DNA of 46,120 nt from Daejeonella sp. H1SJ63 (GTDB lineage Bacteria; Bacteroidota; Bacteroidia; Sphingobacteriales; Sphingobacteriaceae). Below, one piece after another: positions 1 to 46,120 of the stretch (its first letter is position 1; every line of letters begins with the position of its first letter). Below the pieces are notes generated by a model. That model was given only the letters and a program-made list of their open reading frames with translations, did not search any database and was not told the DNA's origin. A program made the translations under genes and the position numbers. The stretch covers positions 1 through 46,120 of the forward strand of contig NZ_JARKMZ010000030.1 in NCBI RefSeq assembly GCF_029360775.1. Reading direction: 5' to 3'.

Positions 1-160
1 TACTTCTATTGACATTTCTTTAAAGAACGTGGCGCTTTCCCTTCACGGTGCAGCTTATATTTTCTTTCCCGCAATTGCAGGATCGTAAATCTTTCAGTTT
101 TTGTTCCCTTTGGCCTTGCGCCGCCGGTGTGTTTTTTGATTCCCCTTTCGTTTGGGACTG

Positions 161-190
161 CAAAGGTAGAAACATTTTCCACTCCTGCAA
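161..190 (-). promoter_or_regulatory. Bacteroidota-type promoter, proximal
   Basis: Read on the minus strand, TACCTTTG (161-168) matches the -7 consensus TAnnTTTG. A TTG (188-190) lies 19 nt upstream, as expected for the -33 element. It would start a leftward transcript near position 153 that leaves the window. Confidence 0.6.
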
Positions 191-311
191 AATTTATTTT
201 AAAGTTTTTTTTCAACCTCTCTCCACTGCTCTCCTCAACCACGCTCATCCTAAACCTAAACCCTAAAACCTTCTCAAACAACAACCCCACATCTCCTTCG
301 TTGCGGGGTTG

Positions 312-342
312 CAAAGGTAACATCTTTTACCTCTCCACACAA
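312..342 (-). promoter_or_regulatory. Bacteroidota-type promoter, distal
   Basis: On the minus strand, a second TACCTTTG (312-319) has TTG (340-342) 20 nt upstream. The identical -7 octamer and near-identical spacing to the element at 161-190 suggest tandem promoters for the same leftward transcript. Confidence 0.55.
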
Positions 343-459
343 CTCCTGACAAGAAAAAAATTGCAAAAATTACTAACTGCCTGAACCTGAAGATGAAAAA
401 AATTAAAAACAATTTCACATCAGCCTTATAACAAGTATTCCTGTATTTTTGATCTAATT

Positions 460-1827
460 ATGAGCAGCAAACTACCCCCGGCATTGATCAGATCATTAAT
501 AGTGAATCATCATATTGAAGATGAACTGTTTATCAAAACACATGATAGTTCTGAACCGCTTACATCAGTCAGATTAAATCCTTTTAAGCCAACAGGCCTA
601 TTCAATGATGCTGAACCGGTAACATGGTGCAAAACCGGAAGATATTTGAAAGAAAGACCTTCATTTACTGCCGATCCTTTGTTTCATGCCGGTTGTTATT
701 ATGTGCAGGAAGCCTCATCCATGTTTCTGGAACAGGTACTTAAATATTCAACAGACCTTTCAGAAAACCAGAGAGTGCTTGATCTTTGCGCAGCCCCCGG
801 AGGTAAAAGCACCCTGATCAGCTCTCTTATTACTAAAGAAAGTTTACTGCTCGCCAACGAAATTATCAAAACACGCGTGCCGGTATTATGCGACAATCTG
901 AATAAATGGGGCATGGAGAACACCTTTGTAAGCAATAATGACCCGAAGGACTTCAAAAGGCTGGGCGGCTACTTCGACACCATAGTTGTTGACGCCCCAT
1001 GTTCCGGTTCCGGAATGTTCAGAAAAGATCCGGATGCAATCAGCGAATGGTCTGAAAGTGCAGTCCAGCTTTGCAGCCATCGACAGCAGCGAATTCTTGC
1101 AGATATTTATCCTGCATTAAAAGAAAACGGAACGCTGATCTATTCAACCTGCTCCTACTCAAAGGAAGAAAATGAAGAAATATCCGACTGGCTTTGCAAT
1201 AACTTTAATCTGGAAAGCTTACGTATCCCCATAGAAGCAGAATGGGGTATCGTGGAAACACAATCTGATAAGCATAAATGTTATGGATACCGTTTCTACC
1301 CGCATAAAGTAAAAGGAGAAGGTTTCTTTATCGCTGCCTTCAGAAAAAAGGACATAGCAGTTTCAGCACAGATAAAGAGGGCGAAAGAAAATAAAGGAAA
1401 CAAAAAAAATGATGATATCATTAAGAGATGGCTCAATAATTCATCAGAGTTAAGTATGATCAATCATCTGGATGAGTATTATGCGCTGAACCCGGCACAT
1501 GAAGCAGACCTTCAATTCCTCCAGTCAAAACTATATCTTAAAAAATCAGGGGTCAGAATCGGCAAGGTTATGGGAAAGGACGTGGTGCCAAATCATGAAC
1601 TTGCAGTAAGCCTTATATATCATAAGGATATTCCCCAAATAAGCCTTAGCAGAGAAGAATCTATATCCTATTTAAAAAGGGATGAGTTAAAAATTGAATC
1701 AGAGCACAGGGGATGGGCTTTGATGTGCTATGAAGGCCACCCGCTTGGCTGGGCCAAAATTCTGAACAACCGGCTAAATAATTATTTTCCGAAGGAAATA
1801 AGAATAACCAATCCGAATGTAGTATAA
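460..1827 (+). CDS. rsmF: RsmF-like rRNA (cytosine-C5) methyltransferase
   Basis: Predicted SAM-dependent m5C methyltransferase of the NOL1/NOP2/Sun family, probably acting on 16S rRNA. The 455-residue protein has an N-terminal RNA-binding part, then the Rossmann methyltransferase core. It carries the SAM loop LDLCAAPGGKSTL (about 107-119), motif IV DAPCSGSGMFRKDP with Cys181, and motif VI STCSYSKEEN with the second catalytic cysteine, Cys231. Residues from about 330 onward resemble the C-terminal PUA-like region of RsmF/YebU, and the length fits that subfamily rather than the shorter RsmB. A TATTTTTG box (444-451) lies just before the ATG, which would give an almost leaderless mRNA, but no good -33 element is visible. 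The gene converges on the next one with a 1-nt gap. The exact target cytosine is an inference from the family. Confidence 0.88.
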   Translation: MSSKLPPALIRSLIVNHHIEDELFIKTHDSSEPLTSVRLNPFKPTGLFNDAEPVTWCKTGRYLKERPSFTADPLFHAGCYYVQEASSMFLEQVLKYSTDLSENQRVLDLCAAPGGKSTLISSLITKESLLLANEIIKTRVPVLCDNLNKWGMENTFVSNNDPKDFKRLGGYFDTIVVDAPCSGSGMFRKDPDAISEWSESAVQLCSHRQQRILADIYPALKENGTLIYSTCSYSKEENEEISDWLCNNFNLESLRIPIEAEWGIVETQSDKHKCYGYRFYPHKVKGEGFFIAAFRKKDIAVSAQIKRAKENKGNKKNDDIIKRWLNNSSELSMINHLDEYYALNPAHEADLQFLQSKLYLKKSGVRIGKVMGKDVVPNHELAVSLIYHKDIPQISLSREESISYLKRDELKIESEHRGWALMCYEGHPLGWAKILNNRLNNYFPKEIRITNPNVV

Positions 1828-1828
1828 A

Positions 1829-2188
1829 TCAATACTGTCCTGTGGATAAAAGTACAAGGGTACAGGCTTCGGTTGTTTCAATACCGTTCTTTTCTGCCAG
1901 ACTTTCAAGCTCCGGATTTTCAGCACCGGGATTAAAGATAATGCGCCTGGGTTTTGATTTTATGATGTAATCATAATACTCAGGCTGGTTCTGCGGACCC
2001 AGGTAAAGGGTAATGGTATCCAGATCCGTATGAATCTGCTCAGGCTTTTCAATCGGAACACCTGCAACTTCACCCTGTTTTATACCCACATTAATAATCG
2101 GATGTCCATATGCTACCAGACGGTGTGCTGCCAGATTAGCATATCTTGAGGGATTGGTGCTTGCTCCAAGTATTAAAGTTTTTTTCAT
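1829..2188 (-). CDS. CoA-binding domain protein
   Basis: A 119-residue single-domain protein of the CoA-binding (YccU-like, Rossmann) family. It begins KKTLILGASTNPSRYANLAA, a nucleotide-binding loop typical of the family, and ends with the conserved IFNPGAENPELESLAEKNG stretch and a TEACTLVLL segment. Members bind CoA or a related nucleotide and resemble the first domain of succinyl-CoA synthetase alpha, but most have no assigned reaction. There is no signal peptide, so it is cytoplasmic. A TATATTTG box on the minus strand (2269-2276) about 80 nt upstream is a possible -7 element. Family confident, function unknown. Confidence 0.85.
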   Translation of the reverse strand: MKKTLILGASTNPSRYANLAAHRLVAYGHPIINVGIKQGEVAGVPIEKPEQIHTDLDTITLYLGPQNQPEYYDYIIKSKPRRIIFNPGAENPELESLAEKNGIETTEACTLVLLSTGQY

Positions 2189-3006
2189 TTGGTATTGAGG
2201 TAGATTAGATTGAGTTGAGCCGGATGTAATAGCAATCTGCCTTAAAAATAAGCCTGATTGCTAAAAATCAAATATACAAGGAATTCGTAAGAAAGGCATT
2301 GGCGTACTAAAATCTCACAGCAGGTTTTAAAGCAGATAACATTCCCTCATCTATCACTGTGGAAGATTTTGATGAACTGAACCATCTACTAAACACGTAC
2401 TTTGAGAGTGATGAGCATCAAAGGTTCGTTTCGTATTGAACACCCAAAAAATCAGGGAAGGCTATTCACCCCACTTTAAGCTGAGACATATCTGTACCAA
2501 TACCTGGTCTTCGACGTCTATTAGTCGTCTCTTCGTCGTATATTGGTCGTCTTTATGACAATTATGAACGACCAATAAATGGCGAACATAAGTCTTAGCT
2601 ACATTTAACTATTGTCAAATAATCAGATTTGAGTGCCTTATGGACAGAACTTGGCCTCAGTCAGTAAGCTTACACATTCAGTGCATGGCAAGCTAAAATG
2701 CAGACTCCATCTGTAATTTAATCTCGTAAAAGCATCCCGGGATTTCTATTCATATATAAAGCATCAGGATTTTGTACAGAATAAGGTCTGATACTCTCTT
2801 TCAATTCGTTATGATTTGAAAGCAATTCCAAAGTTTTTAAACCTGATTGAAGCGGATACCGGCCTGTGATTAAGGCCGGTGAAGTATGAGCAAAAAGCAG
2901 GACTGCCGATCAAAAGAGCGACACAGCTGATTTCCTGATCATCAAAAATTAACGAAAGCAGAAATCATATTCAATCTTTCAGCAAACACAAAGACATTGG
3001 TTCATC
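2189..3006. other. Gene-free stretch with repeats and a possible gene remnant
   Basis: No complete gene is visible. A short open frame on the plus strand (about 2314-2440) reads as a plausible acidic C-terminal tail containing ITVEDFDELNHLL and ending RFVSY before a stop. It has no start and an upstream stop, so it may be the remains of a deleted gene that I cannot identify. Also present are a two-copy 22-nt tandem repeat (2509-2552), a 10-bp inverted repeat that uses the end of its second copy (2541-2577), and a stem ACCGGCC/GGCCGGT (2858-2880) downstream of the leftward flavoprotein gene without a clear T-run. Confidence 0.5.
2509..2552. repeat. Two-copy 22-nt tandem repeat
   Basis: The units at 2509-2530 and 2531-2552 match at 19 of 22 positions by my alignment. 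Both start CTTCG and end GTCGTCT. The second copy supplies the left arm of an inverted repeat with arms TATTGGTCGT (2541-2550) and ACGACCAATA (2568-2577) and a 17-nt spacer. The function is unknown. Confidence 0.6.
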
Positions 3007-4554
3007 TTAATTGACAGCCCTAAAAACCGCATCCGCACAATTCATCCCATCAATGGCCGCTGAAACAATTCCACCTGCATATCCGGCACCTTCAGCACAG
3101 GGAAATAAACCCGGCATACCGGGATGCTGGAAGCTTTCCTTATCCCTCGGAATTCTTAAGGGTGAAGATGTCCTTGACTCAACACCCACAAGAATCGCTT
3201 CGTTAGTAAAATATCCATTCATTTTCTTTCCGAAAGCAGGCAGCGCCTTTTGCAATTTCCGGTAAATCAATTCAGGAAGTACTGTTCTCAAATCTGCGCT
3301 CTTTGTACCCGGAATATAGGAATTCACAGGAAGGTCATTTGAAAGTTTATTATTTACAAAATCAAGCATGCGCTGAGCCGGAGCCACCAGATTGCCTCCT
3401 CCCGCTACAAACGCCTTTCTCTCAATGTCAGCCTGAAAGCTGAGCATTTTGAATGGGTCTTCTGCAGAGCCGGGTAAATCCTCAAGATTTACCTGCACCA
3501 CTGTACCTGAATTTGCAAATGGATTATTTCTTTTCGATGGCGACCATCCGTTCACTACAATCTCATTCTCATCAGTTGAACAAGGTGCAATGATCCCTCC
3601 GGGGCACATACAAAATGAAAAAACACCCCGGTTATCCACCTGCTCAACCAAACTGTAATACGATGGGGGCAGATATGGCCCCCTGACAGCACAATGATAC
3701 TGAGCCTGATCAATGATCTCCTGAGGATGTTCAATCCTAACCCCAAGCGCAAATGGTTTTGCTTCGAGCAGGATATTATTCTTTCTTAATATATAATAGA
3801 TATCTCTGGCAGAATGACCCGTTGCCAGAATAACATGATCAGACTCAAATTTTCGGTCACCGACCAGTACCCCTTTCATTTTACCACCTTTGATAATAAA
3901 ATCAGTAACTCTGCAATCAAAATAAATCTCCGCACCGGCGTTTAATATGTATTCACGAATTGAGGTAATAATTCCCGGAAGTTTATTGGTACCTATATGC
4001 GGCCGGGCATCAATAAGAATATCTTCTGTAGCGCCATGAGACACAAAAGTCTTCAGAACGTACTGAATATCCCCTCTTTTATTTGATCTGGTATAGAGCT
4101 TACCATCAGAATAGGTTCCTGCTCCGCCTTCACCAAAGCAATAATTAGAATCAGGATTAATAACTCCCTGCTTATTAATCAATGCAAGATCCCTTCTGCG
4201 CTGTTTAACATCCTTACCCCGTTCAATAATGATGGGTTTGAGTCCCAGTTCTATACAACGCAAGGCTGCAAACAATCCAGCTGGTCCGGCACCAATGATC
4301 AAAACCGGCTTTTTGTCGCTGACATTTTGGTATTTAACGGAAATTATTTCAGGTACCTGAAACTCATCAATAAATACATTGACTTTTAATCTGAAGACCA
4401 CTTTCCGGCCTCGTGCATCAATTGAACGTTTTAGTATTTTAACCTCATTTACACGTTCAGAACTAATATTTAAGGCTTTACATGCTGAATTTCTGATGAA
4501 GGACTCATCAGATGAATGCTCCGGAGGGAGAACCAGTTCAATCTCTTTGATCAT
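3007..4554 (-). CDS. FAD-dependent dehydrogenase (COG2509-type)
   Basis: A 515-residue flavoprotein of the uncharacterised FAD-dependent dehydrogenase family (COG2509). An N-terminal region of about 80 residues precedes the dinucleotide-binding loop VLIIGAGPAGLFAALRCIEL. This is followed by the family signature FGEGGAGTYSDGKLYTR, VILATGHSARDIYYIL, and a C-terminal FAD contact GLFPCAEGAGYAGGIVSAA. No membrane segment or signal is seen, so it is cytoplasmic. The start at 4554 is preferred over an upstream TTG at 4590 in the same frame, because that TTG is part of a TACCTTTG promoter box (4588-4595), which places the transcript start downstream of 4588. The substrate is unknown for the family. 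It is divergent from lemA. Confidence 0.85.
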   Translation of the reverse strand: MIKEIELVLPPEHSSDESFIRNSACKALNISSERVNEVKILKRSIDARGRKVVFRLKVNVFIDEFQVPEIISVKYQNVSDKKPVLIIGAGPAGLFAALRCIELGLKPIIIERGKDVKQRRRDLALINKQGVINPDSNYCFGEGGAGTYSDGKLYTRSNKRGDIQYVLKTFVSHGATEDILIDARPHIGTNKLPGIITSIREYILNAGAEIYFDCRVTDFIIKGGKMKGVLVGDRKFESDHVILATGHSARDIYYILRKNNILLEAKPFALGVRIEHPQEIIDQAQYHCAVRGPYLPPSYYSLVEQVDNRGVFSFCMCPGGIIAPCSTDENEIVVNGWSPSKRNNPFANSGTVVQVNLEDLPGSAEDPFKMLSFQADIERKAFVAGGGNLVAPAQRMLDFVNNKLSNDLPVNSYIPGTKSADLRTVLPELIYRKLQKALPAFGKKMNGYFTNEAILVGVESRTSSPLRIPRDKESFQHPGMPGLFPCAEGAGYAGGIVSAAIDGMNCADAVFRAVN

Positions 4555-4587
4555 ATTTTTTTGCCGGGTATTATCCCGGATATGTAA

Positions 4588-4595
4588 CAAAGGTA
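4588..4595 (-). promoter_or_regulatory. -7 promoter box for the flavoprotein gene
   Basis: On the minus strand TACCTTTG matches TAnnTTTG, 33 nt from the chosen ATG. No TTG is seen at the expected -33 spacing. Between it and the gene lies a 5-bp stem CCGGG/CCCGG (4563-4578) that would fall in the leader. Confidence 0.45.
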
Positions 4596-4644
4596 TGAAA
4601 ATTGATTCCTATCATGTAAATTTAAGAAAAACTAAAAATCAATC

Positions 4645-5223
4645 ATGAAAAGAATAGTATTCAGTATCATAGGCTTTTTCGCAGTGCTTTCATTAAGCTC
4701 CTGCGGATATAACAGCATGGTAAAGCTGGACGAGCAGGTTACTTCACAATGGGCACAGGTAGAAAATGTTTATCAGCGCCGTGCTGACCTTGTTCCAAAT
4801 CTGGTTAACTCTGTTAAAGGAGCGGCAAATTTTGAAAAAGAAACCCTGACTCAGGTTATTGAAGCCAGGGCAAAAGCCACCTCAGTTAGTGTTGACCCAA
4901 CCAAGCTTACTCCGGAATCTATTGCACAATTTCAGGCAGCGCAAGGACAGTTAAGCCAGTCTCTGGGAAGATTACTTGCTACAGTGGAGGCATATCCTGA
5001 ACTTAAAGCGAATCAGAACTTTCTTGAACTTCAGGCACAACTGGAAGGATCAGAAAACAGAATTACTGTTGAACGCCAAAAATTTAACACAGTTACCCAG
5101 GAGTACAATTCTACAATCAGAACATTTCCGAATAACCTGACTGCCGGAATGTTTGGATTCAAGGCAAAAGGGTATTTCAAAGCTGATGAAGGAGCAAGCA
5201 AAGCTCCTAAAGTTGAATTCTAA
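4645..5223 (+). CDS. lemA: LemA family lipoprotein
   Basis: A 192-residue LemA-family protein. The N-terminus is a lipoprotein signal with lipobox LSSC (Cys20), followed by the LemA hallmark region with NSMVKLDEQVTSQWAQVENV, YQRRADLVPNLVNSVKG and a long helical body. LemA proteins are membrane-anchored, coiled-coil-rich and of unclear function. In many bacteria they sit next to TPM-domain proteins, exactly as here, which suggests a joint envelope role. A stem-loop (5254-5281) separates it from the next gene, so expression may be partly uncoupled. Family assignment is firm. Confidence 0.92.
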   Translation: MKRIVFSIIGFFAVLSLSSCGYNSMVKLDEQVTSQWAQVENVYQRRADLVPNLVNSVKGAANFEKETLTQVIEARAKATSVSVDPTKLTPESIAQFQAAQGQLSQSLGRLLATVEAYPELKANQNFLELQAQLEGSENRITVERQKFNTVTQEYNSTIRTFPNNLTAGMFGFKAKGYFKADEGASKAPKVEF

Positions 5224-5253
5224 AACTTATCACAGCTAATACATTAATTAACA

Positions 5254-5281
5254 AGATCGCCGGACTCTGAGCCGGCGATTT
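5254..5281 (+). terminator. Stem-loop between lemA and the first TPM gene
   Basis: Arms ATCGCCGG (5256-5263) and CCGGCGAT (5272-5279) pair perfectly around an 8-nt loop, and the stem can extend by G-U and A-U pairs. The following bases are TTAAATTTC, a poor U-tract, so this may be a weak terminator or an mRNA processing/stability hairpin rather than a full stop. Confidence 0.5.
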
Positions 5282-5292
5282 AAATTTCAGTC

Positions 5293-5727
5293 ATGTCAAT
5301 TTTCAGTGAAGAAGAACAAAAGCAAATCAGCAGTGCAGTTGCATCAGCTGAACGATTTACCTCCGGTGAGATTCGTATTTGTGTAGAAAAAACCTGCAGT
5401 GAAGATGTACTGGATCGTGCAGCCAACTATTTCAAAAAACTAGGAATGGATAAGACTGTGCAAAGGAATGGTGTGCTAATTTACATTGCAACAGAAGATC
5501 ATCGTTTTGCAATTATTGGCGATGCAGGGATCAATAAGCTTGTTCCGGATAATTTCTGGGACAGTACAAAAGATGTTATGCTCAGCTATTTTAAGAATGG
5601 TGATCTTGCAGGAGGAATTACTGCAGGGATCAGGCTTGCCGGACAGCAGCTTCAGACTTATTTCCCGTATCAGGATGGCGACCTCAACGAATTATCAGAT
5701 GACATCTCATTTATGGATGGCAAATAA
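5293..5727 (+). CDS. TPM domain protein, cytoplasmic type
   Basis: A 144-residue protein that is almost entirely a TPM (TLP18.3/Psb32/MOLO-1) domain. Recognisable parts are the early ISSAVASAERFTSGEIRICVE strand-helix region (first 20 residues being the core), RNGVLIYIATEDHRFAIIGD and a late GITAGIRLAGQQL helix. It has no signal peptide or membrane helix, unlike its neighbour. TPM domains of plants and some bacteria have been linked to acid phosphatase activity, but bacterial roles are unsettled. Its stop codon overlaps the first possible start of the next gene (TAATG), so the two TPM genes are probably co-transcribed. Confidence 0.85.
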   Translation: MSIFSEEEQKQISSAVASAERFTSGEIRICVEKTCSEDVLDRAANYFKKLGMDKTVQRNGVLIYIATEDHRFAIIGDAGINKLVPDNFWDSTKDVMLSYFKNGDLAGGITAGIRLAGQQLQTYFPYQDGDLNELSDDISFMDGK

Positions 5728-5759
5728 TGGGTGCAAATAATTACATAAGCAAGCTAAAA

Positions 5760-6530
5760 ATGAAATTTCATAAAATACTCATCACGTTTATTCTGGTTTT
5801 ATCAGGATTGGGACTAAATGCCCAGACTTTCCCTGAAAAACCGAATCAACTTGTAAATGATTATACCCAAACGCTATCTTCAGAACAAATTCAGCAACTG
5901 GAACAAAAACTGGTCGCATTTGATGATTCAACTTCTACACAAATCGCGGTTGTTCTTATTAAATCTCTTGAGGGTTATGATATCGCTGATTATGCTGTAC
6001 GTTTGGCCGAAAACTGGGGAATTGGCGGAGCAAAAAACAATAATGGAGTATTATTACTGGTATCTCTGGGCGACAGAAAAGTAACTATTCAAACCGGCTA
6101 CGGAATTGAGGGTGCATTGCCTGATGCTATAACCAAAAGAATCATTACCAGAGAAATTACACCCAACTTTAAAGAAGGTAATTATTTCGGCGGATTAGTT
6201 GCCGGAACTGATGCCATTATCGCCTATACTAAAGGTGAATACAAAAACGATAGCCCGAAACGTAAAGGCAAAGGCGGAGGTATTGATATCATCGTTGTCA
6301 TTATCATAGTTATAGTCATCCTGCTTGCGATAAAAAAAGGCGGGGGCGGATCTGAGGTTATCGGCGGCCGTGGTAGTGCCAGTCCGTTCTGGTGGTTATT
6401 ACTGGGCAGTCAGATGGGGCGTGGACATGGCGGAGGATTCGGCGGAGGTGGCGGAGGATTTGACAGTGGTGGTTTTGGTGGATTCGGAGGAGGTAGTTTT
6501 GGTGGCGGTGGGTCAAGCGGCAGCTGGTAA
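5760..6530 (+). CDS. TPM domain protein, exported, with Gly-rich tail
   Basis: A 256-residue envelope protein. It has a Sec signal peptide (KFHKILITFILVLSGLGLNAQ cut near AQ), a TPM domain with TQIAVVLIKSLEGYDIADYA and NNGVLLLVSLGDRKVTIQTG, and a transmembrane helix about two thirds along (IDIIVVIIIVIVILLAI). A glycine-rich tail ends GSSGSW, which is common in this family (COG1512). The start at 5760 is chosen over an in-frame ATG at 5727 because it places the signal peptide at the N-terminus. The tail probably faces the cytoplasm or membrane surface. It forms a unit with the preceding TPM gene and lemA; function is inferred only at family level. Confidence 0.87.
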   Translation: MKFHKILITFILVLSGLGLNAQTFPEKPNQLVNDYTQTLSSEQIQQLEQKLVAFDDSTSTQIAVVLIKSLEGYDIADYAVRLAENWGIGGAKNNNGVLLLVSLGDRKVTIQTGYGIEGALPDAITKRIITREITPNFKEGNYFGGLVAGTDAIIAYTKGEYKNDSPKRKGKGGGIDIIVVIIIVIVILLAIKKGGGGSEVIGGRGSASPFWWLLLGSQMGRGHGGGFGGGGGGFDSGGFGGFGGGSFGGGGSSGSW

Positions 6531-6587
6531 TTTAGCGAAAAGGGGAAAGCCAAAAGCTCAAAGGATAAAGCTTCAAGAGATCTGAAT

Positions 6588-7139
6588 ATGAGTCATCTCA
6601 ACTGGGAAAAACTGTCATCTAAATATCTCGTCAGAGAAAACTGGGCTACTCTAAGGGTTGATTCCTGCAAAATGCCTGATGGAACCATCATTCCCGACTA
6701 TTATGTACTTGAATATCCCGATTGGGTTAATGCAATTGCATTGACCGGGGATGGAAAAGTTATCCTGGTAAGACAATACCGGCATGCCGCTGAAGAAGTT
6801 ATTCTGGAACTTCCCGGAGGTTGTATGGAAGCGAATGAGACTCCGGAAGAAGCTTTAAGAAGGGAAATGCTCGAAGAAACGGGATATGTATTCAACGAAA
6901 TTGAATTCCTTTCTACTGTTTACGGGAATCCGGCCACAGCTAATAATAAGACCTATTGTTATCTGGCTACAGGCGGGAAAAAAGTTGCCGGGCAGAAACT
7001 GGACAAAGGTGAAGAAATTGATATTGAACTGGTAAGCCCTGAAAAATTAAAAGAATTGGTTTTGAAAAATCAATTCGGACAGGCCCTTCATACCAGTGGG
7101 ATATTTTATGCTTTGGTAAAAATGGGACTGCTTAAATAA
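6588..7139 (+). CDS. Nudix hydrolase (ADP-ribose pyrophosphatase-like)
   Basis: A 183-residue Nudix hydrolase. The Nudix box Gx5Ex7REUxEExGU is intact from Gly78 to Tyr100, with the metal-binding REMLEE core at 92-97. The upstream VILVRQYRHAAEEVILELPG stretch, with proline ahead of the box, is typical of the ADP-ribose/nucleoside-diphosphate-sugar pyrophosphatase branch, which hydrolyses X-linked nucleoside diphosphates to nucleotide monophosphate plus X. It is cytoplasmic. It follows the TPM gene by 57 nt on the same strand and may share its transcript. Substrate assignment is inference. Confidence 0.88.
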   Translation: MSHLNWEKLSSKYLVRENWATLRVDSCKMPDGTIIPDYYVLEYPDWVNAIALTGDGKVILVRQYRHAAEEVILELPGGCMEANETPEEALRREMLEETGYVFNEIEFLSTVYGNPATANNKTYCYLATGGKKVAGQKLDKGEEIDIELVSPEKLKELVLKNQFGQALHTSGIFYALVKMGLLK

Positions 7140-7237
7140 GGCAGACCATTGTTTCTCCAAAGGCTTAATTAATTGTTACCTGGTTAATTACATTTGATTT
7201 AACCACACTGAAAAAATTTCGCTCATGCCGCTGGGCA

Positions 7238-7267
7238 CTTCCTTTTCCCTGCAGCTGGAAAAGGAAG
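7238..7267. repeat. Perfect 11-bp inverted repeat
   Basis: Arms CTTCCTTTTCC (7238-7248) and GGAAAAGGAAG (7257-7267) are exactly complementary around an 8-nt loop. It lies about 100 nt past the Nudix gene stop, with no T-run, so it is not an obvious terminator for it. Confidence 0.6.
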
Positions 7268-7271
7268 CAAT

Positions 7272-7338
7272 GCCGAGCCACCCTCAGCGGCGAGACCACG
7301 AAAGCAATTAAAAGACATAAAAAACTTGAGTAACGCCG
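7272..7338. repeat. Diverged intergenic repeat, copy 1
   Basis: It begins GCCGAGCC, has a GCGGCGA core, then an A-rich stretch and ends AACGCCG. It aligns, with small gaps, to 7841-7909 over its full length. Identity is roughly two thirds by eye. Confidence 0.45.
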
Positions 7339-7840
7339 CGGCTGTCCGGTATTTGTTGTAAATCCACATTTTATCCTGTAAGTGCAATCCAAACCGTATC
7401 CATGGTGGTGAGATATGAATGTTTCTGCAACACTTCTCCGGATTGCTTAGTACCTGTGCTTTATGATTGTTAAAATAAAGGATAAAATGCGCCTTTCCTG
7501 CCAAATCCCGGAAGGCCGATCTCTGCAAGGCTCAATACCTGCAAGTTATGAATGATTGTCAGTCATGGCAGGATTCCAACCAACGTTAATAGTATACAGG
7601 GGGTACCGAAGGACGACTCTCCCGGTGTTAAACCGGGACCTATGCCAGCAAGATCAAAAAACAGAAGCAAATTAAATCAAATAGCAATACCGAGCATTAG
7701 ACTTTGGGATCATATAAGGAATGCTTTCATATAGCAATATCCCCCAATTCAGCGATCGCTGTTTTTTGATGTGCGGTTGACTGGTGGCCAAAGGCACCTA
7801 GGGATTGAAAGAGGCTTTTGGGTACTTTTGGCCGTCAAAC

Positions 7841-7909
7841 CTGAGCCGCCCTTCAGCGGCGAAAGCATGAACACCTTTAAAAACAATAAACAAAAGGTGA
7901 ATAACACCG
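7841..7909. repeat. Diverged intergenic repeat, copy 2
   Basis: It begins CTGAGCCGCC, includes a small stem GCCGC/GCGGC, the GCGGCGA core, an A-rich middle and ends AACACCG. It is immediately followed by a third partial GAGCC...GGCGA core (7909-7925), which suggests a repeat cluster. Confidence 0.45.
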
Positions 7910-8053
7910 AGCCCTCCCGGCGATAGAGGGAGGAAAGGTTATGAAGGGGGGGGCTTACATTTAAATCTTAAAACAAGGGGCACAGTTTTAAAGACTCAAA
8001 CAAGGCCTTTTTACTCTTTCAGATTTAACCTGATACTTTGAGGCTTAATTGAG

Positions 8054-10216
8054 TTAATCCGGAAGGGCAAAAGCAACATACGAATCTCCCGATTTTACCC
8101 CCAGTTTTCCTCCGCCGCAGGCAATCACCAGATATTGTTTACCATCAATCATATAGGTTGATGGACTCGCAAAACCGGCTGCAGGAAGTTTAGCCTCCCA
8201 AAGTATTTTTCCGGTATTCTTATCAAAAGCCCTGATCTTTTCATCAGGAGTGGCCGCAATGAAAATCAAGCCACCTTTAGTTACCACCGGTCCTCCGTAA
8301 TTACGTGAACCTGTTACTCCAAAGCCCCGTTTAATCAACTCTGCATATTCACCCAAAGGAACTTTCCATAAAAGTTTACCACTATTCAGATCCACTGCAT
8401 TCAGCGTTCCCCACGGAGGTTTAATGCCGGGGTAGCCGTCCTTATCAACAAAACGATCGTATCCCTTCATGTTATACGGAATTTGGCGTTTTTTGACTTC
8501 TCCCGAAGCGACAGGCAAATTTCCTGATTTCGAACTTGTTTCTGTTCCCAATAAAAATGCAGCAATGGTTTTTCTTTCTGCTTCAGGAATATGATTAAAC
8601 GACGGCATTCTGTTCCGCCCCTGCTGCAGGATCTGACCGACCTGGACAATAGTGTATTTTTTATTCAGATTCTCCAGAGAAGGGTATTCTGAACCACTGC
8701 CTTTCAATTCGGCTCCATGACAACTGATGCAGTATTTATTGTAGAGAACCCTGCCCGGACTAATACCAGCGCCGGTATTCAATGGTGCATCGAGCATAAC
8801 CTGGGTAGAAGGAACCTCATTACTGTTTACATAAAGAATCTGAGTTTCCATATCTACGGCAGCACCTCCCCATTCACCACCACCTCCAAAATCAGGGAAC
8901 ATCCAGCCTCCCTCCTTACCTGGGGGAGAATAATGTGCTCTGTTTTTAATCTTAAGATATCTGGCCATTAATTCCTGATGGGTTTCCGGACTAAGATTGC
9001 TTACATCCTCAGGGCCGAATGTCTGGCGGGAAAATGGTTCAGGCAGTGTCGGAATTGGCTGAGTAGGCCATGGTTTTTCACCGGGTAAAGCACCCTCCTG
9101 AGGAACCGGAACCTCAGGAATCGGAAATACCGGCTTCCCATTAGTACGGTCAAGCAGATACACATAACCCTGCTTGGTGATCTGAGCCAGTGCATCAATT
9201 TTCTTTCCATTATGGTTTACTGTAATAAGATTAGGAGCAGCAGGCAGATCACGATCCCAGAGATCATGATGCACTACCTGATAATGCCAGATATATTTCC
9301 CTGTAGCTGCATCGAGAGCGATGATACTATTCGCGAAAAAGTTTGATCCCTTACGTGTACCTCCATAAAAGTCGGGAGAGGCCGAACCTGTAGGGATATA
9401 AACGATGCCCCTTTTTTCATCAAGAGACATTCCGGTCCAGTTATTTGCACCACCGATATTTTTCCAGGCATCTTTATCTTCCCAGGTATCATAACCAAAT
9501 TCACCGGGCTGAGGGATAGTGTGAAATATCCACTTCCTCTTCCCTGTTCTGACATCAAATGCCCTGATATGTCCGGGTAAAGCATCCGCATCCTCAGACA
9601 AACTCATCCCCAGAATAAGCAGATCTTTATAGATAACTCCAGGTGTTTTAAGAAGCAATGAACCATCCTGAGTTTTGGGAATATCAAGTCCATCCTTTAA
9701 TTCAATGTATCCGCCCCTGCCAAATTCCTTTACAGGCTTCCCGTTTAAAGCATTCACTGCATATAACCTGGAAGCTACCCCATAAATAATGCGTTTATCT
9801 GTACCTGTCTCATCCTGCCAAAACATCACTCCCCTGCTGATCCCGAATCCTGTGCTTTCATCACTCATGGATGCAGGATCAAATACCCATTTCTGTTTGC
9901 CGCTTGCAGCATCCAAAGCATACAGCTTAAATTTAGCACTGGTTACGTATAAATTACCATCTATTACAATTGGATTGCACTGCATTTCGCTACGATTGGA
10001 TGTATCCCTGTCGCCGGTGTTGAATACCCAGGCTACTTCCAATTTTGATACATTAGCGGTATTGATCTGATCAATACTTGAATAGCGGTTTGCATCTTTT
10101 GTACCTCCATAACTTGACCAGGTTGAATAATCGGCATTCCCTGATTTTGAACAGGAATTAAGAATTAGTCCTGACAAAGCAATCAGGAACAAACGTGACT
10201 CTACATTTATTTTCAC
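8054..10216 (-). CDS. PQQ-dependent dehydrogenase with inserted cytochrome c domain, lipoprotein
   Basis: A 720-residue periplasmic quinoprotein. It starts with a lipoprotein signal (lipobox LNSC, Cys22). A PQQ beta-propeller of the membrane glucose/quinate dehydrogenase type follows, with repeated W-motif segments (VAWVFNTGD, YIWHYQVVHHDLWDRDLP near 308-325, GTLNAVDLNSGKLLWKVPLG near 603-622). A c-type cytochrome domain is inserted at about 480-560, with haem site CISCH (496-500) and probable axial Met538 in RNRMPSF. Electrons from alcohol or sugar oxidation would pass from PQQ to the built-in haem. No pqq biosynthesis gene is in the window, so PQQ must come from elsewhere in the genome or outside the cell. 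The substrate cannot be told. A TTG-rich leader shows no clear promoter. Confidence 0.87.
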   Translation of the reverse strand: MKINVESRLFLIALSGLILNSCSKSGNADYSTWSSYGGTKDANRYSSIDQINTANVSKLEVAWVFNTGDRDTSNRSEMQCNPIVIDGNLYVTSAKFKLYALDAASGKQKWVFDPASMSDESTGFGISRGVMFWQDETGTDKRIIYGVASRLYAVNALNGKPVKEFGRGGYIELKDGLDIPKTQDGSLLLKTPGVIYKDLLILGMSLSEDADALPGHIRAFDVRTGKRKWIFHTIPQPGEFGYDTWEDKDAWKNIGGANNWTGMSLDEKRGIVYIPTGSASPDFYGGTRKGSNFFANSIIALDAATGKYIWHYQVVHHDLWDRDLPAAPNLITVNHNGKKIDALAQITKQGYVYLLDRTNGKPVFPIPEVPVPQEGALPGEKPWPTQPIPTLPEPFSRQTFGPEDVSNLSPETHQELMARYLKIKNRAHYSPPGKEGGWMFPDFGGGGEWGGAAVDMETQILYVNSNEVPSTQVMLDAPLNTGAGISPGRVLYNKYCISCHGAELKGSGSEYPSLENLNKKYTIVQVGQILQQGRNRMPSFNHIPEAERKTIAAFLLGTETSSKSGNLPVASGEVKKRQIPYNMKGYDRFVDKDGYPGIKPPWGTLNAVDLNSGKLLWKVPLGEYAELIKRGFGVTGSRNYGGPVVTKGGLIFIAATPDEKIRAFDKNTGKILWEAKLPAAGFASPSTYMIDGKQYLVIACGGGKLGVKSGDSYVAFALPD

Positions 10217-10310
10217 AGGGATACGCTATAATTTTAGATGACTATAAGCAAGTAAAGAATTTCAGTGAATAAAAACAAGTAATCAGGTAATATTCAGAAT
10301 CTTAGAAATT

Positions 10311-10335
10311 AAAAAACCAATCCGGGGATTGGTTT
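10311..10335 (-). terminator. Terminator after dnaA
   Basis: Arms AAACCAATC (10314-10322) and GATTGGTTT (10327-10335) pair perfectly around a 4-nt loop. On the minus strand the stem runs into six T (10316-10311). It lies 54 nt past the dnaA stop and should end that transcript before the PQQ dehydrogenase gene. Confidence 0.75.
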
Positions 10336-10388
10336 CAAACTCATTAGACGTACTACAAATTATTCTAAAATTCTGACAATCAGACAGT

Positions 10389-11816
10389 TTAGCTCATTTT
10401 TAATTTTTTCTGGATATCCGCAACATAACCTTTGAACTTTTTATCTGTATCGATCAGATCATCAACAGTCTGGCAGGCATAGATTACAGTAGAGTGATCA
10501 CGACCACCAAAAAAGGCGCCAATCGATTTCAGTGAAGTTTTGGTATGAAGCTTTGCCAGATACATGGAGATCTGACGAGCCTGAACAATCTCGCGTTTCC
10601 TGGTCTTGGACTTAACCATCTCAACCGGAACCTCAAAATACTCACAAACCAATTTCTGAATGTATTCCATAGAAATTTCCTTGCTTGAATTTTTTATAAA
10701 ATTCTTCAGCATGGACTTCGCAAGATTCAAATCAATCTCTTTTTTATTAAGGGTTGATTGTGCCAATAAGGAAACCATTGCACCTTCGAGCTCACGAACA
10801 TTATTGTCGATGTTATGGGCTACATATTCAATAACTTCGGAGGGCAGTTCAATTCCATCTGAATACATCTTCTTATTGAGGATAGCCATACGGGTTTCCA
10901 GATCAGGCACCTGAAGATCAGCAGATAGTCCCCATTTGAAACGGGAAAGCAATCTTTCCTCTAAACCTGAAAGATCCTTGGGAGCCTTGTCTGACGTAAT
11001 AATCAACTGTTTACCTGATTGATGCAGGTGATTGAAAATATGGAAGAATATATCCTGTGTTTTCTCTTTACCGGCGAAGTTATGTACATCATCCATGATC
11101 AGTACATCCATTGCCTGATAGAAATTCACAAAGTCATTAATATTATTATTCTTTAAAGCATCAACAAACTGCTGGGTAAATTTCTCGCAGGAAACATAAA
11201 GCACCAGTTTATCTGTTAAAGTACGCTTGATCTCGTTACCGATTGCCTGAGCCAGGTGGGTTTTCCCCAAACCTACACCGCCATAGATCATCAGCGGATT
11301 AAAAGATGTTCCTCCTGGTTTTCCAGCAACTGCATATCCGGCTGAACGCGCAAGCCTGTTACAATCGCCTTCAATGAAATTCTCGAAAGTATAATTCTGA
11401 TTTAACTGAGGGTCTACCTGCAATTTCTTCAGGCCCGGAATCACGAAAGGGTTTTTGATGTCCTTGTTCAGAGAAATCGGCATTGGCATGGACTGATTTT
11501 TACCCTCAGCACCATTGCCATTTGATGGCATATTGGTTGTGTATGGAATACTGGTCGAAGACTTTTCCACAACGATGTTATACTCCAGTCTTCCTTCCTC
11601 TCCTAACTGCTTTTTTACAGTTTTTCTGAGCAGCCCAACATAGTGCTCTTCAAGCCATTCGTAGAAAAATAAACTCGGCACCTGTATAGTCAAAACGTTA
11701 CCCTCTAATTTTAAGGCTTTTATCGGCTCGAACCAGGTCTTAAAGCTCTGGGCCGGTATGTTATCCTTAATAATCTGAAGGCAGTTATTCCATACATGTG
11801 TACAAGTTTTTTCCAT
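10389..11816 (-). CDS. dnaA: Chromosomal replication initiator DnaA
   Basis: A 475-residue DnaA, the AAA+ ATPase that binds DnaA boxes and opens the origin. The N-terminal domain I (1-80, with AQSFKTWFEPIKALK) is followed by a variable linker (about 85-125). The ATPase core has Walker A GGVGLGKTH (179-187), Walker B VLIMDDVHNF (238-247) and LLSRFKWGL as box VII region. Domain IV ends with the DNA-binding signature GGRDHSTVIYACQTV. The length and domain order are normal. It is transcribed alone, ending at a strong terminator (10311-10335). The 411-nt region upstream contains DnaA-box-like sites and may be the origin. Confidence 0.97.
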   Translation of the reverse strand: MEKTCTHVWNNCLQIIKDNIPAQSFKTWFEPIKALKLEGNVLTIQVPSLFFYEWLEEHYVGLLRKTVKKQLGEEGRLEYNIVVEKSSTSIPYTTNMPSNGNGAEGKNQSMPMPISLNKDIKNPFVIPGLKKLQVDPQLNQNYTFENFIEGDCNRLARSAGYAVAGKPGGTSFNPLMIYGGVGLGKTHLAQAIGNEIKRTLTDKLVLYVSCEKFTQQFVDALKNNNINDFVNFYQAMDVLIMDDVHNFAGKEKTQDIFFHIFNHLHQSGKQLIITSDKAPKDLSGLEERLLSRFKWGLSADLQVPDLETRMAILNKKMYSDGIELPSEVIEYVAHNIDNNVRELEGAMVSLLAQSTLNKKEIDLNLAKSMLKNFIKNSSKEISMEYIQKLVCEYFEVPVEMVKSKTRKREIVQARQISMYLAKLHTKTSLKSIGAFFGGRDHSTVIYACQTVDDLIDTDKKFKGYVADIQKKLKMS

Positions 11817-12227
11817 ATAATTTTACTAATAATCTGATTTACAACCGATGCCGAAAGAAATGTTGATAACTCTTTGGAGTATCGAATATTCGGAAAAAAA
11901 TCCGATTAAAAAACTAAAATTTAAAATTAGTTTTAACTTATTGTAAAAGAGAATAATAAGTTATTTTTTGTTGATTTTATATCTCAAAAAGAAAATCGAT
12001 TTATACGCCTTTTACCTGACCAAATTCGGACGATTTCAGAGTGTTTATTTGCCTCCCATTGGACAATTAATTCATAAGATACTGTATATGAACACTTATG
12101 GTTTATATTGCTAAATATTTACTCTTCAGGATAATATTTTCGGCACTTTTATACTTATTTATTTATCAACAACATCCTGTTAAGCCTTTCCGGAAGACCA
12201 AAACCTGAGATAAAATTTCAAAGCAGA
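11817..12227. other. AT-rich dnaA upstream region, candidate oriC
   Basis: A very AT-rich gene-free stretch lies between dnaA and the mutase gene. Two near-consensus DnaA boxes (TTATCAACA against TTATCCACA) face each other: minus strand at 11861-11869 and plus strand at 12163-12171. A weaker TGTTGATTT occurs near 11969. Between them is an A/T-rich segment with a 9-bp inverted repeat TAACTTATT/AATAAGTTA (11934-11963) that could serve as the unwinding element. The site also must carry the dnaA promoter, though I see no good TTG/TAnnTTTG pair. The box count is low for a proven origin. Confidence 0.4.
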
Positions 12228-13787
12228 TTATAAGCCCTGTGCCTGGTATTCTCCAAACTCCCGGCGAAAGGCATCTGCTATTTCTCCCAGGGTAGCATAA
12301 GCCTCAACAGCATTTATGATAAAGGGCATGGTATTAGTTCCGGATCTGACTGCGGTGGTTAACTCAGATAGTGCATTCAGGACAGCCGCAGCATCCCTGT
12401 CGGATTTTAAACTGCTCAGATTTTCTGTCTGAATTTTACGTATGGAATCATCTACCCTAAAAACTTCTGGTCTCAGACCTTCTGTATCTTCATATTTATT
12501 AACACCAACCAGTATACGAGCCTTATTTTCAATATCCTTTTGATATTCGTAGGCCGAAGCGGCAATTTCACTTTGAATATAACCTGCCTCAATTGCAGCC
12601 ACTGCCCCGCCCCGGGCATCTATGGCATCAATATACTTCCAGGCTGCTGCTTCAATTTCATCTGTCAGCGACTCCACAAAATAAGAACCTGCAAGCGGGT
12701 CGACGGTCTCTGTGACTCCACTTTCGAAAGCAATAATCTGCTGCGTTCTTAATGCAACTTTAGCAGCTTCTTCGGTAGGCAAGGAAAGTGCTTCGTCATA
12801 TCCATTGGTATGAAGTGACTGAGTACCCCCTAAAACGGCAGCCATTGCCTGATTTGTAACTCTAATGATATTATTCAGGGGCTGCTGAGCGGTCAGAGTT
12901 GAGCCTCCGGTTTGCGTATGAAATCTCAGTTTTTGTGCTGAAGGGTCTGTGGCTCCAAGACTCTGGCTGATTTTTGCCCACATTCGCCTGGCTGCCCTGA
13001 ATTTTGCAATCTCTTCAAAAAAGTTATTATGGCAATTAAAAAAGAAAGACAATCGTTTTGCAAAAACATTAATGTCGAGCCCCTTATCCAAAGCAGCTTT
13101 TAAATATTCTTTGCCATTTGCAAGGGTAAATGCCAGCTCCTGTACTGCTGTTGAGCCTGCTTCGCGAATATGGTATCCGGATATGGATATTGTATTCCAT
13201 TTGGGAAGCTCTTTGCTGCAATACTCAAAAACATCTGTTATTAGCCGCATAGAGGGCTTTGGCGGATAAATATATGTTCCTCTGGCAGCATATTCTTTCA
13301 AAATATCATTCTGAATGGTACCCGATATCTGCTTAAGATCAGCTCCCTGTTTTTTGGCAAGTGAGATATACATAGCCAGCAGGATCGGGGCAGTGGCATT
13401 AATGGTCATGGAGCTGCTTACCTTCTGAAGATCAATCCCATCGAAAAGAATCTCCATATCCCTGAGAGAGTCTATAGCCACTCCTACTTTTCCAACTTCC
13501 CCTTCCGACATCACGTGATCTGAGTCGTAACCAATTTGAGTTGGCAAATCAAATGCAACTGAAAGTCCGGTGGTGCCCTGTGAAAGCAGATAATGATAGC
13601 GCTTATTAGACTCAGCTGCGGTAGAAAACCCTGCATACTGGCGCATCGTCCACAATCTCCCCCGGTACATATCTTTCTGAATCCCTCTTGTAAACGGGAA
13701 TTCCCCCGGCATCTCCAATGCTTTTGGCTCAGAGTAAACTTCTTTAATCTCAATACCTGAGCTGGTTTTTACTTTTTTATCGCTCAT
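12228..13787 (-). CDS. Methylmalonyl-CoA mutase, catalytic chain without B12 domain
   Basis: A 519-residue chain of the methylmalonyl-CoA mutase family, which interconverts succinyl-CoA and (R)-methylmalonyl-CoA using adenosylcobalamin. The CoA-binding TIM barrel is complete: [13 protein letters not shown] with the substrate-contacting Tyr51, [45 protein letters not shown] and [15 protein letters not shown]. The conserved tyrosine favours methylmalonyl-CoA over 2-hydroxyisobutyryl-CoA-type mutases. The chain stops before a cobalamin-binding domain (no DxHxxG), so it needs a separate small B12 subunit, which is not in this window. It is translated 4 nt after the preceding gene and probably co-transcribed with it. 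Confidence 0.9.
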
Positions 13788-13791
13788 TTCA

Positions 13792-14325
13792 TCAGAATAA
13801 AGTTTGAATATCTTCCCTAACTATAGCAAGCGATAAATCGTAAGGATTTTCACCTTCAAGATTCGCCAGGTGAAGCAATACCGATTTACTTAATTCCAGC
13901 GAACTTGAATCTTCGGGTAAAGCATTTGCAGCATTACTAATCAGGGCAATTGTATCCTCTTTCACTTTTTTAACAATGTTCCAGGTGTTGTCATTAACAT
14001 AAATTTGCTGTGAGATGTTATGCTGATACTCAGCCCTTATCTCTTCTACTACTAATTGCTGCAACTGGCGGGCGGTCATTCCCGGATGATGAAGCCTCAC
14101 TAACATATTAACAGGATTGACCCTTTCGAGGAAAAGCACCACCCTCTCATAAGCCTGGAGTCTCAATGGCAAGGTTTGCCTCATGCTTTCCTTTTTGAGA
14201 TCAATTAACTGAACATTCAGCTTTTGGCTGAGGTGTTCTTTAATAAAATACCATGCCGTAAAGAAAACAATAATGCCGGCAATCGCATATTTTAAAATAT
14301 CAAGTATATAAAGAGTTCCATTCAT
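13792..14325 (-). CDS. Membrane-anchored DUF7935-like protein
   Basis: A 177-residue protein with one N-terminal membrane helix ([16 protein letters not shown], about 13-28) and a soluble helical body containing [36 protein letters not shown] and [13 protein letters not shown]. It appears to belong to a Bacteroidota-restricted family (DUF7935 in my recollection) of unknown function that is often next to the mutase gene. The 4-nt gap to the mutase start supports one operon. It has no cleavage site, so the body is probably cytoplasmic and tethered to the inner membrane. Confidence 0.75.
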
Positions 14326-14390
14326 TGGTTTGCAATTGTTAACAGATGGTCAAAATGCCTGCAGTCAGAACAAAAGTGAGCAATTTCATG

Positions 14391-14398
14391 TATATTTG
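14391..14398 (+). promoter_or_regulatory. -7 box for the HesB/IscA-type gene
   Basis: TATATTTG matches TAnnTTTG and lies 20 nt before the ATG. No TTG is found at the expected -33 distance, so only half of the promoter is supported. Confidence 0.35.
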
Positions 14399-14418
14399 TT
14401 GGATTTATTAAAAGAATT

Positions 14419-14772
14419 ATGAGTACAGAAATTGCAAGCCCAACTGCACCGGTAACTTTAACTGAAGGAGCTAAAAAAGAAATAAAAAAACTTATTCAGC
14501 AACAGGAATTAAATGAAGATTATGGCTTACGTCTGGGTGTTGAAGGTGGAGGATGCGCCGGAATGAACTATATTTTAGGTTTTGACCAGCAAAAAGATGG
14601 CGATCAGGAGTATTTCATAGACGGAATAAAGGTATTTATGCATAAGGCCCATGGTCTGTATCTGGCAGGAATGGAAGTGGATTTCCAGGATGGTTTAAAT
14701 GCCCGTGGCTTTACATTCAGTAATCCGAACGCAAGCAAGACCTGTGGTTGCGGCACATCATTCTCAGTTTAA
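14419..14772 (+). CDS. HesB/IscA-type iron-sulfur carrier
   Basis: A 117-residue A-type carrier that receives Fe-S clusters and passes them to apo-proteins. The three ligating cysteines are present: one in GGGCAGMNY near residue 50 and two in the C-terminal TCGCGTSFSV. The LTEGAKKEIKKLI opening is characteristic. It is cytoplasmic, in its own unit: a -7 box lies just upstream and a strong terminator follows 22 nt after the stop. It could be SufA, IscA or ErpA; without suf/isc neighbours the subtype cannot be fixed. Confidence 0.93.
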   Translation: MSTEIASPTAPVTLTEGAKKEIKKLIQQQELNEDYGLRLGVEGGGCAGMNYILGFDQQKDGDQEYFIDGIKVFMHKAHGLYLAGMEVDFQDGLNARGFTFSNPNASKTCGCGTSFSV

Positions 14773-14794
14773 CCAATTTGTAACATTTCATAGG

Positions 14795-14825
14795 GTCCTG
14801 TCGTCAAAGCGACAGGACTTTTTTT
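14795..14825 (+). terminator. Rho-independent terminator
   Basis: A perfect 9-bp stem, GTCCTGTCG (14795-14803) with CGACAGGAC (14810-14818), and loop TCAAAG is followed by seven T (14819-14825). It ends the Fe-S carrier transcript only 11 nt before the next start codon. Confidence 0.9.
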
Positions 14826-14836
14826 ATATTTATACT

Positions 14837-16081
14837 ATGGCAGGGACAATGAGTTATTCCGAAAATGTCAAGGTAGCTCTGCAATCCGTTAAGGGTAACA
14901 AGCTCAGAACATTTTTAACAGCGATCATCATCGCAATTGGTATAACTGCCCTTGTGGGTATCCTAACTTCTATAGATGCCATAGAAGGCTCATTAAACAA
15001 TACTTTTTCAAGTATGGGAGCCAATTCCTTCACAATCAGAAACCGGGGTATTGGTATCAGGATCGGGGGTGGCGGACAAAGACCTAAACGCTATAAATCA
15101 ATAGACTACCGGCAGGCAATGGAATTCAAGGAAAGTTTTAATTTCCCTGCTACCATTTCAGTAAATGTATTTGCTTCATTCGGAGGAACCGTTAAATACG
15201 GAAATGAAAAAACGAATCCTAATATATCTGTATTAGGAGCAGACGAGAACTACATACAATCAGCCGGATATAAACTGGCTTCCGGCAGAAATTTTTCTCA
15301 ATCGGAATTGGAATATGGCACAAGTGTGGTAATCATTGGAAATGAGATTAAGACACGTTTATTTCCAAATCAGGATCCCATCAATAAAACGATCAGTATT
15401 GGAAGCAATAAGTTCAGAATTATAGGTCTTTTTGAGCCTAAGGGATCAAGTATGGGCTTTGGAGGAGATAAAATCTGTGTTATTCCACTTTACCGGGCCA
15501 AACAGGTTATGTCAATTACAAATCCATCATACACCATTTCTGTTATGAGTGATGATCCGGCTCAGATGGACGCTGCAATTGGCGAAGCTACTTCCTTATT
15601 CAGAAACGTCAGAAATCTGAAAATTGCAGATGAAAACAATTTTGAGATTACCAAAAGTGATGCAATTGCTCAAACTCTTGTAGAAAATTTAAAATTTGTA
15701 AGAATAGGCGGCATAGCAATTGGCGCTATTACACTGATAGGTGCTGCAATTGCGTTGATGAATATCATGATCGTTTCTGTAACCGAAAGAACACGCGAAA
15801 TCGGGATCAGAAAGGCCATTGGTGCAACCCCAATTGTCATAAGGAGGCAGTTTCTTATCGAAGCTATTGTAATCTGCCTGATGGGAGGTTTAACAGGAGT
15901 TTTTCTCGGAATCCTTATCGGGAATCTTCTTTCAATGGTGATGGGAGGCTCTTTCATCATGCCATGGGCATGGACCATACTGGGATTAAGCCTCTGCGTT
16001 GGTGTAGGTCTACTTTCAGGAATGTATCCTGCGGTGAAAGCTTCAAAGATGGATCCCGTAGAATCACTTAGATACGAATAG
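14837..16081 (+). CDS. MacB/FtsX-type ABC transporter permease
   Basis: A 414-residue inner-membrane permease of the MacB/FtsX class. The layout is standard: first helix near residues 20-45 (RTFLTAIIIAIGITALVGIL), a periplasmic MacB core of about 240 residues with SMGANSFTIRNRG, then three C-terminal helices (IGAITLIGAAIALMNIMIV; AIVICLMGGLTGVFLGILI; ILGLSLCVGVGLLSG). It ends with the conserved TREIGIRKAIGA loop and the PVESLRYE tail. No ATPase gene is adjacent, so its partner is encoded elsewhere. The start at 14837 (alternative 14849) is chosen because upstream codons would run through the terminator hairpin. Cargo is unknown; such permeases usually act in lipoprotein, peptide or drug export or in mechanotransmission. 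Confidence 0.88.
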   Translation: MAGTMSYSENVKVALQSVKGNKLRTFLTAIIIAIGITALVGILTSIDAIEGSLNNTFSSMGANSFTIRNRGIGIRIGGGGQRPKRYKSIDYRQAMEFKESFNFPATISVNVFASFGGTVKYGNEKTNPNISVLGADENYIQSAGYKLASGRNFSQSELEYGTSVVIIGNEIKTRLFPNQDPINKTISIGSNKFRIIGLFEPKGSSMGFGGDKICVIPLYRAKQVMSITNPSYTISVMSDDPAQMDAAIGEATSLFRNVRNLKIADENNFEITKSDAIAQTLVENLKFVRIGGIAIGAITLIGAAIALMNIMIVSVTERTREIGIRKAIGATPIVIRRQFLIEAIVICLMGGLTGVFLGILIGNLLSMVMGGSFIMPWAWTILGLSLCVGVGLLSGMYPAVKASKMDPVESLRYE

Positions 16082-16118
16082 AAAACAGGAAGGAAGATAA
16101 AACAAGAAAGGTTTCTAA

Positions 16119-17171
16119 CTATCTTTTTCCGTACTGTTCTTCGTAATAAGACTGATAGGATCCTGAAGTTACACTTTGCAGCCATTCATCGTTATGCAGG
16201 TACCATTCAACCGTTTTCTCCAAACCTTCTTCAAACTGAAGACTTGGTTTCCAGCCCAGATCATTCTGAAGTTTGGTCGAATCAATGGCATAGCGCAGGT
16301 CATGCCCTGCACGATCAGTTACATAAGTAATCAGTTTAGCAGAAGTTCCGGGCTCCCGTCCCAGCTTCTCATCCATGATTTTACATAATAAACGGATCAG
16401 ATCAATATTTTTCCATTCATTATGACCGCCGACATTATAAGTGCTTCCGCTTGCAGCCTTGTGATAAATAACATCAATTGCCCTTGCGTGATCCTCAACC
16501 CATAGCCAGTCGCGTATATTTTCTCCCTTTCCGTAAACCGGAATAGACTTATTATTCTTGATGTTATTAATAGACAAAGGAATTAATTTCTCAGGAAAAT
16601 GATGAGAACCATAATTATTTGAGCAATTGGAGATCACCGTATCAATCCCGTATGTATCATGATAAGACCTCACAAAATGATCTGAACTTGCCTTAGATGC
16701 TGAATAAGGACTATGCGGATCATAGGAAGTGGTTTCAGTAAATAAGCCATCCTCGCCCAGACTTCCGTAGACTTCATCTGTTGAGACATGGTAAAAACGA
16801 TGAGCTGCATAGTTATTACTCCATTGTTTACGTGCTGCGTTTAACAAATTAACCGTGCCCACAACGTTTGTCATTACGAACTCAACAGGATTGCTGATCG
16901 ACCGGTCTACATGCGATTCAGCAGCGAGATGTATGACCGAATCGATCTGCTCTTCAGCAAACAATTTGTCGATAAATGGAGCATCAACAATATCACCCTT
17001 TATAAATTTATAATTTGGTCTGTCCTCTACATCTTTCAGATTCAGAAGGTTACCGGCATATGTTAACTTATCCAGATTAATAATCTGATATTCAGGATAA
17101 TTATTTACAAATCTTCTAACTACATGCGAGCCAATGAACCCTGCACCACCGGTAATCAATATTTTTTTCAT
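16119..17171 (-). CDS. rfbB: dTDP-glucose 4,6-dehydratase
   Basis: A 350-residue extended short-chain dehydrogenase that converts dTDP-glucose to dTDP-4-keto-6-deoxyglucose, the entry to dTDP-rhamnose and related deoxysugars. It has the NAD loop ITGGAGFIGSH (6-16), the dehydratase triad residues in STDEVYG (Asp132, Glu133), and Tyr156/Lys160 in SPYSASK. The late NVGGHNEWKNIDLI segment is typical of RfbB. It is the last gene of the sugar-nucleotide operon, 50 nt after galE with a small 6-bp hairpin (17202-17216) between. No rfbA, C or D is nearby. Confidence 0.93.
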   Translation of the reverse strand: MKKILITGGAGFIGSHVVRRFVNNYPEYQIINLDKLTYAGNLLNLKDVEDRPNYKFIKGDIVDAPFIDKLFAEEQIDSVIHLAAESHVDRSISNPVEFVMTNVVGTVNLLNAARKQWSNNYAAHRFYHVSTDEVYGSLGEDGLFTETTSYDPHSPYSASKASSDHFVRSYHDTYGIDTVISNCSNNYGSHHFPEKLIPLSINNIKNNKSIPVYGKGENIRDWLWVEDHARAIDVIYHKAASGSTYNVGGHNEWKNIDLIRLLCKIMDEKLGREPGTSAKLITYVTDRAGHDLRYAIDSTKLQNDLGWKPSLQFEEGLEKTVEWYLHNDEWLQSVTSGSYQSYYEEQYGKR

Positions 17172-17221
17172 TCCTAAAATCTATTCTTTTAAATAGAGAA
17201 CCAGAGCCGGGCTCTGAATTT

Positions 17222-18247
17222 TTACAATGGATTATCCCTGATATACTTCTCCCAGTTCCATGCTGAGCTCATCATCTCCAGAAGACCTAGTTCAGCTTTC
17301 CATGAAAGCTCGCGCTCTGCTTTGCTTACATCTCCAAATATTTGAATAATATCTCCGGGTCTTCTGGGTCCGATTGTATAATTCAATTTCTGCCCGTTAG
17401 CCTGCTCAAATGCATGTATTACCTCCATAACAGAATTACCCCGACCGGTTCCGATATTATAAACATCATATTGCAGAGGGTTTCCCTCCAGCTTTTTTAT
17501 TGCAGCCACATGTGCCTTTGCCAGATCGACAACATGGATATAATCACGAATACATGTTCCATCAGGAGTATTGTAATCATCACCGAAAACAATGATGTTA
17601 CCTCTTTTGCCTATTGCAGCCTGTGTAATGAAAGGTACGAGATTCTGTGGCACCCCAATCGGAAGTTCCCCAATCAATGCCGAAGCATGTGCTCCAACCG
17701 GATTAAAATATCTCAATGCAATAACCTTCAGATTCTCGTTTACAGACGCTGTTTCAGCCAGAATCTCTTCTGCTATCTGCTTGGTATTGCCATAAGGAGA
17801 CTCTGCCCTTTTAACCGGAGCCAATTCATTTACAGGAAGACTGTCAGGCTCACCATAAACGGTACAACTCGATGAGAAAACAAAATTCATCCTTCGTCCC
17901 GAAACCGATTCCAGAAGGTTAATTAAGGAGTATATATTGTTCCTGTAATATTTCAAAGGCTGGCTCACCGATTCGCCAACACTCTTAAATGCAGCAAAAT
18001 GTATCACTCCCTCTATTTCAGGATGTGCCTGAACAAATCCGAGAGTTTTCTTCTCATCACAAAGATCAAAATTATAAAACTCAGGCTTCCTACCTGTAAT
18101 TTTCATGATCTGGTCAATGATCTGCTGACTTGAATTTGAAAGATCATCAATAATTACAGGTTCATAACCTGCATTAATTAACTCTACAACAGTATGGGAC
18201 CCGATATAGCCGGTTCCTCCTGTTACTAATATTTTCCTGGCCGGCAT
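17222..18247 (-). CDS. galE: UDP-glucose 4-epimerase
   Basis: A 341-residue NAD-dependent epimerase that interconverts UDP-glucose and UDP-galactose. The loop VTGGTGYIGSHT (8-19), the catalytic SSSCTVYG serine region and Tyr152/Lys156 (SPYGNTK) are present, along with the substrate segment RYFNPVGAH. The start codon overlaps the stop of the preceding gene by one base (TAATG), so translation is coupled. With ugd and the UDP-xylose synthase it supplies nucleotide sugars for surface polysaccharide or lipopolysaccharide. Confidence 0.94.
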   Translation of the reverse strand: MPARKILVTGGTGYIGSHTVVELINAGYEPVIIDDLSNSSQQIIDQIMKITGRKPEFYNFDLCDEKKTLGFVQAHPEIEGVIHFAAFKSVGESVSQPLKYYRNNIYSLINLLESVSGRRMNFVFSSSCTVYGEPDSLPVNELAPVKRAESPYGNTKQIAEEILAETASVNENLKVIALRYFNPVGAHASALIGELPIGVPQNLVPFITQAAIGKRGNIIVFGDDYNTPDGTCIRDYIHVVDLAKAHVAAIKKLEGNPLQYDVYNIGTGRGNSVMEVIHAFEQANGQKLNYTIGPRRPGDIIQIFGDVSKAERELSWKAELGLLEMMSSAWNWEKYIRDNPL

Positions 18248-19233
18248 TATTTATTGTTATAATAAGTAAAATCTTTATGCTTAATTTCTTTCTCTGGCAA
18301 GGATTTAAAATACTCACAGGTTATTTTCAAGCCTTCTGCACGATTTACCTTTGGCTCCCATCCCAGAATCGTTCTTGCTTTAGTGATATCAGGACGCCTT
18401 TGTTTAGGGTCATCGGTTGGCAAATCTTTATATACCATTTTTTGCTTTGTTCCTGTTAGCTTAATAATCTCTTCACCGAACTCTCTGATAGTAATCTCAT
18501 CAGGATTTCCGATATTAACAGGTAAAGAATAATCAGAAAACAACAGCCGGTATATACCTTCTACAAGATCATCCACATAGCAGAAGGAGCGGGTTTGTGA
18601 ACCATCTCCAAATACCGTAAGATCCTCTCCTCTTAATGCCTGTCCAATAAATGCAGGTAAAACACGGCCATCATTAAGACGCATTCTTGGTCCGTAAGTA
18701 TTAAATATTCGGACAATCCTGGTTTCCAGTCCGTGAAAAGTATGGTAAGCCATAGTCATTGCCTCCTGAAAGCGTTTAGCTTCATCATAAACACCACGCG
18801 GGCCAACCGGGTTCACATTCCCCCAATATTCCTCAGGCTGAGGATTGACTGTAGGATCACCATAAACTTCTGAGGTTGAGGCAATCAATATTCTGGATTT
18901 CTTTGAACGAGCCAGTCCCAGTAAATTATGGATTCCGAGTGACCCAACTTTAAGAGTTTGAATAGGTATTCTCAAATAATCTATAGGACTTGCCGGTGAA
19001 GCAAAATGAAGGATATAATCAAGATCGCCCGCAACATAAACAAACTTTGAAACGTCATGATTATAGAACTCAAAATTCTCAAGAGGAAATAAATGTTCAA
19101 TGTTGCGCAGATCTCCTGTAATCAGATTGTCCATGCCGATAACATGGAAACCCTCTTTAATAAAGCGGTCGCATAAATGTGAACCAAGAAATCCGGCAGC
19201 CCCGGTAATTAGTACCCTCTTCCTTGACTTCAT
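18247..19233 (-). CDS. UDP-glucuronate decarboxylase (UDP-xylose synthase)
   Basis: A 328-residue extended SDR that decarboxylates UDP-glucuronate to UDP-xylose. It shows [12 protein letters not shown] (9-20), the UXS-typical [12 protein letters not shown] segment, Tyr149/Lys153 in GVYDEAKR, and [10 protein letters not shown]. It lacks the extra formyltransferase domain of ArnA. It directly follows ugd, the enzyme that makes its substrate, with a 4-nt ATGA overlap, which strongly supports the assignment. Cytoplasmic. Confidence 0.9.
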
Positions 19234-20543
19234 ATACTTATGGTTTTGCGACCAATACTATTATAGTAAAAACCGCAATCTATCATTTTTTGTAAATCGT
19301 ATAAATTACGACCATCAAAAATTACTTTGGCCTTCATTAGTGAACTGATCTTGTCGAAATCAGGGGTTCTGAACACAGACCATTCAGTAACAATAAGCAG
19401 AGCATCAGCATCCTTCAATGCGTCATACTGATTATCTGTAAATGAAATCTTATCCCCGTACATTTTCTTGACATTATTCATCGCCTCCGGATCAAAGGCA
19501 GAAATAATGGCGCCGTCATTCAGAAGTTCATCAATAATATAAAGTGCAGGAGCTTCGCGAATATCATCTGTTTCAGGTTTAAATGCCAATCCCCAGATTG
19601 CGATTTTCTTTCCTTTAATGTCCCCGCCATAATATTTCCTCATCTTCTCCACCAGCTTTTTTCTTTGAGTATCATTAACCTCCATTACTGAATCGAGGAT
19701 CTTGAACTCATAATGATTTTCCTTTGCTGATTGAGCCAGAGCCTGAACATCCTTAGGGAAGCAACTGCCTCCATAACCAACTCCCGGAAACAGGAAACGC
19801 TTTCCGATACGATCATCAGAGCCAATTCCTTTCCTTACCGCATCAACATCAGCGCCTACAAGTTCACACAAATTGGCGATTTCATTCATGAAAGTGATTT
19901 TCGTTGCCAGGAATGAGTTTGCTGCATATTTTGTCAGCTCTGAAGAGCGTGTATCCATAAAAATGATAGGATTCCCTTGTCTGACATAAGGTCCATATAA
20001 TTCTGCCATGATTTTTTGAGCCCTGACACTCTGAGTCCCTACCACAACACGATCAGGTTTCATAAAATCATCAACCGCAACGCCTTCCCGCAGAAATTCA
20101 GGGTTGGAAACCACATCAACTTCTACCGGGGTCGTATCGTTAAATACTTTAATAACTTTATCTGCAGTACCAACAGGAACAGTGGATTTGGTTACTATGA
20201 CCTTGTAATCTTTAATTAATTTCGCAATGTCTTTGGCTGCACCTAAAACATAACTTAAATCTGCAGCGCCATCCTCTCCGGGAGGAGTTGGAAGTGCCAG
20301 AAAAATAATCTGTGCATCTTCAATGGCAGAGGCCAGATTTGTAGTAAAATTCAATCTCCCCTGTTCAATATTTCTGTGAAAAAGTAAATCGAGACCAGGT
20401 TCATATATAGGCAGTTTAAACGCCTGCATCATTTTAACCTTCTCTTCATTGATATCCACACAGGTTACAGTATTTCCGGTTTCAGCCAGACAAGTTCCAG
20501 TGACTAAACCAACATAACCGGTACCTACAACTGCTATTCTCAT
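19230..20543 (-). CDS. ugd: UDP-glucose 6-dehydrogenase
   Basis: A 437-residue NAD-dependent enzyme that oxidises UDP-glucose to UDP-glucuronate. It has the N-terminal loop [12 protein letters not shown] (5-16), the catalytic cysteine Cys261 in [10 protein letters not shown], and the C-terminal NAD/UDP domain with [18 protein letters not shown]. It is the first gene of the leftward sugar-nucleotide operon. Upstream are two perfect 12-bp palindromes (20551-20562 and 20572-20583) that may be regulatory, but no good -33/-7 pair. Confidence 0.95.
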
Positions 20544-20550
20544 TAGTATC

Positions 20551-20583
20551 TATATTAATATATTCGATGATGATAACGTTATC
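20551..20583. promoter_or_regulatory. Two perfect palindromes upstream of ugd
   Basis: TATATTAATATA (20551-20562) and GATAACGTTATC (20572-20583) are each perfect 12-bp palindromes within 40 nt of the ugd start, in the 197-nt space shared with the divergent Kdo transferase gene. They could bind a dimeric regulator. AT-rich palindromes also arise by chance. Confidence 0.3.
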
Positions 20584-20740
20584 TGTTTATAATCCGGACT
20601 ATCTGTTAAGAGTACTTCCTTATGAGTATTTACCTGAATAAACAGTATAAAAACTAAATCCCGGCAGATTTCAATTAAAGATGAAGTCTAAAATAAAAGA
20701 TTAAACGTTAACTTCGACGAAGATAAGAATTATATTCAAA

Positions 20741-21979
20741 ATGCTTTTTTTGTACGACCTCGGAATACGTTTATATATCCTCTTTATCCGCATTGCTTCA
20801 GTCAAAAACAAGAAAGCAAAACTGTGGATTAATGGCAGAAAAGACATTTTCGACATCATCAAAAAAAGCATAGATCCATCTTTAAAATATACCTGGTTTC
20901 ACTTTGCATCATTGGGAGAATTTGAACAAGGCAGACCGGTAATTGAGCAAATGAAAAAAGAAAGGAAAGAATGTTCAATTGTTGTTACTTTCTTTTCACC
21001 CTCCGGATACGAAGTAAGAAAAAACTACCCCCTGGCAGATCATGTTTTTTATCTCCCTGCCGATACTGCTGCCAATGCCAGAACCTTTATCCGATTACTA
21101 AATCCGGAAATAGCGATATTCACGAAGTATGAATACTGGTATCATTATTTCGAAGAACTGAACAATCAAAACATCCCTCTGTACATTATTTCCGGGATTT
21201 TCAGAGAAGAACAGGCCTTTTTTAAATGGTATGGAACACTGCACAGAAGAATGCTCGGCTGGGTTTCACATTTTTTTGTGCAGAACGAAATCAGTAAAAC
21301 CTTACTTGGAAATTTAGGGATTAACAATGTGACGGTAAGTGGTGACACCCGCTTCGACAGGGTTAAATATAATTCTGAGAACCCTCTAAGTCTTTCTGAA
21401 ATTGAAGTATTCAGTAAAGAGAATGAAGTGTTTATTGCAGGCAGTACCTGGCCGGAAGATGAAAAATTAATTGCAGGTTTAGCTGTGCAATATCCTGACT
21501 GGAGATTTATTATTGCCCCCCATGAAGTAAATGAGAAAAGAATCGCTGAGCTGAAATTGCTGTTTCCTGAATCAGTAAATTATTCCGGGATCAAAGGTGC
21601 AGAGAATCTAAACCCGGAATTGAAAGATAGCCGGATACTGATTATTGACAGTATTGGAATACTTTCATCGGTATATCGATATGGAGTAATCGCTTACATT
21701 GGAGGAGGTTTCGGAGTAGGCATACATAATACACTTGAAGCGGCTGCATTTGGCATACCGGTAATATTTGGACCTAATTACTCGAGGTTTCAGGAAGCCG
21801 TGCAACTTATCGAAAAAGGAGGAGCATTTTCTATTGAAAGCGCTGATGAGTTAAAGCTCCTTATGAACCAGCTGAAAGAACCAGAATTCAGAAAAAATTG
21901 CGGGGTCATTGCAGGAAATTATGTACGGCAAAACACCGGAGCAAGCCGGATTTTTTTGGATCATATTTCCAGTACCTGA
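20741..21979 (+). CDS. waaA: 3-deoxy-D-manno-octulosonic acid (Kdo) transferase
   Basis: A 412-residue GT30 glycosyltransferase that adds Kdo to lipid A precursor at the inner membrane. An N-terminal hydrophobic anchor is followed by the family-defining HFASLGEFEQGRPV, whose Glu60 is the expected catalytic base. The C-terminal half has GSTWPEDEKL, IAPHEVNEKRI, YIGGGFGVGIHNTLEAAAFG and IFGPNYSRFQEA, all Kdo-transferase hallmarks that contact CMP-Kdo. Length is close to E. coli WaaA. It is monocistronic and converges with hemH with a 5-nt gap. Confidence 0.94.
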   Translation: MLFLYDLGIRLYILFIRIASVKNKKAKLWINGRKDIFDIIKKSIDPSLKYTWFHFASLGEFEQGRPVIEQMKKERKECSIVVTFFSPSGYEVRKNYPLADHVFYLPADTAANARTFIRLLNPEIAIFTKYEYWYHYFEELNNQNIPLYIISGIFREEQAFFKWYGTLHRRMLGWVSHFFVQNEISKTLLGNLGINNVTVSGDTRFDRVKYNSENPLSLSEIEVFSKENEVFIAGSTWPEDEKLIAGLAVQYPDWRFIIAPHEVNEKRIAELKLLFPESVNYSGIKGAENLNPELKDSRILIIDSIGILSSVYRYGVIAYIGGGFGVGIHNTLEAAAFGIPVIFGPNYSRFQEAVQLIEKGGAFSIESADELKLLMNQLKEPEFRKNCGVIAGNYVRQNTGASRIFLDHISST

Positions 21980-21984
21980 TTTTT

Positions 21985-23004
21985 TTAAGCTGATTTTACC
22001 AGGCCTTCCAGAGACTCGATCCAGAGCGGATCATCATTCAGGCTTTCTACCAGCTGTACATGTTCACCGCCAAGTGCATGGAATTCTTCGGCATATTCCA
22101 CACTAACTTCATGCACCGTTTCGATACAATCAGCAACAAATGCCGGGCAGAAAACTAAAAGCCGCTTAGCCCCTTTCTTTGCCTGATCTTCAAGCACCCT
22201 GCTGGTATAAGGCTGTGCCCATGGATCTTTGCCCAAACGGGATTGGAAACAAACTGTAAACTTATCCTTAGGAAGACCAAGTTTTTCTGCAATCAGATAG
22301 GCTGTATTGTAGCACTGAGCTGAATAACAGAACTTGTTATTATCATTTAATACTTTGCAGCAATCATCCACTTTCAAGCAATGTTTTCCCGAATCATCCC
22401 CTTTAACCAGCTGACGCTGAGGCAATCCATGAAAGCTAAATAAAATATGGTCGTATTCTTCAGGCTTGTACTTTGCACCGTTTTTTGCAAAAACAGCGAT
22501 CATTTTTTCATCGCCATGGAATGAATTAATGAAGGATATATCGGGAATAGTTTGCCATTTACTGACAATCTGCATTACTTTCTCCATTACCGACCCTGTA
22601 GTTGCAGAGGCATACTGAGGAAATAAAGAAACGATTCTGATACTGTCTGCCTTTGCAAGTTTCAGCTTGTTCAAAGCTGATTCAATAGAAGGATTTTGAT
22701 AACGCATAGCCAGTTCGACATGATATTCATCACCAAGACGTTTCTGAAGTAAGTCTCTCTGAATAATGCTGTAATGCATCAAGGGTGAACCCGTAGTATC
22801 TGACCAGATTTCTTTGTAAAGTTTTGCAGATTTTGGGCCACGAAAAGGGACAATAATACCCTTAACAAGCATTGCACGCTGCACCGGAGGAATATCAATG
22901 ACTCTTCCGTCCATTAGAAATTCGTCAAGATATTTTCTTACATCAGAGGTTGAGGGACTATCAGGTGTACCCAGATTAACTAATAAAACTCCTTTTTTCT
23001 TCAT
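21985..23004 (-). CDS. hemH: Ferrochelatase
   Basis: A 339-residue ferrochelatase that inserts Fe2+ into protoporphyrin IX, the last step of protohaem synthesis. The N-terminal GVLLVNLGTPDSPSTSDVRK is characteristic, the metal-binding His sits in LFSFHGLPQRQL, and the conserved Glu in IETVHEVSVEYAEEF. It contains several clustered cysteines (DDCCKV and FCYSAQC), possibly ligands to a structural cluster. A -7 box TATCTTTG on the minus strand (23022-23029) lies 18 nt upstream and a perfect hairpin overlaps the promoter, so it can be expressed apart from the carotenoid genes. Confidence 0.95.
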   Translation of the reverse strand: MKKKGVLLVNLGTPDSPSTSDVRKYLDEFLMDGRVIDIPPVQRAMLVKGIIVPFRGPKSAKLYKEIWSDTTGSPLMHYSIIQRDLLQKRLGDEYHVELAMRYQNPSIESALNKLKLAKADSIRIVSLFPQYASATTGSVMEKVMQIVSKWQTIPDISFINSFHGDEKMIAVFAKNGAKYKPEEYDHILFSFHGLPQRQLVKGDDSGKHCLKVDDCCKVLNDNNKFCYSAQCYNTAYLIAEKLGLPKDKFTVCFQSRLGKDPWAQPYTSRVLEDQAKKGAKRLLVFCPAFVADCIETVHEVSVEYAEEFHALGGEHVQLVESLNDDPLWIESLEGLVKSA

Positions 23005-23021
23005 ATAGAATTCTGATCATC

Positions 23022-23060
23022 CAAAGATAGTCTTAGATCTGCTTAGTAAAAAGCAGATCT
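23022..23060 (-). promoter_or_regulatory. hemH promoter box with overlapping perfect hairpin
   Basis: Minus-strand TATCTTTG (23022-23029) fits TAnnTTTG. Right behind it a perfect 10-bp inverted repeat, AGATCTGCTT (23035-23044) with AAGCAGATCT (23051-23060), covers the -12 to -33 zone. It lacks a T-run and so looks more like an operator, or a stem between crtW and hemH, than a terminator. Confidence 0.45.
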
Positions 23061-23085
23061 GCCTATTTGACCAATAAATAACATT

Positions 23086-23769
23086 TTAATTACCTGCCTG
23101 TTTCATCTTCCATAGCTTCCACCATGGAGTTCCGGGAGAATCATGATGTTCATAATGATAGCCGAAAAAATAACAGGACAAAAATGCCAGCAAATGATTT
23201 TTACCCTGAGAACGGGATTGATGCCTGTTATCATGTTCTCCATGATGCGGCAGCCAGGTACCGAAATAAAAAAGCTGCACAGTACTGAGCAATGATGGCA
23301 AAACCCAAAACAGAAGCAGGTTAATTTCATCAATCCATATTTTCAGCAAATTAAAAATCAAAGCCATCAGAAGTACCTGCCATAAGGAAAGATACTCTCT
23401 GATAAATTTAAAGTACCAGGGAAGAAACGATCCCTCATAAAAATCAGGGTCCCGCGCCGTATGTACATGTTTATGATGCTCATGATGCTTGGAATTCAGG
23501 TTTCTGAAGGGAAAAAAAGCGTAAAGCATTGTGCATAATTGCCCAACAGCATTATTTAGCTTCTTATTTGATGAAACGGTACCATGCATCGCATCATGGG
23601 CCGTTATGAACAATCCGGTATAGAGATGCATCTGAACAAGGATCAGGAAATAATGAAGTGGATTTTGAAAATTTATTTCAAGCCCCATCAGAAAGATAAT
23701 ACAGAAAAGCCAGGCACTGATTACAATCAGAGCAATAATCAGTCCGGTATTTGACCGTTCGGCATACAT
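23086..23769 (-). CDS. crtW: Beta-carotene ketolase-type fatty acid hydroxylase/desaturase
   Basis: A 227-residue membrane di-iron enzyme, most like CrtW, which adds a keto group at C4 of the beta-ionone ring. Four hydrophobic segments surround the histidine clusters: HDAMHG (58-63), HHEHHKHVH (95-103), and the C-terminal YHYEHHDSPGTPWWKLW, where the SPxTPWW ending is a CrtW hallmark. The inner-loop LPHHGEHDNRH adds further ligands. It follows ispH by 3 nt as the last carotenoid gene. CrtZ-type hydroxylase is less likely because of length and the SPGTPWW tail. Confidence 0.85.
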   Translation of the reverse strand: MYAERSNTGLIIALIVISAWLFCIIFLMGLEINFQNPLHYFLILVQMHLYTGLFITAHDAMHGTVSSNKKLNNAVGQLCTMLYAFFPFRNLNSKHHEHHKHVHTARDPDFYEGSFLPWYFKFIREYLSLWQVLLMALIFNLLKIWIDEINLLLFWVLPSLLSTVQLFYFGTWLPHHGEHDNRHQSRSQGKNHLLAFLSCYFFGYHYEHHDSPGTPWWKLWKMKQAGN

Positions 23770-23772
23770 AAA

Positions 23773-24621
23773 TCAATAAGCTTCCAGAGCCGATTTAACT
23801 TTATCCATTAGCCACATTGGGGTAGAGGTTGCTCCGCAAATTCCTATTTTGTCTCCTGCTCTAAACAGGTCTTTGTTCAATTCTTCCTCACTGCTGATAA
23901 AATGAGTGTTTGAGTTAAATTGTTTGCAAACATCATACAGCACCTTACCATTTGATGATTTCTTGCCGGATACGAATACGATATGATCGAAATTCACAAC
24001 GAACTTTCTTAATTCCTCATCCCGGTTTGAAACCTGGCGGCAAATAGTATCATTAGCCTTCACTTCATACCCTCTTCTCAGCAATTCATCCTTGATCTGA
24101 TAAAACTTAGCTGTACTCTTGGTAGTCTGACTGTAAAGAGTAAACTTCTGAGGCAGATCAATATTATCCAATTCTGCAATATCCTGAAATACCAAAGCAT
24201 CATTATTGGTTTGCCCCTGCAAGCCAATCACTTCTGCATGTCCATGCTTACCAAAAATCAAAACCTTTTCATCATTGTCATAAGAGTTCTTGATTCTGTT
24301 CTGCAATTTTAAAACTACCGGACAAGAGGCATCAATCAGAGTGATATTGTTTTCAAGAGCAAGACGATAGGTTTCAGGAGCTTCACCATGTGCACGAATT
24401 AATACCTTCTCATTCCTAATATTCAGGAGCTCGTTATGAGAAATAATTCTCAGGCCTTTTGCCTTCAGCCGGCTCACTTCTTCATCATTGTGTACAATGT
24501 CTCCAAGGCAATACAGGTAACCATCTTCCTCCAGAATTTCTTCAGCCATGTCAATAGCATATACCACTCCAAAGCAAAAGCCGGAATCCTGATCAATAGT
24601 TACTTCGAGATTAAGTTTCAT
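23773..24621 (-). CDS. ispH: 4-hydroxy-3-methylbut-2-enyl diphosphate reductase
   Basis: A 282-residue IspH/LytB, the last enzyme of the MEP pathway, which reduces HMBPP to IPP and DMAPP with a [4Fe-4S] cluster. The three cluster cysteines sit in SGFCFGV, DASCPVV and NDTICRQVSNR. Substrate histidines are in VHNDEEV and RAHGEAPE. The start at 24621 is chosen because it gives the usual short N-terminus; an in-frame ATG at 24633 is possible. A TATTTTTG box on the minus strand (24663-24670) may give it its own promoter. Its place within the carotenoid operon ties precursor supply to pigment formation. Confidence 0.95.
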   Translation of the reverse strand: MKLNLEVTIDQDSGFCFGVVYAIDMAEEILEEDGYLYCLGDIVHNDEEVSRLKAKGLRIISHNELLNIRNEKVLIRAHGEAPETYRLALENNITLIDASCPVVLKLQNRIKNSYDNDEKVLIFGKHGHAEVIGLQGQTNNDALVFQDIAELDNIDLPQKFTLYSQTTKSTAKFYQIKDELLRRGYEVKANDTICRQVSNRDEELRKFVVNFDHIVFVSGKKSSNGKVLYDVCKQFNSNTHFISSEEELNKDLFRAGDKIGICGATSTPMWLMDKVKSALEAY

Positions 24622-24682
24622 TAGCCTGTTCAAATTATTCTTTCAAAATGCACCCTGATTTGCAAAAATACTAAATAGTTTA

Positions 24683-25321
24683 TCAGATTGCTGTAATATT
24701 CAGGATCAGGAAAAAGACGGTCTGAACAAACAAAAGCAATACTGCTACTTTATTTTCTTTTCTGAAATTCATTGTACGGAATAACATAAAAAGCAGAAAT
24801 GAAAACAAATACCATCCTATGTAATTCCGGACAGGAATTATTCCTCCATTCCAGAACCAGTAGTCAAAGCGAACAGCTACCGGTTCAATAAGCAAATCAA
24901 TTGCTGTTAATATCAGAGCCCCGAGTGCTGAAAAAAGCAAGCTGCTTTTTAATTTGAATTGTTCAAGAAATACTCCGGCAGAATAAACCAGTATCATCCA
25001 GTTTACGCCTATCATCAATGGTGTTGCCCAAAGTTTAACACCCAGCGCATTCCCATAGGTATATTCCCCGAAGATCAATCCGGTGTTAACGCCAATAAGC
25101 TCGACCAGAAAACCCAGACAATAAACAATAAGTGCAAATATTTTCAGATCTGCAGACCGGTCATTTACTGTAAATATCAAAATAAGTAACATCAGCAGTA
25201 AATGAAAGGGAACCAGCTTTATAAACAGCCCCTCATATTCAGGCAATAGAAAACCTGTTAGCCCCACCGCATGGAACAATACGATTAATACACTGTAAAC
25301 CTGTATCCTATTCAGCTTCAT
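24683..25321 (-). CDS. cruF: CruF-like carotenoid hydratase
   Basis: A 212-residue integral membrane protein of the carotenoid biosynthesis family (DUF422, CruF type), with about seven hydrophobic segments. The family core is clear: GVNTGLIFGEYTYGNALG, LWATPLMIGVNWMILV, and a later LTAIDLLIEPVAVRFDYW. CruF proteins add water across the terminal 1,2 (1',2') double bond of an acyclic carotenoid end, giving a tertiary hydroxyl. The start overlaps the preceding glycosyltransferase stop by 4 nt (ATGA). The neighbouring sugar and acyl transferases fit a product whose hydroxyl is glycosylated. Confidence 0.82.
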   Translation of the reverse strand: MKLNRIQVYSVLIVLFHAVGLTGFLLPEYEGLFIKLVPFHLLLMLLILIFTVNDRSADLKIFALIVYCLGFLVELIGVNTGLIFGEYTYGNALGVKLWATPLMIGVNWMILVYSAGVFLEQFKLKSSLLFSALGALILTAIDLLIEPVAVRFDYWFWNGGIIPVRNYIGWYLFSFLLFMLFRTMNFRKENKVAVLLLFVQTVFFLILNITAI

Positions 25322-26409
25322 AAGCGAATTATCCTGCCTTTCCAGAAAATTGTTTTTGTATAATATTTATTGACAGATATTACCGAAATTATTACCAGAC
25401 ATAACAACTGCAGGGGATGCAGAATAACATTCATCAAAACATTTTGTCCTGAGATTAATGATATCATCACCCTGCTTAAAATAATCAATGATAAGGCAAA
25501 CAAAACCAAGTCTGTACTTAAAAAAACAGCGGCGGCAAGCGGACCGATAACAACCAGAAAGAGGTAAAAAAAGAGTCCGAAGACATTATTATTGAAGCCC
25601 GCAAAAAAGTTCTTGCTGAAACCCTTAACCGCTTCTGTAAAGCTTTTGTACATACGGCATTGAATGAAATTATTAGCAAGCAAAGCCTCTCCTTTATATC
25701 CCGAACTTTTCACAATCTTCATAATCTCAATATCTTCAACAACCTTATTCTTTACCTGTTCATGCCATTGATTTACCCGGTAGCTCTCTGCATCAAACAT
25801 CATAAACTGTCCGCTTGCAGCAGAAAAGGAAGGGTTTTTTGAAATTCTGACCAGTCTGAGTGGAAGCAGATTCAAAAGTAAATAATGCATCATCGGAACA
25901 ACAAGACGCTCTCCGAAGCTGAGCATAATCTGATTGGTAAACAAGCTCAGTAAATTCAGGCGATATAATTTCATCCGGTGAAGAGCATTATTTATCAGGC
26001 CATTTTTAATTATCTCATCAGCATCCAGGAAAATAAAATATTTACCTGCAGCAGCGTTAGCAAGCTGATAACATGCATAATTTTTTCCAAGCCAGCCGGC
26101 AGGAAGTACTTCTCCTTTCCGTACACTAAATCTCCTGTCTGTACTGCAAAAACTTTCACAAAGCTGCCAGGTATTATCTGATGAATTGTCATCCAGAATG
26201 ATTACTTCATAATTCTGATAATCCTGAGCCCTGATTGAATGCAATAGATTTAAAATATTTTCAGCCTCATCACGTGCCGGAATTAAAATTGAAATTTTAT
26301 CCTCATAATGCCCGGGCGAATTACCAAGTTTAGGATTCGACAAGAAATTAAAGAGAGTAACCGTAAATCTCAGAATGAGGAAAAAGAAAATCAGATAAAT
26401 CAGTATCAT
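25318..26409 (-). CDS. Membrane family 2 glycosyltransferase, carotenoid-type
   Basis: A 363-residue GT2 glycosyltransferase anchored by one N-terminal helix and about three C-terminal helices. The GT-A core has ISILIPARDEAENI, the nucleotide site LDDNSSDNTW, the DADE metal motif (about residue 130) and a VVEDIEIM acceptor-side motif. The arrangement matches CruC/CrtQ-type enzymes that glucosylate carotenoids at the membrane. Placement between the acyltransferase (2-nt gap) and CruF-like hydratase (4-nt overlap) supports a carotenoid acceptor. The donor sugar cannot be told. Confidence 0.8.
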   Translation of the reverse strand: MILIYLIFFFLILRFTVTLFNFLSNPKLGNSPGHYEDKISILIPARDEAENILNLLHSIRAQDYQNYEVIILDDNSSDNTWQLCESFCSTDRRFSVRKGEVLPAGWLGKNYACYQLANAAAGKYFIFLDADEIIKNGLINNALHRMKLYRLNLLSLFTNQIMLSFGERLVVPMMHYLLLNLLPLRLVRISKNPSFSAASGQFMMFDAESYRVNQWHEQVKNKVVEDIEIMKIVKSSGYKGEALLANNFIQCRMYKSFTEAVKGFSKNFFAGFNNNVFGLFFYLFLVVIGPLAAAVFLSTDLVLFALSLIILSRVMISLISGQNVLMNVILHPLQLLCLVIISVISVNKYYTKTIFWKGRIIRL

Positions 26410-26411
26410 TC

Positions 26412-27035
26412 TTAAATAATATTTGAGATCTGCTTCTGCCTTGAATATTCATAATGCTTGTTATAAGCACTTTTAATTAATTGAAGACTGGTGTATTCAG
26501 CACCCTCCCATTTCTGAAAGTAACATGTAAATACAGGTTTACGATTTTGGAAATAATCAGCAAAACTTGCAGCAAATACATACTGAAAATTCCTGTTGGA
26601 GGAATTGATCAGGTTCATTAAGCCCTTTTCAAATTTAACTTCAGCTACATGTCCGGAATAAAGTTTGCCTTGAGGAAAAATCAGAACCAGATTCTGCGGA
26701 TCATTGAGCAAATTACCGGCAAACTCAAGCGATTGTATCATGCTTCTGGAATTGCTCTTAACAGAAAAGCCTCCCAGATATTTAAGAAACCAGACCGTTT
26801 TATAATTTTCCTCGGAGATCATGACATGGAATTTCTTTCTGAAATACAGTCTGTTGATCTGGAACATCAGAAAACCATCCCACCATGAAAAATGATTAGC
26901 AAGAAGCAGTATAGATCTGTCTTTCCCGAATACTACATGATTGTAATTTAAACCCTCAAAATCAGATTTAATGATCCTGTTGATATACCATGAAAAGAAA
27001 GCGTAAACAATTTTGTTTTTGCGCGGTTCCAGCAT
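26412..27035 (-). CDS. PlsC-like acyltransferase, CruD-like role
   Basis: A 207-residue acyltransferase with the HX4D motif in NHFSWWDGFLM (about residues 47-57) and a block III variant FPQGKLYSG in place of the usual FPEGTR. This places it near the 1-acylglycerol-3-phosphate acyltransferase superfamily but as a divergent, short member. Between a desaturase and a carotenoid glycosyltransferase, it is best read as the enzyme that esterifies the sugar of a carotenoid glycoside with a fatty acid (as CruD does for chlorobactene glucoside). A phospholipid role is the alternative. Confidence 0.72.
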   Translation of the reverse strand: MLEPRKNKIVYAFFSWYINRIIKSDFEGLNYNHVVFGKDRSILLLANHFSWWDGFLMFQINRLYFRKKFHVMISEENYKTVWFLKYLGGFSVKSNSRSMIQSLEFAGNLLNDPQNLVLIFPQGKLYSGHVAEVKFEKGLMNLINSSNRNFQYVFAASFADYFQNRKPVFTCYFQKWEGAEYTSLQLIKSAYNKHYEYSRQKQISNII

Positions 27036-27073
27036 ACCTAAAGATAAAATATTTTCATATTCCCAAAAATCAT

Positions 27074-28534
27074 TTATCCGATCAGATCAGATACAATTTT
27101 GGCTGAAAGCAGAGCCAGGGGAATTCCTCCCCCGGGATGCACACTTCCACCTGCAAAATACAGACCGTCAATGCGGGAAGAAAAATTAGCATGCCTCAGA
27201 AAAGCAGAGAACCGGCTGTTAGAACTGCTTCCATACAATGAGCCCTGATATGAGAATGTTCCTGAGTCGATTGTTCTTGGATCGAGCACCGACTCATACT
27301 TTATAAATTTACTTATATCCTCTCCAAGATTTTTCGATAATTTTTCAATGATATTTTGCCTTGCCTCCTTAATCAGGGTATCCCAATCCTGACCGGTATT
27401 TGCCGGGACATTGATCATTGTAAACCAGTTTTCCCCACCCTCAGGGGCATCATCCGGCTTATATTTGGAAGTAATATTGATATATACTGTAGGATCTTTA
27501 CAGACAGATCTCTCATCCCAGATCTGTCTGAACTCCTCCCGGTAATTCTCAGAAAAGAAAATATTATGCAAGCCCAGTTCAGGAAAGGATCTGCTGATTC
27601 CCCAGTAAAATATCAGTGCCGAGCTGCTTCTTTCCTGCTGAAGGATGCGTCCGGGAATTTTATAACCTTTCAGCAGCTTTTTGTACGTGTACCATACATC
27701 CATATTTGACACAATACAATCAGCTTCATAAATCTTCCCTCCCGAACTTATCCCGGTAACTTGATCAGCCTTTATTAAAATTTCGTCAACATAAGAATTG
27801 TAATGAAAAACAACACCCAGATCAGCGGCCAGCTTCACAAGAGAACTCACAATTGCATACATACCCCCAATCGGGAAATAAGCCCCAAAATACTGCTCAA
27901 AATGTGGAATAACATTTAAGGTTGCCGGTGCTTTATATGGATCAGACCCATTATAAGTAGCGTATCTGTTGAAAAACCGAATGGTTTTTGAATCCCTGAA
28001 CTTACTTTCTATGGCACTGTTCATAGATCGAAAAGCATCGATCTCGGGGAAACGCATTAATGATTTTAATGTTCCGGCATTAAAGTAACTGCTAAATTTA
28101 TGCAATGACCTTTCAAGGAAAACCGAATTAGTGATCTCATAAATTGTTTTACTCTTATCAAGGAAAGTTAGAACTGATTCAGAGCTGTCGGTAGTTTTGG
28201 ATGCAATTTCATTTGCAAATTTTTCAGGATCTGCAAAAGCTTCAATACGTGTGCCGTCTTCATAAAAATACCGGCAAATTGTATCCAGCTTTTTGTATTT
28301 AAAATAAGCTCCCGGATTTTTTCCTGCAAGCAGAAAGAGTTCATTTACATATTGGGGCATGGTAAATAAACTTGGGCCGGTATCAAATCGATAGCCATCC
28401 TGCCTGATCTCAGAGAGTTTGCCTCCGGGACCAGATGCTGCTTCAAAAACCTGAACCTGATAGCCTTTTACAGCCAGGCGGATTGATGAAGCGATACCGG
28501 CAATACCTGCACCAATGATAATTGCTTTGGACAT
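27074..28534 (-). CDS. CrtD/CrtI-family carotenoid desaturase
   Basis: A 486-residue FAD-dependent carotenoid desaturase. The dinucleotide loop IIGAGIAGIASSIRLAVKG opens the protein. SGPGGKLSEIRQDGYRFDTG and the C-terminal GLYFAGGSVHPGGGIPLAL are classic for CrtI/CrtD/CrtN. Bacteroidota CrtI and CrtD are similar in size. The tight linkage to a CruF-like hydratase, and no crtB beside it, favours CrtD (1-hydroxycarotenoid 3,4-desaturase), but CrtI cannot be excluded from sequence alone. It is the first gene of the carotenoid operon. A hairpin CAGATT/AATCTG lies just upstream (about 28586-28602). Confidence 0.82.
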   Translation of the reverse strand: MSKAIIIGAGIAGIASSIRLAVKGYQVQVFEAASGPGGKLSEIRQDGYRFDTGPSLFTMPQYVNELFLLAGKNPGAYFKYKKLDTICRYFYEDGTRIEAFADPEKFANEIASKTTDSSESVLTFLDKSKTIYEITNSVFLERSLHKFSSYFNAGTLKSLMRFPEIDAFRSMNSAIESKFRDSKTIRFFNRYATYNGSDPYKAPATLNVIPHFEQYFGAYFPIGGMYAIVSSLVKLAADLGVVFHYNSYVDEILIKADQVTGISSGGKIYEADCIVSNMDVWYTYKKLLKGYKIPGRILQQERSSSALIFYWGISRSFPELGLHNIFFSENYREEFRQIWDERSVCKDPTVYINITSKYKPDDAPEGGENWFTMINVPANTGQDWDTLIKEARQNIIEKLSKNLGEDISKFIKYESVLDPRTIDSGTFSYQGSLYGSSSNSRFSAFLRHANFSSRIDGLYFAGGSVHPGGGIPLALLSAKIVSDLIG

Positions 28535-28623
28535 GCAACGAAATTACATTATTTCTCTCCTCCGCAATTGTCTCCGAACAAATATGACCAGATTATTAAA
28601 ATCTGACCGTGAAACCTTTACTA

Positions 28624-29073
28624 TTATTTCATCTTATGATCTTTCAGCAACTGATCTACTGAATATGGCCCGGAACCAACAATCCAGAAAAGGATCAGTA
28701 ACATAAGTACAATTACCGATAACCATAGCTCAGAATTTAATGCCGAAAAGCCTTTCGTTAAATTAACGAAAAATACCGCTCCAAGCAGAATTGGAATTTG
28801 TACTACTGTTGCAAACCGGGTTACAAGCCCGACCGTAATCAATACCCCACCCACCAGGTGAGCAAATGCCACGGTATGAACAAGCGCCATAACCATAAGG
28901 CCGGAAAAACCAAAAGTATTGTTCTGCAATATCCAATCTTTCTGAGCTTCAGTATCAGCTATAAAAGCAAGACCTTTACTAAGAATTAAGAGTCCGAGAA
29001 CAATACGAATCAGATCGAGCCACTTAGCGTGATGCACATCGCCCCAGTGCTCTATTTTTTGAACCAAGTTCAT
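28624..29073 (-). CDS. DoxX family membrane protein
   Basis: A 149-residue DoxX-family protein with four predicted membrane helices: LDLIRIVLGLLILSKGLAFI, GLMVMALVHTVAFAHLVGGV, VVQIPILLGAVFFVNL and ELWLSVIVLMLLILFWIVG. Named for a thiosulfate:quinone oxidoreductase subunit, most members have no proven function. The start at 29073 is fixed by a perfect AGGAGG (29079-29084) five bases upstream, unusual in this genome type, in preference to an in-frame ATG at 29109. It stands alone between the carotenoid operon and dacB. Confidence 0.85.
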   Translation of the reverse strand: MNLVQKIEHWGDVHHAKWLDLIRIVLGLLILSKGLAFIADTEAQKDWILQNNTFGFSGLMVMALVHTVAFAHLVGGVLITVGLVTRFATVVQIPILLGAVFFVNLTKGFSALNSELWLSVIVLMLLILFWIVGSGPYSVDQLLKDHKMK

Positions 29074-29147
29074 ATAAACCTCCTTTTTTAACAGGCTGAT
29101 TACATTCAAGTTACAAAAAAATATTGAGATTTTATGTATTTATACCA

Positions 29148-30557
29148 TTATTTGAGCGTATTTAAAACGCTAAACATTTTCTGTCTCACAGAAGAACTGC
29201 TACCACTATAGTTATTAACGATAAAAGAAAATACCAAAGGAGTACCCGATGCGCCGGTATGATATCCGGTATAAGCCAGAACATCACTGATACTGCCGCT
29301 TTTCATTTTCATACTGTTGTAGATTGGCAGGCTCTCATAAAAACTATCAAACCATGGTTCACGCTTTACTGATTGTAAAATACGGGCCATAGCCATTGTG
29401 GTTATACGGTTGGCAGGCGATAAACCACTGCCATCATAAATATTCATCGCTGCCGGTTCAATACCTGCTTTTTGCTCCCAGAATTTTTTAACAAACTCTA
29501 CAGATTTAGCTGTGCTGCTTTCTTTAGCCTGCTTCCATCCAATAGTTTTAATTAAATGTTCGCCAAAGAGATTGACACTCTTACGGTTAAACCAGTAAAC
29601 GACCTTTTCAAGCGAAGGCGAAGTATGTATATCAATAATTTTTGACTGTGGAATAAATGTCTCCTTATTGGCAATCAGTGTTCTTGCTGTAACAACTCCC
29701 TTAGAAACCTGAATATCAGCCTGCTTCAGCCTGTTCATCAAATGATATGCAAGATCATAAGCAGGATCAGGTACAGAAGCTGAAATGACTTTATTCAGAT
29801 CTGCCCCATAGGTTCCTCTTAAATAAACTACTGTTGAATATGGTGCCGAATATGCATAAACATTATCACCGGTTCCTGCAGCACCCGTAAGCACTTCATT
29901 CACTATTTTAAGATAATCCATCCCGGGCCGGGTACTTATCAGTTGAGCCGGTGATCCAACCCTTCCAGGTTTAAAGATGAGGTCAAACTGATTTTCACGC
30001 CAGCTAAGTGAAGATGGGCCTGCACCATAATAGTTGCCAATGTCTTGCCATGTCCATCCACCCGGCAGGGTTTCTGTCCCAAAAAGACGATCATCCGCTA
30101 TAATATTTCCGGCAATTTGTTTAATACCTGAACGAATCAGCGCATCGGTCCATTTCTGCAATATCAGCTCACTTCGGCTCTGATCATACCGATCACTTCC
30201 AAGTACCGGATCACCACCTCCTGTAATGATCAGATCACCATTCAGTGTTCCGTTTGCCAGAATTGTACCCGAATAGCCCAAAGTTGTTTCCCAGGTAAAG
30301 TCCTTGCCCAGAACATAATATGCAGTGGCAGAGGTGATGGTCTTCAGGGTTGATGCACTTGCCAGACCGGTATTCCCATTTGCAGAAAATATTACCGCAC
30401 CGGTTTCTGCATTCAATACCGTAAGCGAGCTGCTCGCATATTTCAAGTTCGGATCAGATTCAAAAGTGCTGTAGGCATTCTCAATCTTTTGCCTGATTGT
30501 CTGCGCAGAACTGCAGATGGAATAAAATAGTAAAAATGAGAAAAGGTAATATCGCAT
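29148..30557 (-). CDS. dacB: D-Ala-D-Ala carboxypeptidase/endopeptidase (PBP4 type)
   Basis: A 469-residue periplasmic class C penicillin-binding protein that trims or cleaves peptidoglycan peptide bridges. A Sec signal (YYLFSFLLFYSICSSAQ) is followed by the catalytic SxxK as STLK (Ser69, Lys72). The SxN motif is in SGLSPANRI, and the third motif reads KSG (MKMKSGSIS) where KTG is usual, a conservative change. About 200 residues separate SxxK and SxN, as expected for DacB's inserted domains. A GGAGG (30564-30568) sits 6 nt before the ATG. It is monocistronic. Confidence 0.92.
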   Translation of the reverse strand: MRYYLFSFLLFYSICSSAQTIRQKIENAYSTFESDPNLKYASSSLTVLNAETGAVIFSANGNTGLASASTLKTITSATAYYVLGKDFTWETTLGYSGTILANGTLNGDLIITGGGDPVLGSDRYDQSRSELILQKWTDALIRSGIKQIAGNIIADDRLFGTETLPGGWTWQDIGNYYGAGPSSLSWRENQFDLIFKPGRVGSPAQLISTRPGMDYLKIVNEVLTGAAGTGDNVYAYSAPYSTVVYLRGTYGADLNKVISASVPDPAYDLAYHLMNRLKQADIQVSKGVVTARTLIANKETFIPQSKIIDIHTSPSLEKVVYWFNRKSVNLFGEHLIKTIGWKQAKESSTAKSVEFVKKFWEQKAGIEPAAMNIYDGSGLSPANRITTMAMARILQSVKREPWFDSFYESLPIYNSMKMKSGSISDVLAYTGYHTGASGTPLVFSFIVNNYSGSSSSVRQKMFSVLNTLK

Positions 30558-30670
30558 TGAGGGCCTCCGTCAGTGTCTTTAAAGTTTATAAAACAGGCAG
30601 GTACAGGTTTCTGGTTCTAATCCAAAAACACAAGACAAAATAAGAGAAAAAACCTGAGAAAAGAGCCTGA

Positions 30671-30699
30671 ACAAAATGAGCAGATCAGCTCAGTTTTGT
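30671..30699 (-). terminator. Stem-loop ending the long catabolic operon
   Basis: Arms ACAAAATGAGC (30671-30681) and GCTCAGTTTTGT (30688-30699) pair with one bulge around a 6-nt loop. Read leftward the stem ends in ATTTTGTTC, a modest U-tract. It lies 16 nt past the glycerate kinase stop and before dacB. Confidence 0.5.
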
Positions 30700-30715
30700 G
30701 AATACTATTAAGCTT

Positions 30716-31849
30716 TTACTTTAACAAACTGATCAAACTCCCCGCAGCCTTAGCTGTTCTGATCAGATTGGAAGCAGTAAATTTCATAGCTGAGGCTAAA
30801 TCCTCAGGCTGATTACCAATAGCCAGAAGGACGTTAAAATACTTATTCATTTCCGGCTGATCAATCAGCGGTACTTTGCCGGCAAACCCGATTACAGGTA
30901 TACCTTTCTCCTTAGCATATTTCGCTACTGCAAAGGGACCTTTGCCCTGTAATGTCTGCTCATCCAGACTGCCTTCTCCGGTTATAAGAAGGTCAGCGTT
31001 TTTAAGACTTGCAGAAAAACCGGTTAGTTTCAGAAAATGTTCGGCTCCATTCAGCAATTCGGCATCCAATAAGGCATTCAGACTTGCAGCAACGCCTCCG
31101 GCTGCACCTCCATGAACAATTTCATTCATTCTCTTTCCATTGAGCTTAAAAACACAATCAGAAAGTTTTGCCAGTGCCGCATCCAGAACAGGCACATCTT
31201 CGGGTCGGGCACCTTTCTGCGGACCAAAAACTGCTGCTGCACCATTTGATCCCAGCAAAAGATTGTCCACATCACAAAGCACCGTGATTCTGCAATCAAA
31301 TATTCTCTGATCTATTTCTGAAAGATCAACAGAGTTTAAATACTTTAAATTTTCGGATAGTGCATTGATGTGTTTACCATTCACATCCAGAAATTGTACA
31401 CCAAGGGCACTTAAAATCCCAATCCCACCATCAACCGTTGCTGATCCACCAAGACCAATTACAATAGATTTTACTCCTCTGTCAAGAGCATATCTGATCA
31501 ATTCACCTGTACCGAAAGAAGACGCTTTTAAGGGGTTTCTTTCATCTTCACGGAGAATCCGGATACCGGAAGCATCAGCCATTTCAATCACAGCAGTTTT
31601 GCCCTGATCTATGATACCCACAGGAGCTCTGATTATTCGGCCAAGAGGATCATGAACATTGTACTCATGCCATAAACCCTGGCATTTCTCTACGATCAGG
31701 CGACCTGTACCATCTCCGCCATCAGCAATAGGAAAACATTCAGTACTGCAATTCAGTCCACTGCGGATGAGCCCTTCACGGATTGCATCTGCACTTTCCT
31801 GTGCAGTCAGACTATTCTTAAAAGCATTTGGAGCAATCAGAATATGCAT
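30716..31849 (-). CDS. glxK: Glycerate kinase
   Basis: A 377-residue glycerate kinase of the GlxK/GarK family, which phosphorylates glycerate with ATP, usually giving 2-phosphoglycerate. Recognisable are IAPNAFKNSLTAQESADAI at the N-terminus, PIADGGDGTG, IGLGGSATVDGGIGILSALG, and LLITGEGSLDEQTLQGK. It is cytoplasmic. It is the last gene of the leftward catabolic run, one base after a RidA-like gene, and would send a C3 acid into lower glycolysis. With a 2-hydroxyacid dehydrogenase in the same run it suggests hydroxypyruvate or glyceraldehyde-derived glycerate as an intermediate. Confidence 0.93.
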   Translation of the reverse strand: MHILIAPNAFKNSLTAQESADAIREGLIRSGLNCSTECFPIADGGDGTGRLIVEKCQGLWHEYNVHDPLGRIIRAPVGIIDQGKTAVIEMADASGIRILREDERNPLKASSFGTGELIRYALDRGVKSIVIGLGGSATVDGGIGILSALGVQFLDVNGKHINALSENLKYLNSVDLSEIDQRIFDCRITVLCDVDNLLLGSNGAAAVFGPQKGARPEDVPVLDAALAKLSDCVFKLNGKRMNEIVHGGAAGGVAASLNALLDAELLNGAEHFLKLTGFSASLKNADLLITGEGSLDEQTLQGKGPFAVAKYAKEKGIPVIGFAGKVPLIDQPEMNKYFNVLLAIGNQPEDLASAMKFTASNLIRTAKAAGSLISLLK

Positions 31850-31850
31850 T

Positions 31851-32396
31851 TTATTGCTCTACTTCCACTACCATCTCGATTTCAACAGCCATACCTGCAG
31901 GTAATGCGTTCATACCCACAGCAGAACGGGCGTGTTTACCTTTTTCGCCAAAAACCGCAACCATCATGTCAGAGAAAGCATTTATTACCTTAGGCTGATC
32001 CTTAAATTCAGGTACAGACTGAACCATTCCCAATACTTTAACAATTCTTTTCACCTTGCTGAGATCACCAATTTCTGCTTTAAGACTCGACAATAAAGCG
32101 ATACCCGTTAAACGGGCAGCTTCCTGGCCCTGCTCCAGAGTAAGATCGGCTCCCAATGTTCCGGTAACGCGTCCACCTCCCGGCAATTCAGGTCCGTGTC
32201 CGGATGTGAACACCAGATTACCGGCACGCACAGTTTTAACATAATTAGCCATTGGTGCACTCGGTGCAGATAAGGTAATATTTAACTCTTTCAAACGCTT
32301 ATCAAAGTCAATGGTTTCTGCCTTCTTTTCTTCCTGTGCAGGTTTACATGCGAACAGAGCTACAGCGATGAATGATAAAATAAAATACTTTTTCAT
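31851..32396 (-). CDS. RidA-family lipoprotein, copy 1
   Basis: A 181-residue exported RidA (YjgF/YER057c/UK114) protein. A lipoprotein signal with lipobox LFAC (Cys17) and a short charged linker precede a complete RidA domain with GNLVFTSGHGPELPGG, EAARLTGIALLSSLKAEIGDL, and the C-terminal HARSAVGMNALPAGMAVE, which supplies the conserved arginine that holds the substrate carboxylate. Cytoplasmic RidA hydrolyses reactive enamines/imines released by PLP enzymes. Here the domain is probably on the periplasmic side. It is one base from glycerate kinase and a tandem paralogue of the next gene. Confidence 0.88.
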   Translation of the reverse strand: MKKYFILSFIAVALFACKPAQEEKKAETIDFDKRLKELNITLSAPSAPMANYVKTVRAGNLVFTSGHGPELPGGGRVTGTLGADLTLEQGQEAARLTGIALLSSLKAEIGDLSKVKRIVKVLGMVQSVPEFKDQPKVINAFSDMMVAVFGEKGKHARSAVGMNALPAGMAVEIEMVVEVEQ

Positions 32397-32440
32397 GATG
32401 TTAATTTTAGGATTAATTTAAAGAAACAGGCTATATAAAA

Positions 32441-32487
32441 TTAATGCTGATCAGCTAAATCACAAAGAGAAAGCAGATCAGCATTAA
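32441..32487. repeat. 12-bp perfect inverted repeat between the ridA genes
   Basis: TTAATGCTGATC (32441-32452) and GATCAGCATTAA (32476-32487) are exactly complementary with a 23-nt spacer. It sits in the 114-nt gap between the two RidA genes. On the minus strand the stem is followed by TTTTATA, so it could act as a weak terminator or a stabilising 3' end for the upstream part of the transcript. Confidence 0.55.
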
Positions 32488-32510
32488 ACATTCAGCTAAG
32501 GAAAAAATTC

Positions 32511-33074
32511 TTATTCTTCCACCTCAACGATCATCTCGATCTCTACAGCGATATTCCCTGGTAATGCAACCATACCCACAGCAGAACGTGCATGCTTTCC
32601 TTTTTCGCCAAATACCGCCACCATCATGTCAGAAAATGCATTCATTACTTTAGGCTGATCCTTAAATTCAGGAGTAGACTGCACCATTCCAAGAACTTTA
32701 ACCACTCTTTTCACTTTACTTAAATCACCAATTTCCTTTTTAAGGCTTGATAATAAAGCGATACCGGTTAAACGGGCAGCTTCCTGACCCTGCTCAATGG
32801 TAAGGTCGCCACCAACTACTCCCTGTAAGGTTCCGCCTTCAGGTTTATCCGGACCATGACCAGAAGTGTAAACCAGATTACCAACACGTACAGTTTTCAC
32901 AAAGTTGGCAGTTGGCACAGATGGTTCTACCAGTTGAATATTTAACTCCTTCAAACGTGCCTCTATGTCAACAGCAGGTGCAGCAGCAGTTTCCTGTTTT
33001 GCTGAATCTTCTTTTTTAGGACTGCAGCTAACTAAAGCGATTGACAGAAGGAATAATAAAGAGTACTTTTTCAT
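32511..33074 (-). CDS. RidA-family lipoprotein, copy 2
   Basis: A 187-residue paralogue of the preceding RidA lipoprotein. The signal ends in lipobox LVSC (Cys17), followed by an alanine/acid-rich linker and a full RidA domain: GNLVYTSGHGPDKPEGG, EAARLTGIALLSSLKKEIGDL and HARSAVGMVALPGNIAVE with the conserved arginine. The two copies are very similar along the domain but differ in linker and several loops, so this is an old tandem duplication rather than an assembly repeat. It starts 21 nt after the 2-hydroxyacid dehydrogenase stop. Confidence 0.88.
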   Translation of the reverse strand: MKKYSLLFLLSIALVSCSPKKEDSAKQETAAAPAVDIEARLKELNIQLVEPSVPTANFVKTVRVGNLVYTSGHGPDKPEGGTLQGVVGGDLTIEQGQEAARLTGIALLSSLKKEIGDLSKVKRVVKVLGMVQSTPEFKDQPKVMNAFSDMMVAVFGEKGKHARSAVGMVALPGNIAVEIEMIVEVEE

Positions 33075-33095
33075 AATTGTTTAATTTTTAAATTG

Positions 33096-34055
33096 TTACT
33101 TGTTTACAATATTGACTGGATTTCCATTCAGGAATGAAGATAAATTATTTTCTGCAATTCCCATCAATCTGGCTCTGGCTTCTTTCGTTGCCCAGGCAAT
33201 ATGAGGGGTAATCAGGCAGTTTTTTGCTTTGAACAAAGGATTGTTTTCTGAAGGCGGTTCAACCGAAAGCACATCGATTCCGGCACCGGCAATTACCCCG
33301 GCATTCAGTGCATCAGCAAGATCCTGATCAACCATCAGCGGACCTCTGGATGTATTCAGAAAGAATGCTGTTTTCTTCATCAATTTTAAGGACTCCTTAT
33401 TAATCATTCCCTGAGTTTCCGGAAATAAAGGACAGTGAATACTTACCACATCAGAGTCTGTAAGCAATTCATTCAAACCTGCCCATCTGAAATTCTTGCG
33501 ATGCGACTGATCGCTCTGCCTTCTGGAGTATGCAATTACATTCATTCCGAAAGCTGCAGCAACATCAGCCACTTTTTGCCCGATCATTCCAAAGCCAATT
33601 ATACCAATATTTTTATCTGCGAGCTCAACCAATGGATGATTCCAATAACAAAAATCAGGCGAAGCAGCCCATCCGCCATCAAATACCGAGTCGCTATGAC
33701 TTTGAACATGCTGACATAATTCGAGAAGAAGGGCAAATGTCATCTGTACTACCGAAGCAGTTCCATATCCCGGCACATTGGCAACAAGAATTCCTTTCTT
33801 TTTAGCATAGTCAACATCAACCACATTATAACCTGTGGCCAGTACCCCTATATATTTCAGATCAGGAAGATGCTCCAAAATGTTTTCCCTGAGCGGCGTC
33901 TTATTGGTAAATACAATCTCAGCACCCCGGCAACGTTCCAGAATCTGACTTTCGGGTGTCCTGTCATGAACCTGCAGTTCACCATACTGCTTTATCCCCT
34001 CCCAGTTAAGATCTCCGGGATTTAAAGTATAACCGTCTAATACAACTAATTTCAT
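33096..34055 (-). CDS. D-2-hydroxyacid dehydrogenase (glycerate/hydroxypyruvate type)
   Basis: A 319-residue NAD(P)-dependent dehydrogenase that interconverts 2-keto and D-2-hydroxy acids. The NAD loop is IGIIGFGMIGQKVAD (about 148-162). The catalytic arginine is in NTSRGPLMVDQ, the glutamate in DVLSVEPP and the histidine in TPHIAWATKEA. The N-terminal GVLATGYNVVDVDYA resembles glycerate dehydrogenase/hydroxypyruvate reductase. It is cytoplasmic. With glycerate kinase downstream, reduction of hydroxypyruvate to glycerate is the simplest reading, but substrate range in this family is broad. Confidence 0.87.
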   Translation of the reverse strand: MKLVVLDGYTLNPGDLNWEGIKQYGELQVHDRTPESQILERCRGAEIVFTNKTPLRENILEHLPDLKYIGVLATGYNVVDVDYAKKKGILVANVPGYGTASVVQMTFALLLELCQHVQSHSDSVFDGGWAASPDFCYWNHPLVELADKNIGIIGFGMIGQKVADVAAAFGMNVIAYSRRQSDQSHRKNFRWAGLNELLTDSDVVSIHCPLFPETQGMINKESLKLMKKTAFFLNTSRGPLMVDQDLADALNAGVIAGAGIDVLSVEPPSENNPLFKAKNCLITPHIAWATKEARARLMGIAENNLSSFLNGNPVNIVNK

Positions 34056-34085
34056 TCTGTAAATATTTGTTCCCTTTTTAAATTC

Positions 34086-34997
34086 TTAAACTCTTGACCA
34101 GGCCAGGTTCAATACCCGCTTTGCATTGGCAATTACAATATCAGAATCTTCATCGCCGAAAGGTTTCACTTCAAAACTTACCACCGGAGGATTTTCTGTA
34201 TTCAGGAATCCGATCTGTAAAAGAACCCTGAGGTATGCCACCACTTCATCAACATCATTTTCGCCTCCCGGAAATCCAAAACGAGGGTGAACATCCCCAT
34301 AGGCCGGCATATCAGGACTCTTAACTACGCAATTACCAATATGAGCATGTACAATATAATCCTTGACCGGAAGTATCGATTCCTCTATGGTCTCATGAAT
34401 CAAAGGTATATGACTGAGATCAACCATTAAACCAAAGTGATCATGTGTCTTTCTTATTTCTTTGGCATAACGCAAGGCAAGATCTGCCGGACCAATCAGA
34501 CTTCTCTTGTCAACATCATAATCGAATACTTCCAGTGCAATTTTCAGATCACCTTTACTTTTTGCATAAGCACAAATCTCATTGGTTGATTTTACAAGAG
34601 CCTGAAAAGCTTCTTCCTTCCTGCTTTCATCATAGTTACCACTTAAAAATGCAAAACTGAAGGCTCCAATCTCGTATGCTTCGTCGATGCCTTCTTTAAG
34701 ATTATTTAACGCTTTCTGACGCTCTTCTTCAACCAGGCTATTGATATTCATTCCTGTGGTCAGCAGTCTCGGCTGAGCACCATAGGCTACGGTCATATGA
34801 GAACTTTCAAGCATTTTTTTTACTGCAGCACGTTCCTCAGGATCTTTAACAGTAGTAATTTCAATGGCACTGAAATAATCGTCTACGGCAATTTTACGGA
34901 TAGTCTCCACAACCGGGCCTTCTCCTTTAATCGTTGCCGGATATGCCATGAAGTGAACCAAACCCACTCTCATGTATTTACATAATGCTTCGTTCAT
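34086..34997 (-). CDS. Sugar phosphate isomerase/epimerase family protein
   Basis: A 303-residue xylose-isomerase-like TIM barrel. Landmarks include VGLVHFMAYPATIKGEG at the N-terminus, IALEVFDYDVDKRSL with a metal-ligand glutamate, LMVDLSHIPL, VHAHIGNCVV and VSFEVKPFGDED with a late glutamate. This metal set is that of ketose 3-epimerase/isomerase enzymes. There is no signal peptide, so it works in the cytoplasm with the KDPG-type aldolase (32 nt away). It probably isomerises or epimerises the imported acid or sugar. The exact reaction is unknown. Confidence 0.8.
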   Translation of the reverse strand: MNEALCKYMRVGLVHFMAYPATIKGEGPVVETIRKIAVDDYFSAIEITTVKDPEERAAVKKMLESSHMTVAYGAQPRLLTTGMNINSLVEEERQKALNNLKEGIDEAYEIGAFSFAFLSGNYDESRKEEAFQALVKSTNEICAYAKSKGDLKIALEVFDYDVDKRSLIGPADLALRYAKEIRKTHDHFGLMVDLSHIPLIHETIEESILPVKDYIVHAHIGNCVVKSPDMPAYGDVHPRFGFPGGENDVDEVVAYLRVLLQIGFLNTENPPVVSFEVKPFGDEDSDIVIANAKRVLNLAWSRV

Positions 34998-35029
34998 ATT
35001 GATAAATGTATAATCGTATTTTCTTCTGT

Positions 35030-35695
35030 TTACAAACTCTCCCTGATTGCCCTGATCAAATTCAAAGCACGGCCCGACTCGGCAGTCAGCTCATCGTATA
35101 ATTTATTTTCAATTACATTTTTGGTGATCATCTTACTACCGCCAACTGCACAAACCCCAACCCTGAACCAGCTGCGAAGATTAGCCTCATTGAGTTCAAT
35201 ACCACCGGTTGGCATGAAAACAATATCTGTAAACAAAGCCTGAACAGCCTCAATGTAAGAGGGTCCGAGAGTATTGGCCGGAAAAAGTTTGACAATCTTT
35301 GAACCACAGGCCTCGGCCCGAATAATCTCACTCGGAGTCATACACCCCGGCACACAGAGAAGATTATGCTTATCGGATAATTCGATCACAGATTCAAGAA
35401 TCCCCGGGCAAACCAAAAACTCTGCCCCTTCATCAATATAGGCCTGCGCTGATTCCGGATTCTTAATGGTGCCAATTCCAAGACGCATTCCCGGCATTTC
35501 TGCATCACAGGCTTTACGCATCTCCTTAAAATTCTTCATTGCCTTTTCACCACGGTCAGCATATTCGGTTGTTCTGATCCCCCCATTATAAAGGGCCCTC
35601 ATTAATTCTATACTTACCCCGGCATCTGCAGCATAATACAGTGGAACAATCCCTTGTTCATTCATGAGCACCGATAGCTCTGATTTCTTATTCAT
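35030..35695 (-). CDS. KDPG/KHG-type class I aldolase
   Basis: A 221-residue aldolase of the 2-dehydro-3-deoxy-phosphogluconate/4-hydroxy-2-oxoglutarate family. The Schiff-base lysine is in SKIVKLFPANTLG, the general-base glutamate in GIRTTEYADRG, and the pyruvate-binding region in VFMPTGGIEL. It cleaves 2-keto-3-deoxy acids to pyruvate plus an aldehyde. The DgaF aldolase of the glucosaminate pathway belongs to this family and also accompanies a SelA-like ammonia-lyase. No KDG kinase is in the window, so an unphosphorylated substrate is possible. Cytoplasmic. Confidence 0.88.
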   Translation of the reverse strand: MNKKSELSVLMNEQGIVPLYYAADAGVSIELMRALYNGGIRTTEYADRGEKAMKNFKEMRKACDAEMPGMRLGIGTIKNPESAQAYIDEGAEFLVCPGILESVIELSDKHNLLCVPGCMTPSEIIRAEACGSKIVKLFPANTLGPSYIEAVQALFTDIVFMPTGGIELNEANLRSWFRVGVCAVGGSKMITKNVIENKLYDELTAESGRALNLIRAIRESL

Positions 35696-35713
35696 CTGTT
35701 TAATCCCTTTTGT

Positions 35714-36142
35714 TTATAGTTTATATCCCTGCCGTGCAAGTAATTTCCAATTGCCCTGTTTTTTATACCAGACCATCACATTACCAAATCGCAAGGGCAG
35801 AGGATTACCATCGCGTGTAGCACTGGCAACAACGATATGTCTGACAATAGCATGCTTACCGGTAATTTTTATGGTCTGACCTTCCGGATCAATCGATTTA
35901 AAAAAAGTAGGCCCTCCCAGAACAGCTTTAATAAATGCCGCCTTATCCTGAATAATACCGCCCGAATGTCCGAAAGTGAGCTCAGCCAGGGTAAGGTCAT
36001 CCAAGGCTGAACTGTCTCTGTTTACAATAGCCCGGTTCAGGTCTTTAACCAATTGTGCAACACGGTTTTCTTTTTTCGTCTGTGCCTGAATACCACTGCT
36101 GATCAGCAGAAAAACAGTTCCTATTAATAGTGATTTAAGCAT
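35714..36142 (-). CDS. Exported NTF2-like (SnoaL/DUF4440) protein
   Basis: A 142-residue protein with a Sec signal (KSLLIGTVFLLISSGIQAQ) followed by an NTF2-like fold: an early helix VAQLVKDLNRAIVNRDSSAL, LTFGHSGG, and C-terminal strands FGNVMVWYKKQGNWKLLARQ. Proteins of this type often bind small ligands or act as simple lyases/isomerases, but none can be assigned here. The start at 36142 is chosen because it gives a proper signal peptide and falls 4 nt after the symporter stop; upstream in-frame starts would lie inside that gene. Confidence 0.8.
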   Translation of the reverse strand: MLKSLLIGTVFLLISSGIQAQTKKENRVAQLVKDLNRAIVNRDSSALDDLTLAELTFGHSGGIIQDKAAFIKAVLGGPTFFKSIDPEGQTIKITGKHAIVRHIVVASATRDGNPLPLRFGNVMVWYKKQGNWKLLARQGYKL

Positions 36143-36146
36143 CTTA

Positions 36147-37247
36147 TTAAATTTTAGTTTTAGTGTCATCTTCTTCCTCAACAGGTTTATTCTTCCAGTA
36201 TGAAGCAAGAATTGATCCGCTGATATTCATCATCGGACCATAAATCATTGGAGCTAATCCAACCGTTCCGAGCTTCCCCATTCCATGAGCCAAACCTTTT
36301 GAAAGCCCGGCATTCTGCATACCCACATTAATTGCAATGGTGCGGCAATCTTTTTCATTCATTCCAAAAAGTCTTGCCGACCAGTAACCCAGTGTATAGC
36401 CCATGATATTATGTATTAAGACCAGTAAGATGAGTAAAGGTCCCACTGTCAACAAACTTTCTCTGCCTACAGCAGTGACAATGATGATGATAAATGCAAT
36501 GCCAAACATTGATACAACCGGCATAACCGAGTTAATCCACTTCATTCTGTCTTTCATCAATTCATTGATTCCGATGGCCAGTGCAATTGGTATGATTACC
36601 ATTTTCATAATATCCAACATCATGGCAATAACATCGATCTCAATAAAGGATCCTCCGAGTAACTTCATCATCAATGGAGTCAGAAATGGAGCTAATAAAG
36701 TAGCTATCGATGTTAAAGTGATGGAAAGTGCAAGATTGGCCTTTGCCAGATATGAAATCACATTCGCGGCAACAGCATTGGGAGCGCAGCCGATAAGTAT
36801 CATCCCCGCTGCAATTTCAGGCGAGAAATTGCTCAGACTTGCCAATGCAAATCCAAGTAAGGGCATAATTGTAAAATGGCTCAATATTCCTACAAACACC
36901 CCTTTAGGCGCTTTAAACACCCCAAGAAAATCCTTATAGCTCATGGTTATTCCCATACCGAACATGATCAGCTGAATAAGCGGAGTAATCAGTCCCGATA
37001 GTTTATACCCATTAATCTCAATGAAATAATGCGGAAAGATTAATGCCGTTGATACTACCCCGATAATCATCATCGGATAAGCAAATCCCTTTAAAGCCGA
37101 AATTCCTCTGACCCCCAGAGCCACAGATACGATTCCACCAATAAGAAATGGCTCGGCTACAGCCTGGTTATTGATCAGATAAAAAGTCAGGGACGCCAGC
37201 AGACATGCGGCTCCCAGGCCCATTACAATTTTGAAAATTGGTTTCAT
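36147..37247 (-). CDS. BASS-family sodium symporter
   Basis: A 366-residue inner-membrane transporter of the bile acid:sodium symporter (BASS/BART) superfamily with about ten hydrophobic segments. Family cues are IQLIMFGMGITMSYKDFLGV early, GMILIGCAPNAVAANVISYL (the PNAxxxN crossover) in the middle, and INVGMQNAGLSKGLA late. Bacterial members import organic acids such as pantoate, ketoacids and bile acids with sodium. Being between genes for exported enzymes (upstream) and mostly cytoplasmic enzymes (downstream), it is the probable importer of the pathway intermediate. Confidence 0.87.
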   Translation of the reverse strand: MKPIFKIVMGLGAACLLASLTFYLINNQAVAEPFLIGGIVSVALGVRGISALKGFAYPMMIIGVVSTALIFPHYFIEINGYKLSGLITPLIQLIMFGMGITMSYKDFLGVFKAPKGVFVGILSHFTIMPLLGFALASLSNFSPEIAAGMILIGCAPNAVAANVISYLAKANLALSITLTSIATLLAPFLTPLMMKLLGGSFIEIDVIAMMLDIMKMVIIPIALAIGINELMKDRMKWINSVMPVVSMFGIAFIIIIVTAVGRESLLTVGPLLILLVLIHNIMGYTLGYWSARLFGMNEKDCRTIAINVGMQNAGLSKGLAHGMGKLGTVGLAPMIYGPMMNISGSILASYWKNKPVEEEDDTKTKI

Positions 37248-37264
37248 AGGTTCCGTTTAAATTC

Positions 37265-38188
37265 TTACCAGGTTCTTTTAGACATAAACTGATCAAGCTG
37301 GGCACGACTGATCTTTCGCTCTGAAGGATTTCTGTCCAGCCACTTCAGATACTCAACTCTGATCGGCTCAGTCCATTGGGTATCTACCTGTTCAGCTTTA
37401 TAAATTCCTTTTCGAATCATCTCATGACCGAAACGATCTTTAGATGCAATAAACTCTGCGGTAGAAACAACCAGTTCTGCCATATGTGCCGGTATGAAAA
37501 CTACTCCTGCCCTTCCGGCTATTACCAGATCACCGGGCAGCACTATTGCAGTTCCGATTGTAATGGGTGTATTCAAACCCATTAAAACTACTCCCTGTAA
37601 AAACTGCGGAGCAAAATCTCTGACAAATGCATTAAACCCTTTAATTTCTGCAAGCCCGTCTACATCACGTGCAAATCCATCAAACACAACTCCGTTACCT
37701 GAATTCTTATAGATCACATTCCCAAGGTTATCACCCATCAGCGAGCCTACCCTGCCCTTATTATCGGCAACATATACATCACCTTTAGTGAGCATATTTA
37801 TCGGCCAGTGTAAATGCCTTCCCTTACGGCCTTCTTTTGCCGCACGATCAACTATGTTCTTCTCAACATCCGGGCGGATTGGCATGAATTGAGCCGTTAA
37901 TGCCCTGCCTACAACTTTAACATCCTCATGCAGAATTTTCCAGTTGCGCTCATACTGATAAAGATATCCTTCATTATTCAGGATCTGCCAGGCCTCTTCA
38001 ATACCTATAACTTTAGCCCTTTCCAGCAGATCATCTGAAATACGCGGACGTCCGTCTTCAAAGCGTTCACCCTTCCAGGCAGAGGTTAGAAATATCAGTT
38101 CATCCTTCGGAATGGTCTGAGCTACCAATGATTTAGCTGAAAGTGAAAAACAAAAAATAAATAGAAATAGATAAAATCTATAATTCAT
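37265..38188 (-). CDS. Exported RraA-like (HMG aldolase family) protein
   Basis: A 307-residue protein with a Sec signal (YRFYLFLFIFCFSLSAKSLVAQ cut near VAQ; about 24 residues) and an RraA/4-hydroxy-4-methyl-2-oxoglutarate aldolase domain. The domain shows LMGDNLGNVIYKNSGNGVVF and the FARDVDGL motif with the Arg-Asp pair used by the aldolases to bind substrate and metal, then GDLVIAGRAGVVFIP. Typical RraA-like proteins are about 160-230 residues and cytoplasmic. The N-terminal extension of about 80 residues, the export signal and a C-terminal tail are unusual. It may act as a lyase or decarboxylase on a periplasmic acid. Confidence 0.82.
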   Translation of the reverse strand: MNYRFYLFLFIFCFSLSAKSLVAQTIPKDELIFLTSAWKGERFEDGRPRISDDLLERAKVIGIEEAWQILNNEGYLYQYERNWKILHEDVKVVGRALTAQFMPIRPDVEKNIVDRAAKEGRKGRHLHWPINMLTKGDVYVADNKGRVGSLMGDNLGNVIYKNSGNGVVFDGFARDVDGLAEIKGFNAFVRDFAPQFLQGVVLMGLNTPITIGTAIVLPGDLVIAGRAGVVFIPAHMAELVVSTAEFIASKDRFGHEMIRKGIYKAEQVDTQWTEPIRVEYLKWLDRNPSERKISRAQLDQFMSKRTW

Positions 38189-38247
38189 AATAATTTTATA
38201 AATATAATTGATGATCTGTTTTTAAAGATTCAAGACCGCCTGAACAT

Positions 38248-39201
38248 TTAGGATTTTTTAGGAAATTTCCAGATTCCCAAAGCATTTTTACCCATAATCA
38301 GATCAAGATCCTGATCGGTATAGAAATCACAATATTTCTCCATGAATTCAAGTTCCTTATCCATAGGAAGCTCCCATCTCGGGAATGGATATCCTGTACC
38401 CCATATAATTTGCTTTGCGCCGAACTCCTCATAAATTGCTTTATAAAATGGAAGAGTATCTTCGTATGGATATTTCTTAATTTCCGACATCTCGTAAGGT
38501 TCTGAATTACTGATCCAGACATTTTTGAAACGGCTGAGTTTAAACATTTTTTTAAACTCCGGCCAGCAGTCGGCAGCTTTCAGATCAGGTTTACCTGCAT
38601 GGTCAATAACAATTTTCACTCCCGGAAACCGCTCTGCCATATCTTCCAGCATGGGCATCTGATGAGGCAGTATATAGTAGTTAAAACAAAGTCCCAGCTT
38701 CTCGGCTTCTTTCCACAATGGATAATGAGCAGGTGAATTCAGCCAGGTTTCTTTGGGGTGATAAATGGGACTGAAACGCATTCCCTGAAAGCCATGTTCG
38801 TTAACCCAATATCTCAGATTATCTACAATTTTCGGATCATGAGGATTCAATAGGCCATGAGCAACAAAATGATTCGGATAAGTTTTCAGGCAATGTGCCT
38901 TGTATGAATTATCCCATCCGTAATAACGCGGATTAATTAAGACCCCGTAGCTTATATTAAAATCCTTCATTTGCTTAACCTGATTTTCTATAGGTGCCTC
39001 TATGCTGGCTTTAGCATCAGGATTTTCAGGATGCTTAAATGGGAAACGGGGATCAAAGTTCCATGTTTCCACATGCGTATCAATGACCAGACGTTTCTTC
39101 TTAAATTTCTCAGGCATTGATGCAAATACTGAAGCATGCGGCTCAATCATGCCCATTAATGGCAAAACTGCCATCCCCTTGATAATGTCTCTGCGTTTCA
39201 T
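38248..39201 (-). CDS. Exported TIM-barrel amidohydrolase (amidohydrolase-2 family)
   Basis: A 317-residue protein with a Tat-like signal (KRRDIIKGMAVLPLMGM) and an amidohydrolase-2 barrel related to lactonases and decarboxylases. The metal site is non-standard: the N-terminal DxHxH reads DTHVETW (Glu for the second His), and the late Asp motif (GSDYP in most members) reads GTGYP. Conserved VIDHAGKPD retains a histidine. This belongs to a subgroup with the WGTGYP signature, so it may use a different metal arrangement or have lost hydrolysis. The chemistry is therefore open. It sits 28 nt after a PLP lyase gene. Confidence 0.82.
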   Translation of the reverse strand: MKRRDIIKGMAVLPLMGMIEPHASVFASMPEKFKKKRLVIDTHVETWNFDPRFPFKHPENPDAKASIEAPIENQVKQMKDFNISYGVLINPRYYGWDNSYKAHCLKTYPNHFVAHGLLNPHDPKIVDNLRYWVNEHGFQGMRFSPIYHPKETWLNSPAHYPLWKEAEKLGLCFNYYILPHQMPMLEDMAERFPGVKIVIDHAGKPDLKAADCWPEFKKMFKLSRFKNVWISNSEPYEMSEIKKYPYEDTLPFYKAIYEEFGAKQIIWGTGYPFPRWELPMDKELEFMEKYCDFYTDQDLDLIMGKNALGIWKFPKKS

Positions 39202-39229
39202 AGGTTTTCTTTTAAATCTTTATCCTGTT

Positions 39230-40870
39230 TTAAGTTGCGAGCGGTTGACCTCCCGGGATCATGACCTTCTGCCTCGGAAGTTTAGTTGTATTCCGTTTAG
39301 CTGTAAACTTCGCTGTCAGGTATTCTCCCATATGGATATCACCGGATATTATGTCTCCCTTAACCTTACCAGAAAAAAGATAAATGATAATATTTCCAAC
39401 GATTGGAATGGTACTCCTGATTTTTACCTCATCGCCATCGATTGTACCTGCCATATTTTTGGTATCCATATCACCTTTATGAGTCCCCTGAATCCAGTTA
39501 CCATCCTGCTCAATCACAAAAGAATGCTGACTGGTACTTAATGCATATTGCACCTCTACATCCCAGCGCCCGCTGAGATTAGCAAGCGGTGCAGCCATTT
39601 CAGGTTTAGGGCTACGCTTTCTGGACAATACCTCATATAATCGGTCTGCCACTATTTTCTCTTCACCGGACTGCATGTGCCCCGGGGTAATCTGTATTGA
39701 AGTAGTTCCATCAGCTTCATCACGATTACCCAAAGCAATTCTTGGTTTGCTCCTGCCTACTTCCTCAGCAATCTCGTATCCGGTAACTGGGTACTTTTCC
39801 GGATTCCAGATGATATGAAGAACCGGATATTTATTGTTCAGATTTGTGGGTTCAACAATCCTGGTACTCATCCCACTGATTGTTGATACCTTCTTTGAAA
39901 TCACATCCAGCCAGCCAAGCCATCTCTTCCATTCCCCTTCATGATCACGTACAAGCCAATTCTCAACTGCAGCCACCATACCAACGATCTCATCACGATC
40001 CAATTTGTTGTCGCGGCCCGGACCGTGATGGGGGGCACTTGCCTGCCAGGCAGCAAGAAGAATGTTTTTATTGCCGAGCATTAGTCCGGCCGACTGCGGT
40101 CCGCGAATAGTTTTACCACCACTGTAAGCAACAACATCTGCACCTCTTTTTAAATGAACAGGAGGTATTGTAAGACTTTCTGCTGCGGCATCTATCAAAA
40201 TTGGAATATTCTTAGGTTTAGCGATAGAAGCAATTACCTCCAGTGATAACGGCTGACCGGTATCTGAGGCAGCTCCGGGAGTACCTGAAGTAAGGTATAT
40301 CATCGCTGTTTTAGAATTAATTGCTTTTTCAAGCTCTGCTGCTGTAGCCACAGTGACAATCTTCACCCCGATATTTCTGACAGCATGATCATAATGCTGA
40401 CGGGAGTATTTTGGAATAATAACTTCTGTCTTCTCAAATCCGGTAAGATCAGGAATACGTATCAATCTTTCAGGACTGCCTCCGGTAACGCATGCCGCTG
40501 TAATATGCTTTACACCAGCCGCACAACCTGAAGAAACCATTCCCCATTCTGTTTTCGTCAATTCTGCAAGACGTTTTCCAACCGCCTCTGCAAGTTCATC
40601 AAGCTGCACAAAATTATTGCTGGCTGCCTCCAATGCCTCTTTTACTTTAGGAAGTTTAATCGACCCTCCGATTATTGTATATGAACCGCGGCAATTGATG
40701 ATGGGTTCCACACCCATTGATCTGTAAATATTAGTCTCAGCTAAAAAAGAATTTAAAGTTGTTTCTGCTTCTCCGGCCTGCCCTGCTGCCAACTCAGCTC
40801 CTTCAGAAGAAAGAACATTTCCAACCACCGGAAGTAATGCAAGGCCTTTGATCAAATTTCTGCGCTTCAT
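39230..40870 (-). CDS. Tat-exported SelA/DgaE-like PLP enzyme, copy 1
   Basis: A 546-residue PLP enzyme of fold type I. A Tat signal with RRNLIK leads into the catalytic domain (about 45-425), related to SelA and D-glucosaminate-6-phosphate ammonia-lyase (DgaE): EWGMVSSGCAAGVKHITAAC, LIDAAAESL with Asp227 for the PLP pyridine, and the Schiff-base Lys253 in YSGGKTIRGPQSAG. A separate beta-rich C-terminal domain (about 431-526) has NLSGRWDVEV, GNWIQGTHKGDM, MAGTIDGDEVKI and SGDIHMGEYLTAKFTAKR, a repeat pattern seen in other secreted hydrolases. Likely reaction: elimination of ammonia from a 2-amino-3-hydroxy acid. Not selA: no selenium genes are nearby. Confidence 0.85.
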   Translation of the reverse strand: MKRRNLIKGLALLPVVGNVLSSEGAELAAGQAGEAETTLNSFLAETNIYRSMGVEPIINCRGSYTIIGGSIKLPKVKEALEAASNNFVQLDELAEAVGKRLAELTKTEWGMVSSGCAAGVKHITAACVTGGSPERLIRIPDLTGFEKTEVIIPKYSRQHYDHAVRNIGVKIVTVATAAELEKAINSKTAMIYLTSGTPGAASDTGQPLSLEVIASIAKPKNIPILIDAAAESLTIPPVHLKRGADVVAYSGGKTIRGPQSAGLMLGNKNILLAAWQASAPHHGPGRDNKLDRDEIVGMVAAVENWLVRDHEGEWKRWLGWLDVISKKVSTISGMSTRIVEPTNLNNKYPVLHIIWNPEKYPVTGYEIAEEVGRSKPRIALGNRDEADGTTSIQITPGHMQSGEEKIVADRLYEVLSRKRSPKPEMAAPLANLSGRWDVEVQYALSTSQHSFVIEQDGNWIQGTHKGDMDTKNMAGTIDGDEVKIRSTIPIVGNIIIYLFSGKVKGDIISGDIHMGEYLTAKFTAKRNTTKLPRQKVMIPGGQPLAT

Positions 40871-40881
40871 GAAATTATTGA

Positions 40882-42150
40882 TTATTGATTGTATTTATTT
40901 GCTGACAATCCATTCAGATCCCAGATAATTCTTCCTCCTCTGATGGTTAGCTCTGCTTCTAACTTCTTATCGCCTTCGATACGATTGCCTCCAGAATCTA
41001 CAAATCCGAATTTCCCGGTCAGCACATTCAGAACTGCAATATCTGCAACCGAGCCCTCTGATAAATTCCCAAGATCTTCCCTTTTAATAGACTTAGCAGC
41101 ATTCCAGCTTCCGCGGGCAATAACATCCGGCAGACTCATCCCGATATTTAAGAATTTAGACATCACATTCAGTATGTTTTTCATTCCGGAATTCATGCTG
41201 AAACTATGCTCATCTGTACCGAATGAATTTGGCCATAGACCCTGCTGAAATGCCGGAATAGCCTGATTAAACCAAAACCCAACACCACCATGACCGACAT
41301 CAAACAGAACTCCTCTTTTTTGAGCTTCCAGAACAAAAGGTCTGACTTTTCCCTGTTCATCAACAAGCGGCATCCGCTCTGAAACATTCTCAAAAGAATG
41401 GGTGATGATATCTCCGGGACGCATGTGATCCAGCTGATCTTTCAAAGAATACTCTGGCATATGACATTCAACAAAAAGTGGCTTGCCTGCAAGCTTTGCA
41501 GTTTCTGATGCCCTTTCAAACGGAATCCAGCTTTTACCTTTATAATGCCCTACACGGGTACCAACAATCAGGTCAGGATATTGTTTAATGGTTTCCAGAG
41601 TCTTTTGAACATCCAGTGTATTCATATCGGGCTCAAATGCCGAACCAGCACTAAAGCCTGTTTCAAAAATATTGATCCATGCCAGCACACGTGTTAAAGA
41701 ATTATCAACCACTTTAGCTTTGAACTCAGGGAAAGTCCTCCAGCCTGTTGTACCTGCATCCACTACAGTAGTGATCCCCGAACGGGGGCCAAATGCATCA
41801 GGAAGCTGGCTTCCCGGACCATCTGCAAAACCCGGCTTACTCCCCGCAAAAACATGGGTATGAATATTAATCAATCCGGGAGCAACGATCAAACCACTTA
41901 CATTAACTACCTTCTTTGCAGAAGATTCAGGAATTCCTTTGATAATTTTTGCAATTTTCCCTGCTTTTATGGCAACATCCATCTGTGCATCAATATTATT
42001 CCCGGCATCAATCACTCTGCCGCCTTTAAGTAACAGATCATATTCCTGAGCACGTAATATGAATGGACTACTCAGTAATAAAAGCAGCACGGATGCAGCT
42101 TGCAGAGAAAGCTGTACCCGATTCCTTAACTCAACAAAGAATCTGCTCAT
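40882..42150 (-). CDS. Exported COG3964-type amidohydrolase/deacetylase, copy 1
   Basis: A 422-residue metal-dependent hydrolase with an N-terminal signal (SLQAASVLLLLLSSPFILRA) and an amidohydrolase barrel. Metal-site landmarks are INIHTHVFAG, VECHMPEY, IITHSFENVSER and the late Asp in FGTDEHSF. The strand-4 position normally holding the carbamylated lysine (VGIK in its paralogue) reads VGTR, an arginine. Related proteins cleave N- or O-acyl groups from small acids and were once called dihydroorotases. The start at 42150 is preferred to 42189 because it brings the signal to the N-terminus. It ends 11 nt before a PLP lyase gene. Confidence 0.83.
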   Translation of the reverse strand: MSRFFVELRNRVQLSLQAASVLLLLLSSPFILRAQEYDLLLKGGRVIDAGNNIDAQMDVAIKAGKIAKIIKGIPESSAKKVVNVSGLIVAPGLINIHTHVFAGSKPGFADGPGSQLPDAFGPRSGITTVVDAGTTGWRTFPEFKAKVVDNSLTRVLAWINIFETGFSAGSAFEPDMNTLDVQKTLETIKQYPDLIVGTRVGHYKGKSWIPFERASETAKLAGKPLFVECHMPEYSLKDQLDHMRPGDIITHSFENVSERMPLVDEQGKVRPFVLEAQKRGVLFDVGHGGVGFWFNQAIPAFQQGLWPNSFGTDEHSFSMNSGMKNILNVMSKFLNIGMSLPDVIARGSWNAAKSIKREDLGNLSEGSVADIAVLNVLTGKFGFVDSGGNRIEGDKKLEAELTIRGGRIIWDLNGLSANKYNQ

Positions 42151-42207
42151 AATCTCATAATTTGTTGTTTGTGTATTATTCTCTTCCATAATCCTTCATT
42201 CAAAAAT

Positions 42208-43491
42208 TCAGTCTTTCCAGGGCTGTCCGCTGATTCCATTCAGATCCCACATAATTTTTCCTGCACGGAGAGTCAGTTCTGCCTCCAGTTTTTTTGTTCC
42301 GATAACACTCACTTTTTTAACATCCGTAAATCCGAATTTACCCTCTCGGAGATTAAACACTGCAATATCAGCTTCAGCACCAACACTCAAATGCCCCAGA
42401 TCAGTACGCTTAATGACTCTGGCAGGAGCCCATGTAGAACGTTCAATCACATCCTGAAGCCGCATTCCCAATGCAAGAAATTTCGACATCACATTCGTCA
42501 TATCCTTCATTCCTGCATTCATACTCAAATCATGTAGATCTGAGCTGATCACATCAGGCAAAAAGCCCTGCTTAAATGCGGGAATTGCCTGCGACCAGGA
42601 GAATGCCCCGCCACCATGACCAACATCAAAAACAACCCCGCGTTTCTGTGCTTCGAATATAAAAGGCTTAAGTTTCCTGGTTTTCTCATCCACAATAGAT
42701 TCACGACCGGCACTTATCTCAGAGAAGGTATGGGTAAAAATATCTCCCGGACGGAAGTGCTTCAAAAAAAGAGATTCAATAGAATTTGTTGGGATATGCT
42801 CACCAAAATCTACCATAATTGGCACATCAGCAAGCTTTCCCGACTCTATTGCTTTATCTACAGATGTAAAACCACCCCAGTAATGTGCCGATTTTATACC
42901 TACCAGAATTTCAGGAAATTGCTTTTTGATCATGTAGGCATTCATTTCGGGATTCATGTCGGTAATATCCTGCTCTTCAAAACGGCCGATCATACCGTTT
43001 CCGATAACGTTCAAAAATGCCAGAATCCTGGTCTGGGATTTATCTATAGACTGTGCCTTGAAAGTGCGGAAATTCCTCCAGCCTGAGGTACCTGCATCTA
43101 CCATGGTTGTTACACCGGCGCGGAAAGAAAAAGCATCCGCATTCTGGCTCCGGTTAGAATTAGCTACAGAAGTACTATACTTATCTGTGCCCTGAAAAAC
43201 ATGCACATGCATATCAATAATTCCGGGGGTAACATATAAGCCGCTTACATCAATCGCTTTTTTTGCGGTATTTGCAGGTATATTCTGAGCTACCCTGACA
43301 ATTTTATTGCCGCTGATGGCAATATCCATAACCGCATCAATTTTATTCCTGGGATCTATGACATGCCCGCCCTTTAAAATCAAATCAAGTTCCTGCGCTC
43401 TTGCAGAAAGGTATACAGAAAGGAATAACAAAGCCAGGGCAAGCCTGCGGTTAATCTTGTTAATTATATAAAAACTCTTCGGTGATCTCAT
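42208..43491 (-). CDS. Exported COG3964-type amidohydrolase/deacetylase, copy 2
   Basis: A 427-residue paralogue of the next gene. A Sec signal (RRLALALLFLSVYLSARAQ) precedes the amidohydrolase barrel. Its metal site is complete: HVH (His95, His97), Lys200 in LVGIKSAHY as the expected carbamylated bridging lysine, His232, His254 and Asp318 in ISSDLHDL. It retains AFSFRAGVTTMVDAGTSGWR, typical of COG3964. Members deacylate small N- or O-acyl compounds and commonly lie next to SelA-like PLP enzymes, as here. In this pathway it probably removes an acetyl or similar group in the periplasm. Confidence 0.87.
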   Translation of the reverse strand: MRSPKSFYIINKINRRLALALLFLSVYLSARAQELDLILKGGHVIDPRNKIDAVMDIAISGNKIVRVAQNIPANTAKKAIDVSGLYVTPGIIDMHVHVFQGTDKYSTSVANSNRSQNADAFSFRAGVTTMVDAGTSGWRNFRTFKAQSIDKSQTRILAFLNVIGNGMIGRFEEQDITDMNPEMNAYMIKKQFPEILVGIKSAHYWGGFTSVDKAIESGKLADVPIMVDFGEHIPTNSIESLFLKHFRPGDIFTHTFSEISAGRESIVDEKTRKLKPFIFEAQKRGVVFDVGHGGGAFSWSQAIPAFKQGFLPDVISSDLHDLSMNAGMKDMTNVMSKFLALGMRLQDVIERSTWAPARVIKRTDLGHLSVGAEADIAVFNLREGKFGFTDVKKVSVIGTKKLEAELTLRAGKIMWDLNGISGQPWKD

Positions 43492-43527
43492 ATCAATCTT
43501 TTATCATTCAAATTATACAGGCCTGAA

Positions 43528-44262
43528 TTACTCAAATTTCAAAATCCCGAAAAACTTAGGAAGATGGAACTGCGGCTTATCATTCTTTATTTCATTCCAG
43601 GTAATGTAGTGAGGATTGGAGTTGATCTCTGCAATCTTGTAAAAATTCGCCCTCCATGCTACTCCGGGTTTAGGACGAACAACATTAGTGTATTTTTCAA
43701 GCATACTGAGTGGTATTTTGAATGACATTGTCCAGGTTACAGGATCAGTGATCTCAGGATCTACCACCTTTGGCAAACTGGCTTTAATCTCTATCTGTTC
43801 AATATCAGCCACCGTTGGCCGGTTCTTACTATGATGAAGCAGAGGAGTTCCTCCGCAATTGATTTCCAGGTTGAAATAATTTGCCGGCCTGTCAGCCTCC
43901 GGAGAAAAGAAGAATTCTACAGCTGAATCTTCCCATACTTTCCCGTTAATCTTTTGAGTGATGCTTCGTACATAACGATCTTTCACCTGGTAAATAACAT
44001 AAATGAAATTATCATCATATGTCATCTTTGCCTGTGCGTCTGGTTTAAATGCAGGCACTTTGCCCATATAATTCTGAATCTTTACTGATTTCATCTTTTT
44101 CCAGCCTGCACTTTTCCATCCATCATTTACACTGATTGGATTTATAATTTTTTTGACTCTGTAAACAGATAACTCAGAAAGATTACCGGTACCGCCATCC
44201 TGAGCAAACAGATTGCCGGCAGACAGGATTAAAGCAAGAAGAAATAGTTTTAAGACTCTCAT
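43528..44262 (-). CDS. Exported CBM9-like sugar-binding protein
   Basis: A 244-residue protein with a Sec signal (LKLFLLALILSAGNLFAQ) and a carbohydrate-binding family 9-like beta-sandwich: GWKSAGWKKMKSVKIQNYMG, YDDNFIYVIYQVKDRYV, SAVEFFFSPEADRPANYF and VAWRANFYKIAEINSNPH. Such domains, free-standing in Bacteroidota, bind sugars or glycoside ends. The start at 44262 gives a proper signal peptide; an in-frame ATG at 44298 overlaps the upstream terminator hairpin. It may capture the substrate or tether the exported enzymes to it. Confidence 0.82.
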   Translation of the reverse strand: MRVLKLFLLALILSAGNLFAQDGGTGNLSELSVYRVKKIINPISVNDGWKSAGWKKMKSVKIQNYMGKVPAFKPDAQAKMTYDDNFIYVIYQVKDRYVRSITQKINGKVWEDSAVEFFFSPEADRPANYFNLEINCGGTPLLHHSKNRPTVADIEQIEIKASLPKVVDPEITDPVTWTMSFKIPLSMLEKYTNVVRPKPGVAWRANFYKIAEINSNPHYITWNEIKNDKPQFHLPKFFGILKFE

Positions 44263-44296
44263 GGATATTTTATGATTTTTAAACGTATTGTAATGC

Positions 44297-44340
44297 AAAA
44301 AAGAAATCAGCTGTCACCATTTGGAGATGACAGCTGATTT
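44297..44340 (-). terminator. Strong terminator inside the catabolic gene run
   Basis: A perfect 13-bp stem, AAATCAGCTGTCA (44304-44316) with TGACAGCTGATTT (44328-44340), encloses an 11-nt loop. Read leftward the stem is followed within 1 nt by six T (44302-44297). It sits 12 nt past the stop of the first PLP gene and should separate its transcript from the following fourteen genes, or set a lower level for them by read-through. Confidence 0.88.
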
Positions 44341-44352
44341 AAAATTATCAGA

Positions 44353-45993
44353 TCAGGTTGCCAAAGGCGGACCTGCAGGGATCTGAACCCTTTTTCTTAC
44401 CGGACTTGTCTTGCTTCGAACCGCAGTAAATGTAGCTGTGCGGTATTCACCTAAATGAATATCTCCCGACATTGTATCGCCATTTATTGTGCCGAAAAAC
44501 TGATAATCAATATCATCGGCAATAACCTTTACAGTACTCTCCAGTTTTACATTATTTCCATCAATGGTACCATTGATGGTTCTGTCCTGAAAATCAGACT
44601 TATGCGTCCCCTGAATCCAGTTACCATCCTGCTGCAGATTCATGGCCTGTTGGCTGGTACTGCTGAAAAATTTAATACTGAAGTCCCAGCTGCCGCTAAG
44701 GTTAGCTGCCGGACTTGTCATTTCAGCCTTCGGACTGCGTTTCTTTGAAAGTACTTCATGTAAACGCGTTGCAATTATCTTTTCTTCCCCGGCCTGGATT
44801 TGTCCGGTTGTAATACTGATCGTACTCAATCCGTCTTTATCACCACGGTCTGCCAAAGCAATTCTAGGCTTGTTTCTTCCCAGTTCTTCCGCAACATCAA
44901 ATCCATTAACATGAAACTTTGAAGGATCCCAGCTTACATAGAGCACAGGTGATTTATTTGAAAGACCGGCAGGTTCATAAACCGTTGTTTTAACCCCATC
45001 AATGGATGCCAGTTTTTTAGAGATTGTATCCAGCCAGCCTAACCATTTTTTCCAGTCGGCAGCATGATCACGTTGTACCCAGTCTTCAACAGCAGCCATC
45101 ATTCCGATCATTTCTTCTCTTCCTACCTTATTATCACGACCGGGGCCATGGTGCGGAGAACTTGCCTGCCATGCCGACATCAGAATAGATTTATTGCCAA
45201 GCATTAATCCTGCACACTGCGGTCCGCAGATAGCTTTTCCACCACTGTATGCCACAACATCAGCGCCTCTTTTCAGATGAACAGGAGGTATTGTCAGATT
45301 CTGGGCGGCCACATCAATCAGTACAGGAATATTTTTAGGTTTTGCAATCGCAGAAATAGCTTCAAGTGAAAGCGGTTGTCCGGTTTCAGACTGTGCCCCT
45401 GCAGTGAGGTAAATCATCGCGGTTTTAGGATTGATTGCCTTTTCGAGTTCTTCAGGTGTAGTAACATGAACAATCTTAACCCCGATATTCCGGATAGAAT
45501 GGTCATAAGCATTACGTGAATATCTGGGAATGATTACCTCTGATTTATCAAAACCAGTCAGATCAGGAATACGAATCAGTTTTTCAGGATTCCCACCGGT
45601 AACACAGGCAGCAGTAATGTGCTTCAATCCACCGGCACATCCGGCAGTAACTATTCCCCACTCAGCACCGGTAAGATCTGCCAGTCTCTGACCGATACCA
45701 TCTGCCAGTTCATCATACTGAACAAAATTATGTGCAGCAGCTTCCATGGCTTCCCGCACAGCCTGACGTTCGATTGAACCTCCGATAATGGTATAAGTAC
45801 CCATACAGTTAATAACAGGCTCAACACCAATTCTCCGGAAAATATTGGTTTCTGCCATAAAAGAGGCTGCAGTGGTTACAGACTCTGCTGCTGAAGAAGC
45901 AGCAATAGGAGCCGCTGCAAGCGATTCCTTATTAAGAACAGCTCCGGCAAGCGGCAGCATCGCTATCCCTTTGATTACATTTCTACGTTTCAT
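44353..45993 (-). CDS. Tat-exported SelA/DgaE-like PLP enzyme, copy 2
   Basis: A 546-residue paralogue of the PLP enzyme at 39230-40870, the first gene of the leftward run in this window. It has a Tat signal with RRNVIK and an alanine-rich mature start. The catalytic domain includes EWGIVTAGCAGGLKHITAAC, LIDVAAQNL with the PLP aspartate (227), and Lys253 in YSGGKAICGPQCAG. The C-terminal beta domain (about 431-527) has GSWDFSIKF, GNWIQGTHKSDF, INGTIDGNNVKL and SGDIHLGEYRTATFTA. Two active-site-proximal changes from copy 1 are cysteines (AICGPQC for TIRGPQS), which may shift specificity. Likely a 2-amino-3-hydroxy acid ammonia-lyase. Confidence 0.85.
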   Translation of the reverse strand: MKRRNVIKGIAMLPLAGAVLNKESLAAAPIAASSAAESVTTAASFMAETNIFRRIGVEPVINCMGTYTIIGGSIERQAVREAMEAAAHNFVQYDELADGIGQRLADLTGAEWGIVTAGCAGGLKHITAACVTGGNPEKLIRIPDLTGFDKSEVIIPRYSRNAYDHSIRNIGVKIVHVTTPEELEKAINPKTAMIYLTAGAQSETGQPLSLEAISAIAKPKNIPVLIDVAAQNLTIPPVHLKRGADVVAYSGGKAICGPQCAGLMLGNKSILMSAWQASSPHHGPGRDNKVGREEMIGMMAAVEDWVQRDHAADWKKWLGWLDTISKKLASIDGVKTTVYEPAGLSNKSPVLYVSWDPSKFHVNGFDVAEELGRNKPRIALADRGDKDGLSTISITTGQIQAGEEKIIATRLHEVLSKKRSPKAEMTSPAANLSGSWDFSIKFFSSTSQQAMNLQQDGNWIQGTHKSDFQDRTINGTIDGNNVKLESTVKVIADDIDYQFFGTINGDTMSGDIHLGEYRTATFTAVRSKTSPVRKRVQIPAGPPLAT

Positions 45994-46008
45994 CCGTAAA
46001 TATTTAAT

Positions 46009-46028
46009 GTTGACTAGTTAAAGTCAAC
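46009..46028. promoter_or_regulatory. Operator-like palindrome upstream of the catabolic run
   Basis: Arms GTTGACT (46009-46015) and AGTCAAC (46022-46028) are perfectly complementary with a 6-nt spacer, 15 nt before the first ATG. The size and position fit a binding site for a dimeric repressor. No regulator gene is visible in the window. Confidence 0.45.
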
Positions 46029-46120
46029 GGGTTTATACTTCTGTTAATTAATTAAAAAAACACAGCCAAGAGTTGTAAAATTTCATCCTCGAGCTCTATG
46101 GCTCAACCCTGTGTGCTTAG

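Follow-up and report, generated by a model that had tools for sequence, protein, structure and literature searches.

Among the systems described for the breakdown of amino sugar acids, the dga operon DgaABCDEF serves D-glucosaminate use in Salmonella and combines a SelA-like fold-type I PLP ammonia-lyase with an aldolase for the keto-deoxy acid, according to the available portion of PMC9529869, and these two features recur in the locus considered here. The dga system imports by a PTS, of which no gene was found within the 15-gene run described below, and acts on the 6-phosphate, whereas the enzymes of the run are predicted to be exported and its SelA-like proteins fall under the DgaE cut-offs and lack both His-162/163 and the Arg triad. 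In the ong oxidative chitin pathway of Pseudoalteromonas prydzensis, the deacetylase, the PLP deaminase, RidA and KdgK are each required for growth on GlcNAc1A, and it resembles the present locus in a deacetylation step, deamination by a PLP enzyme, TonB-dependent uptake, 2-keto-3-deoxygluconate and a RidA, which is essential there (PMC9537276, in the part of the article available). In that same part, OngB is of the D-aminoacylase type and OngC of fold-type III, both predicted to be cytoplasmic behind an SSS transporter, whereas the run has COG3964 and SelA-like enzymes in their place, predicted to act outside. Both known amino-aldonate routes carry out this chemistry in the cytoplasm and with other parts. 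Tat export of folded PLP enzymes has a precedent in PvdN and PtaA of pseudomonads (PMC6206403, available portion), although these tailor a siderophore, outside any nutrient pathway; for PvdN, Tat export is reported to require the folded holoenzyme.

The window, the whole stretch of 46,120 nucleotides that was analysed, is one complete contig (C24) of Daejeonella sp. H1SJ63. The fifteen leftward genes at 30716-45993 reported by the sequence-only reading were all found there on the minus strand, with intergenic gaps of -20 to 114 nt. In the order of transcription the predicted products are:

44353..45993, minus strand: SelA1, SelA-like PLP enzyme with a Tat-type signal and a C-terminal beta domain (about residues 434-526)
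43528..44271, minus strand: CBM9-like secreted protein, Sec signal (PF16011, 137 bits)
42208..43491, minus strand: COG3964 deacetylase 1, Sec signal (NF006689, 430.5 bits against 371)
40882..42150, minus strand: COG3964 deacetylase 2, Sec signal (NF006689, 405.6 bits against 371)
39230..40870, minus strand: SelA2, Tat-type exported SelA-like PLP enzyme
38248..39201, minus strand: Amidohydro_2 protein, Tat-type signal (131 bits)
37265..38188, minus strand: RraA-like protein, Sec signal, D-X20-RD motif
36147..37247, minus strand: BASS-family inner-membrane symporter (PF01758, 127.4 bits against 24.3)
35714..36166, minus strand: DUF4440 (NTF2-like) protein, Sec signal (59.9 bits)
35030..35695, minus strand: KDPG/KHG-type aldolase, cytoplasmic (PF01081, 113 bits against 27.8)
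34086..34997, minus strand: AP_endonuc_2 TIM barrel of isomerase/epimerase type, cytoplasmic (Pfam)
33096..34055, minus strand: D-2-hydroxyacid dehydrogenase, cytoplasmic
32511..33074, minus strand: RidA1, lipoprotein-type signal, Arg163 retained in ARS (162-164)
31851..32396, minus strand: RidA2, lipoprotein-type signal with the atypical box LFAC, ARS at 156-158
30716..31849, minus strand: glycerate kinase, cytoplasmic (417 bits; TIGR00045, 391.5 against 168.45)

The contig ends 127 bp upstream of SelA1 and the locus carries on elsewhere. In the relative G092 the entire locus is seen, 25 genes on one strand with all 15 genes of the run in order; SusC, SusD and an M19 protein were assigned there by Pfam, and a sigma factor and FecR were judged by position and look. 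A second relative (G098) has the identical gene order up to its contig end, and in both genomes SusC and SusD lie adjacent on the same strand, the arrangement by which a SusCD locus was defined. The upstream half in Daejeonella itself forms the start of contig C20, where Pfam recognises a sigma factor, FecR, SusC, SusD and M19. Because the ends of C24 and C20 showed no overlap when compared, we infer their adjacency, and with it the link from SusC/SusD across the gap to the run, solely from synteny. What had been taken as a fifteen-gene run is the distal part of a 25-gene TonB/SusCD nutrient locus (complete in G092, its upstream half on C20). At the head of this locus stands the M19 dipeptidase, whose signal is of Tat type.

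On balance, and with modest confidence, we favour the reading that the locus breaks down N-acylated 2-amino-2-deoxy sugar acids in two compartments, with candidate substrates such as 2-acetamido-2-deoxy-gluconate or its epimers; the enzyme set, including the nitrogen-removing PLP enzyme, appears to be exported, and only the keto acid to be brought in. The substrate would enter via SusCD, the Amidohydro_2 protein would probably open a lactone, and the acyl group would be cleaved off in the periplasm by the COG3964 enzymes. The SelA-like enzymes, exported by Tat already loaded with PLP, would then catalyse the loss of water with release of a 2-enamine or 2-imine, which the exported RidA proteins would hydrolyse to a 2-keto-3-deoxy acid and ammonia. 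Moved inward by the BASS symporter, this acid would be split by the KDPG-type aldolase in the cytoplasm into pyruvate and an aldehyde. From there the three-carbon part would reach glycolysis as phosphoglycerate through the action of the TIM barrel, the dehydrogenase and the glycerate kinase. If this holds, a reactive enamine-forming step can sit apart from the other PLP enzymes of the cell, the role of RidA extends past cytoplasmic damage control, and functions are predicted for many so far unassigned exported proteins (COG3964, RraA-like and DUF4440) in environmental Bacteroidota and some Acidobacteriota; the pathway also names substrates that are open to direct test.

The association of these genes is seen well beyond the run. 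In the own genome 21 of 25 COG3964 genes have a SelA-like gene no further than 10 kb away, against 1.8 expected, and so do 9 of 16 RidA genes, against 1.1 expected, which exceeds chance, although tandem copies are not independent in these counts. The exported core recurs in many Bacteroidota loci. Two Flagellimonas loci (L090 and L093, both also with SusCD; families in L090 assigned by Pfam/NCBIfam) and one MAG locus share the order dehydrogenase-cytochrome c, gluconolactonase, COG3964, SelA-like, RidA, RraA, DUF4440, BASS, KDG-type kinase and KDPG-type aldolase, and a Granulicella plasmid (Acidobacteriota) holds the exported core together with a lactonase and a FAD/BBE oxidase. The condition that the sequence-only reading had named as refuting it, genes that fail to travel together, was examined by gene-neighbourhood comparison, and the outcome did not refute the reading: relatives preserve the order of the set, and the core turns up in many Bacteroidota loci and on an Acidobacteriota plasmid with export signals on the corresponding genes. 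Copy numbers per genome in the two cross-genome searches are "at least" values, taken from the best 14 and the best 3 candidates per genome. On the other hand, in the examined flanks of 15 loci of Gemmatimonadota, Latescibacterota and Acidobacteriota, COG3964 was found in 1 and RidA in none; no SelA-like ORF was called in two of them (L071, L100), and 10 of the 13 others were without a recognised signal. Judged by these neighbourhoods, the association of SelA-like, COG3964 and RidA genes is not universal and is mostly absent from the 15 loci outside Bacteroidota.

The Flagellimonas gene order fits deacylation, deamination, enamine clearance, keto-acid import and aldol cleavage. The pathway drawn by the sequence-only reading gains support from it, of a comparative kind, and the enamine release within that pathway stays a prediction. 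Tentatively, and with somewhat less than even confidence, a full periplasmic amino-sugar route may be read from such gene orders in Bacteroidota and Acidobacteriota: oxidation to the lactone with electrons passed to cytochrome c, lactone opening, N-deacetylation, ammonia elimination by the PLP enzyme (17 copies in one 3.65-Mb genome) and enamine clearance by RidA, such that acetate, ammonia and electrons would be removed in the periplasm and only the 2-keto-3-deoxy acid would enter. Literature searches, whose coverage left out most subscription journals, found no periplasmic version of the pathway.

Several observations count against the sugar-acid reading. A substrate of amide or peptide-like nature is hinted at by the M19 dipeptidase at the locus head and by the six COG3964 copies that the locus has in the own genome, and neither a sugar oxidase nor a KDG kinase lies within the 15-gene run. 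It can be argued that the same compartments and enzymes serve beta-hydroxy D-amino acids or their N-acyl or dipeptide forms, of the D-serine and D-threonine type, with the PLP enzymes acting as periplasmic D-hydroxyamino-acid ammonia-lyases. The dipeptidase would suit this proposal, as would the gamma-glutamyl transpeptidase and M81 neighbours observed at one sister locus, and D-serine and D-threonine are also deaminated by OngC (PMC9537276, available part). We nevertheless regard it as unlikely, given that sister loci carry a sugar dehydrogenase, lactonase, KDG-type kinase and KDPG-type aldolase and that the cytoplasmic genes of the run are of sugar-acid type.

Of the exported partners, both COG3964 proteins exceed the NF006689 cut-off, and deacetylase 1 aligns with the solved relatives 8je0, 2ogj and 2ics over most of its length; what sets the present proteins apart is their predicted export and the 25 copies in one genome. 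The HxH metal motif reads HVH (95-97) in deacetylase 1 and HTH (97-99) in deacetylase 2, in which the usual Lys is replaced by Arg and an ECH motif is present; an alternative start of the latter at 42189 is possible. The Amidohydro_2 protein matches sulfomuconolactone hydrolase and fuconolactonase, far under cut-off in either case, and with its PDB neighbours also considered the best guess is a lactonase-type hydrolase. RidA1 and RidA2 pass PF01042 (50.5 and 55.4 bits against 27.3) and miss TIGR00004 (34.1 and 38.3 against 106.25). The arginine of their ARS motif is presumably the catalytic one; since the aligned column is offset by one between two subgroups, its retention in relatives was judged from an Arg followed by S, T or A in the 26 rows read out of 51.

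A different division of labour would follow if the RraA-like protein were a metal-dependent pyruvate aldolase that splits the keto acid in the periplasm, with BASS importing pyruvate or a small hydroxy acid and the cytoplasmic aldolase belonging to another branch. All 21 RraA rows of Bacteroidota bear a signal (two being chimeric ORFs, L043 and L044), RraA often adjoins BASS in sister loci, and the D-X20-RD motif, which we take to mark pyruvate aldolases, is intact in the window protein. Yet its first Asp is S, Q or A in several sister loci that still keep the gene, and the Flagellimonas kinase and KDPG-type aldolase come after BASS; this scheme is quite improbable. For the two-compartment pathway with cytoplasmic cleavage, the BASS symporter, which stays under the PanS equivalog cut-off (226 against 400 bits), is proposed as the importer of the 2-keto-3-deoxy acid. 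The KDPG-type aldolase narrowly misses the eda model TIGR01182 (149.2 against 156.05). Across 296 sampled genomes of Bacteroidota the TIM barrel was found at E<=1e-20 only in the one it comes from, the other 295 yielding no homologue, and the predicted glycerate branch is specific to the run's own cluster. An assignment of the barrel as hydroxypyruvate isomerase found no backing: no such model occurs among its NCBIfam matches, no PDB sequence matches it, and its AlphaFold model is poor (mean pLDDT 42).

SelA1 is proposed to be a 2-amino-2-deoxy-aldonate ammonia-lyase. Its Lys253 aligns in the column of DGL Lys213, a position occupied by lysine in every one of the 124 sequences aligned, and the structure nearest to its predicted model is the D-glucosaminate-6-P ammonia-lyase 7lc0 (TMt 0.88). 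The label "SelA/DgaE-like" given from the letters holds for the SelA-like family and was dropped for DgaE, since the cut-offs and two residue sets are all missed. SelA1 scores 148.9/139.2 bits and SelA2 146.6/129.1 bits, far under the DgaE cut-offs (including 600 for NF047797), and this distance counts against the proposed role. The histidine pair at 162/163, whose role in DGL is taken from the available part of PMC9529869, is HH in 0 of 17 own SelA-like and 0 of 101 locus sequences. The phosphate-site triad is without Arg in 17 of 17 own sequences and in 93 of the 101, eight having a single Arg (pooled, 110 and 8 of 118), as expected if the substrate is unphosphorylated. Against the reading, conservation is also lacking at the carboxylate-site Arg-226 of DGL, where 29 of 124 sequences have R. 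SelA-like enzymes that have lost the proton-donating histidine would set free a reactive enamine, and this may account for their placement outside the cytoplasm and their association with RidA; in DGL, the H163A variant shows a transient near 293 nm. Two SelA-like proteins of Rhizobium retain both histidines and yet adjoin RidA, so that His loss is no clean predictor of a RidA partner, and a rule by which loss of His-163 implies a RidA neighbour is weakened.

The SelA-like enzymes might instead catalyse another PLP reaction, for instance an O2-dependent one, in the modification or biosynthesis of surface compounds and without ammonia elimination. The second-best fold match of SelA1 is Cap15 (8t7j), a relative that is an O2-dependent enzyme, a point against the ammonia-lyase, and rhizobial long-form relatives adjoin phosphonate and phospholipid-type genes. 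The ammonia-lyase 7lc0 ranks first, however, and the genes lie in SusCD import loci with deacetylase, RidA and aldolase, which makes this alternative very unlikely.

The N-termini of the fifteen proteins were inspected visually and with a hydropathy/RR script; for relatives a simple hydropathy/motif test was applied, its thresholds set by hand. A Tat-type MKRR start is seen in SelA1, SelA2 and the Amidohydro_2 protein, a Sec-type signal in CBM9, both COG3964, RraA and DUF4440, and a lipoprotein-type signal in both RidA proteins (the LFAC box of RidA2 read by eye), so that the earlier count of ten exported proteins, one BASS membrane protein and four cytoplasmic ones is matched by these predictions for all fifteen. 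Among Bacteroidota rows a signal was recognised in 83 of 90 SelA-like (79 of these Tat-like), 96 of 101 COG3964, 36 of 41 RidA and 12 of 12 DUF4440 proteins, and in 0 of 16 aldolase, TIM-barrel, dehydrogenase and glycerate kinase proteins by the same test. An over-reading of the signals, with the enzymes in fact acting in the cytoplasm, might be allowed by the simplicity of that test but is most improbable: over many genomes a signal stays with the same genes, while the four cytoplasmic genes have none. The PLP and Amidohydro_2 proteins moreover bear Tat signals and most of the others Sec signals, and TatC is present in the own genome. The 17 SelA-like proteins of this 3.65-Mb genome, a count that leaves out an M19 dipeptidase ORF (L015, 7188-8429), are all of Tat type, 17 of 17 beginning MKRR.

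On the minus strand of the window, fifteen open reading frames follow one another from 45993 down to 30716 with intergenic gaps of -20 to 114 nt, and these frames and their family assignments match the genes listed by the sequence-only reading. N-terminal export signals, scored by eye and by script, were found in ten of the fifteen products, the number it had given: Tat-type signals are predicted for the two SelA-like PLP proteins, SelA1 and SelA2, and the Amidohydro_2 protein, Sec-type signals for the CBM9 protein, both COG3964 proteins (proposed deacetylases), the RraA-like protein and DUF4440, and lipoprotein-type signals for both RidA proteins. BASS is a membrane protein, and by eye and script no export signal was seen in the aldolase, the TIM barrel, the 2-hydroxyacid dehydrogenase or the glycerate kinase. 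These four would suit cleavage of a keto acid to pyruvate and either a three-carbon hydroxy-aldehyde or tartronate semialdehyde, the three-carbon product then passing via glycerate to phosphoglycerate. Neither an oxidase nor a kinase for 2-keto-3-deoxygluconate (KDG) is present in the cluster.

Features of the window
44353-45993, minus strand: SelA1, a long SelA-like protein
42208-43491, minus strand: first COG3964 protein
40882-42150, minus strand: second COG3964 protein
27074-30557, minus strand: phytoene-desaturase-like, DoxX-like and D-Ala-D-Ala carboxypeptidase-like genes (names by eye) after the run, which they also adjoin in the related genome G092

The window is the entire contig C24, one of the 56 contigs of a genome assembly of 3.65 Mb, and ends 127 bp upstream of SelA1. 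In G092, of the same genus, the whole locus lies on one strand, the fifteen genes standing in identical order (55-92% identity) behind a sigma factor, FecR, SusC, SusD, M19, COG3964, a third SelA-like gene and three COG3964 genes; G098 shares this layout until its contig end, with two fewer upstream COG3964 genes. Contig C20 opens with the ten genes missing from the window, in the orientation that would lead into C24, and this would place an M19 dipeptidase at the head of the locus; since no common sequence was found between the two contig ends, the link rests on synteny. The block SelA1-CBM9-COG3964-SelA2-Amidohydro_2 is present, partly interrupted by contig ends, in eight assemblies (L030, L031, L032, L033, L034, L042, L044, L076), with a single COG3964 gene in L031 and L032 vs two elsewhere. 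In L043 and L044 the Amidohydro_2-RraA pair is repeated, and the inner 'RraA' frame has sequence resembling the SelA C-terminal beta domain, an arrangement as at a tandem-duplication junction.

Of 76 loci of long SelA-like relatives, it is the 61 grouped as Bacteroidota by record title that bear out that the gene set travels together, although many of these are truncated by contig ends and several share one genome: the core recurs there with COG3964 in 47, RidA in 35 and a GSDH-type (sugar) dehydrogenase in 30, while RraA is present in 20 and BASS in 17. The 15 loci of Gemmatimonadota, Latescibacterota and Acidobacteriota hold COG3964 once and RidA never, which argues against a universal association.

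Gene orders in relatives
Flagellimonas L090 and L093: SusC, SusD, two unassigned, GSDH-cytochrome c, gluconolactonase, COG3964, SelA-like, RidA, RraA, DUF4440, BASS, PfkB kinase, KDPG-type aldolase
Granulicella tundricola plasmid: receptor-type gene (read by eye), RraA, short SelA-like, RidA, long SelA-like, COG3964, lactonase, FAD/BBE oxidase, beta-galactosidase

The L090 assignments are backed by Pfam and NCBIfam; the best models for its kinase, a KDPG-aldolase/sugar-kinase fusion and KDG/KDGal kinases, score under their cut-offs. The MAG locus L089 keeps the Flagellimonas order from the dehydrogenase onward, and Sinomicrobium L074 keeps it through BASS, without kinase or aldolase. Export signals follow gene identity across relatives. 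On the Granulicella plasmid both SelA-like proteins, RidA and the lactonase have Tat-type starts, and none was seen on the FAD/BBE oxidase. On Sinorhizobium plasmids (L108, L109), genes for phosphoenolpyruvate mutase and for a CDP-alcohol phosphatidyltransferase are found close to long SelA-like relatives, so a biosynthetic role for the family is possible too. A 480-aa exported protein, X473 (L014:15607-17049 and relatives), stands between RidA and RraA; it has no Pfam match at 1e-5, and a weak GSDH match overlies it (C21:586024).

The window's own genome encodes TatC and 17 SelA-like proteins, nine long and eight short, all 17 with a Tat-type MKRR start, together with 25 full-length COG3964 proteins, 24 above the family cut-off. 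A SelA-like gene is found no more than 10 kb from 21 of the 25 COG3964 genes (1.8 expected from random placement), 9 of 16 RidA genes (1.1 expected; 18 PF01042 stretches, three in one frame) and 7 of 17 SusD-like_2 places (1.2 expected; three of the 17 under the family cut-off), counts that include duplicates and are not independent; for GSDH, with coordinates read by hand, it is 6 of 17 places. The SelA-like system is patchy in distribution: within the family, matches at E<=1e-30 occur in 14 of 101 genomes, and in a phylum sample matches at E<=1e-80 occur in 8 of 395, three of these with the long form. Of nine listed genomes from the same genus, five have the long form, as does G068. Among loci L009-L020 of the same genome, several separate SelA-like/COG3964 loci have their own SusCD and sigma/anti-sigma genes; L013 adds a sulfatase, an enolase-type dehydratase, a DGOK kinase and a KDPG-type aldolase, and L010 a gamma-glutamyl transpeptidase and M81.

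The lysine of D-glucosaminate-6-phosphate ammonia-lyase (DGL) is conserved in 124 of 124 aligned SelA-like sequences; conservation does not extend to its two histidines or to the three arginines of its phosphate site, and for Arg-226 it holds in only 29 of 124. Since the phosphate-site arginines are absent, the window enzymes should use unphosphorylated substrate. The absent histidines, taken with the DGL H163A mutant, which according to PMC9529869 retains activity and releases enamine, suggest by analogy that the window enzymes may do likewise, in agreement with their exported RidA partners. Two Rhizobium relatives have both the HH pair and RidA, so that the pairing of histidine loss and enamine release with a RidA partner is not a rule.

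The system would work similarly to the ong and dga routes. According to PMC9537276, the former handles 2-acetamido-2-deoxy-gluconate in the cytoplasm, where a deacetylase and a PLP deaminase act together with RidA, which is essential, and a KDG kinase (the structure of OngB is described in PMC12017989); in the window, however, deacetylase and PLP enzyme belong to other families or subfamilies and are predicted to be exported, and by sequence the system is outside both. A PLP pathway outside the cytoplasm had been expected to be unusual, and no exported nutrient pathway of such kind was found in the literature searched, where subscription journals are thinly covered. PLP-enzyme export itself has precedent in PvdN and PtaA, exported folded by Tat according to PMC6206403.

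The C-terminus of long SelA-like proteins (residues ~434-526 in SelA1) forms a predicted eight-stranded beta domain that short forms lack. The COG3964 proteins divide into subtypes. In their alignment, where each window protein was entered twice, 42 of 124 rows have a Glu-Cys(-His) motif at about position 228, and 21 of 124 have Arg where Lys200 is common, chiefly rows from the window locus and from orthologous loci, with L049 also among them; the second window protein has both.
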